A DNA stretch of 64,000 nt from Batillaria attramentaria (taxonomy: Eukaryota; Mollusca; Gastropoda; Batillariidae): assembly GCA_018292915.2 (NCBI GenBank), contig JACVVK020000013.1:3210001-3274000 (forward strand), read 5' to 3'. Within the stretch, counting starts at the first letter, position 1, and each line of letters starts with the position of its first letter. The position numbers were made by a program, and so were the translations under genes. This document shows positions 1 to 64,000 of this stretch, in pieces. The notes under the pieces were generated by a model, which saw nothing but the letters and a program-made list of their open reading frames with translations, was not told the DNA's origin and made no database searches.

Positions 1-196
1 GATAGTTCACTAACTTCTTAGCCTTTTCCACTGACATCAGGATACTTCTTTCCTGACGGCTCGTCTGTAGCCAAAAAACAAAAATGTGAGGGCTTCTTCT
101 TGTTGTCGTCATTGTCTCATGGTCACCATGATACGGTGATCATGACAATGAATGACGTGAGAGTGTGCGACAGAATGACGGCTGGATGAGCGAGTG

Positions 197-199
<3 letters not shown>

Positions 200-273
<74 letters not shown>
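200..273. repeat. (TG)n microsatellite
   Basis: About 37 uninterrupted TG units. No coding content; flanks 1-199 and 274-422 show nothing recognisable. Confidence 0.97.
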
Positions 274-275
<2 letters not shown>

Positions 276-422
276 AACTTCAGCATCCTGGAACTAACCC
301 TTCATTTCTCATGACTGGTAACTACATGTCATCGTTTGTGTTTGATTCCTGTATGGTGTGAGTGTGTGAGTATGCGTGGATGGTTGATTGATTGCAGCAT
401 GGGTTGCTCAGCTTTGCACCGC

Positions 423-818
423 TGTGACGTCGCTAACTGTAGACTGTCGCTAACTGCAGACAGATCGCAGAAACTGATGATAACTGGGATACATCACTAA
501 TTTGGTAATTAAATCACAAAGATAATGTTAACACGCCTTCACCTAAGGATTTGTTGATCAATAAAAGCAGCAAACATAACGTAGTTTAATAATTTGCGTT
601 CCGTGATAATTTAATGAGAACTCCCGAACTAACGCGGTGCTGACCTTGACCTCGAGTGCGCGCGAGGTACAGGCGCGCGATTTGCAAGAATGGCGTGCAC
701 GTTTGCGTCCCGCCGGAATGTGTATAACGAGATGAGGAGTGCGGGGAGTGCTCCTTATTTCCCACATGCGCCTACCACTTTCTGCAGTTAGCGACAGTCT
801 GCAGTTAGCGACGTAACA
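423..818. mobile_element. MITE with 38-bp terminal inverted repeats
   Basis: The first 38 bases (from TGTGACGTCGCTAAC) and the reverse complement of the last 38 (from TGTTACGTCGCTAAC) differ at only two positions. Each arm contains an internal direct repeat of the GTCGCTAACTG type. The same six bases, CACCGC, flank both ends (417-422 and 819-824), consistent with a target-site duplication. The 396-bp body has no convincing ORF. This is the layout of a non-autonomous DNA transposon. The superfamily is not assigned: 6-bp duplications are unusual and the true duplication could be longer with shorter arms. Confidence 0.8.
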
Positions 819-1192
819 CACCGCCTCAACGGCCATACACCACACCCTGACAATAGAAACACACGGTAACTTTGTTGTAGTGTAGTCGGGCGCGAAACGG
901 CTACATTGTAAAGATTTCGTGGCAAATTGATATCAACCGTACTATGGAAAAGAATGTTACTCCTCCCACCCCCTCCACAACCCCCTCCACCCCCCCTCAC
1001 CCATTTTCCTTCTCCTACATTACATAAGCCGGTAACCATGCAACCACTCAGTCCTTCACAGACGGGAAGGGCCTTGGCAATACCGCGGTTGCCGATTCTC
1101 GTTATAGCGCGTGAACATGCGTGAACGTGCGCGATTTTGGACCGAGACTAGGCTTGACAGACTCGGCATGTGGGCTACTCGAGTCACACACG

Positions 1193-1526
1193 ATGCCGCA
1201 CTACCGCTGCGTTGCGATCGGCTGTCAAAATGGCTCGAGAAAAATTAGATAAGCTGGAGAAATTCCCAGAGACGGTCTTACTTAATGGTGAGGTCGTCCA
1301 GTTTGAGCCCTTTTCTTCAAAAGTTTCAAGAAATTTGTGGATAAAAGCGATTCGAAGGCAGAACGTCGACCCGTCTCGGTGGCCTAGCGTGTGCAGCCGC
1401 CATTTCGTCGGGTACAAGCGGACAAATTCTGTCCCGGTACCTACATTGTTTGAACACAATGGTTATGGAACCAAAAATCAAGAAAGAAAGACTTTCATTT
1501 CCAAGCAAAAGTTCAGTTCGCACTGA
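1193..1526 (+). pseudogene. THAP zinc-finger domain fragment, frameshifted
   Basis: The reading frame opens with MPHYRCVAIGCQNGS, giving the first two zinc ligands of a THAP (C2CH) finger as C-x4-C. At the A-rich run near 1240 the frame hits a stop. The rest of the domain continues in another frame: FPETV, then LWIKAIRRQNVDPSRW and SVCSRHF, the C-x2-H half of the finger. THAP domains are about 90-residue DNA-binding modules common in transposases and in genes domesticated from them. The shift makes this copy non-functional unless it is an assembly error in the homopolymer. No downstream transposase is visible. Confidence 0.7.
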
Positions 1527-1607
1527 TAAACAGCCAAAGTGCTTGAATAAAAATTAGTGGCAAGCCACAAGTCACAGGTCGACTCAGTTGACCTTTACAC
1601 CGCCTAC

Positions 1608-1785
1608 CTCTCGGTTGAAGCGACTGCCGATCTGCTTCAAGGGCTAGAGTGATAAGCTGCGCTTTTGTGTAGCCACTAAAACGCACGCCCCTGTCTTTCA
1701 GATATTTTTTCAGTTCAGGAACTTTCATTGATTTAATTTTATCGCGAACATCTTCGCCGGTCGAAACGCTCACGTTGCTCGCCAT
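1608..1785 (-). CDS. SAP-domain exon (putative first coding exon)
   Basis: On the minus strand an ATG at 1785 opens MASNVSVSTGEDVRDKIKSM, followed by VPELKKYLKDRGVRFSGYTK and AQLITLALEAD. This matches the two-helix SAP motif (V-x-x-L-K-x-x-L-x-x-R-G, then S/G-x-K-x-x-L-I-x-x-A), a short DNA-binding module. The frame stays open to a plausible donor (GAG|GTAGGC, GT at 1607-1606). It faces the THAP fragment and both lie inside the same inverted-repeat pair, so it is probably transposon-derived rather than a host gene. No further exon is found. Confidence 0.55.
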
Positions 1786-1871
1786 CGCATGCGTAGCCCA
1801 CATCAGGAGGACCGTTCGCGTCTCCGGCGCTGGAGAGCACCCGACTCTTCGTAACCGGCAACCGCGGTATT

Positions 1872-2330
1872 AGCACTATACTTTTTGCGTTTTCTGGTTT
1901 AGAATACCACCACCACCACCACAAACATCAACAACAACAACAACAACAACAAGGTTGACCAAAGATGGATTCCGATATTGTGTCTCAAGGTGTCGCTTTG
2001 CATTTTATTGTATTAAACAAGTCGGGAACAACTGTTCCCGCAGAAACATAACCAGATCTGCTTCACTGTGACAAACAAATATGCAATCGTCACTAGAACT
2101 ACCAAAGAAAGCATTGCTAAGTCCGACAGAATTCATTAGAAATAGCAAAATCGTTAAGTATGTCATGTAGATATGTTTGTAACTATGTTGGCATGTTTCA
2201 CCTTACACACGTGCACTATTGTTTGTGTTCGTTCTTTTGTAACATATGCGATGTGCAGTTTGGACTGTTGTGATTTCTTCCGTCCTACATGTGTTTTTGT
2301 CATTCTGTACGTGTAAGAGTCATGTGACAG
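1872..2330. other. Non-coding spacer with CAC and CAA trinucleotide runs
   Basis: A (CAC)n run and a (CAA)n run lie at about 1908-1952. The rest is AT-rich sequence in which I see no gene or element. Confidence 0.6.
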
Positions 2331-2820
2331 GGGATTTGGTCTAGTGGTTAAGGCATCCGACTTCGGATCCTGAGCTGCCGGGTTCGAGTCCCCGGTGGGC
2401 AGGAATATGGTGGGATTTTTCCTTCCCATATCGAGTCTAATCCATGTGCAGACTCGTTTGCGGTGCCTGTCTCGCCTTCGTGTACACACGCACGCACAAA
2501 CATCAAGTGTGCGCGCTAAAAATCCCACGTTCATCTTTCGAAGAAGAGGAGGCTGTGGCCGGTGGCGTGGTAAACAGAAATACTGTCGCACGCACCAGAG
2601 TGAATAGCAGGGTGGAGGTTTGCACACAAAGTAGCGCTTAACGGCAGCAGGCTTTCACTGCTTCGTCCTCCAGCCCTGCGGCGCCGTGAGCATTTCAGCA
2701 GAGATGGATATGTGCGCCGAGGAGAAGTCTACCATACCATACCATATATGATGCATTACTTGACATTCCTCCGTACCCCAAATGGGGAGAAAGGAATAAA
2801 ATCTTTGAATGTTTGAATCA
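2331..2820 (+). mobile_element. tRNA-derived SINE, Arg(TCG)-like head
   Basis: The head at 2331-2402 reads like a tRNA: a B box GGTTCGAGTCC and an anticodon-loop segment GACTTCGGATC resembling tRNA-Arg(TCG). A non-tRNA body follows. The 3' end around 2775-2820 (a CCCC...GGGG hairpin, then AATAAAATCTTTGAATG) looks like a LINE-type tail. The acceptor stem is not paired, so it is not called as a functional tRNA gene. Confidence 0.7.
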
Positions 2821-3149
2821 AACCTGGCTGGGATATTACAAATAAGCAATGCTATAATATAAAACACGGTAACATTTGCGCGGCACACTACTTGGTAACT
2901 GACGTCAGCTCTTGCACAACACGCGTGCCCCGTGAATAAATTGCGTCAGGTGACAGGTCCTGTTGCAAACAGTTGTCTCCCTCTCTCTTGGATCTACAGC
3001 CCGCATCAGTCCATGGTGAATTGCCAGATAATTTAACTCTTTCTGTGCTGAGGTCCCCGTCTGGGGCCCTCACGTTCACAACACTTTGATGCAGAGGTCT
3101 CATTTCTGGGATCAGCAGCTTTCTGTTTTTATTCTCAGTCGTGACATAA
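2821..3149. other. No recognisable gene
   Basis: A 100-codon open frame runs on the minus strand (2888-3190), but its product matches no family I recognise and it lies next to a transposon arm. It is not annotated as a gene. Confidence 0.5.
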
Positions 3150-3285
3150 AGAGTGAAACCAAAGACCTTGGAATCAGAAAGACGCGTCACTCCTGCCCTC
3201 GTAAGAGAGACATATAGCGGGACAACGCGAAGAGTTGTCTGCCCGCATTAGCGCGCATCCTAGATCTGGCCCCTATAGTGATAGC

Positions 3286-3369
3286 ATGGCGGAAAGTGGA
3301 AAGCGATCACAAAAGCCGGGCTTGCAATTGTGTTCTGCGCCGAATTGTTCAAATAACAGACAAATATAA
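3286..3369 (+). pseudogene. THAP domain N-terminal fragment (left arm)
   Basis: The open frame reads MAESGKRSQK then LCSAPNCSNNRQ, giving the C-x4-C start of a THAP finger, and stops at TAA after 27 codons. FGIPVEK in another frame suggests that a frameshift interrupted the domain. Confidence 0.6.
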
Positions 3370-3581
3370 ACGGGGAAATACTTCTTTTGGTATTCCTGTT
3401 GAAAAACAACCATTTTCCCCCCGCTTTCTTGTTAAAAAAAAAAAAAAACTCAAGTGCTACGTGTGCATGCAGTGTAAACAAACAGTAAACACACGCGGCT
3501 GACGCAGATACAGCGTAATTTTTTTTCCGGACAACTTTACAAATCACGGTGACTTAAACTGTGCTAGCGGCTAGCTGCATC

Positions 3582-3620
<39 letters not shown>

Positions 3621-4429
3621 TGTCACTCATACGGCGGCAGGTACGTTCATCGGCACTTTTTCCAGTTCACATACTGTTGGGGGGAAATCTGTAGGTATGC
3701 ATGTACAGAACTCTTTTCTTGTTGTTTTGTTGGCGGTGGTGTATTATTTTTAACTTTACAAATAACGTTGACTTGACCTGTGCTAGCGGCAAGTTGCACT
3801 GATCCACACACACACACACACACAGAACAAAATCATCCGGCTGAACTTCATTCTATCCATTGTAAAACCATATCACAACATAGATTCTGCTGGATCGTCG
3901 GTCGCAGATATGATTAATGCTGAGAGCAGGAAGTATTCAGCGGATGCGTCCGGGCCATATTTGGATCTCTCGCACAGCTATTCGATCTTTCTGTGTTCCG
4001 TACTAGTTTTATTTGAACACTGACATCGAACGAAATGCACTACGTAGCCTACGTACAGCAGTGAAAGCCAAACTAGATCTTTCGTTCGTTCTCCGGAACT
4101 TTGAAAATACTTATGTTTTCCATAGGCCGGTCTAAAACACATGCGAAATATATGGGGGAGACCACCTGTCAGTCGCTGACATCTTCTTTTTTGTTTATGA
4201 TGTTTTACGGCGGCTAGTGTAGGGTTGGGTCAAACAAACAGACACTTTTTACAAGCATGCGGATTCTATACTAAATTTATGCCAGTCACATGTCGTGGAT
4301 GCGGCGATTTTGGTTTTCACGTGTGATGCTGTGTGTTAGGTTTGGGAGAAAACATAATCTTGGCTCCAACTTCGATACCGATCTCGGCTCCAACTTCGAT
4401 ATCGTAGGCATACATACCTCTTTTTTTCA

Positions 4430-4551
4430 AGGGGGAAATCTAAAGAAAGGTTTTCCCGTCCCTGGTGTTCGCTTCTGACAGCAAATCGGCGCTGCACACC
4501 ATTGCACGCCCGAATTTTTGCGTGGTTTCTGGCTTTCTCCCATACTGCCAT
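4430..4551 (-). pseudogene. THAP domain N-terminal fragment (right arm)
   Basis: On the minus strand, QWCAAPICCQKRTPGTG continues to KPFFRFPP, the C-x4-C plus F-x-F-P signature of a THAP finger start, and then meets a stop. An overlapping frame supplies an upstream ATG (MAVWEKARNH). It differs clearly from the left-arm THAP fragment, so the two arms are not simple copies of each other. Confidence 0.55.
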
Positions 4552-4680
4552 TACTGCGTAGATCTGCGGGATGCGCGCTAATGCGCGCAGACAACTCTTA
4601 CGCGTTGTCCCTCAAAGGGAGGTAAGTGAACTATCTTTATGTTTCCAAGATCTTTGGTGAAACTAAATGACTGAAACAAG

Positions 4681-5128
4681 CTGTTTTGCAAGCGTAGCGT
4701 AAAACGAGGGGACAAACCGAACTGAAGCTCAACACATACGTTACATCTCAGTTATGTGCTAGGGCCTAGTCCCACTTGTTGTCCAGAAAAAAAAAAAAAA
4801 AAAAAAAACACAATTATTGGAAGAGGAGAAATGGTGCTTTCTTTTGATTTATAATTTATAAGAATGTTTGCAGAAGTAGCAGGACAGGCCGCGGTTAGAA
4901 ACCCACAAAAAACGCGTTTTTTTCTGCGATGTCACGACAAAAGCGTTATGCTGCCGGTACCTTCTAATATGATATGAATGGCGCCGTAGCAAAACGGCCT
5001 TCTACTGGTCGAAGGGAAGCAACCATCCATTAGTATGCTAGTGGGAAAACCTCTCAGCATAGAGAGAGAGTTAACACTTGCACCAAAGATCGTCCCACGG
5101 TCTATATAGAGCTTATCAAGATCGTACA

Positions 5129-5129
<1 letters not shown>
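4681..5129. other. Non-coding spacer
   Basis: It contains a 23-base A run at about 4786-4809. No gene or element is recognised. Confidence 0.5.

Positions 5130-5208
<79 letters not shown>
5130..5208. repeat. (TG)n microsatellite
   Basis: An uninterrupted TG tract. The ORFs across it are artefacts of dinucleotide repeats. Confidence 0.97.
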
Positions 5209-5210
<2 letters not shown>

Positions 5211-5353
5211 AACACCGAATCCCCGTAATGAGCAAATCGATATGTAACCCAACATTTACAGGTGAGAAACAAGCCTGTTCTGTGCACGCCAGCTTAATCG
5301 TCAACCGGATTTAACACTATCCCCCAGTACATCTACGATTGAAATCCACAATT

Positions 5354-5445
<92 letters not shown>

Positions 5446-5462
5446 TAGAGAGGGGGGGGGGG

Positions 5463-5493
<31 letters not shown>

Positions 5494-5750
5494 GGAGAGA
5501 GAGAGAGAGAGAGAGAGAGAGTTGGTTAGTTTGTTATTTAGGGCTTAACGCCGCGCAAGCAGAGAGAGAGCGAGAGAGAGTGTGTGTGCGTGTGTATGTG
5601 AAACACCAAATCCCCGTAATGAGCAAAACGACATGTAACCCAACATTTCCAATACAGGTGAAAAACAATCCTGTTCTGTGCACACCAGCTTCATCGTCAA
5701 CCGGATGTAACACGATCCCGCACTACACCTACGATTGAAATCCACAATTC
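5204..5750. repeat. Tandem duplication of a microsatellite-flanking segment
   Basis: About 150 bp after the first TG tract (5204-5353, from ACACCGAATCCCCGTAATGAG to GATTGAAATCCACAATT) recurs at 5598-5749 with scattered substitutions. Between the copies lie a second TG tract (about 5355-5436), GA/G-rich tracts (5437-5521), and a short piece carrying GGGCTTAACGCCGCGCAAGC (about 5545-5564). Confidence 0.85.
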
Positions 5751-5911
5751 AGGGGCGTCATATATCATATGTTATTACCTCAAATTCGCAGGCAAACAAA
5801 GCTGATATAACGCACATACTGCAGCTGGCCACATCCATTTCCAGATTTCGGTTCCACTGGTATATTCTGCCCTGCCCACTGGAAGGAAAAACAGCTTGCA
5901 ATCGCAGAAGA

Positions 5912-5912
5912 G

Positions 5913-5985
<73 letters not shown>

Positions 5986-6004
5986 GGCTTAACGCCGCGC
6001 AAGC
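5912..6004 (-). repeat. (GTTA)n microsatellite attached to a SINE-type end motif
   Basis: About 18 GTTA units run directly into GGGCTTAACGCCGCGCAAGC. The same motif beside GTTA-like repeats occurs at 5524-5564 and 43540-43598. Read on the minus strand, this is GCTTGCGCGGCGTTAAGCCC followed by (TAAC)n, the form of a retroposon 3' end with a tetranucleotide tail. Confidence 0.7.
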
Positions 6005-6224
6005 AACAAAGGCTAATTCGAGGCTAGCAGATGTTAGTAGGTCTACTTGTGGTACATTTGAACGCGACGCGCTGTATAGTTGGGACTGTCTCGATTCTTT
6101 TCCAAAATCTTCATATTGTCAACTTTCAATACGATTAACTGTACATCCGATATGTAAAAATATAGTCTTCACGCGGTGTATTGGGTTTTGAAGAAGAACA
6201 GAAATTTAGCAGTAATTTAGGGTT

Positions 6225-6553
6225 TAAACGGGCCAATTCTAGTTTGGAACAGTTTCACTCTTGAGTGCGCCTGTGCGATCGAAATAATCTATATTGATGA
6301 TTAATACAACTCGTAAAATTGTTTACACTTTACGTGCACATTTAAATTCTACGGATGTTGTTACACTACCGGAGCGCTCAGTGTGGTTGGCGCGTCATCG
6401 AGTACGCTTCTGTTGGCTCAGTGCCAGCATTACAGACGGTGTCACTGTCCAAGTGTCTAAGTGGTGTGATGATAGATACCACGAAAACAGCTCAGAACGA
6501 TCTGCGAGCATACAAACTGGTAGTTTTAGCCCCTTCAAATACTTCCACACATA
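6225..6553 (+). repeat. Block P copy upstream of gene A
   Basis: A conserved block of about 330 bp with GAGCGCTCAGTGTGGTTGG and CATCGAGTACGCTTCTG. It recurs upstream of genes B (21025-21296) and C (33392-33664) and, more diverged, inside intron 2 of B (24212-24549) and C (36851-37188). It ends at the TA (6552-6553) that is the empty target site of the MITE present in B and C. Its role is unknown; it could be a promoter-proximal element or an old transposon. Confidence 0.75.
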
Positions 6554-6589
6554 ACATTTAGGCCTTAGTTTTCAGGCTATTTGAAGACC

Positions 6590-8679
6590 ATGGCTGTCAA
6601 CAAACTGTTGCTTCTGACAATCATCTGTGTCACTGGACAGTCCGTCTGGTCACACGACATTTTCAAAAACGATCTGAGTGAGTTGAACATTTCTTGTTCA
6701 TTAGAATATTGACTGCTGTTGTGGTTTAATAACGTCCACCCTATAATGTGTGTATGAGGAAGGAATCGGGATATTGAGAGAGAGAGAGAGCTGTTACCTG
6801 TGATCTGTATCCTGTGTTACAGGTTGGTTGGTTGGTTGGTTGGTTGGTTGGTTGGTTCTGCTGGCTGGCTGGTTGGTTGATTATTTGGCGTTTCATGCCA
6901 TAAGAGTAATTGGAGATTCATGCCATAAGAGTAATTAGAGATAGCCTTAATGGGCGGGTTATGGGCTGCGTCACCATTACCACGAACAGCCCAGCCGAAC
7001 ACCATAGAATTCAGACAGACTGATAGGTCAACCACATTATTATTATTATCATTATCATTATTATTTCTTGTACTATTATTATGGACGCAGGCTGGCTGGA
7101 AAAGTTCTGTAAATCGGACAGTGACTGCGAGGCGGACCTGGCTGTGTGTTTCAAGGGGAAATGCCTCTGTAAACCTGGTTATTACTACTCCCGTACCAGG
7201 AACATCTGTCTGGACAGTGAGTGTTCTCTCGTTTGTAAACCTGGTTATTACTACTCCCGTACCAGGAACATCTGTCTGGACAGTGAGTGTTCTCTCGTCT
7301 GTAAACCTGGTTATTACTACTCCCGTACCAGGAACATCTGTCTGGACAGTGAGTGTTCTCTCGTCTGTAAACCTGGTTATTACCACTCCCGTACCAGGAA
7401 CATCTGTCTGGACAGTGAGTGTTCTCTCGTTAGTCGTTACACCAAACAAGAGTGAGAAATAAAGATGGAAGTTACCCGTAAGCTGTTGTCGGTCGAGGTT
7501 TGCCTGGGTGGCAAACTTTCCCATAAGTACCGTCCAAGTTACCGCGGTATGATTTGCGAAAGCAGACAAAAATGGAGTTTTTTCGCAACAAAGCAGTTTT
7601 TCGCGAAAACGTCGATTTGGTCGCGAAAAAACGGCAAACTTTTTTTCCGCGAAAAAGCGGCAATTTCCTTTTATCGCGAAAACATTTGAAAGGGATTTTT
7701 TTTTCGTCGGAAAAACTGACTGTTTCGCGAAAAAACTGCCTTTTTTTCCGCGAAAAAACTGCCTTTTTTCGCGATAAAAAACCAGAGGTTTCCGCGAAAA
7801 AAGTCAGTTTTTCTGCAGAAAAGATTTTTCCGCGAAAAAAGTAAAAGCAGTTTTTTCGCGAAAAAGCACCCGTCAGTTTGTTCGCGAAAAAACAGGGCGG
7901 TGGTTTTTTTCGCGAAAAAACTGACGGCGTTTTTTCGCGAAAACCTGACTGAGTGGGCTATGATACACCCCTCGCCAGTGCAAACTTTCAGTGAGTTAAC
8001 TATGAGTGCTTTACGTCCGAAAATAGTAAGGAAACAGAGAGCGAAAGTGTGAGTTACGGCTTTCCATATCCAACTCAGTGGTTTATGAGTAAGCTTAATT
8101 ATGACTTTACGAGTTCACAAAAACACACTCCAGTTACGTCATCGGTCAGCGGCCTTGAAATGGAGATTTCTGACCTTCTGCTAAAAACGCTGAAGATGGA
8201 TGAAAAATGAGGTGACGTTGACTGCATTTGGAAAGACGACGCAAAGGACAGCAAAACAATACACCAAACTCTACCTGGAAACGTGTAAACAAGACACATA
8301 GCCACCAACATCGCCACAAAACATATATATTTTCTGGCATGTTTTGACCACCATCGACCATGTCGACCACCACCCTCGACCATATCGACCACCACCATCG
8401 ACCATATCGACCACCACCATCGACCATGTCGACCACCACCATCGACCATGTCGACCACCACCCTCGACCATATCGACCACCACCATCGACCATATCGACC
8501 ACCACCATCGACCATGTCGACCACCACCATCGACCATGTCGACCACCACCCTCGACCATATCGACCACCACCCTCGACCATATCGACCACCACCGTCGAC
8601 TATATCGACCACCACCCTCGACCTTGTCGACCTCTACGGCGACATTGTCGACCATCACGGTCAATGCAAACCCTAATAC

Positions 8680-8710
<31 letters not shown>

Positions 8711-9410
8711 GCACACACACACACACTTCTCTCTTAAGCATATACTCTGCAAGGCGCCTCGTATTTTAAGTTGTTTGGTTTATGTAGCTTGTTGAATGTA
8801 GCTTAGATAATGTAATGACTGCCAAGCGTCAGTGACGCTGTTCTGTCTTCTGTTTTGTGTCTCACAAAACCAATGGATCGGAACCACAGCTCAAATTGTT
8901 TAAACTACCAAACACCCCCACACACATCATCATCACACAAACAATCATTGTCCCCAAAAATTGCGGAACCCACGCACAATGCCCCGTTCTGGGATATATG
9001 GGAGAACATGAACTTGGCGCAAGAATCTGGCCACGCAGATAGTAAACTTTGAAAGTATTCTTTCATTGTTGAATTTACTGAGATGGCAATTTGTTGCAAC
9101 AGTGTCATCTTCACATTTAATGTTGTTCGTCAAACTCGTAAAACAAGACAGCACACAGTGGTTTTCTTTTCTCGGTGTCGGTGGAAATGGTCTATGTAAA
9201 AAGGTCTATCATAATGAGCGCTTGGATCAATAGATTGGATTTTTGAAGAGAAAAGAAAATGTTCGTGGTATAAACAGCTTACATGATTAGTTCTCGTGGT
9301 TTACGGCTAAAGACTAACTACTAAAAGCTACTCAAACAATCGAACCATCGAGGGGTTTGTCTTTCGCCGTAAACCACGAGAACTAATTATGTAAGCTCTA
9401 CACACACACG

Positions 9411-9465
<55 letters not shown>

Positions 9466-10705
9466 CGACGTGTGGCGTATGTCTATACTCTACACACGCC
9501 GTCACACTGAGCCGTAAACCATGCCTCGTAGAGTATTTTCACGGTAGCGCTATGTTGCCCGTTTGTTTCAGTGTGCGCCTATACAGATCTTCAGCCAACG
9601 TTTATCAAGTACCCTGGCTACGGCATTGAAAGGTTCAACATGAAAGCATCTGAGGCCACGCTGTTGCAGGTCACAGAATATAGCTTCCCCCCCCCCCCCC
9701 CTGTTCTTTGGATCTTACTTATGTCAGGCAGTGCACCTCCTTCCAAGAAATTTTCGGGGAGCCGGGGTGGTCGAATGGTAGAGCGTTGGACTTCTAATGC
9801 TCGGGTCGTGAGTTCGATCCCGGCTGGGGCCAAATATTTGTGCTGGCTTTTTCAGCGTTGCCCCGTCTTTGATATCACCCTAGGAGGTGGAAAAGGACGT
9901 TAAACACCCACCCACCCACCCCTTCCAATAAATTTTCACTACCAAAACATACAACTGGGTTCCAGACGCAAGACATGTCGACAAGCTGCATGCCAAAAAT
10001 GAAGCCTCGAAAGCGTAATTTTGATAGTTTACTGATGCAGCGTCCGTGCCAACCCCACATACTGAAATAGCTCATAAATAGTGAGACTTAGTAGGATTTC
10101 GTACGGAGGACTTCGTTGAGCAGCGTAACCCATTTACATGTAAATTAGGCTCACACGGCAGAGGCCGCGAGCTGCTAACGCGCTGCGATTAGCTAATGGT
10201 ACCCGTAGCGTGCCTAATTTACATGCAAGTGGGTTACGCTGCTCAGCGAAGTTCTCCGTACGAAGCCCTACTAATGCTGTAGACTGTAACTGTGATATTC
10301 CTGCCCCGCACATGCCCAAGGATATGCTTAAAAATAGGTCCCCATCAAATCAAGTCTGCTATGTATCAACACATCAAACATGCCTCTTTTCACCCAAACC
10401 CAACAACTGGGATCAAACGCACTTTCAACAACTGTACAAAAAAAATCCTAGAAGACAAGACAGATTCTCTGTAATAATTATGGCCCTCTTACTCCCTATC
10501 CCTACCCTGCCTCATTTGCATTATATTCTGTGTCCTACAGGACTGCATGGACCAGTGCATCGCCAACCCTCGCTGTCGTTCCATGGAGCACGTGACGGCC
10601 AACAATGGAACATGTCGTCTGCAGTCCGTGACCAAGCTCGGTGCTGCAGACTCAGTCTGGAGAGCCCATAGTGACTGGAACTATTATCAGAGAACCTGTT
10701 TGTAG
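6590..10705 (+). CDS. Gene A: secreted EB-like/PAN-domain protein, four exons
   Basis: Four exons join in frame: 6590-6677, 7091-7216, 9572-9669 and 10541-10705 (477 nt, 158 residues). The introns are GT-AG: exon 1 donor GTGAGT, exon 2 donor GTGAGT, acceptors GCAG, TTTCAG and CTACAG, phases 1, 1 and 0. Residues 1 to about 21 (MAVNKLLLLTIICVTGQSVW) form a signal peptide. Residues 36-69 have six cysteines in a C-x5-C-x6-C-x4-C-x1-C-x12-C pattern, an EB/EGF-like module. Residues 73-158 resemble a PAN/apple domain (YPGYGIERF, then DCMDQCIANPRC, ending YYQRTCL). The ATG has A at -3 and G at +4. A consensus acceptor (TTTTCAG) lies 13 bases upstream, implying an upstream non-coding exon, which I did not find for this copy. 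The protein is probably extracellular; PAN domains bind proteins or carbohydrates. The specific function is unknown. A 66-bp repeat spans the exon 2 donor, so longer isoforms are possible. Confidence 0.8.
7168..7431 (+). repeat. 66-bp minisatellite over the exon 2 donor of gene A, 4 units
   Basis: Units at 7168-7233, 7234-7299, 7300-7365 and 7366-7431. Each reads in frame as CKPGYYYSRTRNICLDSECSLV-type repeats of 22 residues. Each contains ACA|GTGAGT, a candidate donor, at 7217, 7283, 7349 and 7415. The fourth unit has TAC to CAC (Tyr to His). The array continues open to a stop in the intron at about 7453. Confidence 0.97.
7561..7945. repeat. Array of palindromic TTTTTCGCGAAAAA motifs
   Basis: More than a dozen variants of T-rich CGCG A-rich palindromes, spaced irregularly and often followed by ACTG, in intron 2 of gene A. 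Copies B and C lack this array. Confidence 0.85.
8345..8640. repeat. 22-bp minisatellite in intron 2 of gene A
   Basis: About 13 units of CGACCACCACCATCGACCAT-type sequence with mostly C/A and G/A variants. Several frames are open only because of the repeat. Confidence 0.95.
8679..8728. repeat. poly(C) plus (CA)n tract
   Basis: A C run of about 18 followed by CA repeats. The following 8729-9275 is plain intron with nothing recognised. Confidence 0.9.
9276..9397. mobile_element. Hairpin MITE-like element in intron 2 of gene A
   Basis: Arms of about 38 bp (AGCTTACATGATTAGTTCTC at the left end, with its near-perfect complement at the right end) surround a loop of about 45 bp. It is absent from the aligned intron 2 of genes B and C, so it was inserted or formed in copy A only. 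Confidence 0.7.
9402..9465. repeat. (CA)n microsatellite
   Basis: CA tract with a few CG interruptions, next to the hairpin element. Confidence 0.95.
9756..9920 (+). mobile_element. SINE family 1 in intron 3 of gene A
   Basis: The tRNA-like head starts GGGGAGCCGGGGTGGTCGAA, with anticodon-loop segment GACTTCTAATGC (Arg TCT-like) and B box GAGTTCGATCC. The body has TTGCCCCGTCTTTGATATCACC, then GGAAAAGGACGTTAAA and a CACC-rich tail. Direct repeats of 17 bp (CCTTCCAAGAAATTTTC at 9739-9755, CCTTCCAATAAATTTTC at 9921-9937) flank it. The same insertion is in B (25501) and C (37957), so it predates the gene triplication. Confidence 0.93.
10088..10274. mobile_element. Hairpin MITE in intron 3 of gene A
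   Basis: Arms of about 60 bp (TTAGTAGGATTTCGTACGGA at the left, complement at the right) with a short centre. Genes B and C have uninterrupted sequence here (AGCTCATAACTGTCACTGTG), so the element is private to A. Confidence 0.8.
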
Positions 10706-11124
10706 ATGGTCAGTCTCGGTGAGTCACTATGTGACAGCAGAGACCAATTACATCTCTATGTTTTTGTCTCAGAGCAGACCGACAGGTAGCGCTGAGCTGC
10801 AGAGACAACTTCTTCAAAAGATTTTTTTTCTATGTTTAAACAAGTAGTATTTCATCAACACAGTCACATAGAATTTTTCTTTCAAAACAATAACAACAAC
10901 AGCAACAGAAACACACCCAGAAAAAATTGTGTCCTTAACACTTCAGTTAACTATTTTTCAAGCCGATTGTGAACAGTTCAGTAAGCCAAGTGAATGGGTA
11001 ACCTTCGTTTTTTTTTTTTTTCTTTTTTCTTTTGAGTCTCTGCAATTTAGCGATCGGAGCTTTGAGTTATATATCATAAGTACCTGTCGTTAGCAAAGTA
11101 AACTGAATAATTCAAAGCATTCAA

Positions 11125-11191
<67 letters not shown>

Positions 11192-11488
11192 GCGCCCGCG
11201 TAAGACAATAACATTCGCCATAATACACAAAAACAAACCATGGACATTCACCGGACCAGGCACAGTCCACACTCATTCACAGACGTTCCTGAAAATTGCA
11301 AATGCACTTCAGCCGCACAACGATCTCAGTTACTCCCTCCTGACGTTACTGCACCAGCATGTTCTGGGATGGTCTAGAAATTATTTTGCATCGAAATGCA
11401 GTGGTTTTTCGCGATCTCTACAATACGTGGAAAGCGGGAATTTCTGTAGTGGGTTTCGTTTTTGCCACTGACTCACACTCAGAAGCAT

Positions 11489-11582
<94 letters not shown>

Positions 11583-13646
11583 CCTCGCGCGCGCGCGTCT
11601 ACTGAAGAGAGAGGGAGAGAGAGCGGGTCTCTTCTCCGATACCAGTAAGCAATCGTCTGTCAGTCAGGCCTGCGGGAAGTAACTCTGTCAAGGGGGCACG
11701 ACTTTGTTACAAGAATTCATTCACCCATGTAGAACCTCGCATACGTCAAAAAGTTAGTGACGTCAACCAGCTAGGCGAGCTAACACGACCTCATGTGTTT
11801 GGGGTTTTGCGAGCGCATGCTATTGTTAGAGGCACGGAAAGGGTTTTCAGTACTTTCTTTATGTCAGCTTGATGTCAGAGAGCTTGCGTTCGTGTGTTTT
11901 TTTGGTTCTTTTGTTGTTGTTGTTGTTGTTGTTGTTTGTCTTTGCTTGTTCCCGGTCAATTAGTAGTGGCTGATAATAGCCGGAGGTCAGTTGTGTTTTT
12001 GCCCGGAGTTTGGGATCAAATTCCTCTCCGTGGCCTTAACCGATTATAATACTGATTAGTTCAGTGAATCCAGCAAAGTTTTATCTTTTAGAAACATATT
12101 TTGTTTTATTTGCCAGTTCAAGTGGAAGTAGTTCAATTCACGTTTTTATGCTTGATCGCCTTCAAAAATCCGTCGGGTCGGACCCTTCAAAAATTCGTCG
12201 TAAATCAGCCACAGCGCCTATTTAGTCCAAAGTTATATCCAATAAGAGCCCTTTCCCCAAAGTTTCAAATGCCGCAACCCCGATCAATTTTGGCCCAGTG
12301 GATCGGCTGTAATCCTTGGTCAAGCACAGTGTAACAAACACAGATTTCACTGCAACGGGTGCATTTCCTTTGTTTTTGCTTGCGAGCGGTCGTTGCTTTC
12401 TTTGCGGCTCGCGCTGCGCGCACATAAGGCCGGGTCCCGGGGGACGCGCTGTTTGCACTCGACCATTGAATGCGCCACCCGTGACCAGCGGACTCGTTCA
12501 GTCCGGACTTCGCCATCACACCACGCAGCCTTTGCACTGTTTTTTCCCGGATCAATAAACAACACATGTCATAGTGACCCCTGCGTTGTGTGCTCCCTGC
12601 CTGCTTGACCGGACCCCCGACACCCGGTTACATTAATAAAATGGGTTTTGCTATGTCCATCATTACTACTTTGATCAGAGATATGGTGACAGCTGACTTC
12701 TATCTGACATCGTCTTAAATTTATCTCTGGTTGTGATCAAAGGGTGCACGTTTCCTTTCATCGTGTTGAGTAAGCTATAAAGTAGAACACATGACACTAA
12801 TTCTGAAGATTAAAATCCTGTGTTCGTGTTATTGATCCTGCCGTGACAAAATTAATAACCTGTGATTTTATACGTGTATCTCTCGTCATTAAAGGGCAAG
12901 GCAAGTCAAATGCAATGTTGGGTTTAGGGGATAGACAGTGATGTCCTAGACGGCTGCAGCCCAAAAGATTTGAACACGAATACACCATTCAGCATTTATC
13001 ACACCAAACGTCAGCCGAAATGCGATGCCATCGAGGCTGCCATGTTGATCCTAGCAGTGGCGTCACTCCACCACTCAGCAGCAGGTGAGATTCTGACACT
13101 GTGCGTGCAGGTGTGCCTGCCACACGTTTTAGACGTGCTATTTCTGGCTCGTATACACACTTTGCTTATTTCCCGAAAGCTAGAATTGATTTGGGGATAG
13201 TTCCCTATAATTTCGAGCCAGAATGTTCTGAGGAAGAGCTCAGTAAGGGGTCGGGCAGAAAACAGTGGGGACGATGGGGAAGAGCCGATTGATGAGAACG
13301 AGTGCAGTTGTGGGAGATGCGTGTTTGACAAGTGAAGCAGCAACATCGTTCGCAAAAGCGCCAGTGAAACAATCCGGGGCAAAATGATCTCCACAAACGA
13401 GGTCTCGATTGTTCCAGGCGTATTCTTGCACTCGGCGGGGCAAGGGAGCATTCTTCAAGGTCTCCAACCATTTCGCACACGGCACAACCTCCGTTTTTCC
13501 TTTGATTTGTTTAGATTCGGAAATTCAAAAAAAAAAAGCTTTTGTGGCTTCCATCTGCATTCTTACACGTGCCCTGTTTGCTGAAACAACCAAACGCTTT
13601 GCACTGTGGCATCTCGAACACAAAATAATACTCTGGAACAACCCGC
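10706..13646. repeat. Intergenic unit D, copy 1 (segmental duplication)
   Basis: Nearly identical to 26239-29158, with offsets of about 15520-15538 that vary only through microsatellite length. It contains TG tracts at 11129-11189 and 11491-11580, a (GTT)n run near 11911-11936, an unrecognised ORF-bearing stretch at 12265-12567, and the THAP remnant at its right end. No host gene is recognised. Confidence 0.9.
13240..13612 (-). pseudogene. THAP-domain remnant, copy 1
   Basis: On the minus strand an ATG at 13612 opens MPQCKAFGCFSKQG (C-x4-C). The second half, CAKWLETLKNA...CGDHFAPDCF...VPTVF, supplies the C-x2-H ligands and the AVPTM-like box, so the whole THAP domain is recognisable. It is broken by a frameshift at the AKW junction (extra bases within TGCCGTGTGCG) and by an 11-A homopolymer near 13528. 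Copies 2 and 3 have 9 and 8 A in that run. The downstream transposase is not visible. Confidence 0.75.
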
Positions 13647-13676
13647 TCAACCCGGCTCCCACACACCGTGGCACTG

Positions 13677-13677
<1 letters not shown>

Positions 13678-13729
<52 letters not shown>

Positions 13730-13771
13730 CGCACGCACGCACACACACACACACACACACATACACACACC
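13678..13771. repeat. (CA)n microsatellite
   Basis: CA tract with CG-containing interruptions, immediately at the left edge of the 2.9-kb insert. Confidence 0.95.
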
Positions 13772-14157
13772 GAGTATACATAGGTAAAACCTGAGTTTTT
13801 GACACTCAGATATTTGCTTTACTACAAACTCTATAGACATGACCTGTCCTGAGTCAGATGAATCGGACTTAAACTCAGGCATATGTCCTGTCTTGATCCT
13901 TGCTGGACATGCATGGACACAGCTGCTGGACGGAACAGTCAGCCGGTCAGACGATAATGGTCAAGGACCGACGACGCCATGATCCCGCCAGAACCATTAA
14001 TTTTCGACGCGCCCAGCGAAATTCTTTTTTCCCACGTGAGTTCATGGAAGCACCGTCAGTTCACGCTGGGTTCATCGCTGAGTTGACCGACCGCTCTGTG
14101 AGACAGATTACATCGTGGAAACTGCTCTATCAATTGTTTCGTCAGTATAGTACACAG

Positions 14158-14256
14158 GGGTGAGCGGTGGTCTAATAGGTAGCGCGTCGGACTCAGCCGC
14201 TGTGATTATGTGATACATGTACCAGTTTTTCCTGGCTACCGGGCTGTTCACCGGGT
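14158..14256 (+). mobile_element. SINE family 2, 3'-truncated head
   Basis: GGTGAGCGGTGGTCTAATAG and AGCGCGTCGGACTCAGCCGC match the heads of the longer copies at 23651 and 36291. It ends where dispersed repeat E begins. Confidence 0.75.
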
Positions 14257-14620
14257 GTTATTTCACGAGTTGTCTCCCTTGCCGCAACAAGCACGCATTT
14301 TTCGTGGCAGAGCACAAAGCTGCCCCGAAAAAAGCATGCATGCTGCGGGTCTGTTTTTGCACGGGGGACAACTCATGTAGGCAATAATATCTAAAAAGAG
14401 GTTGAAAGTGTACTGTGCTCACTGATGAACGCGACAGTTTCCACCGATTCTGTGCACACTGTGAAATAACACGGGGACCTCAAAGCTGTTCCCAACTGTC
14501 CACTTTCCTTGTCACCGAGTATTTATGTTTTTTTTCCTTCTTATGTATCACTTAGCTCGCCTCGGTCTCGGTTAGCCCGGTCTGGGCCCGTTTGTAAAAC
14601 TTGAGGTTAATTTAACCCAC
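14257..14620. repeat. Dispersed repeat E
   Basis: Contains ACGAGTTGTCTCCCTTGCCG and CAACAAGCACGCATTTTTCG, shared with 45355-45440 and with the SINE-split copies in intron 2 of genes B (24655-25219) and C. The right part carries the complement of ...CTAACCGAGACCGAGCCGAG. Probably a DNA element with inverted internal similarity; class unknown. Confidence 0.6.
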
Positions 14621-14887
14621 GGCTACGGGCCTAACCCAGACTAGGAAAAGAGAAACCCCAAAACAAAATTAAACAAGGAGGAACGGCCCCGTCCTACAAA
14701 GTTGTTTCTCCAAACTTCATTTTATTTTGTCTGTTTTGTTGTTATTGTTGCCGGTTCTCCCCTCTCCAAGTTCTACCAATGACACTAGATCCTCTACGAC
14801 CTCGACCGATTAGCCACGTGACTGGGGGTGGGGCCGGGTGGGGGAAGAAGGGGGGGGGGGGAGAGAGAGAGAGGCAGAGAGAGAGGG

Positions 14888-15062
14888 TGGGTGGGTGGGT
14901 GTTTAGGAGTTTAACGTCCTTTTCCCCCACATAAGGGTGATATCAAACACGGGGCAAGGAGAAAAAGGCCAGCACAAATATTTGGCCCCAGCGGCCGGGA
15001 TTCGAACTCTCGGCCCAAGCATTGAAAGTCCAACGCTCTACCATTCGGCCACCCTGGCTCCC

Positions 15063-15063
<1 letters not shown>
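14888..15063 (-). mobile_element. SINE family 1
   Basis: Minus-strand copy: tail GGGTGGGTGGGTGTTTAGGA at the left, head ...GGCCACCCTGGCTCCCC at the right. Its anticodon-loop segment (CTTTCAATGC) is the TTC-type variant. Confidence 0.92.
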
Positions 15064-15105
<42 letters not shown>

Positions 15106-15530
15106 GTCAGTTCCGTGAACTAAACATTTGACGTCAGCCTCAGGCAGGTCGTCATACAGCGAGAGAGAGATGACGTCAATTCCGCGAAGTAAACTTTTGA
15201 CGTCAGCCTCTAGCACTGAGATGGTCTGAGGATGCTTGTTCATGTCTTGTGATTTCCCTGTTGGCTTTGTGACTTCTCCGACTGAATTATTTTTCACGTG
15301 AAATCTGGAAGATCTAGAGGGCTGATGAAATGTCGGAAGCAGTGACGATACTTGCAGATTTTGTCTGTGAACCAAACATTTGACGTCAGTCTCACGCTGC
15401 TCGTCTGACAGATGATACTTCTAAATATCTTGTGATTTCCTTGTTGCTTTTGTGACTTCCGTGACTGAATTAATTTTGACATAAAATCTGGAAGATCTAG
15501 AGAGCTGATGAAACGTGGACTTAAGTGCCT
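15064..15530. repeat. GA tract and a duplicated segment of about 190 bp
   Basis: A (GA)n tract (15065-15103) is followed by repeated motifs TTTGACGTCAGCCTC, TCTTGTGATTTCC, GAAGATCTAGAG and GCTGATGAAA at a spacing of about 190-200 bp. No ORF of note. Confidence 0.7.
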
Positions 15531-16249
15531 TGGATTGTACTTACGAAATTGCAAAATTGGAACTTTTTTGACCGGCGCTTCTCGCAGAAACGTGAAAAAT
15601 TTGTTTATCTAAAAGCTCTGCTATTCTTAATACTAAAGCTATAATAGTGCAGTAGTTCATGTCATATGTGCAGTTGGCACAAGTGACAAAAATACCGGAA
15701 TGATGAGTAATTTGAAGCAGTCGTTTCATAGATATTTGGCCTTATATGCAAACCACCCCTACCTCGGAAATATTTTTCTTACACAAAACCTGTCAGAGCT
15801 ACAGAGCTGTGCTACGAAAACAGGCAGTATAATTGGATGATCTTCCCAATTTCAGAAAATGAAGCCATTTGAACATTTTTTTCGAAAAAATTCGTGACAT
15901 GACCGATTTTTTCAAATCGGCGATAACTGTTCTCAAAATGCGGCAGGCTAAAAATCGTGAAAAATAGCTCTGGAGAATATGACTGCCCATTTTATCTCAA
16001 AGTAAAAAGCCGTCCGGCGAGGTGGTTTAGCAGATAGCCATCATTACATCCGTCCACACACACACACACACACGTCAACTCCCGCCAAAAAGAACGCAGC
16101 AGCAAAGTGTGCACGTAAGGTGTCTATGACGCAGATTTCGTTACGTCACTGTGTGCGTGAAAGTAAGTATTGTGTGGAGAAACGTCACAGTCTTGTTTTG
16201 TATCACTGAAACTTACTGCTGCGCGTAGCAAAATCTGCCCCGTCTCATA

Positions 16250-16277
16250 AAGTTGTTTCTCTATAGAGAAACAACTT
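16250..16277. repeat. Perfect 28-bp palindrome
   Basis: Each half is AAGTTGTTTCTCTA or its complement. A related palindrome (13-bp arms ATGTTGTTTCCAT) is at 39019-39048. Confidence 0.9.
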
Positions 16278-16282
16278 AATAA

Positions 16283-16500
16283 AAATGGAAGCAGATAAAG
16301 ACAGACAAAAATCCTTCTATAACGGCGGCATAGGCACCTTGCTGGAATGGACCAGCTTCCTGATTTAAAAAAAACAAAAAAAACCAGAAAATTTAACTCT
16401 AGAGCTAGTTTAGTTCGAGGTTAGACTCTAACCCGGGGCTAAACTCCCAAACCCCAACTTTCACATGCGGGCCCTGGGCGTCGTCGCAGGGACGAGAGAA
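16283..16500. repeat. Dispersed repeat F
   Basis: About 215 bp shared with 45458-45658 (ATCCTTCTATAACGG, GCACCTTGCTGGAATGGAC, GAGCTAGTTTAGTTCGAG, ACATGCGGGCCCTGGGC). At 45 kb it directly follows repeat E, so E and F may be parts of one element. Confidence 0.75.
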
Positions 16501-16582
16501 GCGCGGACCCGGTACAGGGATGATATCACCCTTACGTGGTGGAAAAGGACATTGAACATCCATCCACCCTTCTGCGGCGAGC

Positions 16583-16953
16583 TCAGTAAGGGGTCGGGCA
16601 GAAAACAGTGGGGACGATGGGGAAGAGCCGATTGATGAGAACGAGTGCAGTTGTGGGAGGTGCGTGTTTGACAAGTGAAGCAGCAACATCGTTCGCAAAA
16701 GCGCCAGTGAAACAATCCGGGGCAAAATGATCTCCACAAACGAGGTCTCGATTGTTCCAGGCGTATTCCTGCACTCGGCGGGGCAAGGGAGCATTCTTCA
16801 AGGTCTCCAACCATTTCGCACACGGCACAACCTCCGTTTTTCCTTTGATTTGTTTAGATTCGGAAATTCAAAAAAAAAGCTTTTGTGGCTTCCATCTGCA
16901 TTCTTACACGTGCCCTGTTTGCTGAAACAACCAAACGCTTTGCACTGTGGCAT
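16583..16953 (-). pseudogene. THAP-domain remnant, copy 2
   Basis: The same remnant as copy 1, with a 9-A run that keeps the first half open through SFFFEFPNLNKSKEKRRLC. The shared defect at the AKW junction still breaks the domain. Confidence 0.75.
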
Positions 16954-16990
16954 CTCGAACACAAAATAATACTCTGGAACAACCCGCTCA

Positions 16991-17586
16991 AAGCGGGCAC
17001 TGCGGACAGTGGTGGTGGAGTGACGTCACCGTCAGCGCCTTTCCCGTCTCATTCGCGAAAGAGTGCGGCAACATGGCGCAGCCCAGGAACCGAAAGCAGA
17101 GGGTGTTTTCAATGATCCTTATTAGTAATGACTTGGATCTAACCATCTCGCTGTTAGTGCAAAACAAAACTGTTTACTTCCAACGGTTTTTAAAAAAGCT
17201 TCATTGCCTGTTTGTCTACCAAGCCCTTGCAGAACAGCAGAGACTACCTGTGCACTTATTCGCCTTTTGAAAACTCGCATTTCGATTTGTTGTGCAAAGC
17301 TGGCGCACAGATACTGCGTGCGAGAAAACATAATGATTTCCCCGGCTGTGTCACTTTCATTGATTGAAGTAAACTGCCTATCACCGACTGTAACACAATT
17401 CTTTCTACTCATTTAAACAACCACGTCATGAATGGTTTGTATTGCGTTCTGTGATTGGTCACTTTGCTGTGGCCACAGTCGTCCCATCTTTCAGGATGCA
17501 TGCGCCAACTTCGGAAGAAAAGTTATTGGAGAGATGCTAACGAATGAAATGTCAGGCTTGTTAATTAACGTGGCACTAAGCCTGCA
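16991..17586. other. Upstream region of gene B promoter
   Basis: Near-identical to 29360-29958. A 65-codon ORF at 17073 and a minus-strand ORF at 17122-17412 are open in both copies but match nothing I recognise. An inverted CCAAT motif (GATTGG) lies at about 17453. Confidence 0.5.
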
Positions 17587-17672
17587 TATATAAGCCGCGG
17601 GGGTTGGGGAGTGGAGTCAAGCTTCTCCTGACACACAGAGGAAGTTGTCATCATTCTCCAGTGACAGCTCAG
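17587..17672 (+). promoter_or_regulatory. TATA promoter and probable non-coding exon 0 of gene B
   Basis: TATATAA at 17587-17593 is followed by a GC-rich step and, about 80 bases on, a strong donor CTCAG|GTAAGC (GT at 17673). Exon 1 of gene B is preceded by a consensus acceptor (TTTCAG at about 21743-21748). A spliced leader exon of about 56 nt (start near 17617) joined to the ATG exon is therefore likely, though inferred. The same arrangement is at 29959-30044 for gene C. Confidence 0.55.
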
Positions 17673-17881
17673 GTAAGCATGTCTTTACAATTTGTTGTTT
17701 ATGTTGCTGCGCTTACAACAACAAAACAAACAACAAAACACAGGTCAGTCTCCTATTCAGTCCAAGAAAGTTCGTCTGTCACTTTTTCACATCAATTCAA
17801 TTTAAAATACTTTGATTACCAGTCTGTAGTGGAAGTGTCCGAATGTCAACTGGGTTTCCATGTGTCCACACTTTTGATATT

Positions 17882-18091
17882 TCAAGTCCCTTTGGTCTCC
17901 TTAAAGTCCTCGAACACGAGGACGAGCTTACCCTGCACCATTGTAACACTGTACTCACCATAAACTTCTCTTGTACGTTCTGGCTTAAAATTATCGTCGT
18001 AAGCAATCATCCACACTGAAACTTTCGCTGGGTTCATCACATCAGCAACGCTCAAAATCACATCAACGGCGACTTTATTTATTGTCAACAC
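17882..18091 (-). CDS. Unrecognised open exon-like segment (copy 1)
   Basis: A 69-codon minus-strand frame includes VAVDVILSVADVMN, VSVWMIAYDDNFK and GKLVLVFEDFKETKGT, with the alternating hydrophobic pattern of a beta-sandwich (Ig-like) module. There is a TAA upstream and TGA at the end; no clear splice sites or start. It is identical in the second unit (30254-30463). It may be a gene fragment captured in the repeat unit. Confidence 0.25.
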   Translation of the reverse strand: MLTINKVAVDVILSVADVMNPAKVSVWMIAYDDNFKPERTREVYGEYSVTMVQGKLVLVFEDFKETKGT

Positions 18092-18316
18092 TTTCGTTCT
18101 CTCTCCATCAAACAGACGTTAAATGTCCAGATCTGTCGAAAGGGGAATTTATAGAAAAAGCATTGTTCTCCATTGCAAAAGAGCCTCTTGCCTGATTCTC
18201 GCAAACAAGGCCGCAAACCGAAGTACTGTCACATAACCCGTCAGCTGTGATGAAGATGTGTGAGAGGGTGGTTCTGAATCGCTTGACAGTTCTTCTGTCT
18301 GACTTCCTTCATCTCT

Positions 18317-19320
18317 TGCAGTTTGCCTGTTGTCCTAAATGCTACATACTCGCACCTAGACTGTTCTGCAAACTACATCAGAATCATGTTCTATGATTTC
18401 AGCGATGCCTATAATACAATACAACCCCGTATTCTTGTTCAGAAGTTGCAGCAAATGTCTCTCTCGCCTTCAATCATAGCCTGGATTTTTGACGACCTAA
18501 CACACAGACCCCAGTACGTGAAACTTGACACTCTAACGTCAGGCACAGTTTTCTCAGTCTCTACATACAAACGTAGCGGGCCTCAAGGAACCGTCCTATA
18601 ACCATTCCTACGCACCGTGTTCACACTCTCATCAGTCTTGTCCATTACCATTCCTATACACTGTGTACACTGCTGACTGTAGACACTCTCAAGACTCTTG
18701 TCCATTAGTTAAGTTTGCCGACGACACCAGCATGGTTTGTAAAATCACAAACAATGATGACCGCCACTGCAGAGCAGAAACAGATGTTTGTCAGCTGGAG
18801 TGAAGATAACCATTTGTATTTAAATGTGTCAAAAACAAGAGAGATGATAATTAATTTTGTACGCAGTAGCGACACTCCAAACCGTGTGCGAATCAACGGA
18901 AAAGTAGTGGAGAGGGTTGATTCGTACAGGTATCTCGGTGTCGTACTTGACAACAAACTGAACTGGCAAGAAAACATTAACTCTTTGGTTACAAAAGTCC
19001 AGCCTCGGCTGTACTGCCTCAGAAAACTAAAATCTTTCGATGTCCGCTGTGATATTTTACAATTTTTTTATTCTTCCACTATTAGCAGCGTGTTGACTTT
19101 TGGGGCAGTGTGTTGAGGAGGGGACATAACTTCGTTAAAGTTGATTTATCGTGTTATCGTCAATGTTCCCGGATTGAATCTGCAGTTTGTGTTTGCTCGG
19201 TTCCCAGAGTACACCTGCTGTTTGTGTCAAACTGGACGTTCCCTTATCACATCAAAAATTTGTGTCCAAAATACACCCCCTCTGTATATCTGAAAGTATT
19301 TGACTTACAAGAAAGATCGA
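18317..19320 (+). pseudogene. LINE reverse-transcriptase fragment (Rex1/CR1-like)
   Basis: IRIMFYDFSDAYNTIQP, then GPQGTVL and the catalytic FADD (18714-18725), then YLNVSKTREMIINF and SYRYLGVVLDNKLNW are RT motifs of a CR1-group non-LTR element. The frame is broken by a stop at 18599, a duplicated segment at 18602-18690, and a frameshift near 18785. A Tc1 element interrupts it at the right. It is non-functional and lies in the probable 5' intron of gene B. Confidence 0.88.
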
Positions 19321-19322
19321 TA

Positions 19323-20934
19323 TAAACTCAAGCCAAAAAGTTAAGCAACCCTGCTTTGAAATCCAAAACATAATCAAACACACACACACAAATTTCATTC
19401 TTCCTCAGTATCGATAAGACGAGTCTCTGTCATATACTGAATATAAACACTAACTGAAATGTCAAACCAAAGCACCATATTTCATCCCGCAAAGATGGCG
19501 ACTAAGTTCCAGCATTTCATTTCTTCGAGAACAGTTTCACGTTGAAAGCCCACTGTGAACAAAATACAGATGCGATGCCCATTTTGTCACCAAGAAAAAG
19601 GAAAAAGAATCCTTGTCTTTCAGTTTCACACACATTTCGTGATTTAAGTTGTGTTATGTGCTGTCAGTAATGGGTGTAACCTCCCCTTGCCTGAATCACC
19701 TCTCGGCACCTCCTTGGCACGCTGCGGACAAGCCGTCTGAGCTTTTGCTGATCCAGATTGTTCCACTCCTCTTGAACAGCTCTGGTGAGTTCAGCCACGT
19801 TGTTTGGAGGTGGTTGTCTGTCCCTGACAGCTCTCTGTAGCATGTCCCACACATGTTCAGTAACATTGAGATCTGGTGACCGTGCTGGCCAGTCTTCAGT
19901 GACGATGTTGGTCGTATTCTTGTATGCCTGGATGATTCTTGCACGATGGCTGGTGACGTTGTCATCCACCAGAATAAAGTTTTCCACAGGGTGCTGCTGC
20001 TTGAAGGGCAAGATGACGTCACGGAGAATGTCATCTCTGTACTTGACAGCAGTCATGTTCCCATCAATGACCTCAAGGGCGATCTTATGATCGTAGGTGA
20101 AGCCTGCCCACACCATGATGGACTGGCGAGCCCTTGCCGGAATTTGTCTCACACAGTCATCATTGAATGCTTGTCCACGGGAGTGGCGAACTCGTACGCG
20201 GCCATCGTTTGAATACAGGCAGAATCTCTTTTCATCAGTCCACACCAGCCTCCTCAAACGTCAAATGTTCCAGTGTACGTGGACCCTGGCATACTGGAGT
20301 CTCGCCTGGCGATGTTGCGGGGTCAGCTCGGGCTTTTTTCGTGGACGGCGTGAGGGTAAGCCTGCAGCGAGAAGACGGTTGTTGATGGTCTGTCTGGACA
20401 CCCTGCCAATGACGTGTTGAAGGTCGTCTCTAATATGGCGAGCAGGCTTGAATCCGTTGGTTCTGGCATGGTGCACTATCAGTCTGTCTTCTCTGGCCGT
20501 TGTGACTCTTGGGCGTCCGCTTCTTGGGTGGTCTTGGACGTTTCCTGTCTGTCTGTGTTTGGTGACAAGACGACTGACGTCCCCCTTTGTCGTTCAGAAA
20601 CGAGCAACGATAGCTGACGATGACTGCCCTGCCTGAGCAGCGCCCACTATTTGCCACTTCTCAGCATCACTTTTTCTTCTAGTTGCCATGTCTGACGTGT
20701 TCAGTAAGCGGCCTTAAACGTATGCGTCAAACTTGACTTTTCACAAAGTGACCCCTGGCAGTGCTCTGAGCGTTACTCACAGCGTAAATTGCACGTGGAT
20801 GTGGTGAAAATGCCCACGCAGCACGGTACATGGATAAGCTAAAATTGTATCTATCTACAAAATCCGTGCGAATCAGCAAAAGACATATCTGCATTGTTTT
20901 GCAAAAGGTTGCTTAACTTTTTGGCTCGAGTTTA
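19323..20934 (-). mobile_element. Tc1/mariner transposon, copy 1
   Basis: A 1612-bp element with inverted ends (TAAACTCAAGCCAAAAAGTT and the complement of GGTTGCTTAACTTTTTGGCT), flanked by TA dinucleotides at 19321-19322 and 20935-20936. It carries one transposase frame on the minus strand. It inserted into the LINE fragment and was then duplicated with the whole unit (second copy at 31690-33301). Confidence 0.93.
19664..20689 (-). pseudogene. Tc1-type transposase, two in-frame stops
   Basis: A single frame of 342 codons, the usual Tc1 length, runs from ATG at 20689 to a stop at 19664. It has N-terminal helix-turn-helix segments (MATRRKSDAEKWQ; SGRPRVTTAREDRL) and a DD34E catalytic core: VWTDEKRF, ILVDDN, and SPDLNVTEHVW with exactly 34 residues between the second Asp and the Glu. 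TGA codons interrupt it at codon 32 (20594-20596) and codon 143 (20261-20263), each one transition from CGA. No frameshift is present. Both copies in the window share both stops, so it was dead before duplication. Confidence 0.93.
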
Positions 20935-21024
20935 TATTAATATGGCTTAAGGTACCCTGTCTCAGGAAATACAACGCAAATTTGAAAAGACGCATAATTT
21001 AAAGCATGTTCCTTTATTACAACA

Positions 21025-21296
21025 GATATTGATGATTAATACAACTCGTAATGCGATACAATATTGTTTACACTTTACGTGCACAAATAAATTCATCGAC
21101 TGTTGTTACACTACTGGAGCGCTCAGTGTGGTTGGCGCGTCATCGAGTACGCTTCTGTTGGCTCAGTGCCAGCATTACAGATGCTGTCACTATACAGGTG
21201 TTTAAGTGGTGTGATGATAGATACCACGAAAACAGCTCAGAACGATCTGTGAGCATACAAACTGGTAGCGTTAGCCCTTTCAAATACTTCCACACA
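21025..21296 (+). repeat. Block P copy upstream of gene B
   Basis: Matches 6290-6551 upstream of gene A and ends at the TA target used by the MITE at 21299. Confidence 0.75.
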
Positions 21297-21298
21297 TA

Positions 21299-21720
21299 CA
21301 GCCTTCACAAAAAGTTAGGACCACTTGCAAATATCATTCAACTTTTGTCGTGGTGGCATGCTGGTGTAGTGCTGAACATCGCTGAAACGGCGGCTTATAT
21401 AGGCAAACAAAGAAGCACAGTTCATAAACAGGGATGCATTCTTTGACCTGCATCTCATTTTTGCCGTGCAGAAAGCCCCAGGTATCGCTCACTGAACACT
21501 GAAACTCGGTCTAGTTTTGCCGAAATTGCAGATTTTCAAACCCGCCAAGCATACTGTGTGACGCGCACGTGCCATCCACACAGTAATCGCCATGTTCACT
21601 AATTTCCCCTTAACCTTGCTACCGAATTTTACGGGAAAAATCTTATTTGTTTATTTTTTTCTGATTTATTGAAACTGTCACCCATTATGTTGACTGGTCC
21701 TTAACTTTTTGTGAAGACTG
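21299..21720. mobile_element. TA-flanked MITE, copy 1
   Basis: 422 bp with ends CAGCCTTCACAAAAAGTTA and the complement of TTAACTTTTTGTGAAGACTG, flanked by TA (21297-21298, 21721-21722). The aligned site upstream of gene A (6552-6553) has a single TA and no insert. A Tc1/mariner-type non-autonomous element lying just upstream of exon 1. Confidence 0.95.
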
Positions 21721-21762
21721 TAACATTTAGGCCTTGGTTCAGTTTCAGGTTATTTGAAGACC

Positions 21763-24700
21763 ATGGCTGTCAACAAACTGTTGCTTCTGACACTCATCTG
21801 TGTCACTGGACAGTCCGTCTGGTCATACAACACTTTCAAAAACGATTTGAGTGAGTTGAACATTTCTTGTTCATTAGAATATTGACTGCTGTTGTGGTTT
21901 AATAACGTCCACCCTATAATGTGTGTATGAGGAAGGAATCGGGATATTGAGAGAGAGAGAGAGAGAGAGAGAGAGCTGTTACCTGTGATCTGTATCCTGT
22001 GTTAGGTCTGCCCCTCCATTTCAATTGTCACTCTTAGTGCTTGTTTAACATAGTTAATGTCAGGCAATGCCAATGCCTATTTCTTAAATTGTGTTTTAGC
22101 CAATGACTGAGTGTGTGCGTGTGTAATGATGTACATACATGTATGTTGGTTTTGTATTTCCATGGTATGTTTGTGTATAGATGTGTTTTTATTAAGAGGA
22201 GCAAAACAAATTCTTCTTAATTGTAACTAAGAAGCGAATAAATCTATCTTATCTTATCTTATAACCACACCAGTGTGTGGAGCATAAAAGATACTCCATG
22301 GTTGACTTGGCATTTCTGCAAGACGGGGACATTTGAAAACTTCCATACAATTTGACATCATTCCCTACCCTTCTTCGCCCCCTCCACTGGATACCTTTAA
22401 CCCTTTCACTGCCAGACGCATTTCGGTTCACTCACGGATAACATCTCTTCGCGTCACTCTGCTGTAAACAGGAATCAAAACCTGTACTGTATCAAAGAGC
22501 TTTGTTTCCCCCTAACTACTGGAAAATACAGATTTAACATTTTTAACTAATGTAACAGGTGACCTACTGTTTCCAGTCGCGGACTACTGCGACAGAGGCA
22601 GTGAAAGGGTTAATGTGGGTATCCAGCTCTACTTAACCCATTAATGCCCACCGTCCCATTTTTGGGACGCAACATATTTCAATCGCGCTATCTAAAGTGT
22701 TTGTGTCAATGTGACTCAGCTGCCTTGTGTTAATCAGGGGACACACCCTGCATCCAAATATTGTTTTTGTTTGAGTACTCTCCATTTACACCAGCAGTGG
22801 AAGCTGCCATTTGCCGATTAGTTGTACGTCACATTTTATCGTCTAGATGAAACATTTCAGAGTTTCAATCAAAATTAGACCAACACATGTTAATTGTAGA
22901 CCATTATGCATAATATCAACCATGTCGCACTTAGAAAAAAAAATTGGGCATTAATGGGTTAATCTCGAAACTGGCGAGATATATAGGAACATAGGGTCTC
23001 GAGTTTTGACGTTACATTACGGGCACACTCATTGATAGATGTTGGTTGTGTCTTTGGTTGGTTGGTTGGTTGGTTGGTTCTGCCGGCTGGCTGGTTGGTT
23101 GATTATTTGACGTTTCATGCCATAAGAGTGATTGGACTGACAGGTCATCCACATTATTATCATTATCATTATTATTTCTTGTACTATTATTATGGACGCA
23201 GGCTGGCTGGAAAAGTTCTGTAAATCGGACAGTGACTGCGATGCGGACCTGGCTGTGTGTTTCAAGGGGAAATGTCTCTGTAAACCTGGTTATTACTACT
23301 CCCGTACCAGGAACATCTGTCTGGACAGTGAGTGTTCTCTCGTTTGTAAACCTGGTTATTACTACTCCCGTACCAGGAACATCTGTCTGGACAGTGAGTG
23401 TTCTCTCGTTTGTAAACCTGGTTATTACTACTCCCGTACCAGGAACATCTGTCTGGACAGTGAGTGTTCTCTCGTTAGTCGTTACACCAAACAAGAGTGA
23501 GAAATAAAGATGGAAGTTACCCGTGAGCTGTTGTCGGTTGAGGTTTGCCTGGGTGGCAAACTTTCCCATAAGTACCGTCCAAGTTACCGCGGCCTCGAGA
23601 AGAATCATACCCGTAGTTTTTTTCTGTTTTGTTGTTGTTTTAAACCGGAGGGTGAGCGGTGGTCTAATAGGTAGCGCGTCGGATTTAGCCGCTGCGCTAC
23701 TGAACGGCCGTCACCAATGTCATGGCGAGGAAGCGTGGGTTCGAGCCCAGGTCGAGCTTGTGATATGCGATACCGGTTTTTCCTGGCTGCCAGGCTGCTC
23801 ATCGGGGGTTTCACTCCGGGTTATCCGGCTTTCCTCCCCCCAGCAAAATTGCTATATTGTTAAAAAAAAATTGTAAAAAAAAAAGAAAGGATAGGTATTT
23901 GGTGGCGCTGCACCGCGGCGACGCGCTTCCCCCGGGGTAAGCAGCCCGAATTTCCCGAAAGGGACAATAAAGTAGTTAAAAAAAAATCAAGAAGGGTCAC
24001 AATGATATCACGAGGTCAGCTGCCACGCCATGCCGCCCAGTACACGGCGACTTGAAACAAATCCTCTCAAAGGTTTCTACGCAGGTCCACCCGACCGTAT
24101 AGCACGTAGGTGACTCTTCTCTTTATTTCACTCTTGCCGGCGTCAGGTAATCTGGTAGTGGCATCTTAATGGGCTTCAGACAGATCATGTCACCAAACTC
24201 CGAAATTTCTTAAAACGGGCCAATTCCATGTTTGCTGAGTCAACTTATGTTTTGGAACAGTTCCGCTCGTGAGTGCGCCTGTACGTTCCAAATACTCTAT
24301 CTTGATGATTAGTACAGCTCTTAATGCGATACAATGTTGTTTACACTTTGCGCGAGCGGTCAAACATTCAAATTGTAAGACTGTTGTTACACCACTGGAG
24401 CGCTGAGTGTCGTGGTTTTCGCATCATCGAGTACGCTTCTGCTGGCTCAGTGCCACCGTTACAGACGCTGTAACTGTCCAGGTGTCTAAGTGGTGTGATG
24501 AGAGATGCCACGAAAACAGCTCAGAACGATCTGCGAGCATAAAAACTGTAGCATCATTCGACTGTGCTGACAGGAAACAATTTTCGTTTTACAAATTCTA
24601 CTGGCGGAAGTGCATTCTACGCTCGTGGCCCATATACAATTCTGTTCCGGGACCGTCGCTTCTCTAGGTCCCTGCGACGACGTCCAGATCGGGCTAACCG

Positions 24701-26238
24701 ACACCGAGGGTGGGTGGGTGTTTGGGAGTTTAACGTCCTTTTCCACCACATAGGGTGATATCAAAGACGGGACAACGATGAAAAAGCCAGCACAAATATT
24801 TGGCCCCAGCCGGGATCGAACTTACGACCCGAGCATTAGAAGTCCAACGCTCTACCATTCGACCACCCCGGCTCCCCCTAACCGACACCGAGCCGAGCTA
24901 AGTGATACCTAAGAAGGCAAATACAAAAATACTAGGTGATAAGGATAGTGGACAGTTGCGAACACCTTTGAGGTCCCCGTGTTCTTTCGGGGAGCCGGGT
25001 GGCCGAATGGTAGAGCGTTGGACATCTAATGCTCGGGTCGTGAGTTCGTATCCCGGCTGGGGTCAAATATTTGTGCTGGCTTTTTCATCGTTGCCCCGTC
25101 TTTGATATCACCCGTATATGGTGGAAAAGGACGTTAAACCACCAAACACCCTCCCCACCCACCCCGTGTTACTTCACACGAGTTGTCTCCCTCGCCGCAA
25201 CAAGCACGCATTTTTCGAGCGTGTGGCGTATGTCTATACTCCACACACGCCGTCACACTGAGCCGTAAACCATGCCTCGTAGAGTATTTTCACGGTAGCG
25301 CTATGTTGCCCGTTTGTTTCAGTGTGCGCCTATACAGATCTCCAGCCAACGTTCATCAAGTACCCTGGCTACGCCATTGACGGGTTCAACATGAAATCAT
25401 CTGAGGTCACGTTGTTGCAGGTCACAGAATATAGCTTTTTTTCCCCTGTTCTTTGGATCTTACTTATGTCAGGCACTGCACCTCCTCCCAAGAAATTTTC
25501 GGGGAGCCGGGGTAGAGCGTTGGACTTCTAATGCTCGGGGCGTGAGTTCGATCCCGGCTGGGGCCAAATATTTGTGCTGGCTTTTTCATCGTTGCCCCGT
25601 CCTTGATATCACCCTAGGTGGTGGAAAAGGACGTTAAACACCCACCCACCCACCCCTTCCAATAAATTTTCACTACCAAAACATACAACTGGGTTCCAGA
25701 CGCAAGACATGTCGACAAGCTGCATGCCAAAAATGAAGCCTCGAAAGCGTAATTTTGATAGTTTACTGATGCAGCGTCCGTGCCAACCCCACATACTGAA
25801 ATAGCTCATAACTGTCACTGTGATATTCCTGCCCCGCACATGCCCAAGGATATGCTTAAAAATAGGTCCCCATCAAATCAAGTCTGCTATGTATCAGCAC
25901 ATCAAACATGCCTCTTTTCACCCAAACCCAACAACTGGGATCAAACGCAATTTCAACAACTGTACAAAAACAAAAAAATCCTAGAAGACAAGACAGATTC
26001 TCTGTAATAATGATGACCCTCTTACTCCCTATCCCTACCCTGCCTCATTTGCATTGTATTCTGTGTCCTACAGGACTGCATGGACCAGTGCATCGCCAAC
26101 CCTCGCTGTCGTTCCATGGAGCACGTGACGACCAACAAAGGAGCATGTCGTCTGCAGCCCGTGACCAAGCTCGGTGCTGCAGACTCTGTCTGGAGAGCCC
26201 ATAGTGACTGGAACTATTATCAGAGAACCTGTTTGTAG
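21763..26238 (+). CDS. Gene B: secreted EB-like/PAN-domain protein, four exons
   Basis: Exons 21763-21850, 23202-23327, 25323-25420 and 26074-26238 join to 477 nt (158 residues) with the same phases as gene A. The signal peptide is MAVNKLLLLTLICVTGQSVW. The EB-like module has the same six cysteines (SDCDADLAV in place of SDCEADLAV). The PAN-like half reads YPGYAIDGFNMKSSEVTLLQ and DCMDQCIANPRCRSMEHVTT, ending YYQRTCL. Several replacements separate it from A, but only two residues (Asn/Ser and His/Tyr in exon 4) and the repeat number separate it from C. Intron 1 carries two piggyBac-type MITEs. Intron 2 holds SINEs and block P. A TATA promoter and exon 0 lie about 4 kb upstream. Function unknown, probably extracellular binding. 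Confidence 0.82.
22014..22262 (+). repeat. Retroposon-type 3' end with (TATCT)n tail in intron 1 of gene B
   Basis: About 250 bp ending GCGAATAAATCTATCTTATC with pentanucleotide repeats, present in B and C (34379-34627) but absent from A. Probably a 5'-truncated retroposon; family not identified. Confidence 0.5.
22401..22609. mobile_element. piggyBac-type MITE 1 in intron 1 of gene B
   Basis: 209 bp with 13-bp ends CCCTTTCACTGCC / GGCAGTGAAAGGG and TTAA on both sides (22397-22400, 22610-22613), the piggyBac target signature. Intron 1 of gene A lacks it. Confidence 0.9.
22637..22958. mobile_element. piggyBac-type MITE 2 in intron 1 of gene B
   Basis: 322 bp with ends CCCATTAATGCCCA / TGGGCATTAATGGG and TTAA on both sides (22633-22636, 22959-22962). 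It lies 27 bases from MITE 1 and is absent from gene A. Confidence 0.9.
23279..23476 (+). repeat. 66-bp minisatellite over the exon 2 donor of gene B, 3 units
   Basis: Units at 23279-23344, 23345-23410 and 23411-23476; donors ACA|GTGAGT at 23328, 23394 and 23460. In frame, each unit adds 22 residues with three cysteines. Confidence 0.97.
23651..23975 (+). mobile_element. SINE family 2
   Basis: tRNA-like head (GGTGAGCGGTGGTCTAATAG; B box GGTTCGAGCCC), body TACCGGTTTTTCCTGGCTGC, and a 3' part GGTGGCGCTGCACCGCGGCG ending GAATTTCCCGAAAGGGACAA-TAAAG plus poly(A). The tail hairpin resembles the LINE-type end at 51700. A second copy is at 36291. Confidence 0.9.
24212..24549 (+). repeat. Block P copy in intron 2 of gene B
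   Basis: A diverged copy of the block found upstream of all three genes, starting AAAACGGGCCAATTCC and ending at TGCGAGCATAAAAACTG. Confidence 0.75.
24709..24877 (-). mobile_element. SINE family 1, private to copy B
   Basis: A 169-bp minus-strand SINE flanked by perfect 15-bp direct repeats CTAACCGACACCGAG (24694-24708, 24878-24892). The aligned sequence in copy C (about 37334-37348) has one copy of the target and no SINE. The insertion therefore postdates the B/C duplication. Confidence 0.95.
24989..25164 (+). mobile_element. SINE family 1
   Basis: Inserted into repeat E with flanks CCGTGTTCTTTC and CCGTGTTACTTC. The same insertion is in copy C at 37444. Head GGGGAGCCGGGTGGCCGAAT, anticodon segment GACATCTAATGC. 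Confidence 0.92.
25501..25654 (+). mobile_element. SINE family 1 in intron 3 of gene B, A box deleted
   Basis: Orthologous to 9756-9920 but missing about 11 bases in the D-arm/A-box region (GGGGAGCCGGGGTAGAGCGT). This would remove internal promoter function. Confidence 0.92.
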
Positions 26239-26660
26239 ATGGTCAGTCTCGGTGAGTCACTATGTGACAGCAGAGACCAATTACATCTCTATGTTTTTGT
26301 CTCAGAGCAGACCGACAGGTAGCGCTGAGCTGCAGAGACAACTTCTTCAAAAGATTTTTTTTCTATGTTTAAACAAGTAGTATTTCATCAACACAGTCAT
26401 ATAGAATTTTTCTTTCAAAACAACAACAACAACAACAGCAACAGAAACACACCCAGAAAAAATTGTGTCCTTAACACTTCAGTTAACTATTTTTCAAGCC
26501 GATTGTGAACAGTTCAGTAAGCCAAGTGAATGGGTAACCTTCGTTATTTTTTTTTTTCTTTTTTCTTTTGAGTCTCTGCAATTTAGCGATCGGAGCTTTG
26601 AGTTATATATCATAAGTACCTGTCGTTAGCAAAGTAAACTGAATAATTCAAAGCATTCAA

Positions 26661-26735
<75 letters not shown>

Positions 26736-27032
26736 GCGCCCGCGTAAGACAATAACATTCGCCATAATACACAAAAACAAACCATGGACATTCACCGGAC
26801 CAGGCACAGTCCACACTCATTCACAGACGTTCCTGAAAATTGCAAATGCACTTCAGCCGCACAACGATCTCAGTTACTCCCTCCTGACGTTACTGCACCA
26901 GCATGTTCTGGGATGGTCTAGAAATTATTTTGCATCGAAATGCAGTGGTTTTTCGCGATCTCTACAATACGTGGAAAGCGGGAATTTCTGTAGTGGGTTT
27001 CGTTTTTGCCACTGACTCACACTCAGAAGCAT

Positions 27033-27102
<70 letters not shown>

Positions 27103-29158
27103 CCTCGCGCGCGCGCGTCTACTGAAGAGAGAGGGAGAGAGAGCGGGTCTCTTCTCCGATACCAGTAAGCAATCGTCTGTCAGTCAGGCCTGCGGGAAGT
27201 AACTCTGTCAAGGGGGCACGACTTTGTTACAAGAATTCATTCACCCATGTAGAACCTCGCATACGTCAAAAAGTTAGTGACGTCAACCAGCTAGGCGAGC
27301 TAACACGACCTCATGTGTTTGGGGTTTTGCGAGCGCATGCTATTGTTAGAGGCACGGAAAGGGTTTTCAGTACTTTCTTTATGTCAGCTTGATGTCAGAG
27401 AGCTTGCGTTCGTGTGTTTTTTTGGTTCTTTTGTTGTTGTTGTTGTTGTTGTTGTTTGTCTTTGCTTGTTCCCGGTCAATTAGTAGTGGCTGATAATAGC
27501 CGGAGGTCAGTTGTGTTTTTGCCCGGAGTTTGGGATCAAATTCCTCTCCGTGGCCTTAACCGATTATAATACTGATTAGTTCAGTGAATCCAGCAAAGTT
27601 TTATCTTTTAGAAACATATTTTGTTTTATTTGCCAGTTCAAGTGGAAGTAGTTCAATTCACGTTTTTATGCTTGATCGCCTTCAAAAATCCGTCGGGTCG
27701 GACCCTTCAAAAATTCGTCGTAAATCAGCCACAGCGCCTATTTAGTCCAAAGTTATATCCAATAAGAGCCCTTTCCCCAAAGTTTCAAATGCCGCAACCC
27801 CGATCAATTTTGGCCCAGTGGATCGGCTGTAATCCTTGGTCAAGCACAGTGTAACAAACACAGATTTCACTGCAACGGGTGCATTTCCTTTGTTTTTGCT
27901 TGCGAGCGGCCGTTGCTTTCTTTGCGGCTCGCGCTGCGCGCACATAAGGCCGGGTCCCGGGGGACGCGCTGTTTGCACTCGACCATTGAATGCGCCACCC
28001 GTGACCAGCGGACTCGTTCAGTCCGGACTTCGCCATCACACCACGCAGCCTTTGCACTGTTTTTTCCCGGATCAATAAACAACACATGTCATAGTGACCC
28101 CTGCGTTGTGTGCTCCCTGCCTGCTTGACCGGACCCCCGACACCCGGTTACATTAATAAAATGGGTTTTGCTATGTCCATCATTACTACTTTGATCAGAG
28201 ATATGGTGACAGCTGACTTCTATCTGACATCGTCTTAAATTTATCTCTGGTTGTGATCAAAGGGTGCACGTTTCCTTTCATCGTGTTGAGTAAGCTATAA
28301 AGTAGAACACATGACACTAATTCTGAAGATTAAAATCCTGTGTTCGTGTTATTGATCCTGCCGTGACAAAATTAATAACCTGTGATTTTATACGTGTATC
28401 TCTCGTCATTAAAGGGCAAGGCAAGTCAAATGCAATGTTGGGTTTAGGGGATAGACAGTGATGTCCTAGACGGCTGCAGCCCAAAAGATTTGAACACGAA
28501 TACACCATTCAGCATTTATCACACCAAACGTCAGCCGAAATGCGATGCCATCGAGGCTGCCATGTTGATCCTAGCAGTGGCGTCACTCCACCACTCAGCA
28601 GCAGGCGAGATTCTGACACTGTGCGTGCAGGTGTGCCTGCCACACGTTTTAGACGTGCTATTTCTGGCTCGTATACACACTTTGCTTATTTCCCGAAAGC
28701 TAGAATTGATTTGGGGATAGTTCCCTATAATTTCGAGCCAGAATGTTCTGAGGAAGAGCTCAGTAAGGGGTCGGGCAGAAAACAGTGGGGACGATGGGGA
28801 AGAGCCGATTGATGAGAACGAGTGCAGTTGTGGGAGATGCGTGTTTGACAAGTGAAGCAGCAACATCGTTCGCAAAAGCGCCAGTGAAACAATCCGGGGC
28901 AAAATGATCTCCACAAACGAGGTCTCGATTGTTCCAGGCGTATTCCTGCACTCGGCGGGGCAAGGGAGCATTCTTCAAGGTCTCCAACCATTTCGCACAC
29001 GGCACAACCTCCGTTTTTCCTTTGATTTGTTTAGATTCGGAAATTCAAAAAAAAGCTTTTGTGGCTTCCATCTGCATTCTTACACGTGCCCTGTTTGCTG
29101 AAACAACCAAACGCTTTGCACTGTGGCATCTCGAACACAAAATAATACTCTGGAACAA
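26239..29158. repeat. Intergenic unit D, copy 2
   Basis: Near-identical to 10706-13646. TG tracts at 26664-26733 and 27035-27101 differ in length from copy 1. No host gene is recognised. Confidence 0.9.
28760..29129 (-). pseudogene. THAP-domain remnant, copy 3
   Basis: The same remnant as at 13240-13612 with an 8-A run; the first half ends at a stop right after the homopolymer. The shared frameshift at the AKW junction is also present. Confidence 0.75.
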
Positions 29159-29161
29159 CCC

Positions 29162-29344
29162 GGGGAGCCGGGGTGGTCGAATGGTAGAGCGTTGGACTTC
29201 TAATGCTCGGGTCGTGAGTTCGATCCCGGCTGGGACCAAATATTTGTGCTGGCTTTTTCATCGTTGCCCCGTCTTTGTGCTGGCTTTTTCATCGTTGCCC
29301 CGTGGTGGAAAAGGACGTTAAACCCCCAAACACCCACCCACCCA
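29162..29344 (+). mobile_element. SINE family 1 with internal duplication
   Basis: Flanked by perfect 13-bp repeats TCTGGAACAACCC (29149-29161, 29345-29357). The A/B equivalent (16978-16990) is an empty site. The body repeats GTGCTGGCTTTTTCATCGTT in tandem. Confidence 0.96.
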
Positions 29345-29359
29345 TCTGGAACAACCCGC

Positions 29360-29958
29360 TCAAAGCGGGCACTGCGGACAGTGGTGGTGGAGTGACGTCA
29401 CCGTCAGCGCCTTTCCCGTCTCATTCGCGAAAGAGTGCGGCAACATGGCGCAGCCCAGGAACCGAAAGCAGAGGGTGTTTTCAATGATCCTTATTAGTAA
29501 TGACTTGGATCTAACCATCTCGCTGTTAGTGCAAAACAAAACTGTTTACTTCCAACGGTTTTTAAAAAAGCTTCATTGCCTGTTTGTCTACCAAGCCCTT
29601 GCAGAACAGCAGAGACTACCTGTGCACTTATTCGCCTTTTGAAAACTCGCATTTCGATTTGTTGTGCAAAGCTGGCGCACAGATACTGCGTGCGAGAAAA
29701 CATAATGATTTCCCCGGCTGTGTCACTTTCATTGATTGAAGTAAACTGCCTATCACCGACTGTAACACAATTCTTTCTACTCATTTAAACAACCACGTCA
29801 TGAATGGTTTGTATTGCGTTCTGTGATTGGTCACTTTGCTGTGGCCACAGTCGTCCCATCTTTCAGGATGCATGCGCCAACTTCGGAAGAAAAGTTATTG
29901 GAGAGATGCTAACGAATGAAATGTCAGGCTTGTTAATTAACGTGGCACTAAGCCTGCA
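29360..29958. other. Upstream region of gene C promoter
   Basis: Near-identical to 16991-17586. It has the same unrecognised short ORFs and an inverted CCAAT motif near 29825. Confidence 0.5.
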
Positions 29959-30044
29959 TATATAAGCCGCGGGGGTTGGGGAGTGGAGTCAAGCTTCTCC
30001 TGACACACAGAGGAAGTTGTCATCATTCTCCAGTGACAGCTCAG
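29959..30044 (+). promoter_or_regulatory. TATA promoter and probable non-coding exon 0 of gene C
   Basis: TATATAA at 29959-29965 and donor CTCAG|GTAAGC with GT at 30045, as for gene B. Confidence 0.55.
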
Positions 30045-30253
30045 GTAAGCATGTCTTTACAATTTGTTGTTTATGTTGCTGCGCTTACAACAACAAAACA
30101 AACAACAAAACACAGGTCAGTCTCCTATTCAGTCCAAGAAAGTTCGTCTGTCACTTTTTCACATCAATTCAATTCAAAATACATTGATTACCAGTCTGTA
30201 GTGGAAGTGTCCGAATGTCAACTGGGTTTCCATGTGTCCACACTTTTGATATT

Positions 30254-30463
30254 TCAAGTCCCTTTGGTCTCCTTAAAGTCCTCGAACACGAGGACGAGCT
30301 TACCCTGCACCATTGTAACACTGTACTCACCATAAACTTCTCTTGTACGTTCTGGCTTAAAATTATCGTCGTAAGCAATCATCCACACTGAAACTTTCGC
30401 TGGGTTCATCACATCAGCAACGCTCAAAATCACATCAACGGCGACTTTATTTATTGTCAACAC
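30254..30463 (-). CDS. Unrecognised open exon-like segment (copy 2)
   Basis: Identical in protein to 17882-18091. Kept open, but its context gives no start or splice sites. Confidence 0.25.
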   Translation of the reverse strand: MLTINKVAVDVILSVADVMNPAKVSVWMIAYDDNFKPERTREVYGEYSVTMVQGKLVLVFEDFKETKGT

Positions 30464-30688
30464 TTTCGTTCTCTCTCCATCAAACAGACGTTAAATGTCC
30501 AGATCTGTCGAAAGGGGAATTTATAGAAAAAGCATTGTTCTCCATTGCAAAAGAGCCTCTTGCCTGATTCTCGCAAACAAGGCCGCAAACCGAAGTACTG
30601 TCACATAACCCGTCAGCTGTGATGAAGATGTGTGAGAGGGTGGTTCTGAATCGCTTGACAGTTCTTCTGTCTGACTTCCTTCATCTCT

Positions 30689-31687
30689 TGCAGTTTGCCT
30701 GTTGTCCTAAATGCTACATACTCGCACCTAGACTGTTCTGCAAACTACATCAGAATCATGTTCTATGATTTCAGCGATGCCTATAATACAATACAACCCC
30801 GTATTCTTGTTCAGAAGTTGCAGCAAATGTCTCTCTCGCCTTCAATCATAGCCTGGATTTTTGACGACCTCACACACAGACCCCAGTACGTGAAACTTGA
30901 CACTCTAACGTCAGGCACAGTTTTCTCAGTCTCTACATACAAACGTAGCGGGCCTCAAGGAACCGTCCTATAACCATTCCTACGCACCGTGTTCACACTC
31001 TCATCAGTCTTGTCCATTACCATTCCTATACACTGTGTACACTGCTGACTGTAGACACTCTCAAGACTCTTGTCCATTAGTTAAGTTTGCCGACGACACC
31101 AGCATGGTTTGTAAAATCACAAACAATGATGACCGCCACTGCAGAGCAGAAACAGATGTTTGTCAGCTGGAGTGAAGATAACCATTTGTATTTAAATGTG
31201 TCAAAAACAAGAGAGATGATAATTAATTTTGTACGCAGTAGCGACACTCCAAACCGTGTGCGAATCAACGGAAAAGTAGTGGAGAGGGTTGATTCGTACA
31301 GGTATCTCGGTGTCGTACTTGACAACAAACTGAACTGGCAAGAAAACATTAACTCTTTGGTTACAAAAGTCCAGCCTCGGCTGTACTGCCTCAGAAAACT
31401 AAAATCTTTCGATGTCCGTTGTGGTATTTTACAAATCTTCTTCCACTATTAGCAGCGTGTTGACTTTTGGGGCAGTGTGTTGAGGAGGGGACATAACTTC
31501 GTTAAAGTTGATTTATCGTGTTATCGTCAATGTTCCCGGATTGAATCTGCAGTTTGTGTTTGCTCGGTTCCCAGAGTACACCTGCTGTTTGTGTCAAACT
31601 GGACGTTCCCTTATCACATCAAAAATTTGTGTCCAAAATACACCCCCTCTGTATATCTGAAAGTATTTGACTTACAAGAAAGATCGA
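30689..31687 (+). pseudogene. LINE reverse-transcriptase fragment, copy 2
   Basis: Duplicate of 18317-19320 with FADD at 31086-31097. A small deletion at about 31433-31438 further damages the end relative to copy 1. Confidence 0.88.
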
Positions 31688-31689
31688 TA

Positions 31690-33301
31690 TAAACTCAAGC
31701 CAAAAAGTTAAGCAACCCTGCTTTGAAATCCAAAACATAATCAAACACACACACACAAATTTCATTCTTCCTCAGTATCGATAAGACGAGTCTCTGTCAT
31801 ATACTGAATATAAACACTAACTGAAATGTCAAACCAAAGCACCATATTTCATCCCGCAAAGATGGCGACTAAGTTCCAGCATTTCATTTCTTCGAGAACA
31901 GTTTCACGTTGAAAGCCCACTGTGAACAAAATACAGATGCGATGCCCATTTTGTCACCAAGAAAAAGGAAAAAGAATCCTTGTCTTTCAGTTTCACACAC
32001 ATTTCGTGATTTAAGTTGTGTTATGTGCTGTCAGTAATGGGTGTAACCTCCCCTTGCCTGAATCACCTCTCGGCACCTCCTTGGCACGCTGCGGACAAGC
32101 CGTCTGAGCTTTTGCTGATCCAGATTGTTCCACTCCTCTTGAACAGCTCTGGTGAGTTCAGCCACGTTGTTTGGAGGTGGTTGTCTGTCCCTGACAGCTC
32201 TCTGTAGCATGTCCCACACATGTTCAGTAACATTGAGATCTGGTGACCGTGCTGGCCAGTCTTCAGTGACGATGTTGGTCGTATTCTTGTATGCCTGGAT
32301 GATTCTTGCACGATGGCTGGTGACGTTGTCATCCACCAGAATAAAGTTTTCCACAGGGTGCTGCTGCTTGAAGGGCAAGATGACGTCACGGAGAATGTCA
32401 TCTCTGTACTTGACAGCAGTCATGTTCCCATCAATGACCTCAAGGGCGATCTTATGATCGTAGGTGAAGCCTGCCCACACCATGATGGACTGGCGAGCCC
32501 TTGCCGGAATTTGTCTCACACAGTCATCATTGAATGCTTGTCCACGGGAGTGGCGAACTCGTACGCGGCCATAGTTTGAATACAGGCAGAATCTCTTTTC
32601 ATCAGTCCACACCAGCCTCCTCAAACGTCAAATGTTCCAGTGTACGTGGACCCTGGCATACTGGAGTCTCGCCTGGCGATGTTGCGGGGTCAGCTCGGGC
32701 TTTTTTCGTGGACGGCGTGAGGGTAAGCCTGCAGCGAGAAGACGGTTGTTGATGGTCTGTCTGGACACCCTGCCAATGACGTGTTGAAGGTCGTCTCTAA
32801 TATGGCGAGCAGGCTTGAATCCGTTGGTTCTGGCATGGTGCACTATCAGTCTGTCTTCTCTGGCCGTTGTGACTCTTGGGCGTCCGCTTCTTGGGTGGTC
32901 TTGGACGTTTCCTGTCTGTCTGTGTTTGGTGACAAGACGACTGACGTCCCCCTTTGTCGTTCAGAAACGAGCAACGATAGCTGACGATGACTGCCCTGCC
33001 TGAGCAGCGCCCACTATTTGCCACTTCTCAGCATCACTTTTTCTTCTAGTTGCCATGTCTGACGTGTTCAGTAAGCGGCCTTAAACGTATGCGTCAAACT
33101 TGACTTTTCACAAAGTGACCCCTGGCAGTGCTCTGAGCGTTACTCACAGCGTAAATTGCACGTGGATGTGGTGAAAATGCCCACGCAGCACGGTACATGG
33201 ATAAGCTAAAATTGTATCTATCTACAAAATCCGTGCGAATCAGCAAAAGACATATCTGCATTGTTTTGCAAAAGGTTGCTTAACTTTTTGGCTCGAGTTT
33301 A
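31690..33301 (-). mobile_element. Tc1/mariner transposon, copy 2
   Basis: The same TIRs and TA flanks (31688-31689, 33302-33303). It arose by segmental duplication, not by new transposition, because the flanking LINE is shared. Confidence 0.93.
32031..33056 (-). pseudogene. Tc1-type transposase, copy 2
   Basis: The same frame, DD34E motifs and two TGA stops (codons 32 and 143) as copy 1. One visible replacement: SNYGRV in place of SNDGRV. Confidence 0.93.
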
Positions 33302-33391
33302 TATTAATATGGCTTAAGGTACCCTGTCTCAGGAAATACAACGCAAATTTGAAAAGACGCATAATTTAAAGCATGTTCCTTTATTACAACA

Positions 33392-33664
33392 GATATTGAT
33401 GATTAATACAACTCGTAATGCGATACAATATTGTTTACACTTTACGTGCACAAATAAATTCATCGACTGTTGTTACACTACTGGAGCGCTCAGTGTGGTT
33501 GGCGCGTCATCGAGTACGCTTCTGTTGGCTCAGTGCCAGCATTACAGATGCTGTCACTATACAGGTGTTTAAGTGGTGTGATGATAGATACCACGAAAAC
33601 AGCTCAGAACGATCTGTGAGCATACAAACTGGTAGCGTTAGCCCTTTCAAATACTTCCACACAT
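33392..33664 (+). repeat. Block P copy upstream of gene C
   Basis: Matches 21025-21296 almost exactly. Confidence 0.75.
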
Positions 33665-33665
33665 A

Positions 33666-34087
33666 CAGCCTTCACAAAAAGTTAGGACCACTTGCAAATA
33701 TCATTCAACTTTTGTCGTGGTGGCATGCTGGTGTAGTGCTGAACATCGCTGAAACGGCGGCTTATATAGGCAAACAAAGAAGCACAGTTCATAAACAGGG
33801 ATGCATTCTTTGACCTGCATCTCATTTTTGCCGTGCAGAAAGCCCCAGGTATCGCTCACTGAACACTGAAACTCGGTCTAGTTTTGCCGAAATTGCAGAT
33901 TTTCAAACCCGCCAAGCATACTGTGTGACGCGCACGTGCCATCCACACAGTAATCGCCATGTTCACTAATTTCCCCTTAACCTTGCTACCGAATTTTACG
34001 GGAAAAATCTTATTTGTTTATTTTTTTCTGATTTATTGAAACTGTCACCCATTATGTTGACTGGTCCTTAACTTTTTGTGAAGACTG
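33666..34087. mobile_element. TA-flanked MITE, copy 2
   Basis: The same 422-bp element as 21299-21720, TA flanks at 33664-33665 and 34088-34089. Confidence 0.95.
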
Positions 34088-34129
34088 TAACATTTAGGCC
34101 TTGGTTCAGTTTCAGGTTATTTGAAGACC

Positions 34130-37100
34130 ATGGCTGTCAACAAACTGTTGCTTCTGACACTCATCTGTGTCACTGGACAGTCCGTCTGGTCATACAACAC
34201 TTTCAAAAACGATTTGAGTGAGTTGAACATTTCTTGTTCATTAGAATATTGACTGCTGTTGTGGTTTAATAACGTCCACCCTATAATGTGTGTATGAGGA
34301 AGGAATCGGGATATTGAGAGAGAGAGAGAGAGAGAGAGAGCTGTTACCTGTGATCTGTATCCTGTGTTAGGTCTGCCCCTCCATTTCAATTGTCACTCTT
34401 AGTGCTTGTTTAACATAGTTAATGTCAGGCAATGCCAATGCCTATTTCTTAAATTGTGTTTTAGCCAATGACTGAGTGTGTGCGTGTGTAATGATGTACA
34501 TACATGTATGTTGGTTTTGTATTTCCATGGTATGTTTGTGTATAGATGTGTTTTTATTAAGAGGAGCAAAACAAATTCTTCTTAATTGTAACTAAGAAGC
34601 GAATAAATCTATCTTATCTTATCTTATAACCACACCAGTGTGTGGAGCATAAAAGATACTCCATGGTTGACTTGGCATTTCTGCAAGACGGGGACATTTG
34701 AAAACTTCCATACAATTTGACATCATTCCCTACCCTTCTTCGCCCCCTCCACTGGATACCTTTAACCCTTTCACTGCCAGACGCATTTCGGTTCACTCAC
34801 GGATAACATCTCTTCGCGTCACTCTGCTGTAAACAGGAATCAAAACCTGTACTGTATCAAAGAGCTTTGTTTCCCCCTAACTACTGGAAAATACAGATTT
34901 AACATTTTTAACTAATGTAACAGGTGACCTACTGTTTCCAGTCGCGGACTACTGCGACAGAGGCAGTGAAAGGGTTAATGTGGGTATCCAGCTCTACTTA
35001 ACCCATTAATGCCCACCGTCCCATTTTTGGGACGCAACATATTTCAATCGCGCTATCTAAAGTGTTTGTGTCAATGTGACTCAGCTGCCTTGTGTTAATC
35101 AGGGGACACACCCTGCATCCAAATATTGTTTTTGTTTGAGTACTCTCCATTTACACCAGCAGTGGAAGCTGCCATTTGCCGATTAGTTGTACGTCACATT
35201 TTATCGTCTAGATGAAACATTTCAGAGTTTCAATCAAAATTAGACCAACACATGTTAATTGTAGACCATTATGCATAATATCAACTATGTCGCACTTAGA
35301 AAAAAAAATTGGGCATTAATGGGTTAATCTCGAAACTGGCGAGATATATAGGAACATAGGGTCTCGAGTTTTGACGTTACATTACGGGCACACTCATTGA
35401 TAGATGTTGGTTGTGTCTTTGGTTGGTTGGTTGGTTGGTTGGTTCTGCCGGCTGGCTGGTTGGTTGATTATTTGACGTTTCATGCCATAAGAGTGATTGG
35501 ACTGACAGGTCATCCACATTATTATCATTATCATTATTATTTCTTGTACTATTATTATGGACGCAGGCTGGCTGGAAAAGTTCTGTAAATCGGACAGTGA
35601 CTGCGATGCGGACCTGGCTGTGTGTTTCAAGGGGAAATGTCTCTGTAAACCTGGTTATTACTACTCCCGTACCAGGAACATCTGTCTGGACAGTGAGTGT
35701 TCTCTCGTTTGTAAACCTGGTTATTACTACTCCCGTACCAGGAACATCTGTCTGGACAGTGAGTGTTCTCTCGTTTGTAAACCTGGTTATTACTACTCCC
35801 GTACCAGGAACATCTGTCTGGACAGTGAGTGTTCTCTCGTTTGTAAACCTGGTTATTACTACTCCCGTACCAGGAACATCTGCCTGGACAGTGCGTGTTC
35901 TCTCGTTTGTAAACCTGGTTATTACTACTCCCGTACCAGGAACATCTGCCTGGACAGTGCGTGTTCTCTCGTTTGTAAACCTGGTTATTACTACTCCCGT
36001 ACCAGGAACATCTGCCTGGACAGTGCGTGTTCTCTCGTTTGTAAACCTGGTTATTACTACTCCCGTACCAGGAACATCTGTCTGGACAGTGAGTGTTCTC
36101 TCGTTACACCAAACAAGAGTGAGAAATAAAGATGGAAGTTACCCGTGAGCTGTTGTCGGTCGAGGTTTGCCTGGGTGGCAAACTTTCCCATAAGTACCGT
36201 CCAAGTTACCGCGGCCTCGGGGAAGCCCGAGAAGTGGGTTAATCATACCCGTAGTTTTTTTTTCTGTTTTGTTGTTGTTTTAAACCGGAGGGTGAGCGGT
36301 GGTCTAATAGGTAGCGCGTCGGATTTAGCCGCTGCGCTACTGATCGGCCGTTACCGATGTCATGGCGAGGAAGCGTGGGTTCGAGCCCAGGTCGAGCTTG
36401 TGATATGTGATACCGGTTTTTCCTGGCTGCCAGGCTGCTCATCGGGGGTTTCTCTCCGGGTTATCCGGCTTTCCTCCCCCAGCAAAATTGCTATATTGTT
36501 AAAAAAAAATGTAAAAAAAAAGAAAGGATAGGTATTGGGTGGCGCTGCACCGCGGCGACGCGCTTCCCCCGGGGGAAGCAGCCCGAATTTCCCGAAAGGG
36601 ACAATAAAGTAGTAAAAAAAAAAAATCAAGAAGGGTCACAATGATATCACGAGGTCAGCTGCCACGCCATGCCGCCTAGTACACGGCGACTTGAAACAAA
36701 TCCTCTCCAGGGTTTCTACGTAGGTCCACCCGACCGTATAGCACGTAGGTGACTCTTCTCTTTATTTCACTCTTGCCGGCGTCAGGTAATCTGGCAGTGG
36801 CATCTTAATGGGCTTCAGACAGATCATGTCACCAAACTCCGAAATTTCTTAAAACGGGCTAATTCCATCTTTGCTGAGTCAACTTATGTTTTGGAACAGT
36901 TTCGCTCGTGAGTGCGCCTGTACGTTCCAAATACTCTATCTGGATGATTAGTACAGCTCTGAATGCGATACAATGTTGTTTACACTTCGCGCGAGCGGTC
37001 GAACATTCAAATTGTACGACTGTTGTTACACCACTGGAGCGCTGAGTGTCGTGGTCGCCGCATCATCGAGTACGCTTCTGCTGGCTCAGTGCCACCGTTA

Positions 37101-38702
37101 CAGACGCTGTCACTGTCCAGGTGTCTAAGTGGTGTGATGATAGATACCACGAAAACAGCTCAGAACGATCTGCGAGCATAAAAACTGTAGCATCATTCGA
37201 CTGTGCTGACAGGAAACAATTTTCGTTTTACAAATTCTACTGGCGGAAGTGCATTCTACGCACGTGGCCCATATACAATTCTGTTCCGGGACCGTCGCTT
37301 CTCTAGGTCCCTGCGACGACGTCCAGATCGGGCTAACCGAGACCGAGCCGAGCTAAGTGATACCTAAGAAGGCAAATACAAAAATACGAGGTGATAAGGA
37401 TAGTGGACAGTTGCGAGCAACTTTGAGGTCCCCTTGTTATTTCGGGGAGCCGGGTGGCCGAATGGTAGAGCGTTGGACATCTAATGCTCGGGTCGTGAGT
37501 TCGTATCCCGGCTGGGGTCAAATATTTGTGCTGGCTGTTTCATCGTTGCCCCGTCTTTGATATCACCCGTATATGGTGGAAAAGAACGTTAAACCACCAA
37601 ACACCCTCCCCACCCACCCCGTGTTACTTCACACGAGTTGTCTCCCTCGCCGCAACAAGCACGCATTTTTCGAGCGTGTGGCGTATGTCTATACTCCACA
37701 CACGCCGTCACACTGAGCCGTAAACCATGCCTCGTAGAGTATTTTCACGGTAGCGCTATGTTGCCCGTTTGTTTCAGTGTGCGCCTATACAGATCTCCAG
37801 CCAACGTTCATCAAGTACCCTGGCTACGCCATTGACGGGTTCAACATGAAATCATCTGAGGTCACGTTGTTGCAGGTCACAGAATATAGCTTTTTTTTCC
37901 CCTGTTCTTTGGATCTTACTTATGTCAGGCAGTGCACCTCCTTCCAAGAAATTTTCGGGGAGCCGGGGTGGTCGAATGGTAGAGCGTTGGACTTCTAATG
38001 CTCGGGGCGTGAGTTCGATCCCGGCTGGGGCCAAATATTTGTGCTGGCTTTTTCATCGTTGCCCCGTCTTTGATATCACCCTAGGTGGTGGAAAAGGACG
38101 TTAAACACCCACCCACCCACCCCTTCCAATAAAATTTCACTACCAAAACATACAACTGGGTTCCAGACGCAAGACATGTCGACAAGCTGCATGCCAAAAA
38201 TGAAGCCTCGAAAGCGTAATTTTGATAGTTTACTGATGCAGCGTCCGTGCCAACCCCACATACTGAAATAGCTCATAACTGTCACTGTGATATTCCTGCC
38301 CCGCACATGCCCAAGGATATGCTTACAAAATAGGTCCCCATCAAATCAAGTCTGCTATGTATCAACACATCAAACAGCCTCTTTTCACCCAAACCCAACA
38401 ACTGGGATCAAACGCACTTTCAACAACTGTACAAAAAAAAAATCCTAGAAGACAAGACAGATTCTCTGTAATAATGATGACCCTCTTACTCCCTATCCCT
38501 ACCCTGCCTCATTTGCATTGTATTCTGTGTCCTACAGGACTGCATGGACCAGTGCATCGCCAACCCTCGCTGTCGTTCCATGGAGCACGTGACGACCAGC
38601 AAAGGAGCATGTCGTCTGCAGCCCGTGACCAAGCTCGGTGCTGCAGACTCAGTCTGGAGAGCCTATAGTGACTGGAACTATTATCAGAGAACCTGTTTGT
38701 AG
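34130..38702 (+). CDS. Gene C: secreted EB-like/PAN-domain protein, four exons
   Basis: Exons 34130-34217, 35567-35692, 37778-37875 and 38538-38702 give the same 158-residue architecture with phases 1, 1 and 0. Exons 1 and 3 encode the same residues as gene B. Exon 4 differs by Ser for Asn (VTTSKGACRL) and Tyr for His (WRAYSDWNYYQ). The minisatellite over the exon 2 donor has seven units. Reading through all units before splicing would insert up to six extra 22-residue cysteine-rich repeats in frame. Intron 1 has the two piggyBac-type MITEs. Intron 2 has SINE family 2, block P and repeat E, without the SINE private to B. Promoter and exon 0 lie at 29959-30044. Confidence 0.82.
34379..34627 (+). 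repeat. Retroposon-type 3' end with (TATCT)n tail in intron 1 of gene C
   Basis: Duplicate of 22014-22262. Confidence 0.5.
34766..34974. mobile_element. piggyBac-type MITE 1 in gene C
   Basis: TTAA flanks at 34762-34765 and 34975-34978; same as 22401-22609. Confidence 0.9.
35002..35323. mobile_element. piggyBac-type MITE 2 in gene C
   Basis: TTAA flanks at 34998-35001 and 35324-35327; same as 22637-22958. Confidence 0.9.
35644..36105 (+). repeat. 66-bp minisatellite over the exon 2 donor of gene C, 7 units
   Basis: Seven units begin at 35644 and every 66 bases to 36040. Units 4, 5 and 6 share two changes: CTGTCTGG to CTGCCTGG, and donor GTGAGT to GTGCGT (Glu to Ala). The other four keep GTGAGT. 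Seven bases (AGTCGTT) after the array present in A and B are missing here. Confidence 0.97.
36291..36628 (+). mobile_element. SINE family 2 in intron 2 of gene C
   Basis: Orthologous to 23651-23975, with a few substitutions and a different A-run length. Confidence 0.9.
36851..37188 (+). repeat. Block P copy in intron 2 of gene C
   Basis: Orthologous to 24212-24549. Confidence 0.75.
37295..37674. repeat. Dispersed repeat E split by one SINE (gene C intron 2)
   Basis: Matches the B copy but without the 169-bp SINE and its target duplication (around 37334-37348). Confidence 0.7.
37444..37619 (+). mobile_element. SINE family 1
   Basis: Orthologous to 24989-25164. Confidence 0.92.
37957..38121 (+). 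mobile_element. SINE family 1 in intron 3 of gene C
   Basis: Orthologous to the A and B copies, with an intact A box as in A. Flanking repeats CCTTCCAAGAAATTTTC and a diverged CCTTCCAATAAAATTTC. Confidence 0.92.
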
Positions 38703-39018
38703 ATGGTCAGTCTCGGTGAGTCACTATGTGACAGCAGAGACCAATTACATCTCTATGTTTTTGTCTCAGAGCAGACCGACAGGTAGCGCTGAGCTGCAGA
38801 GACAACTTCTTCAAAAGATTTTTTTTCTATGTTTAAACAAGTAGTATTTCATCAACACAGTCACATAGAATTTTTCTTTCAAAACAACAACAACAGCAAC
38901 AGAAACACACCCAGAAAAAATTGTGTCCTTAACACTTCAGTTAACTATTTTTCAAGCCGATTGTGAACAGTTCAGTAAGCCAAGTGAATGGGTAACCTTC
39001 GTTTTTTGGGGTTTTTTT
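38703..39018. repeat. Intergenic unit D, copy 3, left part
   Basis: Follows 10706-11005 closely, then is cut at the poly(T)/ATGTTGTTTCCAT boundary. Confidence 0.85.
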
Positions 39019-39299
39019 ATGTTGTTTCCATAGTAATGGAAACAACATAATAGGACGGGCTAAAATTTCCACGTTCATAGGCAAGCATCTGTGGTACAAA
39101 CGCACGTCACTGCCGATCTCCCGCAGAGACGATTTTGCAAGTGTAACTCTGACAATGACGTAAGAAGCGTGCGTCTCCGATGCTGACGCGTATGATGTTC
39201 TGAACGCACTTCTCCTCCTCAGTGAGTGCCGTCTGTGCGGATGTGTGTGCGGCTGTGCGGCTGTGCGGCTGTGTGTGTGTGAATTGTGTCCAGGCCCGT

Positions 39300-39870
39300 T
39301 TCTTGGAAAATACTCAACCGAATGGCTTCAAATTTGGGGTATCCAAATATATCAAAATGTTACATTAGACGATTTAAGCGTGTGATGATTGCTTACGTGA
39401 TTTGGGAGTTATCGCCCTTTTGAGACAAGTTGGTTGTCTTTCGTGTACAGGCGTAATATTTATTTAAATCACTCAATTTTTTGGCAGTAGATAGCTTGAA
39501 TACGGACTCTGAACAGAGTCACTACTAGAAAATGGTCGCTCTTATAGTTTTCATGTAAACCGAGCCTGAGTTGACATTGCATGTGAACCCAGTTCAGATG
39601 CCTATTTCTCCGAAAATACTGAACCGATCGATTTCAAATTTGGGGTTTCTAAATGAATCAAGATTGTTGAATAGAAGGCCCGATCCAGGTACAATTGCAC
39701 ACATGATTTGCGAGTTATCGCCCTTTTCAGAAAAAAGTGGCTTTCTGGCGTTTAAAGGCGTAATATTTACCTAAACCACTCCATTGTTTGGACATAGATA
39801 GCATGAATACGGACTCTCAACTAAGTGAATTTTGGAGGTTGTCGCTTTTATACTTTTGGCGTAAGCCGTA
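39300..39870. repeat. Diverged tandem repeat, period about 300 bp
   Basis: Shared motifs: CGATTTCAAATTTGGGGT-like, GAGTTATCGCCCTTTT, AGGCGTAATATTTA, GAATACGGACTCT and TGTCGCTTTTATA-like, at a spacing of about 300. No product is recognised. 39871-40330 shows nothing further except an unmatched ORF. Confidence 0.7.
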
Positions 39871-40330
39871 CCTGATGAAAGTGCTGGTGAACACACTTTA
39901 GATCTCAAAATCGCTCCTACTATACATAGATAATGAGCCTGGGGTGCCATAAAAAATAAACAAAAAAATTAGAAAAATTCACTGCAGTCGTTATCGTCAG
40001 TTGACTCGAAAATTTTTACTCACAGCACATTTCCTCTGCAAGCCACACGCCTCACAAACATCGAAGAAGAGACGCACGCGCACTGACGTAAAGTAAGTGC
40101 GTCATGTTTGATTGACGTGATGCTGTTTTTTCTTGGGGGTGTCTCGCCACTTTCTTTCGGAATTCCTCTGTTTGGAGACGTGGTGTTGTATTTTACTTAT
40201 GCTATGTCGCCATCATCGTGCACTCGCAGAGATGATACGGGATACAACAGACTACAACTCCAATACTTTATGAACAGAATATGCGCGGAGAACAAATTCA
40301 TGAAAGAAGAAGAATCCAGAACGCTGTGCA

Positions 40331-40679
40331 ACGAAGATGTCAGCAACTGACAGGTGGTCTCCCCCCATATATTTCGCATGTGTTTTAGGCCTATGGAAAA
40401 CATAAGTACTCTCAAAGTTCCGGAGGACGAACGAAAGATCTAGTTTGGCTTTCACTGCTGTACGTAGGCTACGCAGTGCATTTCGTTCGATGTGTTCAAG
40501 TAAAACTAGTACGGAACACAGAAAGATCGAATGTGCGAGAGATCCAAAGATGGACGCATCCGCTGAATACTTCCTGCTAACTCAGCATTAATCATATCTG
40601 CGACCGACGATCCAGCAGATTCTATGTTGTGATATGGTTTTACAATGGTTAGAATGAAGTTCAGCCGGATGATTTTGTT

Positions 40680-40716
<37 letters not shown>

Positions 40717-41821
40717 CTGAATTTAGATGCAGGTAGACGCTAGCACAATTTAAGTCACCGTGATTTGTAAAGTTGTCAGGGAAAAAAATTACGCTGTATC
40801 TGCGTCAGCCGCGTGTGTTTACTGTTAGTTTACACTGCATGCACACGTACCACTTGAGGTCTTTTTTTTTTTTTTTGACAAGAAAGCAGGAAAAAAATGT
40901 TTGTTTTTCAACAGGTATACCAAGAGAAGTATTTCCCCGTTTATATTTGTCTGTTATTTGAACAATTCGGCGCAGAACACAATTGCATGCTTTTGTGATC
41001 GCTTTCCACTTTCCGCCATGCTGTCACTATAGGGGCCAGATCTAGGATGCGCGCTAATGCGGGCAGACAACTCTTCGCGTTGTCCCGCTAGACTCCAGAG
41101 TGCAGTCCCTTTTCGGCGGGGCGTGAAAATGTGACTGCTTACACCCAGCGCCATTTTCAAAAATGGCGATTTTTTTTTTAGAAAAGCAGAGACTTGTGTG
41201 TCATATGATTCGATTTGAAACGAAGTCTTGAATATCCGACCACTTTTCGTTTGGGCAAAATCTTTGCCAGCGGACAATTATAGTTGCGCTTTGATGGCAC
41301 TGTTTACGTGGTACACTGATCCAACAGGATGTGAGTAAACGGCAAGGGGGTTGCACTCTGACAGGCAAGGGTGTTGCACTCTACAGGCAAGTATTATTGC
41401 ACGGTGCAGACGATCACGTACCTGCCTTGTGGTGGAATAAGAGACGATTACAAAAGCATACACACCCGTGCTCTAGGACTGAATGTAATAATAGATCTGT
41501 CCATTCAGACAGAGACATGTTATGTATGTCTCTGATTCAGAAACACGCCTACTTTCACTCTGAAGACAGCCTGCCATCACTTGCGCCATTGAGGATCCCT
41601 CTGGGTTCAAAGCTGGTCAAGGATGACATAGTGCGCGACCTTGTGTTTGAGAGCACCGAGACAATTTAGGCCCGTCACGGTAGCGCAGTGAGCGCCATTT
41701 CCCCACTGTGCACAGAGGTACTTTCCACTGAAAGACTCTGTGCCCCAGAGAGTGTTGTCCCGCTATATGTCTCTCTTACGAGGGCAGGAGTGACGCGTCT
41801 TTCTGATTCCAAGGTCTTTCC
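40331..41821 (-). mobile_element. Partial inverted copy of the THAP fold-back transposon
   Basis: 40331-41090 is the reverse complement of about 3218-4189, including the TIR (GGACAACGCGAAGAGTTG) and MAESGKRSQK, with one clear TG tract at 40682-40714. 41757-41821 continues the same homology outward (to 3165 side), so 41090-41752 is an insertion into it. Confidence 0.8.
41090..41752. mobile_element. 663-bp insertion inside the THAP transposon copy
   Basis: TTGTCCCGCT occurs on both sides (41080-41089, 41755-41764), looking like a target-site duplication of about 10 bp. An ORF at 41331-41669 includes LVKDDIVRDLVFESTETI but matches no family I recognise. Confidence 0.55.
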
Positions 41822-41907
41822 ATAATGTGTGTGTGTGTGTGTGTGTGTGTAGGGGGAGGGGGGGGGGGTGCGTGCGTGCGCGCGCAAGCGCGCGTCTAAG
41901 GCGAGAG

Positions 41908-42185
41908 AGAGAGAGAGAGGGTCTCTTCTCCGATACCAGTAAGCAATCGTCTGTCAGTCAGGTCTGCGGGAAGTAACTCTGTCAAAGGGGAACGACTTTA
42001 TTACAAGAATTCATTCACCCATGTAGAACCTCGCATACGCCAAAAAGTTGTGACGTCAACCAGCTAGGCGAGCTCACACGACCTCATGTGTTTGGGTTTT
42101 TGCAAGTGCATAGAGGCACGATAAGGGTTTTCAGTACTTTCTTTATGTCAGCATGCTTGATGTCAGAGAGCTTGCGTTCCGGCGT
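41908..42185. repeat. Misplaced piece of unit D
   Basis: GAGAGAGGGTCTCTTCTCCG through AGAGCTTGCGTTC matches 11615-11892 and 27135-27412. It lies to the left of the part that should precede it (42270-42595 matches 11020-11340). Confidence 0.85.
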
Positions 42186-42269
42186 GTGCGCGCGGGCTGC
42201 ATACATGACACAACGACTACGACTGTGACTACAGCAGGTCATTGAATGGAAACAACATATTGGGCTGGT

Positions 42270-42378
42270 GGCCATCTTGTTTCTTTTGAGTCTCTGCAAT
42301 TTAGCGATCGGAGCTTTGAGTTATATATCATAAGTACCTGTCGTTAGCAAAGTAAACTGAATAATTCAAAGCATTCAA

Positions 42379-42438
<60 letters not shown>

Positions 42439-42600
42439 CGCGCGCCCGCGCCCGCGTAAGACAATAACATTCGCCATAATATACAAAAGCAAACCATGGA
42501 CATTCACCGGACCATGCACAATGCACACTCATTCACAGACGTTACTGAAAATTGCAAATGCACTTCAGCTGCATAACGATCTCAGTCACTCCCTCCTGCT
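42270..42600. repeat. Intergenic unit D, copy 3, right part
   Basis: Matches 11020-11345 with a TG/CG tract at 42381-42445, then leaves homology at a GA/G-rich tract (42605-42638). Confidence 0.85.
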
Positions 42601-42638
42601 GCTGAAAGAGAGAGAGAGGAGGGGGGGGGGGGGGGGGC

Positions 42639-43309
42639 TCTGTATCACTGTACTGGCAAATCCCACAGGCTATTGTTTGCTGCTGTCATACGGAGTTAAC
42701 CTGCGATAAGTTTCCCTACCCTTCGGAGACCCGTGTCTTCCCTGGGGAGACATGAACTACTCTGACGACGCTCTCTAGTGCAGATGTGGCCACCTTTCTC
42801 ATCAGCGTCACTTTCGGTCGGCAAGTGAGCGCATGACACGTGGAATTACTTCTGCTGTCGTGTACTAACGTGCTGGGAGGGAGAATAGTGACTCTCATAT
42901 TCAGCCGGTGTGTCAGTGACCACAGGCGCAGGCCACGAGTCTTGTATCTGATCAAACCATAAGCCTCTTGCAACGACTTGTTTGGTTGCAATGGGTCCAA
43001 GTGGAGAATCAAACTCGCTACCCGCTTTGACAGGGTTGCAATGGGACCAAGTAGAGAATCAAACTCGCTACCCACATTGACGATCCAAGACAGCAACTCC
43101 CAACCAGCTAGTCTATCCTGCTTGTTACCAGAATCCGTTTACAGAATGCATTTGCAGTGCAGATTATTACTGGGGAGAAGCAGTGAAGAGCGTTATACTC
43201 AGACACAACCTGCTAACGGGATCCAGAACTGTACTGGCCTTTCCTCCGTTTCCCGGTTTGTTGTTTTTTGTTGTTGTTGTTGTTTTTGTTGTTTTTTTGC
43301 TTTTTCCTA
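42639..43309. other. Non-coding spacer with a 60-bp duplication
   Basis: GTTGCAATGGGTCCAAGTGG...AATCAAACTCGCTACCC occurs twice (about 42980-43030 and 43034-43085). Otherwise nothing recognised. Confidence 0.55.
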
Positions 43310-43317
43310 CTACTACT

Positions 43318-43412
43318 GTATTACCCCTTTCAGGAAATTTGGGCTGGTTTCCCCGGGGTAACCGCGTCGCTGCGGTGCAGCGCCACCCAATACCTATCCT
43401 ATGTTTGCCCTC
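43318..43412 (-). mobile_element. SINE family 2, 3' end only
   Basis: Complement of the family 2 tail (CCCCGGGGTAACCGCGTCGC, GTGCAGCGCCACCCAATACC). 5' truncated. Confidence 0.8.
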
Positions 43413-43765
43413 ATGCGTTGGAAGAAGACGTTAATCCCAGAAACAACTAACTAACGGGATCCAAGAATGTGTAGTGGCCTTTCCCTCTTTGCCCGTATTA
43501 ATATTTTGCTCTCCTGTGTACTGGAAAAGGACGTTAATGTTAGTTAGTCAGTTAGTTAGTTAGTTAGTTAGTTATTAGGGCTTAACGCCGCGCAAGCAAC
43601 ACAGACTGTTTCGCGGCGAAAGGACGTTAATACCAGATACAACCTACTAACAGGATCCAAAAATGTAAGCCTTTCCTTCGTTGCCCGTAAATGAATAGCC
43701 ATCCGGTGTGTTGGAAAAGGACGTTAAGCCCAGACGGAACCTACTGACGGGCTAAAAAAAAAAAA
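43413..43765. repeat. Serial copies of a SINE-tail-like segment
   Basis: GGAAAAGGACGTTAA-like, ACCTACTAACGGGATCCA-like and CCTTTCCTTCGTTGCCCG-like motifs recur at about 43190, 43430, 43620 and 43715. A GTTA tract with GGGCTTAACGCCGCGCAAGC lies at 43540-43598. Confidence 0.65.
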
Positions 43766-43917
43766 AGAGGGGGGGGGGGAAGGAAAAAAATGTGATTTTT
43801 TTTCACTCGTTGTCCCGTCTTTGCCCTCTTAAGTGGCGGAAAAGTATTGTGTCCAACCCGGAAAGCACCAACCCACCTGTAAGTGTAACTTAATAGTCAG
43901 TGTCTTTCTTTTCTGGC

Positions 43918-44113
43918 GGGGGAACCGGGATAGCCGAATGGTAGAGCGTTGGTCTTTCAATGCTTGGGTCGTGAGTTCGAATCCCGAAGTGCGCCAGATA
44001 TTTGTGCTGGCCTTTTGTTCTCGTTTTTTTTTTTTTCTTTCTCGTCTTTGATACATGTATCACCCATAGGTGGCGGAAAAGGACGTTAAACTCACAAACA
44101 CCCACCCACCCTT
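43918..44113 (+). mobile_element. SINE family 1
   Basis: Head GGGGGAACCGGGATAGCCGA, anticodon segment GTCTTTCAATGC, tail GGAAAAGGACGTTAAACTCA and CCCACCCACCC. A T run expands the body. Confidence 0.9.
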
Positions 44114-44173
44114 TTTTCCTGCAGTTGCTTCTTGCTGTTTGACGACTTTGAATGAAACCAAAGAAATGCAGGT

Positions 44174-44305
44174 GAGGGTGAGTGGGTGGGTGTCGGTGAA
44201 TTTAACGTCCTTTTTTACCAGGTAATGGTGATATCAAAGACGGGGCAACGAGAAAAAGGCCAGCACAAACATTTGGCTCCAGACGGGATTCGAACTCACG
44301 ACCCG
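44174..44305 (-). mobile_element. SINE family 1, 5'-truncated
   Basis: Direct repeats AGAAATGCAGGT (44162-44173, 44306-44317) flank a minus-strand copy that stops at the T arm, so the tRNA 5' half is missing. This is typical of incomplete target-primed reverse transcription. Confidence 0.92.
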
Positions 44306-44317
44306 AGAAATGCAGGT

Positions 44318-44900
44318 TGAAGAGTATGAATCATGAATGATGAAGAAGCGAACTTAGAGTGAGAAGAGCAAAAAATAAATAAATAAAAAAATAAAATAAA
44401 ATAAATAAAAAGTTCGAGAACTGGTCTCGCTCCTCGTCACGTCCGGCCTTTAATCCCCCTCTCAGTCACTGACGTGGCATGTCCCGACAGAGCAGAATTG
44501 GTGGTTTGGGATCTAACCAGCACTCACGCCTCGAAGGTAATTCCCTTCCCGGCGACACCAATTTGTGGATAATACCAGGGGAGCATACCGGTGGCCGAGT
44601 ATTCTCCCTTCCAAATGTGACTAACGAGCGATGAGTGACAGGTTGGAAATAGTCGCTCGGGGCTCCTGTTCTTGCCTTGGCTCTCTCTCTCTCTCTCTCT
44701 CTAGTCTGGCGTCTCGATAATGCTACTGCTAAGTGGGGCTATGTAGCGGTGCATCTCCTCCAGATAAGAGAACCAGCAGGGGCCGGTGTTATGTGTGCGG
44801 GTTTTAAGATCAAACTAGTGCAAGAGCAGATTCATAGGGTTGTAAATCGAGTCCTGGGTCATTACCACAGTCTGTCCCGAAAGAGTTGGGAGTTGGCTGG
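44318..44900. other. Non-coding spacer
   Basis: AT-rich (AAATA)n-like tract at 44368-44410 and a TC tract at 44683-44702. No gene recognised; the 149-codon ORF that crosses it runs into a SINE. Confidence 0.5.
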
Positions 44901-44901
44901 G

Positions 44902-45105
44902 TTTTTTTTCTTTTTTCTGCTCCAACTCCAGTGGTATTCCTCTCAGACCATGGGTGGAATCCATGGAGGGCTCGAAAGCTGGGGCAATTTTTATGGTGAT
45001 GGAGATGAGGATGATGGTAATGATGTTATGGAGGTCCGTGTGGTTTGGGACTGCGGGACAGGGCCGCAATCCACGCTTCCTGTCATAAATATCCCGGCGT
45101 CAACA
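44902..45105 (-). mobile_element. SINE family 3, 5'-truncated
   Basis: Poly(T) at the left, then GGGTGGAATCCATGGAGGGC, GTCCGTGTGGTTTGGGACTG and CATAAATATCCCGGC, matching the full copy at 52275-52762. Confidence 0.85.
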
Positions 45106-45129
45106 CTATTCCGGGTCCGTCGATAACTT

Positions 45130-45660
45130 TAGGCCCCTGCGACGACGGCCAAGTCGGGCTACCGAGACTGAGCCGAGCTAAGTGATACCTAAGTTCTTGA
45201 AGGAAAAAACAAAAATACTCGGTGACAAGGAAAGTGGACAGTTGCGAACAACTTTGAGGTCCCCGTATTATTTCACAGTGTGCACAGAAGCGGTGAAAAC
45301 AGTCGCATTTACCAGCACAGTACATTCTCAGCCTGTTTCGAGATTATTGCCTGCATGAGTTGTCTCCCTTGTCGCAACAAGCACGCATTTTTCGTGGCAG
45401 AGCACAAAGCTGCCGCAAAAAATAAAATGCATGCATGCTGCGGATCTGTGTAAATAAAAAAGGAAGCGAAGAAAGAAAGACAAAAAATCCTTCTATAACG
45501 GCATAGGCACCTTGCTGGAATGGACCCGCTTCCTGATTTAAAACAACAACAACAAAAAAACAGCAGAAAATTTAACCCTAGAGCTAGTTTAGTTCGAGAT
45601 TAGACTCTAACCCGCGGCTAAACTCCCTAACCCCGACTTTTACATGCGGGCCCTGGGCTT
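45130..45660. repeat. Dispersed repeats E and F in contiguous form
   Basis: 45134-45440 matches repeat E and 45458-45658 matches repeat F, suggesting one element of about 530 bp of unknown class. Confidence 0.7.
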
Positions 45661-45694
45661 TAAGTTGGTACAGCGGAGGGTAAGAGTCCTGTGT

Positions 45695-45819
45695 GTTCGA
45701 ACCTTAATAATAATATAATAACTTGATATCTGAGCACTGTATAGGCGCTTTGCCCAATTTCTTGAATCGGCTCAAAGCGCCGCGAACTGAACCCAACACG
45801 CACGCTCACGTGAATCACA

Positions 45820-45866
<47 letters not shown>

Positions 45867-46130
45867 GAATGAACACATCACAATGCGAAGGGTCAACTCA
45901 GCTATTTACGTTTCGGAATTTAGAATTGCATTTATTTTCAAATTTTGGGGCTGAACATTTCCAAAGCAGAGGGGGAGGAAGCCGGAGTACCCGAAGAGAA
46001 CCCCCCGACGACCGGCCCGAATGAACGATGCCACGTACGAGAAGGAAAAGTTCTTTGCCCCGAGTTGGACTCGAACCTGGCCTTCGATCTCGCATTGGTG
46101 ATGAAGTCTCTTAAACACTAGACCACCGGA
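45695..46130 (-). mobile_element. tRNA-derived SINE family 4
   Basis: On the minus strand: GGTCCGGTGGTCTAGTGTTT head, B box GGTTCGAGTCC, body GGCCGGTCGTCGGGGGGTTC, and a 3' part ending in AATAATAATA-type repeats. A (TC)n tract is inside. The same family is at 63474-63862. Confidence 0.88.
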
Positions 46131-46238
46131 CCCCCCCCCCCCCCCACCTTGCTGTAGTCTAAGATGGTCAGAAGCCAGTATGATTCCCGTCCTCACCGAA
46201 CCATTTCCCTCGCTTTCCTCGAACGTGTTCTCGGGTGG

Positions 46239-46403
46239 GTGGGTGGGGTGTTTGGGTGGGTGGGTGGGTGTTTGGGGGTTTAACGTACTTTTCCACCACA
46301 CGATGAAAAAGCCAGCACAAATAGTTGGCCCCAGCCGGGATACGAACTCACGACCTGAGCATTAGAAGTCCAACGCTCTACCATTCGGCCACCCCGGCTC
46401 CCC
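46239..46403 (-). mobile_element. SINE family 1
   Basis: Flanked by GTTCTCGGGTGG (46227-46238, 46404-46415). An internal deletion removes the GATATCAAAGACGGGG segment. Confidence 0.9.
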
Positions 46404-46559
46404 GTTCTCGGGTGGACATGGCTCCTAGGTCGCGCAGGGGTGATCCAAACTCTAGCGAAACAAAGTGGGGGTAGAGGGAGGGAAAGGAGCGGGGGGGGGG
46501 GGGGGGGTATACGGTACATAGCGGATGGATTCTTGCAGACTAACACTCTGTCAAGTATT

Positions 46560-46746
46560 TAGCTCGTCTCCACTGTTCTTAAATGCGGAACAAGAAGTTG
46601 TGCACATCGAAGATCCAGCCCATATCCATGTTTCCAAGAAGAGTTGGGGCCTACTAACTCATCTTCACTGTTCTTAAAAGATAAGTTGTGCACATCAAAG
46701 ATCCCGCCCATATCCATGTTTCCAAGAAGAGTTGGGGCCTACTAAA
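46560..46746. repeat. Tandem duplication of about 95 bp
   Basis: CACTGTTCTTAAA through CAAGAAGAGTTGGGGCCTACTA occurs twice, near 46570-46657 and 46668-46744. Confidence 0.85.
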
Positions 46747-47760
46747 GGCCTTTGCACACACTGATCAGTGCCTGCAGCGAGCACGGGCTCTCGCCGAGTG
46801 GATTTTCTGTTCACACACTACCAGCGTGCACTGGGCTTACTGCGCTGCTGGCCTGGCGCTGGACAATACACAAAGCGCGATAGCGGCGGTTGGCTGGCGT
46901 GGCGAGGAAAAAAAAATACTAAATGGCATTTGCAGGGCGCATTTCTTTGGAATAAACTCATAGCGCCAATCACTCACCGACACTCACGCACATTAATTTT
47001 TACAAACAGTGGACAGACATACACTGGTGAAACTGACTAGTTGCTGACACGGGAAAATAGGACCGTGTTCTATCCACAGACGTGGCGACGATGTCCCTGG
47101 GCAGTGCGCCTGGCGAGCCGATTTCATTGGCTGGGAGTACATTTTACCGCTGGTTGACGAGCAAAATCGCCACGCCTGACAGCACTTTAAGGCTACTGGA
47201 ATGGAGAAGATCGCCGTAAGACTCTCATAGCGACTGTCTGCACAATATTTGCTGTCGATTTATTCACCCTACATTTCGGTCATGGAGATTGGGCGGGAAA
47301 GGGAGGGGGAGGGTGGGGTTGGGGGGAGGGTGGGGGTGGGGGAGGAAGTCGGTCAGTTACAAACATCTTTTCCACCGAGATATTCCTCTGCCATCCACCT
47401 TTAAAAAAAAAAAAAAAACGATCGTCGGACAATAAAGACATTTGTCTTGTATCAAATCACACGCCCGTCGGATGTTCGCATTCTTTTCTTGTCACACAGC
47501 AAGCGCGCGTAATGAACAACCTCGCCGGATGACGCATGTCTGTGAAAAGCTCTGACGTGATTCGTTCTCATCGCGACTGGAAGAGCGCATTCAAATCGGG
47601 CAATACGTCGATATCGGTGAACTTTAGTGAAACACCAACGATTTGTGTATCGTTTCGTGTCGTTTTTAGTTCGTTTCGTTCCAGCTATGTGGTTTGATCT
47701 GGCCTCATTGTCGTCTGCCACAAACACATATTGAAGACACACCTTTTCGGCTTCACCGTG
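46747..47760. other. No recognisable gene
   Basis: Contains a G-rich stretch (47284-47345) and a short A run (47402-47418). The ORFs here match nothing I recognise. Confidence 0.5.
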
Positions 47761-47934
47761 GGGGAGCCGGGGTGGCCGAATGGTAAGAGCGTTGGACCTC
47801 CAATGCTCGGGTCGTGAGGTCGATCCCCGCTGGGGCCACATATTGTGCTGGCCTCTTCATCGTTGCCCCGTCTTTGATATCACCCGTACGTGGTGGAAAA
47901 GGACGTTAAACTCCCAAACACCCACCCACCCACC
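47761..47934 (+). mobile_element. SINE family 1
   Basis: Complete copy flanked by 13-bp repeats CGGCTTCACCGTG (47748-47760, 47935-47947). Confidence 0.95.
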
Positions 47935-48299
47935 CGGCTTCACCGTGAAGGCAAAATAAATAGAATTTAAGCTGTTTTTCCACACACGTATATTTGTACT
48001 ACCGTCTTAGTGATTCCTCCAGTCATAACAGCTGCTGCTTTTTTCTCTTGCTGTAAATTTGTCTTATGCAGCTCATCTAGCAGCGTATAGTCCTGGGTCC
48101 GTATGTACTTCTACCACTACCACTACTACTACTAATGCCACTACCAGCATCACGACTACTACGACTATAACTTTCATCAGTATACCTATTACCTAGCTTG
48201 AAAGACGTGAAGCGACACGAGAACGAAGACAAATTCCTCGGTGCTTCTCAGGTTCGCTAGTGCGTACGAACCCTCGTGTCGATTGTTGCATATTGCGTC
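47935..48299. other. No recognisable gene
   Basis: A few ACC/ACT trinucleotide runs near 48110-48165. Nothing else seen. Confidence 0.5.
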
Positions 48300-48610
48300 T
48301 TCCCAGGGGCCTGTAGTTGTTGTTGTCGTTCGTCTCTTGGTCACGCTGGAAGTTCAGTTCTGAGCATGAAGTCTGCTGTCCTCTTCAGCTCCCTCTGAGG
48401 GCCGTACAGTTTGGTGTGTAGAGGCGTTTCCGATGGCCACGTCGTCATCCTTAGCTGTTGGTAATAGTGGACAGTCCTGGATGATGTGTTGTCCGGTCTG
48501 CTCGGCATGGCCACACGGGCAGAGGGGAGTTGTAGCCAGTTTCAGTTTGTGGTAAGGTGCTTTTTCAGTCTGTTGTTTTCACTGCGGTGCCTGTAGTCAA
48601 AGAACGGGCG
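48300..48610 (-). pseudogene. LINE ORF2 C-terminal fragment
   Basis: On the minus strand, LATTPLCPCGHAEQTGQHII with QDCPLL gives the zinc-binding C-terminal motif of a non-LTR retrotransposon polyprotein. After a frameshift, TKLYGPQRELKRTADFML completes the usual ending. Short and dead. Confidence 0.75.
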
Positions 48611-49120
48611 TTGTGTTCTTTGGGGACATTTGACGTTTTGCATTTTAACCTGGGTGTGCACTTGTCGACATTCACTGTAACCACGGAATTCTCTAAGTTT
48701 TAAGTTTTTGGGTTTTTTTTTTTAATCGGATGCCAATGAGGACTAATAGCGTTCTGCGGCGGGCTAAACGAGGCTCTGACACGGGACTGTTGTGTGTTCT
48801 TCCTATTCTGATCTTGAAGTTTCATTGTACAATATGTCTTACATTGTCGACATCGACCTTGGCCTGTCTTTAGTTTCCGTTTTCTTTTTAACTTTTTTTT
48901 GTTGTTCTTTGTTTTGTTTTTATTTGTTTTTGGTTTGTTTGAGTTTTGGGGTTGTTGTTTTTTGTAGTTTTTAGGCGACAAAACTTTGAATTTGGGTTAT
49001 TGATTTTTGTAGTAATGTGTTTGTTCCCAAAGTTACTCCATAACCTTCTGCAGATGATTATTTCCTGCTGTTCAGGGGAGAGTGTAGTGAGCCAGATGTA
49101 CTTCCCAGCTCTTTTAACTC
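48611..49120. other. T-rich non-coding spacer
   Basis: T-rich, with GTT/TTTG runs at 48885-48975. ORFs on the other strand are Lys/Asn low-complexity artefacts. Confidence 0.5.
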
Positions 49121-49122
49121 CC

Positions 49123-49300
49123 GGGGCACTTCTAGCCTCAGGCTGCATTGACCTGGGGCACTTCTAGCCTCAGGATGCATTGACCCGGGGCACTTTCAGG
49201 CTCATGCTGCTTAGACCTGGGGCACTTCTAGCCTCAAACTGCATTGACCCGGGGCACTTTCAGCCTCAAGCTGCTTAGACCTGGGGCACTTCCCGCGTGT
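49123..49300. repeat. 32-bp satellite, about 5.5 units
   Basis: GGGGCACTT at 49123, 49155, 49187, 49219, 49251 and 49283, exactly 32 apart. It alternates between GCTGCATTGACC and GCTGCTTAGACC types. Confidence 0.95.
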
Positions 49301-49354
49301 GTTTGGAGCAAAACATTTTGTGCTAGCTGTTTCCTATTTGTCTCGTTTCTGTTA

Positions 49355-49528
49355 GAGGTGGCCGAATGGTAGAGCATTGGACTTCCAATGCTCGGGTCTT
49401 GAGTTCCGACGAATTCCAGGTGGGGCCAAGTATTTGTGCTGGCTTTGTCGTCGTTGCCCCGTCTTTCATATCACCCGTATGTGGTGGAAAAGGACGTTAA
49501 ACTCCCAAACACCCACCCAACCACTAAG
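49355..49528 (+). mobile_element. SINE family 1, 5' end altered
   Basis: Begins in the D arm (GGTGGCCGAATGGTAGAGCA) and continues to GGAAAAGGACGTTAAACTCC and a CCCACCC tail. The T loop is disrupted by a small insertion. Confidence 0.88.
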
Positions 49529-49899
49529 TGTTTCTTATAAGCGCATTAATATAGGCGCATTATCCCAAATATTTGGCTCAAAGCGGTTTATCCCAAAATA
49601 TGTGGCTGTTATCACACGCATCTGATGAAAACGGACGCTAAATACCCGCAGACACAAACCAACCAAATCATCACGCGAGGATTATAGTTGACACAAACAC
49701 AGATGACGTCAGCGCATGGGTCGAGCAACGTCGTAACGATTTTCGCCCAATTAAACCCGCACACCGCCCTGCATGATTATGTCATGATGTGGAGCAGATT
49801 GGACGCTGAGTTTTTTCCATAACTATCGACCCACGCTACTCGTGCCGGGGAATAAATGCCCGCTGTCCGGAGATGCTTTGGCAGCGTATGCATTGCACT
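49529..49899. other. No recognisable gene
   Basis: Plain sequence with no element or ORF I can support. Confidence 0.5.
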
Positions 49900-51625
49900 A
49901 AACACGGAGGCCTTGTTTCGCTTCTAATGAGGCGTGGACCCTTGTTTTCGCCGCGAACGCTTTTCTTGAAGGACACGGCTGGCTGAGAGCCTGTGTCTCG
50001 CCATGTTTGATTGGTTGGCTGGCTGGCTGACTGGTTGGTTGGTTGGTTGCATGGTTGGTTGGACGTTGGACGTTGGACGTTGGTCTCATGAACGTTGTTT
50101 TTGTGAACGCTTTGGCTAAAGGACACGGCCGGGTAAGGGCATGTTTCTTGCCATGGTTGGTTGGTTGGTTGGTTGGTAGCTTGGTTGGTTGGTTGGTTGG
50201 TTGGTAGGACACTTGATCTGGGACTATACAGGCTGTGTTTTTCTTCTAATGATGCGTGGACTGTTGTTTTCGCGAACGCTTTTTTTTTTTTTTTTTTTTT
50301 TTGGAAGGACACGGTGAGAGCATGTGTCACGCCATGTTTGATTGTCTGGCTGGTTGGCTGGTTGTTTGGTTGGTTGGTTGGTGGGTGGGTTGGTAGGACG
50401 CCTGAGCAGCCTTTCCCCTCTAATGATGCGTGGACTGTTGTTTTCTCGAACGCTTTCTAGGACACAGCCGAGCGAGAGTGTGATTTCTCGCCATGTTTGA
50501 TTACTTGCTTGATTAGATGATTGGTAGGTTGGTCGGTTGGTTGGCTGAGGTTTCGTCTACTGGTTTCGTCCCCTCTATTGATGTGTGTACCGTTTTCTCG
50601 AACGCTTTCTAGGACACAGCCGGGTGAGAGAGTGTGTTTTCTCGCCATGTTTGACTGGCTGGTTGGTAGGTTGATTGGCTGAGGCTTCGTCTACTGTTTG
50701 CGTTTCCTTCTATTGATGTGTGTACCGTTTTCTCGAACGTTTTCTAGGACACAGCCGGGTGAGAGAGTGTGTTTTCTCGCCATGTTTGACTGGCTGGTTG
50801 GTAGGTTGATTGGCTGAGGCTTCGTCTACTGTTTGCGTTTCCTTCTATTGATGTGTGTACCGTTTTCTCGAACGTTTTCTAGGACACAGCCGGGTGAGAG
50901 AGTGTGTTTTCTCGCCATGTTTGACTGGCTGGTTGGTAGGTTGATTGGCTGAGGCTTCGTCTACTGTTTGCGTTTCCTTCTATTGATGTGTGTACCGTTT
51001 TCTCGAACGCTTTCTAGGACACAGCCGGGTGAGAGAGTGTGTTTTCTCGCCATGTTTGACTGGCTGGTTGGTAGGTTGATTGGCTGAGGCTTCGTCTACT
51101 GTTTGCGTTTCCTTCTATTGATGTGTGTACCGTTTTCTCGAACGCTTTCTAGGACACAGCCGGGTGAGAGAGTGTGTTTTCTCGCCATGTTTGACTGGCT
51201 GGTTGGTAGGTTGATTGGCTGAGGCTTCGTCTACTGTTTGCGTTTCCTTCTATTGATGTGTGTACCGTTTTCTCGAACGTTTTCTAGGACACAGCCGGGT
51301 GAGAGAGTGTGTTTTCTCGCCATGTTTGACTGGCTGGTTGGTAGGTTGATTGGCTGAGGCTTCGTCTACTGTTTGCGTTTCCTTCTATTGATGTGTGTAC
51401 CGTTTTCTCGAACGTTTTCTAGGACACAGCCGGGTGAGAGTGTGTTTTCTCGCCATGGTTGATTGGCTGATCGGTTGGCTAGTTGCTTGGTTGGTTGGGT
51501 GCCGTAACAGCGTCTACAGGCTGCGTTTCCCTCAAATGATGCGTGTTTGTTGTTGTTGTTGTTTTTGCAAACGCTTTGTAGGTGAGAGTATGTTTTTCGC
51601 CATGTCTGTTGCATGGTTGGGTGGT
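49900..51625. repeat. 135-bp satellite with homogenised core
   Basis: AGGACACAGCCGGGTGAGAG starts units at 50611, 50746, 50881, 51016, 51151, 51286 and 51421, exactly 135 apart and nearly identical. Units to the left (around 49968, 50112, 50303, 50459) and the last one to the right are diverged and of variable length, with GGTT-rich expansions. Confidence 0.95.
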
Positions 51626-51663
51626 TGGTTGATTGGCTCGTTGGTAGTTTTAGAGCAAAAAAT

Positions 51664-51666
51664 GCA

Positions 51667-51706
<40 letters not shown>

Positions 51707-51746
51707 CATCTTTATTATCCCAGAGGGAAATTTGTGTGTGGTGGAC
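51664..51746 (-). mobile_element. LINE-type 3' end with (ATTG)n tail
   Basis: On the minus strand, CAAATTTCCCTCTGGGATAA-TAAAG is followed by about ten ATTG units, the form of a CR1/Rex-type LINE 3' terminus. The upstream part to about 51830 may belong to it. Confidence 0.65.
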
Positions 51747-52262
51747 AAACAAAGACAATGATACACATCAAATTAGAAAAGATCATACATAATCAACACT
51801 ACAATTAAATTAGAAATTAGTGACGTCGGCGTTTTCTGAATCGCAAAAAAAAGGCCAATTTTCTTCCCCTGAAAACAAATTGCAAATCTTTGCAATTTGG
51901 TGTAGTCGTTAATAGTGTTTACCACTCATACAGCCACTGTCGAGCGTGACTGATGCGTTTCTTCTATCTGTCTGTCTGTCTGTCTCGCTCTATCTGTACC
52001 TCTGTGTCTCTGTGTCTGAGTCTTGCACAGTTTTGCCGTGTTTCCAGACATAAGGCGGAAATGACAAATGGCCCGGTGGTTACATTAGCGGACCCGTAGT
52101 CACGACCCATGGAAACAGATCGCCAGATGAAAAGGTTAGTCTAGGCGCCGCTGCTCTAACCAGGAAATTGATGGCAAGTTTACATGTAACGCTTGGAGAA
52201 GGGGGAGAGACTCGTTCGTCTCCTTGTCGGCTTGCTAAACGTTAAAGTTGACCCTGGGTTCA
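51747..52262. other. No recognisable gene
   Basis: A TCTG/TCTC-rich tract at about 51965-52020. Nothing else seen. Confidence 0.5.
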
Positions 52263-52274
52263 CTTAACTCAATT

Positions 52275-52762
52275 TTTTTTTTTTTTTTTTTTTTGCTGCC
52301 ACAACTCTTTGCCGGCTCCAGTGGTGTTCCTCCCTGGTAATGGGTGGAATCCACGGAGGGCTCGGAACTTGGGGCAATTTTTATTGTGCATGATGATGGA
52401 GATGAGGATGATGGTAAGATGATGCTATGGAGGTCCGTGTGGTTTGGGACTGCGGGACAGGGCCGCATTCCACGCTTCCAGTCATAAATATCCCGGCATT
52501 AACCAGGCCCGGAAACTGCGGTGCCGGCCGTGTAATCATCCACATCATAAGACGTGTCATACCAAGGGAAGCACCTCCAAAGTCGCACCCGTGAAGTGGG
52601 TGAAGCTCGGCTGTGTGGCAACAGCGTCCCCACTGGGCCCATAGCACACCCGCTCTGGGTAGGAGCCGACCCAGGTAGGAAAAATCCCGCTTGCCTCGGC
52701 TGGGACTCGAACCCGGGTCTCTTGGTCCATAGTCCGAAGTGCTAACCACTACACGGGCCGGT
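52275..52762 (-). mobile_element. SINE family 3, full length with poly(A) tail
   Basis: The poly(T) at the left is the poly(A) tail of a minus-strand element. The head at the right has B box GGTTCGAGTCC and GTGTAGTGGTTAGCACTTCG. Direct repeats CTTAACTCAATT (52263-52274, 52763-52774) flank it. Confidence 0.93.
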
Positions 52763-52859
52763 CTTAACTCAATTCCTGCCAAGTAAGTTCGGGTTTGTGC
52801 GCCAGTGGCCCTCACTAAAACACAAATGGATTAATGTTTTTCAGGCTTTCAACGGATGT

Positions 52860-53015
52860 GTCTTTGTATTGTGTCATGTGTAATATGTATTGATTGACGT
52901 GTTGGTCTGTACAGTGTGAATGTGTATGAGTGACGTGTGTTAGCGCAATGAGTCACTGTGTCTGAGAAGTGCGCTATATAAATGAAATTTAGTAGTAGTA
53001 GTAGTAGTAGTGGTA
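52860..53015 (+). mobile_element. SINE-type 3' end with (GTA)n tail
   Basis: GAAGTGCGCTATATAAATGA followed by AGTAGTAGT repeats is a common retroposon 3' terminus. The head is missing or unrecognised. Confidence 0.6.
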
Positions 53016-53090
53016 TTGCATGCATGGAGTAAAATTTGGCTCAGTGGCGTGTTGCACTGACATACCCTACCCAGCACTGTCAACAAATTC

Positions 53091-53456
53091 ACCTTCGCCG
53101 TACGTCGCTAAAAATAAAACTTACACTACGTACGTCGTGGGTGCAAAATCACCCATGGTTTTTATATAGACGATATACTGAATATTCCTGTCCGTGTGTG
53201 TGGATGCACACACACCCATGATTTTTATATAGGCGATTCACTAATTATACAACGGTTTTTATTGTGTATTTACTCCGTTGTTTACAAACAAACACACACG
53301 TTTTTTTTGTTGTTTTTTTTTTGTGGAAACAGTCAAAATCTTTATCAACAAAGTCATAAAATTTCAAAGACGGGAGATTAAAAAAAAAATTGATGGAGAT
53401 ACATTAATTAAAGTGAAATCATGGGTGCATCTGCACCCATCCGTTACGGCGAAGGT
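53091..53456. mobile_element. MITE-like element
   Basis: ACCTTCGCCGTA at the left and the complement of TACGGCGAAGGT at the right, with AATT-type bases outside. Several GGGTGCA...CACCCAT inverted motifs lie inside. It is inserted in a region duplicated with 52763-52820 (AACTCAATTCCT...AAGTAAG...CCAGTGGCC). Confidence 0.7.
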
Positions 53457-53504
53457 TAATTAACTCAATTCCTATCAAGTAAGATTGTGGTTGCCTACCA
53501 GTGG

Positions 53505-53508
<4 letters not shown>

Positions 53509-53588
<80 letters not shown>
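53509..53588. repeat. (CA)n microsatellite
   Basis: About 40 CA units. Confidence 0.97.
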
Positions 53589-53589
<1 letters not shown>

Positions 53590-54180
53590 AGAATTACCTC
53601 AAACCTGAGGTAGTCTTCCTGCTGGCCCTACCGCATGCTGTACATCATAGACCACTACGTGATTTTCCGGGCTCAACTGTAGACTGAGATCAGAACGATT
53701 TATGGTCTTAGATTAAAGCCTTTAAATTCCAACAAGCGCGCACTCATTATTACATCCGAAGAACAGGGGTCACCCCATATCTTGCGACATTTGTATCGTC
53801 ATTTTTGGAAAAGGGCCTAGGCGCCATGCGTTGGATAACCTCTTAGACCCTTTCTTCAGATGGCGGAAAATACCCGGGGAAAACGCCAGTTCACTAGGCG
53901 AGTGTTTGGTCAGCAAATATTAGAGATCGAAATCTCTCGAACATTAGACGAACGGAGAGATGAGAACCTGCACTGCTGCGTGTCAGAAGCAGCTGACGAT
54001 GTAGTTTTCAGTCTCGCAAACCGCATTTCGCGAGTCTTCAATCACAAAAGACAAAAGTTCATACAGGCTTTCGGGACAAAAAAAAAAAAAAAAAAACTCC
54101 GGTTGTCTGTCTGGGCTGAAGGGCAAAGACTTGTAATATTTGCCTCTACCATGTCTCTCATTTGCTTGGCACACAAGATG
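53589..54180. other. No supported gene
   Basis: A 113-codon ORF at 53860-54201 matches nothing and crosses an 18-A run. Not called. Confidence 0.45.
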
Positions 54181-54223
54181 AAGTACTATGAGTGTTTATG
54201 ATGTCAGATGCAGGGCCCGGGAT

Positions 54224-54240
<17 letters not shown>
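54181..54240 (-). pseudogene. Decayed copy of an intron-exon junction
   Basis: On the minus strand, CTCATCCCGGGCCCTGCATC and GACATCATAAACACTCATAG closely follow the acceptor and exon start at 55960-56025, but the acceptor AG is lost (CCGGG) and homology stops after about 60 bases. Confidence 0.6.
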
Positions 54241-54255
<15 letters not shown>

Positions 54256-54431
54256 ACAAATTATTTATTTGTTCACGCAGTTGGCCCAGAACAAGCGGAC
54301 GAGTGAATTGTCGACATCAGAGCAGACGATGACGTATGACAGTCACAATCACAGGACATGAGTGAAATACAAACATCCTGTGTGTGAGAGAGAGAGAGAG
54401 AGATGGGGGGGGGGGGAATAGGGGGGGGGGG

Positions 54432-54581
54432 TCGGTGTTTGGGGGTTTAACGTCATTTTTCCACCACATACGGGTGATATCAAAGACGGGGCAACGGTGA
54501 AAAAGCCAGCACAAATATTTGGCCTCAGCCGGGATACGAACTCATAAGTCCAACGCTCAACCATTCGGCCACCCGGATCCC
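54432..54581 (-). mobile_element. SINE family 1
   Basis: Tail GTGTTTGGGGGTTTAACGTC at the left, damaged head at the right. About 15 bases of the anticodon arm are deleted. Confidence 0.88.
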
Positions 54582-54585
54582 ATCC

Positions 54586-54627
<42 letters not shown>

Positions 54628-55209
54628 ACTGAACTGAACTGAACTGAACAGAACTGAACTAGTTTGTTTGGCCATTGGACCCATACACAGGTTGGTGGGG
54701 CTGAGTACTAGTATTTGTGTGGACGGCACGATTCACATGATAATTACAGTGACATAAACACACGTACACCAGAACTGCAGGAAACAACAAACATAATTAA
54801 CCGAGAACAGCATCTCTACCTTTGAACGCCTTATACAAGTAAGTTGCAAAATTTTTACATGACCTCACTTGTGCATGATATCAACAGGCGGGCAAGTCTG
54901 AAGGCATTAGGTGACGAGGTATACTTTTGTGGCAAATTCTTGAAAGAAAGCATCGGTGTATCACTAATGAATCAATGAATCTTTATTTTACAACGGTAGA
55001 GGCAGTAAACATTAGTCAGTTTTCATACCTGCCGTCGCAAAGTACTACAATTATCTAATTAATCAAAATGAACAAGAGAGAGATGATGATGATGATGATG
55101 AAACTTTATTTATCAACGGTAAAAGTTTTGACAGAAATTCGCCAGTTTGCAAACTCGCCGTTGCTAACACTACACAGACTATCTACTAAGGAAAAAAGGA
55201 AACAAAATA

Positions 55210-55276
<67 letters not shown>

Positions 55277-55357
55277 TTCAACACAGAAAATTATGCACTA
55301 AACTACAAGAAACAAACAGAGACTATCTACTAAGGAAAAAAGGAAGCAAAATATAAA

Positions 55358-55392
<35 letters not shown>

Positions 55393-55495
55393 AGTTCAAC
55401 ACACAAAAATTATGCACTAAACTACAAGAAACAGAGACTATCTATTAAGGAAAAAAGGAAGCAAAATATAAAAGCGCGAGAGAGAGAGAGAGAGA
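54582..55495. repeat. GA tracts with a repeated AGACTATCTACTAAGG segment
   Basis: (GA)n at 54591-54623, 55214-55272, 55361-55391 and 55477-55495; (GAACT)n at about 54625-54660. ACAGACTATCTACTAAGGAA-like segments recur at about 55176, 55318 and 55434. No gene. Confidence 0.75.
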
Positions 55496-55501
55496 TTTAT
55501 T
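55496..55501 (-). terminator. AATAAA polyadenylation signal
   Basis: AATAAA on the minus strand, about 185 bases past the stop codon of the exon at 55686-56015. Confidence 0.5.
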
Positions 55502-55685
55502 ACTCTTCAGGCATCTGCCCATAAGGCGATATTTACATACACTGTAATGAATGCCACGTGACATCAAACACAGTAAAGCTGCAATCCAGCTTCAGCCCGA
55601 CGCGGAAATCCGGCAATCAGTATGAGTAATGTCTTTGGGAATCAGTTACAGTTTTTCATTCCTACGACAAACGGCCGCACGATCA

Positions 55686-56015
55686 TCAGCCCAAGTACTG
55701 TCTAATCAGATTCACGATGGCTCGCCTCTCCTCGTTTCCTCGTCTCACCAACACGTCATAGTTCTGTTGTTTCACTGGTTGTCGTACGCTGATGGATGTG
55801 AGGAAGGTACGATCCCGCAGACTCAACTGCTTGTGCTCCAGGTGTTTCAGGAACCAGTGCCGGACCACAGGCTGATCTTCACTCGCCTTACTGTCAAGTA
55901 AAAACACCATGTCGTCGGTTGAACACAGTAAATCCGTCCCGTGTCGACGATCACTTTGCCGGGCGACCTTTTCAAGATCAAGTACTATAAGTGTTTTTGA
56001 TGTCAGATCCAGAGC
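55686..56015 (-). CDS. Terminal coding exon, possible CARD-like (death-fold) domain
   Basis: A strong acceptor on the minus strand ((CT)n then CATCCCAG) is followed by 109 open codons and a stop. The product has TLIVLDLEKVARQSDRRHGT, VVRHWFLKHLEHKQLSLRDR and YDVLVRRGNEERRAIVNLIR. The spacing of L/I positions, with a charged turn before LVRRG and a final helix, resembles helices 3-6 of a CARD; this is a weak, pattern-level impression. The polypyrimidine tract is a GA/CT microsatellite. An AATAAA lies downstream. Upstream exons would be beyond 56016; none was found. Function unassigned. Confidence 0.5.
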   Translation of the reverse strand, partial: ALDLTSKTLIVLDLEKVARQSDRRHGTDLLCSTDDMVFLLDSKASEDQPVVRHWFLKHLEHKQLSLRDRTFLTSISVRQPVKQQNYDVLVRRGNEERRAIVNLIRQYLG

Positions 56016-56019
56016 CTGG

Positions 56020-56084
<65 letters not shown>

Positions 56085-56886
56085 CAACCAACTCAGTGCA
56101 ACCCACTTAAAGCGTCAACGTTGTTTCGATCGCGTTTCGTCCGAGCTGTCTTTCATTTCAACGTGGAAAAAATAAAACTGAACAAGAAGCAACTGTGTCA
56201 ACATTGAAGCAAATGACTGTTTTTCATTTTGTCCTGTGGAAAGCGAGGGAAAAGGAGGTCGTCGACTGCTGTGATTCTTTGCTGATGCAGTTTCATTTCC
56301 CAAAAAGCTGGTTTAGCCCGGAGATGGGAGGGGGGATCTTCTGCCCCCCCACCCCCTCCAACCCCCCTCCCAACCTTTACCTCCTCCACCTTGGTCCTGC
56401 CAGAGACCATGAATTTTCAGATCTGACTCCATGACCTGATTAATTTGGACTTCAGCTCGGCTTAGGTGCAAAGACGGCCATAATTTGCGGTTTTGTGCGG
56501 GAAGGAATTATGGCTTTTTAATTTGCTGGGATTTAGCGTGTGTTATTTTTGCCGTTCCCTTTCTAAGAACGACAAACATTTCATCGCATGAGCTACTGCC
56601 AGTTTTAAAAATACTTGACGTGGTAATCCTCTTACACACCGCACAATCACAAAGACATATATTGACAAAAGAATGGAGGGGTTTGTGTTCTCCTAGAACT
56701 GTGGAAAACTGCGTGCAAATGGCCAGTGTTTTCTTTATGACATTTGTAAAAAATAAAAAAAAAATAAAAGAAATTGCGCGCACTGTTTGTTTTTGAAATA
56801 AATGAAGTTGCAGAAACGACTCTAAGAAAAAAAATTCTAACTTTTGCCCATTTTGACGTTCAGGGATAACAAAGCAACGAGAATTA

Positions 56887-56956
<70 letters not shown>

Positions 56957-57260
56957 GCCTAACAAACTAAAGGTTGAATAAATACTGTACCTTCCGTAGC
57001 GGGATCGATCAAAATAATAGCGAAGAAAAGGTTGCAGAGAAAGCATTTTCCTTTCATGTGCGAGGCAGACACGCTGGCGACCCGGTGATAAATTTGTAGG
57101 AAAATTGACGGCAATTTGTAAATTCGTAAATTGATAGAAACGCTTAGTAGGCACCGAGGGTTGAAGCTATGTCTTGTCTGTGCCTACACGTAAGACGGCG
57201 CCAAGGAACAGGAAATTCGGCCTTTTGTGGTATCTGCAAGCAAATACACACTATTTGGAC
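56016..57260. other. Non-coding region with GA and CA tracts
   Basis: (GA)n at 56024-56080 (the polypyrimidine tract of the neighbouring exon) and (CA)n at 56891-56954. ORFs match nothing. Confidence 0.5.
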
Positions 57261-57265
57261 TGCTG

Positions 57266-57560
57266 GTATCGTATCGTATCGTATCGTGTCGTGTCGTGCG
57301 GTGTCGTGTAGTGTGGTGTGGTGTGGTGTGGTATCGTGTGGCGTGGTGTGGTGTGGTGTGGTGTGGTGTGGTGTGGTGTCGTGTCGTGTCGTGTGGTGTC
57401 GTGTGGTGTCGTGTCGTGTCGTACTGCATCGCACCGCACTGCACCGAATCGCATCGCACCACACCGTACCGCACCGCATCGCATTCTTTTTCCTACCGCC
57501 ATGCACCGCATCGCATCGCATCGCATCGCATCGTATCGTATCATGGTGTCGTATCGTAAG
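57266..57560. repeat. Pentanucleotide repeat switching from (RTSGT)n to (GCAYC)n
   Basis: From ATCGT and GTCGT units through GTGGT units to a second half of GCATC/GCACC units, ending again in ATCGT. Phase is largely five throughout, with a unique break near 57486-57500. Confidence 0.88.
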
Positions 57561-57593
57561 AACTGAACTTCGAGTCTAAAGCTGGACTGGCCA

Positions 57594-57640
57594 GGGGCAC
57601 TTCCCGCCTCAAGCTGCTTAGACCCGGGCCACTTCATGTT
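57594..57640. repeat. Stray units of the 32-bp satellite
   Basis: GGGGCACTTCCCGCCTCAAG and the next start at 57626, 32 bases on, match the array at 49123-49300. Confidence 0.85.
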
Positions 57641-57667
57641 ACACCGGCTCCACGACTGTTCGAGAGG

Positions 57668-57802
57668 GTGGGTGGGTGTTTGCTGGTTTAACTTCCTTTT
57701 CCACCGCGTATGGGTGAAATCATAGACGGGGCGACGAGAAGAAGGCCAGCACAAGTATCTGGCCCCAGCCGGGATTCGAACTCACGACCCGCCGAGCATT
57801 GA
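57668..57802 (-). mobile_element. SINE family 1, 5'-truncated
   Basis: Minus-strand tail and body, ending near the anticodon arm (GACCCGCCGAGCATTGAAA). Confidence 0.88.
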
Positions 57803-58299
57803 AACGACTGTGTGTGAGAAGCCAGTACGTTGGGAGACATAATTAATAGGAAACGCGGGTCACTCAGTGCGAATCTGCAAAAACAAGAACAGTGTGATCG
57901 CGATCGTAGGCAGGTCTCCTTCCTCTCTCTCTCTCTCTCTCTCTCGTGTGAGGAATGACTTCCGGCAGGGAAAAAGGCCCGACCGCTGGTTGAGGGAAGA
58001 GAACCGGATGTTAGCAACAGTCACGTGGCGTTTGACATAACCCTGATATAACACTGTGCGATTCAGCTTGAGGAATGCCGTTGTCAATCGGCCGTGTGGT
58101 CCTTTCACAGCACCCTGCTGTTATGCGATGTAAGCTTGTGGGAACCAGGCAACATAATTGTCAGTCACGCTTGGATACAACGTAGGGAATTCTTCTTAGT
58201 CTTCTGCGTTCGATGTCTCATTGGCCGTGCTGAATCTATGGTTCCGTGGTTTGCCAGAAAGTCCACCGTCTACTGTAGTTTGTTGAAATCGTTAGAGAT
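57803..58299. other. No recognisable gene
   Basis: A short (TC)n tract at 57926-57945. Nothing else seen. Confidence 0.5.
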
Positions 58300-58745
58300 G
58301 TAGGTCAATAGAGGTTTTGAAATTTTGCAGAGAGATTTTTTAAAATTATTATTAAATCATTTACTTACTTACTTACTGTGATAATGATGATGATGAGTTT
58401 TATTATCATGATTATTATTATTCATAGCTGTGAGAAAAAAAAAACAACAATATTAGCGGGTAGCATTTTACGGAGAAACAAATTACGAGAAGTTTTGAAT
58501 GTCAATTAATAGAAGTTTTGTAGAGAGTCTACTTTTTAAATCAATTCATTGACTGACTGACTGACTGACTGACTGACTGACTGACTGACTGATGATGATG
58601 ATGATGATGATGATGATGACGACGACGACGACGACAACGATTCCTAGCCGTGAGAAAAACGAGCAATACTAGCGGGTCACATTTTGCGGAGAAAGAAATT
58701 ACTAGAAGTTTTAAAACGAGGAATTAATCTGAATTCATGCTTAAC
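58300..58745. repeat. Tandem repeat of about 215 bp with nested simple repeats
   Basis: GTGAGAAAAA...AGCGGGT...CATTTT.CGGAGAAA...AGAAGTTTT occurs at about 58431 and 58648, each preceded by (ACTT/GACT)n and (GAT)n or (GAC)n tracts. Confidence 0.8.
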
Positions 58746-59366
58746 ACGCTCGTTCCTTGGTCCAAAATTATCGACACATTTTAAGGTCAAATATCAGCGT
58801 CGTCAAGTGCGGCTCTGAACAGCGGAAATTTAACACACCAGAAATTGATCTAGGTTTTCTTTGAATATGGGGAAAAAAATCGAGCGATGCTGTCAAGATC
58901 TGCCACACACCGAGATACGTGTTCTCAGCTTGCACTGAGAGGAATCGTTGGGCAAACATCCCGGATGTCAATCATTTTTTAAATGATCGATTAGCAACGA
59001 ACTGCTCCCTTTTCATATTTCTCAGGCATTTCTGAAATCCACCCCCCCCCCCCCTCCACCCCCCACCTCCCCTCCTCCCCGACAACCACAACCGCAGCCC
59101 AAGCTCCGTTTCGTAACGCCCTGGGTCGCGGAAAGGGGATGGAAACACGCACTTTAAAATGCTTTTTTAAATGACTGGTGAGAGATTGGAGGGCAAAATA
59201 TCTGCTCGATATGCCGTGTCAGTCACGCGCTTTTTCTCAGCACCCAGATTTGCCTTTACTGACGAAACTTATGCTGTTTGGACAATGTATGCCTTTTTGT
59301 ACTGTGGGTATTTTACGAAGGACACGGTACAGCGTTTCAAACACGTGACGCAGAAATTCGTATCTA

Positions 59367-59402
<36 letters not shown>

Positions 59403-59470
59403 AACAACAACAACTCTTACATAGCGCCAAATCCCCACCATTGTGAGTTCTAAGCGCTTTCAGTGTAGGG
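58746..59470. other. No recognisable gene
   Basis: C-rich tract at 59041-59085 and (CTA)n/(CAA)n at 59369-59412. The 91-codon ORF at 59171 ends in the trinucleotide run and matches nothing. Confidence 0.5.
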
Positions 59471-59471
59471 T

Positions 59472-59514
59472 CGGGAGCCGGTATAACCGAATGGTAGAGC
59501 GTTGGACTTCAAGA
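59472..59514 (+). mobile_element. SINE family 1, head only
   Basis: GGGAGCCGGTATAACCGAAT through GTTGGACTTC, then an abrupt end. The 3'-truncated form is the reverse of the usual 5' truncation, so a later deletion is likely. Confidence 0.8.
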
Positions 59515-59606
59515 TTTAAGTATAAATTATGAGGAACAAAGAAATATTTATAGTACATTTACATAAATATAATACATGTATGTGAACACATAAAGCCGCG
59601 GGCAGC

Positions 59607-59610
<4 letters not shown>

Positions 59611-59642
<32 letters not shown>
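59611..59642. repeat. (CA)n microsatellite
   Basis: Short CA tract. 59643-60026 shows no gene. Confidence 0.95.
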
Positions 59643-59646
<4 letters not shown>

Positions 59647-60026
59647 CAGCACAGCCCAGCTTCAGTTTGGAATTGCCGTGAACCGAAGTGAATGACAGAT
59701 AATTGAGTTTGGTGCAATAACTTTATTATGAAACACTGAAATTCAGGCCTGGATACAGGGTCACTGGGTTCCGCAATGGCGAACGTGAATTTCAGCAAGT
59801 TTAAAAGCATTTGTTGGCCATTCCTAGCATCTTAACAGCCGCCTGAGTAAACTATGAATGACACTTACATCTGGGTTGCCAGCTAGTCATTGTACTGTCT
59901 GTTCCATGATTTGCTCAGAGAAACAGAAATTCAGTTAGGGCAGGTTTCCAAAGAACTGATTTCAGTCACCCAGACTGAAGGGTATCACCCATGCGCCAAC
60001 CAGTCGAAAGACTCCGGATGTAGGGT

Positions 60027-60205
60027 GGGGAGCCGGGACAGCCAAATGGTAGAGTGTTGGACTTTCAATGCTCGGGTCGTGAGTTCGGTTCCCGGCTGGA
60101 GCCAAATATTTGTGCTGGCCTTTTTCTCGTTGCCCCGTCTTTGATATCACCCTTACGAAGATGTAAAAGGACGTTTAACTCCCAAACACACACCCACCCC
60201 ACCCC
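60027..60205 (+). mobile_element. SINE family 1, first of a tandem pair
   Basis: Head GGGGAGCCGGGACAGCCAAA, TTC-type anticodon segment, tail CCCAAACACACACCCACCCC. Confidence 0.92.
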
Positions 60206-60213
60206 ACCCCCGC

Positions 60214-60392
60214 ATCCCGGGACAGTCGAATGGTAGAGCGTTGGACTTTCAATGCTCGGGTCGTGAGTTCGATTCCCGGCTAGAGCCAAATATTTGTGCT
60301 GGCCTTTTTTCGTTGCCTCATCTTTGATATCACCCATACGAAGGTGTAAAAGGACGTTAAACTCCCAAGCACACACCCACTCCATTCCATCC
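60214..60392 (+). mobile_element. SINE family 1, second of a tandem pair
   Basis: Starts ATCCCGGGACAGTCGAATGG directly after the tail of the previous copy, with similar body and tail. Confidence 0.92.
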
Positions 60393-60719
60393 CCGGATCT
60401 AGCGTGAAGACTGGACTCAGTGACCGACTAACTGACCACGGCATACTGCTGATTGTCCATCTGACCGCCCTAAATACTAACCAATACTGAAATCAGGACT
60501 GACAGACACTGGGTTCTAATCTGACCCAAAAAAGCAAGGGTCGGCAGGGTTGGTTTGGTGTCTAGCTAATCTGAAATCGATTTATCAACAGTTGTTCAGG
60601 CAACGCGAGGACCTGCTATATATACCAGCAGCTCAGAGTATCCCCTCCCCCTCCCCCCCTCCCCCCTCCAAACCTATTTCATCTTCCGATCCATCGCCGC
60701 CTCCCCCACCCCACTCCTC
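60393..60719. other. Non-coding spacer
   Basis: C-rich (CCCCCTC)-type tract at 60641-60720. No gene. Confidence 0.5.
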
Positions 60720-61100
60720 TCTCCGCCCCCTAGCAACAGTCTGCCAACAGCACCGCTTCCGTTGCACGTGCGCGCAGGCGCCGTGGGGGCGAACGAGGCT
60801 GGCGCGAGGCAAAGTGGACGTGGCTTCTTCTCGCGCATGGCGTGGTCTGTCTCCGTCTTCTTTGGCGAGCGCAGAGAAATAAATAAAAATAAAAAAGAGA
60901 TCGCGAAACCATCGGCGCTGGCTTTGAACTGGGCGAGATTGCGGCTTGACGAAGGCAGCGGAGCGTGAGTGCTGGCTGCCACTTGGACCTGCACGTGCGG
61001 CAACACTGTGCAATGGTTGTCCGAGCGGCGTGCGCAATAGACGGTGACAGATGACGGCCGTGGGCGGGCACTTAAAAAGCGGCAGAAGTTGCTCTCCACC
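60720..61100 (+). promoter_or_regulatory. CpG-rich promoter-like region of the ankyrin-repeat gene
   Basis: Strikingly CpG-dense compared with the rest of the window (for example TGCGCGCAGGCGCCG). It ends in GGGCGGG (61062-61068) and TTAAAAA (61072-61078), with a likely start near 61100. It is the only such region upstream of the coding exon at 63241. The 2.1 kb between would be 5' UTR and/or a 5' intron; which is not decided here. Confidence 0.5.
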
Positions 61101-61474
61101 CCTCAGTTCTGACACTTCACTTCTTTCTTAGACTCGTGTCTTCTCCGTGCAGTGGGATTTTGAAGAGGATGTGACTCAGTGACAGTGCCAACAACTTTTT
61201 TTCTGTTTTGTGTGAGGATGTGCCTTGGAATTAAGAATGGTTTCCTTTTTCTACAGCAACAGTTCGCTGTGAGTAGCCTTACGCTTATGGTTGAAAGAAA
61301 AATAAGTGCAGTTTCTATGTTGGGTGAAAAGAACGAGTGTGTTTTGACTTGATCTCAAACATCTTCCGTTGAGAGGACTGAGAGCAACAAACAGCAGAGA
61401 TGCCGAGCCACTCTGATGTAGGCTTTTGCAACTTTTCTTTTAGGCATATCCGTAAAATTGTTTCAGTGCTGCCA

Positions 61475-61527
<53 letters not shown>

Positions 61528-63240
61528 GGGGATGGGGGGGGGGGGGTATTGTTGTTGATATTCCTTCTGCAATGCAGGGTCCGTTTGTGTATGCTCAACT
61601 CTCGTTCAAAATTGTTTTTAGAATAGTAACACAGCAACTCGGACTGAACAAGAAGTTTGTCAGTCTGCGAGTCGATAGACAGATCTTACAGTACAGAGTA
61701 ATGACAACGTTTTTTCTTGTTTTTGTTTTTGTTTTTTTGTCATCATGGTTTGCAAATGAAATTTACACATTAAACAATTTTCTCGGATTTGCCCGACGGC
61801 TGCGAACACTCAGAGTGTTCTCAGTAGAGTAAACACGAGTTCTTGCCAAAATGTCAAGTGTTTAGACATATCACGCGGTCTAGGCGCGGGGTGTTTTTGC
61901 AACAAACACACGCCATTCAAAGAAACAAGATTAAAGTGTTCAATTCCTCGAACAGAATTGCCACTCACGACAACAGCCTCCCTGTTGCCCAATTTCTTTG
62001 AAGTGTGAAGCGAAAGATTGCTTCAGCTCCACAGCCAAGAGGAACCCCCCGAAAAAAAAAAGAAAAATAAGAAAGAAAAAAAAAAAGCGGAGACTCGAGA
62101 AATTTGCAGGCCAGATCCTCGTGCCTCTGAAAAGCTCTTGGGTATTTTAACGATTTAATCGGATGGAATGTTTCAGGGCTTTGCCGTGGACTGAGAGATC
62201 TTGAGCAAAGAGGACCTTTGACGGAGAAAGTCTACAAAAAAAAGGAAGAAGAGAAAAAAGGAGAAGAAAGGAAAAGAAGAACCAAACTCCTGGGAGAAGT
62301 GCAAAAGCGGAAAGAGAGGGTCCTACACATCTGAAGACAGAGAACAAAAGGCAGGGTCATCAGACAGTCATCACTGTGCGGCCAACATCCTTGTCAAGGA
62401 GTCGCGTTTCCTAGATTTTCTTTTCGTGGACATAGCCAGCTATTGTGGCGTCAGGCGACAGGGCCAGCTGCTTCATCAGTCTTTGTCGCTTCTTCCGGCC
62501 AAGCCATCCCTACAAAAAGCCAATAACAGCTGCCTTTTCAAACCAACGCGTAGGCAGTGCAGTGGTTGTATAGGACACGAATTGAAGTATTGTCGAGAAC
62601 TGTACAGAACATTTCACTAGTTTTGACAATTGTGGCTACGTAAACCACACAAAATCAATTTCGTGTGTGAGATCACCCGTACTGCCAGTGGGAGTGTGGA
62701 CGGGGAGGTTGAGGCTTGACTGATTTCACTTTGGGGGCTCACGTTAGCACAGCAAGTGAGAGACATTTGTAGTCTCAACGCTTATCATCGACACTTCACA
62801 CACTAAAACGGACTTGGAAAACATTCACTAGCAAAGTGTTTTAGCTGTTTTGAAGTCGGTGGAAATCGGCTTTTGGTCAGTAGAGTGGCCGAAAACCTTC
62901 AACTACACAACGTTTACCTGTGTCTGAACATATTTTCCTCTCCATGGGTCAGCACTGGCACTGCGGAACTGAAACCCTGTCGACTACTCAAGTGTGAGCA
63001 TTCACATTATGTCAAACAGGTCTGGCAGTCCGACCACGTGCTGAGAGACGAACATCCTGACTGAACTGCTACAGCCGCAACCACAAACCAGATTTCTCCA
63101 GATAGAGATTCAGATTGAAAAACTAAAGGAAAACTTCTTCCTCAAATATTCTCAATTTCTTCGGTGTGTAGTCGTGTATAGACCATCCTGCAAATCTTGA
63201 GTATTGTCTGCCTGAGTCACGCACGACTGACTACACGACA
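61101..63240 (+). other. Probable 5' UTR/intron of the ankyrin-repeat gene
   Basis: Contains (TG)n at 61476-61526 and purine-rich stretches at 62050-62090 and 62225-62330. Short ORFs have no recognisable product. Confidence 0.4.
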
Positions 63241-63432
63241 ATGGCGTCCCCAATAGTACCGCAGAAGACGAAGAAGTCTCCGAGCGTGACCGACAGCCAG
63301 CACTTGTTTGACGCCGTGCAGAAGGGCAAGATCCACCTGACCCGCTTCATCCTGGCCGCCTCCAACAACCAGCTGCAGAACTCGTGGGATCAGGATGGCC
63401 GGACCCCGCTCATCGCCTGCTGCGACAATAAG
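63241..63432 (+). CDS. Ankyrin-repeat protein, first coding exon (partial gene)
   Basis: ATG in a strong context (ACAATGG) opens 64 codons to a consensus donor AATAAG|GTAAGC (GT at 63433, phase 0). The product has a Lys/Ser-rich start (MASPIVPQKTKKSPSVTD), a helix pair SQHLFDAVQKGKIHLTRFIL, and the ankyrin turn WDQDGRTPLIACCDNK. The order of a short leader, AV-x-x-G-x-x-x-LTR, and D-x-x-GRTPL-x-x-C recalls the N-terminus of ANKRD34-type proteins; that family call is tentative, ankyrin repeat itself is secure. Codon use is GC-rich at third positions, unlike the surrounding repeats. The intron is invaded by two SINEs and the rest of the gene is outside the window. Confidence 0.85.
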
Positions 63433-63473
63433 GTAAGCAAGAATTTAGCTGGATACATACGGCTTAACTGTGG

Positions 63474-63862
63474 GACCGTCGGTGGTGTAGTGGTTAAGCG
63501 ACTCCGTCACCGATGCGACAGATCAGGTCCGAGTCCCACTCGGGGGGAAATTTTTTTTCCTTCTCGTACGTGGCACCGTTCATTCGGGCCGATCGTCGGC
63601 GGGTTTTTTCCCGGGTACTCCGGTTTCCTTCCCTTCTGCTTTGGACATGTTCAGCACACAAAATTTGAAAATGAATGCAAGATTCCGAAACCTAAATTGC
63701 TGAGCTGATCCTTCGCACCATGTGATTGTAATGTGTTCATGTCCAGTGTTTGAGAGAATGCGTGTGATTCACGTGAGCGTGCATGTTTGGTTCTGTTCGC
63801 GGCACTTTTAGCCGAGTCATAAAATTGGGTAAAGCGCCTACACAGTACTCATCATTATTATC
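63474..63862 (+). mobile_element. tRNA-derived SINE family 4 in the first intron
   Basis: GGTGGTGTAGTGGTTAAGCG head, B box GGTCCGAGTCC, CCGTTCATTCGGGCCGATCG body, and the end CATCATTATTATCATC. The same family as 45695-46130. Confidence 0.9.
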
Positions 63863-63892
63863 ATCATTATTCTCTCTGTCTCTCTCTTTGTC

Positions 63893-64000
63893 GGGGAGCC
63901 GTCATAACCCAATGGTAGAGTATTGGACTTTCAGTGCTCGGGTCGTGAGTTCGAATCCCGGCTGGGGCCAAATATTTGTGCTGGCCTTTTTCCTCGTTGC
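63893..64000 (+). mobile_element. SINE family 1, cut by the window end
   Basis: Head GGGGAGCCGTCATAACCCAA through GCTGGCCTTTTTCCTCGTTG. Confidence 0.92.

What the first reader, a model, noticed from the sequence alone, without database searches (positions are those of the whole stretch)
7168..36105. Minisatellite placed exactly on an exon/donor boundary, 4, 3 and 7 units
The 66-bp unit (a multiple of three) contains the last codons of exon 2, the donor site and the start of the intron. Every unit is therefore a possible exon end, and choosing a later donor adds 22 in-frame residues with three cysteines per unit. Unit number differs between paralogues. This is a plausible mechanism for generating length variants of an extracellular protein without changing the reading frame.
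Basis: partly seen in the sequence, partly recalled or inferred. Interest (0 to 1): 0.9.

Follow-up and report, generated by a model that had tools for sequence, protein, structure and literature searches.

The report
Repeat multiplies an exon's splice donor
In three neighbouring predicted snail genes, a 66-base repeat sits on the end of an exon and repeats its splice signal 4, 3 and 7 times (three of these altered), so the cell would be able to lengthen the predicted secreted protein in 22-residue steps, although the first signal is likely the one mostly used.

Summary
In detail: 66-bp arrays of 4, 3 and 7 units lie at 7168-7431, 23279-23476 and 35644-36105, in three tandem predicted EB-PAN genes of (almost certainly) Batillaria attramentaria. 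Each unit holds 49 bp of exon end plus 17 bp of intron start. All 14 unit donors splice in frame to one acceptor, 22 residues and 3 Cys apart; 11 are GTGAGT, units 4-6 of copy 3 GTGCGT. The donor place is confirmed independently: the 27 best of 111 EB-exon matches elsewhere in the genome have a GT exactly at the place of the first donor, and none shows a second unit. The 10 database relatives that contain the EB part carry a single unit. So the array is derived and the one-unit protein ancestral. Human splicing data for exons between long introns predict that the first donor dominates, though downstream donors win in most human cases overall. The length-variant mechanism is possible but unproven; frame preservation is not improbable by chance. 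Human IFI6 (6-16) is a close precedent. The array also marks a sharp change in identity between copies 2 and 3. A stop and AATAAA behind each array open a truncated-isoform rival. No transcript data could be consulted.

The parts
6590..6677 (+). copy 1 exon 1 (CDS; MAVNKLLLL..., signal-peptide-like; donor TGA|GTGAGT)
   Evidence: secretion inferred from the hydrophobic start, no predictor run
7091..7216 (+). copy 1 exon 2, first-donor form (126 bp, phase 1-1, EB-like module)
   Evidence: donor place matched by 27 of 27 fetched paralogous exons
7168..7431 (+). copy 1 minisatellite, 4 units of 66 bp; donors after 7216, 7282, 7348, 7414, each ACA|GTGAGT
7432..7463 (+). in-frame tail and stop, then AATAAA at 7458-7463 (possible intronic poly(A) signal)
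9572..9669 (+). copy 1 exon 3 (start of PAN domain)
10541..10705 (+). copy 1 exon 4 (rest of PAN domain, stop)
21763..21850 (+). copy 2 exon 1
23202..23327 (+). copy 2 exon 2, first-donor form
23279..23476 (+). copy 2 minisatellite, 3 identical units; donors after 23327, 23393, 23459; AATAAA at 23503
25323..25420 (+). copy 2 exon 3
26074..26238 (+). copy 2 exon 4
34130..34217 (+). copy 3 exon 1
35567..35692 (+). copy 3 exon 2, first-donor form
35644..36105 (+). copy 3 minisatellite, 7 units; GTGAGT after 35692, 35758, 35824, 36088; GTGCGT after 35890, 35956, 36022; AATAAA at 36125
37778..37875 (+). copy 3 exon 3
   Evidence: annotated protein P0001 uses this exon with a donor 15 nt earlier
38538..38702 (+). 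copy 3 exon 4

Best explanation
A 66-bp minisatellite repeats the EB-exon splice donor 4, 3 and 7 times (3 of 14 altered) in three tandem predicted EB-PAN snail genes; the first donor is predicted to make the main mRNA, and later donors would likely add 22 in-frame residues each in minor isoforms. Shown by sequence: the first donor is where 27 of 27 fetched paralogous EB exons have their GT, the one-unit protein is the form seen in the relatives that contain the EB part, and all 14 donors are phase-compatible with the common acceptor. Inferred: a tandem duplication captured the last 49 bp of the exon and 17 bp of the intron, which happened to be open and a multiple of three, and the array then grew and shrank by unequal exchange, partly between the tandem genes. 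Inferred: because exon 2 lies between introns of 413 bp to 2.4 kb, exon definition favours the first donor, as in human minigenes; downstream donors would act as in-frame alternates, as in human IFI6. Predicted by counting: isoforms with an odd number of extra units have an odd number of cysteines, so they might dimerise or be unstable.
For: Donor place: 27 of 27 fetched paralogous exons have GT at the homologous phase-1 position and 0 of 27 show a second unit within 1.4 kb. Genome-wide, 125 EB-exon matches at E up to 10 (lower bound; the weak tail may be chance): 14 belong to the window, and of the other 111 none is a late partial match of the kind the extra units give. The window donor ACA|GTGAGT scores above 20 of 27 family donors. 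P0004-P0013: 10 of 10 have one GYYY unit, 8 of 10 the C-x3-C link that the CLD|M-C junction makes. Introns flanking exon 2: 413, 1351, 1349 bp upstream; 2355, 1995, 2085 bp downstream of the first donor. In human minigenes with two identical strong donors 52 nt apart and 365-nt introns the upstream donor was chosen exclusively (PMC9225289, passages). IFI6 uses two downstream repeat units as extra donors, giving three mRNAs (PMC4526556, passage).
Against: No transcript was seen. The same paper reports the older intron-centric rule (Reed and Maniatis) and finds the downstream donor preferred in about 60% (2,497 of 4,171) of human alternative-donor events overall; the upstream preference is for exon-defined events. 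Human data may not hold for snails. Minor isoforms may not exist: no database protein found carries two units (limited length ranges, and only the 7995 candidates sharing most words were scored), though repeats were masked before gene prediction in the published annotation (PMC10382545, passages; that the BaRGS names come from it is not shown).
Confidence: 0.47

Rival explanations
1. Only the first donor is ever used; the array is a neutral intronic minisatellite that began on the exon boundary and has no effect on the mRNA.
For: Exon-definition minigenes used the upstream donor exclusively. Single-unit form in 10 of 10 relatives with the EB part. Open frame is not improbable by chance: 18 of 27 paralogues are open through 17 intron bases. 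Unit variants are few: 2 synonymous, 2 not. Other minisatellites abound in the window.
Against: Eleven of 14 units keep a donor that scores above 20 of 27 family donors; such duplicated donors are used in IFI6.
Confidence: 0.28
2. The whole array is normally coding: the last, intron-proximal donor is the main one, so the three paralogues make proteins with 4, 3 and 7 units.
For: Intron-centric proximity rule, and about 60% downstream preference over all human alternative-donor events (both in PMC9225289). All 14 units are open and in frame. Internal units 4-6 of copy 3 have a weaker donor but an intact frame.
Against: Exon-definition minigene result; no multi-unit relative among 10; copy 1's longest form would have an odd number of cysteines once its hydrophobic start is removed (21); exon 2 of copy 3 would be 522 bp.
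Confidence: 0.14
3. The array is read through into an in-frame stop and a poly(A) signal, giving a short EB-plus-repeats protein without PAN by intronic polyadenylation.
For: In all three copies the frame stops at the eighth codon behind the array and AATAAA starts 20-27 bp from it; about 0.02 AATAAA are expected per 30 nt in this window. A GU-rich stretch follows (by eye).
Against: The three copies are most likely one event by descent. The tail differs between copies (SRYTKQE in 1 and 2, TPNKSEK in 3, a 7-bp indel), so it is not conserved as protein. Donors upstream usually protect introns from premature polyadenylation (recalled, U1 telescripting; from no call).
Confidence: 0.1

Closest known systems
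Human IFI6 (6-16, G1P3) exon 2 minisatellite (Turri, Cuin and Porter 1995)
   Same: A minisatellite supplies several splice donors in one transcript (title seen in reference lists); two downstream repeat units serve as donors and three mRNAs result (one sentence in PMC4526556).
   Different: IFI6 unit is 12 bp, 4 residues (recalled; the paper is not held). Here 66 bp, 22 residues, half an EB module with 3 Cys, in three tandem paralogues with different unit numbers. Donor use is not shown here.
Pfam EB module (PF01683) plus PAN_1 (PF00024) proteins of caenogastropods
   Same: Same order and C-x3-C link in Littorina, Babylonia, Nucella, Pomacea and another Batillaria gene by alignment. Pfam at E up to 0.01 sees PAN_1 in 6 and EB in 7 of the 10, both in 4.
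   Different: Of the sequences examined (27 genomic exons, 10 proteins) none but the window genes has repeated EB ends.
Ordinary alternative 5' splice sites
   Same: Competing donors for one acceptor, in frame.
   Different: Here made by a tandem repeat, so the number of donors can change by unequal exchange (inferred).

Membership tests
Minisatellite with multiple splice donors (IFI6 type) | Repeat unit spans exon end and intron start and contains a donor | tested here: met
   consensus GTGAGT in 11 of 14 units, GTGCGT in 3
Minisatellite with multiple splice donors (IFI6 type) | Every donor joins in frame to the same acceptor | tested here: met
   14 of 14
Minisatellite with multiple splice donors (IFI6 type) | More than one donor used in mRNA | not testable with these tools
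   no transcripts held; no multi-unit protein found in the ranges searched
EB module (PF01683) | Reaches the curated score | tested here: inconclusive
   copy 1 spliced protein: 22.8 bits against 24.3; relatives P0006, P0007 and P0010 exceed it, P0012 equals it
PAN_1 (PF00024) | Reaches the curated score | tested here: met
   30.6 bits against 21.4
Gastropod EB-PAN gene family | EB exon ends at phase 1 after the last Cys plus two codons and links to PAN by C-x3-C | tested here: met
   donor place in 27 of 27 fetched genomic exons; link in 8 of 10 proteins

The most novel reading that the evidence does not exclude
The donor array is an evolvable length dial: in one gene cluster, unequal exchange inside the array changes the number of U1 sites, and with it both the ladder of cysteine-rich EB-PAN isoforms and the balance between them and a truncated EB-repeat protein ended at the AATAAA behind the array.
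Probability: 0.12. Interest if true: 0.78.

Novelty: new member of a known kind. Interest (0 to 1): 0.42.

Why it matters
It offers a natural experiment on splice-site choice: three closely similar genes in one cluster carry 4, 3 and 7 copies of the same donor (3 altered) before the same acceptor, with many single-donor paralogues as control. RNA-seq could say whether first, last or mixed donors are used, and whether a minisatellite can tune protein length without touching the frame. It would extend the IFI6 case from short steps in one human gene to 22-residue cysteine-rich steps in a multigene family.

Tried and rejected
Selection on the frame: rejected as evidence, since there are only 4 variable positions in 14 units and open frames are common by chance. 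Fold of the repeats: AlphaFold2 on exon 2 plus array of copy 1 (alignment of the three window copies) gave mean pLDDT 56, pTM 0.34, so no fold search was run. Exon 3 end: the annotated protein P0001 uses GAG|GTCACG, 15 nt upstream of my CAG|GTCACA; relative P0005 has the same spacing as my longer form (by eye), so I kept the longer. One exchange at the array as the origin of copy 2: not fully supported; copy 2 is like copy 3 upstream of the array (9 mismatches in 6299 aligned sites) and like copy 1 downstream of exon 4 (3 in 2419 over 11200-13645), but between array and exon 4 it matches neither at that level (against copy 3: 34 in 1214, then 16 in 1563). tRNA genes: none found. Earthworm metallothionein minisatellites (PMC12783039, passages): within intron 1, no donor in the unit mentioned. 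EB/PAN literature for gastropods: nothing useful in the listing. My note gave the AATAAA distance as 27-32 nt; the coordinates give 20-27.
Full report
Where it is. The window is G000:C13:3210001-3274000 of a 715,342,989-base, 863-contig assembly, the size and scaffold number published for Batillaria attramentaria (863 scaffolds, 0.715 Gb; PMC10382545, passages). A B. attramentaria protein, BaRGS_00003885 (P0001), sits on a contig of the same length as C13 (3,950,708) and is reproduced letter for letter from copy 3. The organism is therefore inferred with high confidence.

The observation. Three arrays of a 66-bp unit, 4, 3 and 7 copies, are present at the stated places. All 14 units are exactly 66 bp; 4 positions vary, and units 4-6 of copy 3 share two changes, one of which turns GTGAGT into GTGCGT. 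Each array lies in a predicted four-exon gene with a hydrophobic start, an EB-like module (22.8 bits, just under the Pfam cut-off of 24.3) and a PAN domain (30.6 bits, cut-off 21.4) (copy 1; for all three). A unit is the last 49 bp of exon 2 and the first 17 bp of intron 2. Splicing any of the 14 unit donors to exon 3 keeps the frame: from 158 aa up to 224, 202 and 290 aa in copies 1, 2 and 3, in steps of 22 residues and 3 cysteines.

Independent support for the exon end. An EB-exon search of the whole genome gave 125 matches at E up to 10; 14 are the full exons and extra units of the window, 111 lie elsewhere, and none of the 111 starts as late in the query (residue 24) as the extra units do (only the best candidates are scored, so counts are lower bounds, and the weakest matches may be chance). 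In the 27 best of those 111, fetched with flanks, 27 of 27 have GT at the same phase-1 place, and 0 of 27 show another unit within 1.4 kb downstream. The other 84 were not examined. So the first donor is the ancestral one and the array looks private to this cluster. A donor table made from those 27 places the window's ACA|GTGAGT above 20 of 27 and the altered ACA|GTGCGT above 7 of 27: weakened, not clearly dead.

Relatives. The 290-aa query found 10 proteins, from Littorina (4), Babylonia, Nucella, Pomacea, another Batillaria gene and two unnamed records (only the 7995 candidates sharing most words were scored). All 10 have a single GYYY unit; 8 of 10 have the C-x3-C link from EB to the next Cys that the CLD|M-C junction makes (P0010 has four residues, P0012 none). 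The eleventh relative, P0001, has no EB part. A search with exon 1-2 alone found no candidate. The one-unit protein is thus the conserved form.

Which donor. No transcript was available. Published evidence conflicts: the intron-centric rule favours the downstream donor, which is also preferred in about 60% (2,497 of 4,171) of human alternative-donor events; but exon-defined exons lean to the upstream donor, and minigenes with two identical strong donors and 365-nt introns used the upstream one exclusively (PMC9225289, passages). With both donors weakened, shorter exons kept the upstream donor and longer ones were skipped (same passages). Here the flanking introns are 413 to 1351 bp and 1995 to 2355 bp, so the exon-defined case applies, if snails behave like human cells. 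I therefore predict a main first-donor product with later donors minor, as reported for human IFI6, where two downstream repeat units serve as donors and three mRNAs result (PMC4526556, one passage; the 1995 paper itself was not held).

How strong is the frame argument. Not strong: 18 of 27 paralogues are also open through 17 intron bases, about one period in three is a multiple of three (11 of 32 other TRF rows), and the three arrays most likely share one origin. The one-unit form has 13 cysteines, one of them in the hydrophobic start, leaving 12; each unit adds 3, so every second isoform has an odd number.

The array as a boundary. Copies 2 and 3 differ at 9 of 6299 aligned sites upstream of the array and at 34 of 1214 in the 1.2 kb behind it (Fisher p about 1e-19); further on the difference falls to 16 of 1563. 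The last upstream difference is at 22921 and the first behind the array is at its very end (7-bp indel at 23477). Sites are not independent, so the p-value is only a guide. This fits exchange between paralogues ending in or next to the array, and could explain the changing unit number; assembly error in the arrays is not excluded.

A rival product. Behind each array the frame stops at the eighth codon and AATAAA starts 20 to 27 bp from the array. A truncated EB-repeat protein by intronic polyadenylation is possible and untested.

Novelty. Searches for minisatellites with splice donors (listings) brought up IFI6 as the one precedent I noticed; the library holds only open-licence papers.

Verdict. 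A real, derived donor-multiplying minisatellite, a new member of a known kind. The length-variant mechanism is plausible as a minor mode and directly testable.

Noticed in passing
36669-36744 (copy 3), 24030 (copy 2): The one protein found for the cluster in the database (BaRGS_00003885) starts inside intron 2 of copy 3 and lacks the EB module and the array; it is reproduced exactly from the DNA. Copy 2 has the same ATGCCGCC start at 24030, copy 1 does not.
   Followed up: partly
24251-24552 and 36890-37191: Intron 2 of copies 2 and 3 holds a second, about 82% identical copy of the region upstream of exon 1 of copy 1 (6243-6519), a possible internal promoter.
   Followed up: no
genome G000, contigs C19, C21, C517, C82, C180 and others: EB exons form a large family in this snail: 111 matches outside the window at E up to 10, many in clusters.
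   Followed up: partly
16973-39028: Copy 2 resembles copy 3 upstream of the array (99.9%) and copy 1 downstream of exon 4 (99.9% over 11200-13645), with a mosaic middle, as after unequal exchange plus conversion.
   Followed up: partly
9752-9922, 24708-24877, 24985-25156, 37953-38123, 47761-47935 and other places: A dispersed element of about 170 bp on both strands, SINE-like by a tRNA-like box (by eye; ARAGORN finds no tRNA).
   Followed up: no
8347-8632: A second minisatellite (22 bp, 13 copies) inside intron 2 of copy 1.
   Followed up: no
50527-51469: A 135-bp unit repeated 7 times, 98% matches.
   Followed up: no
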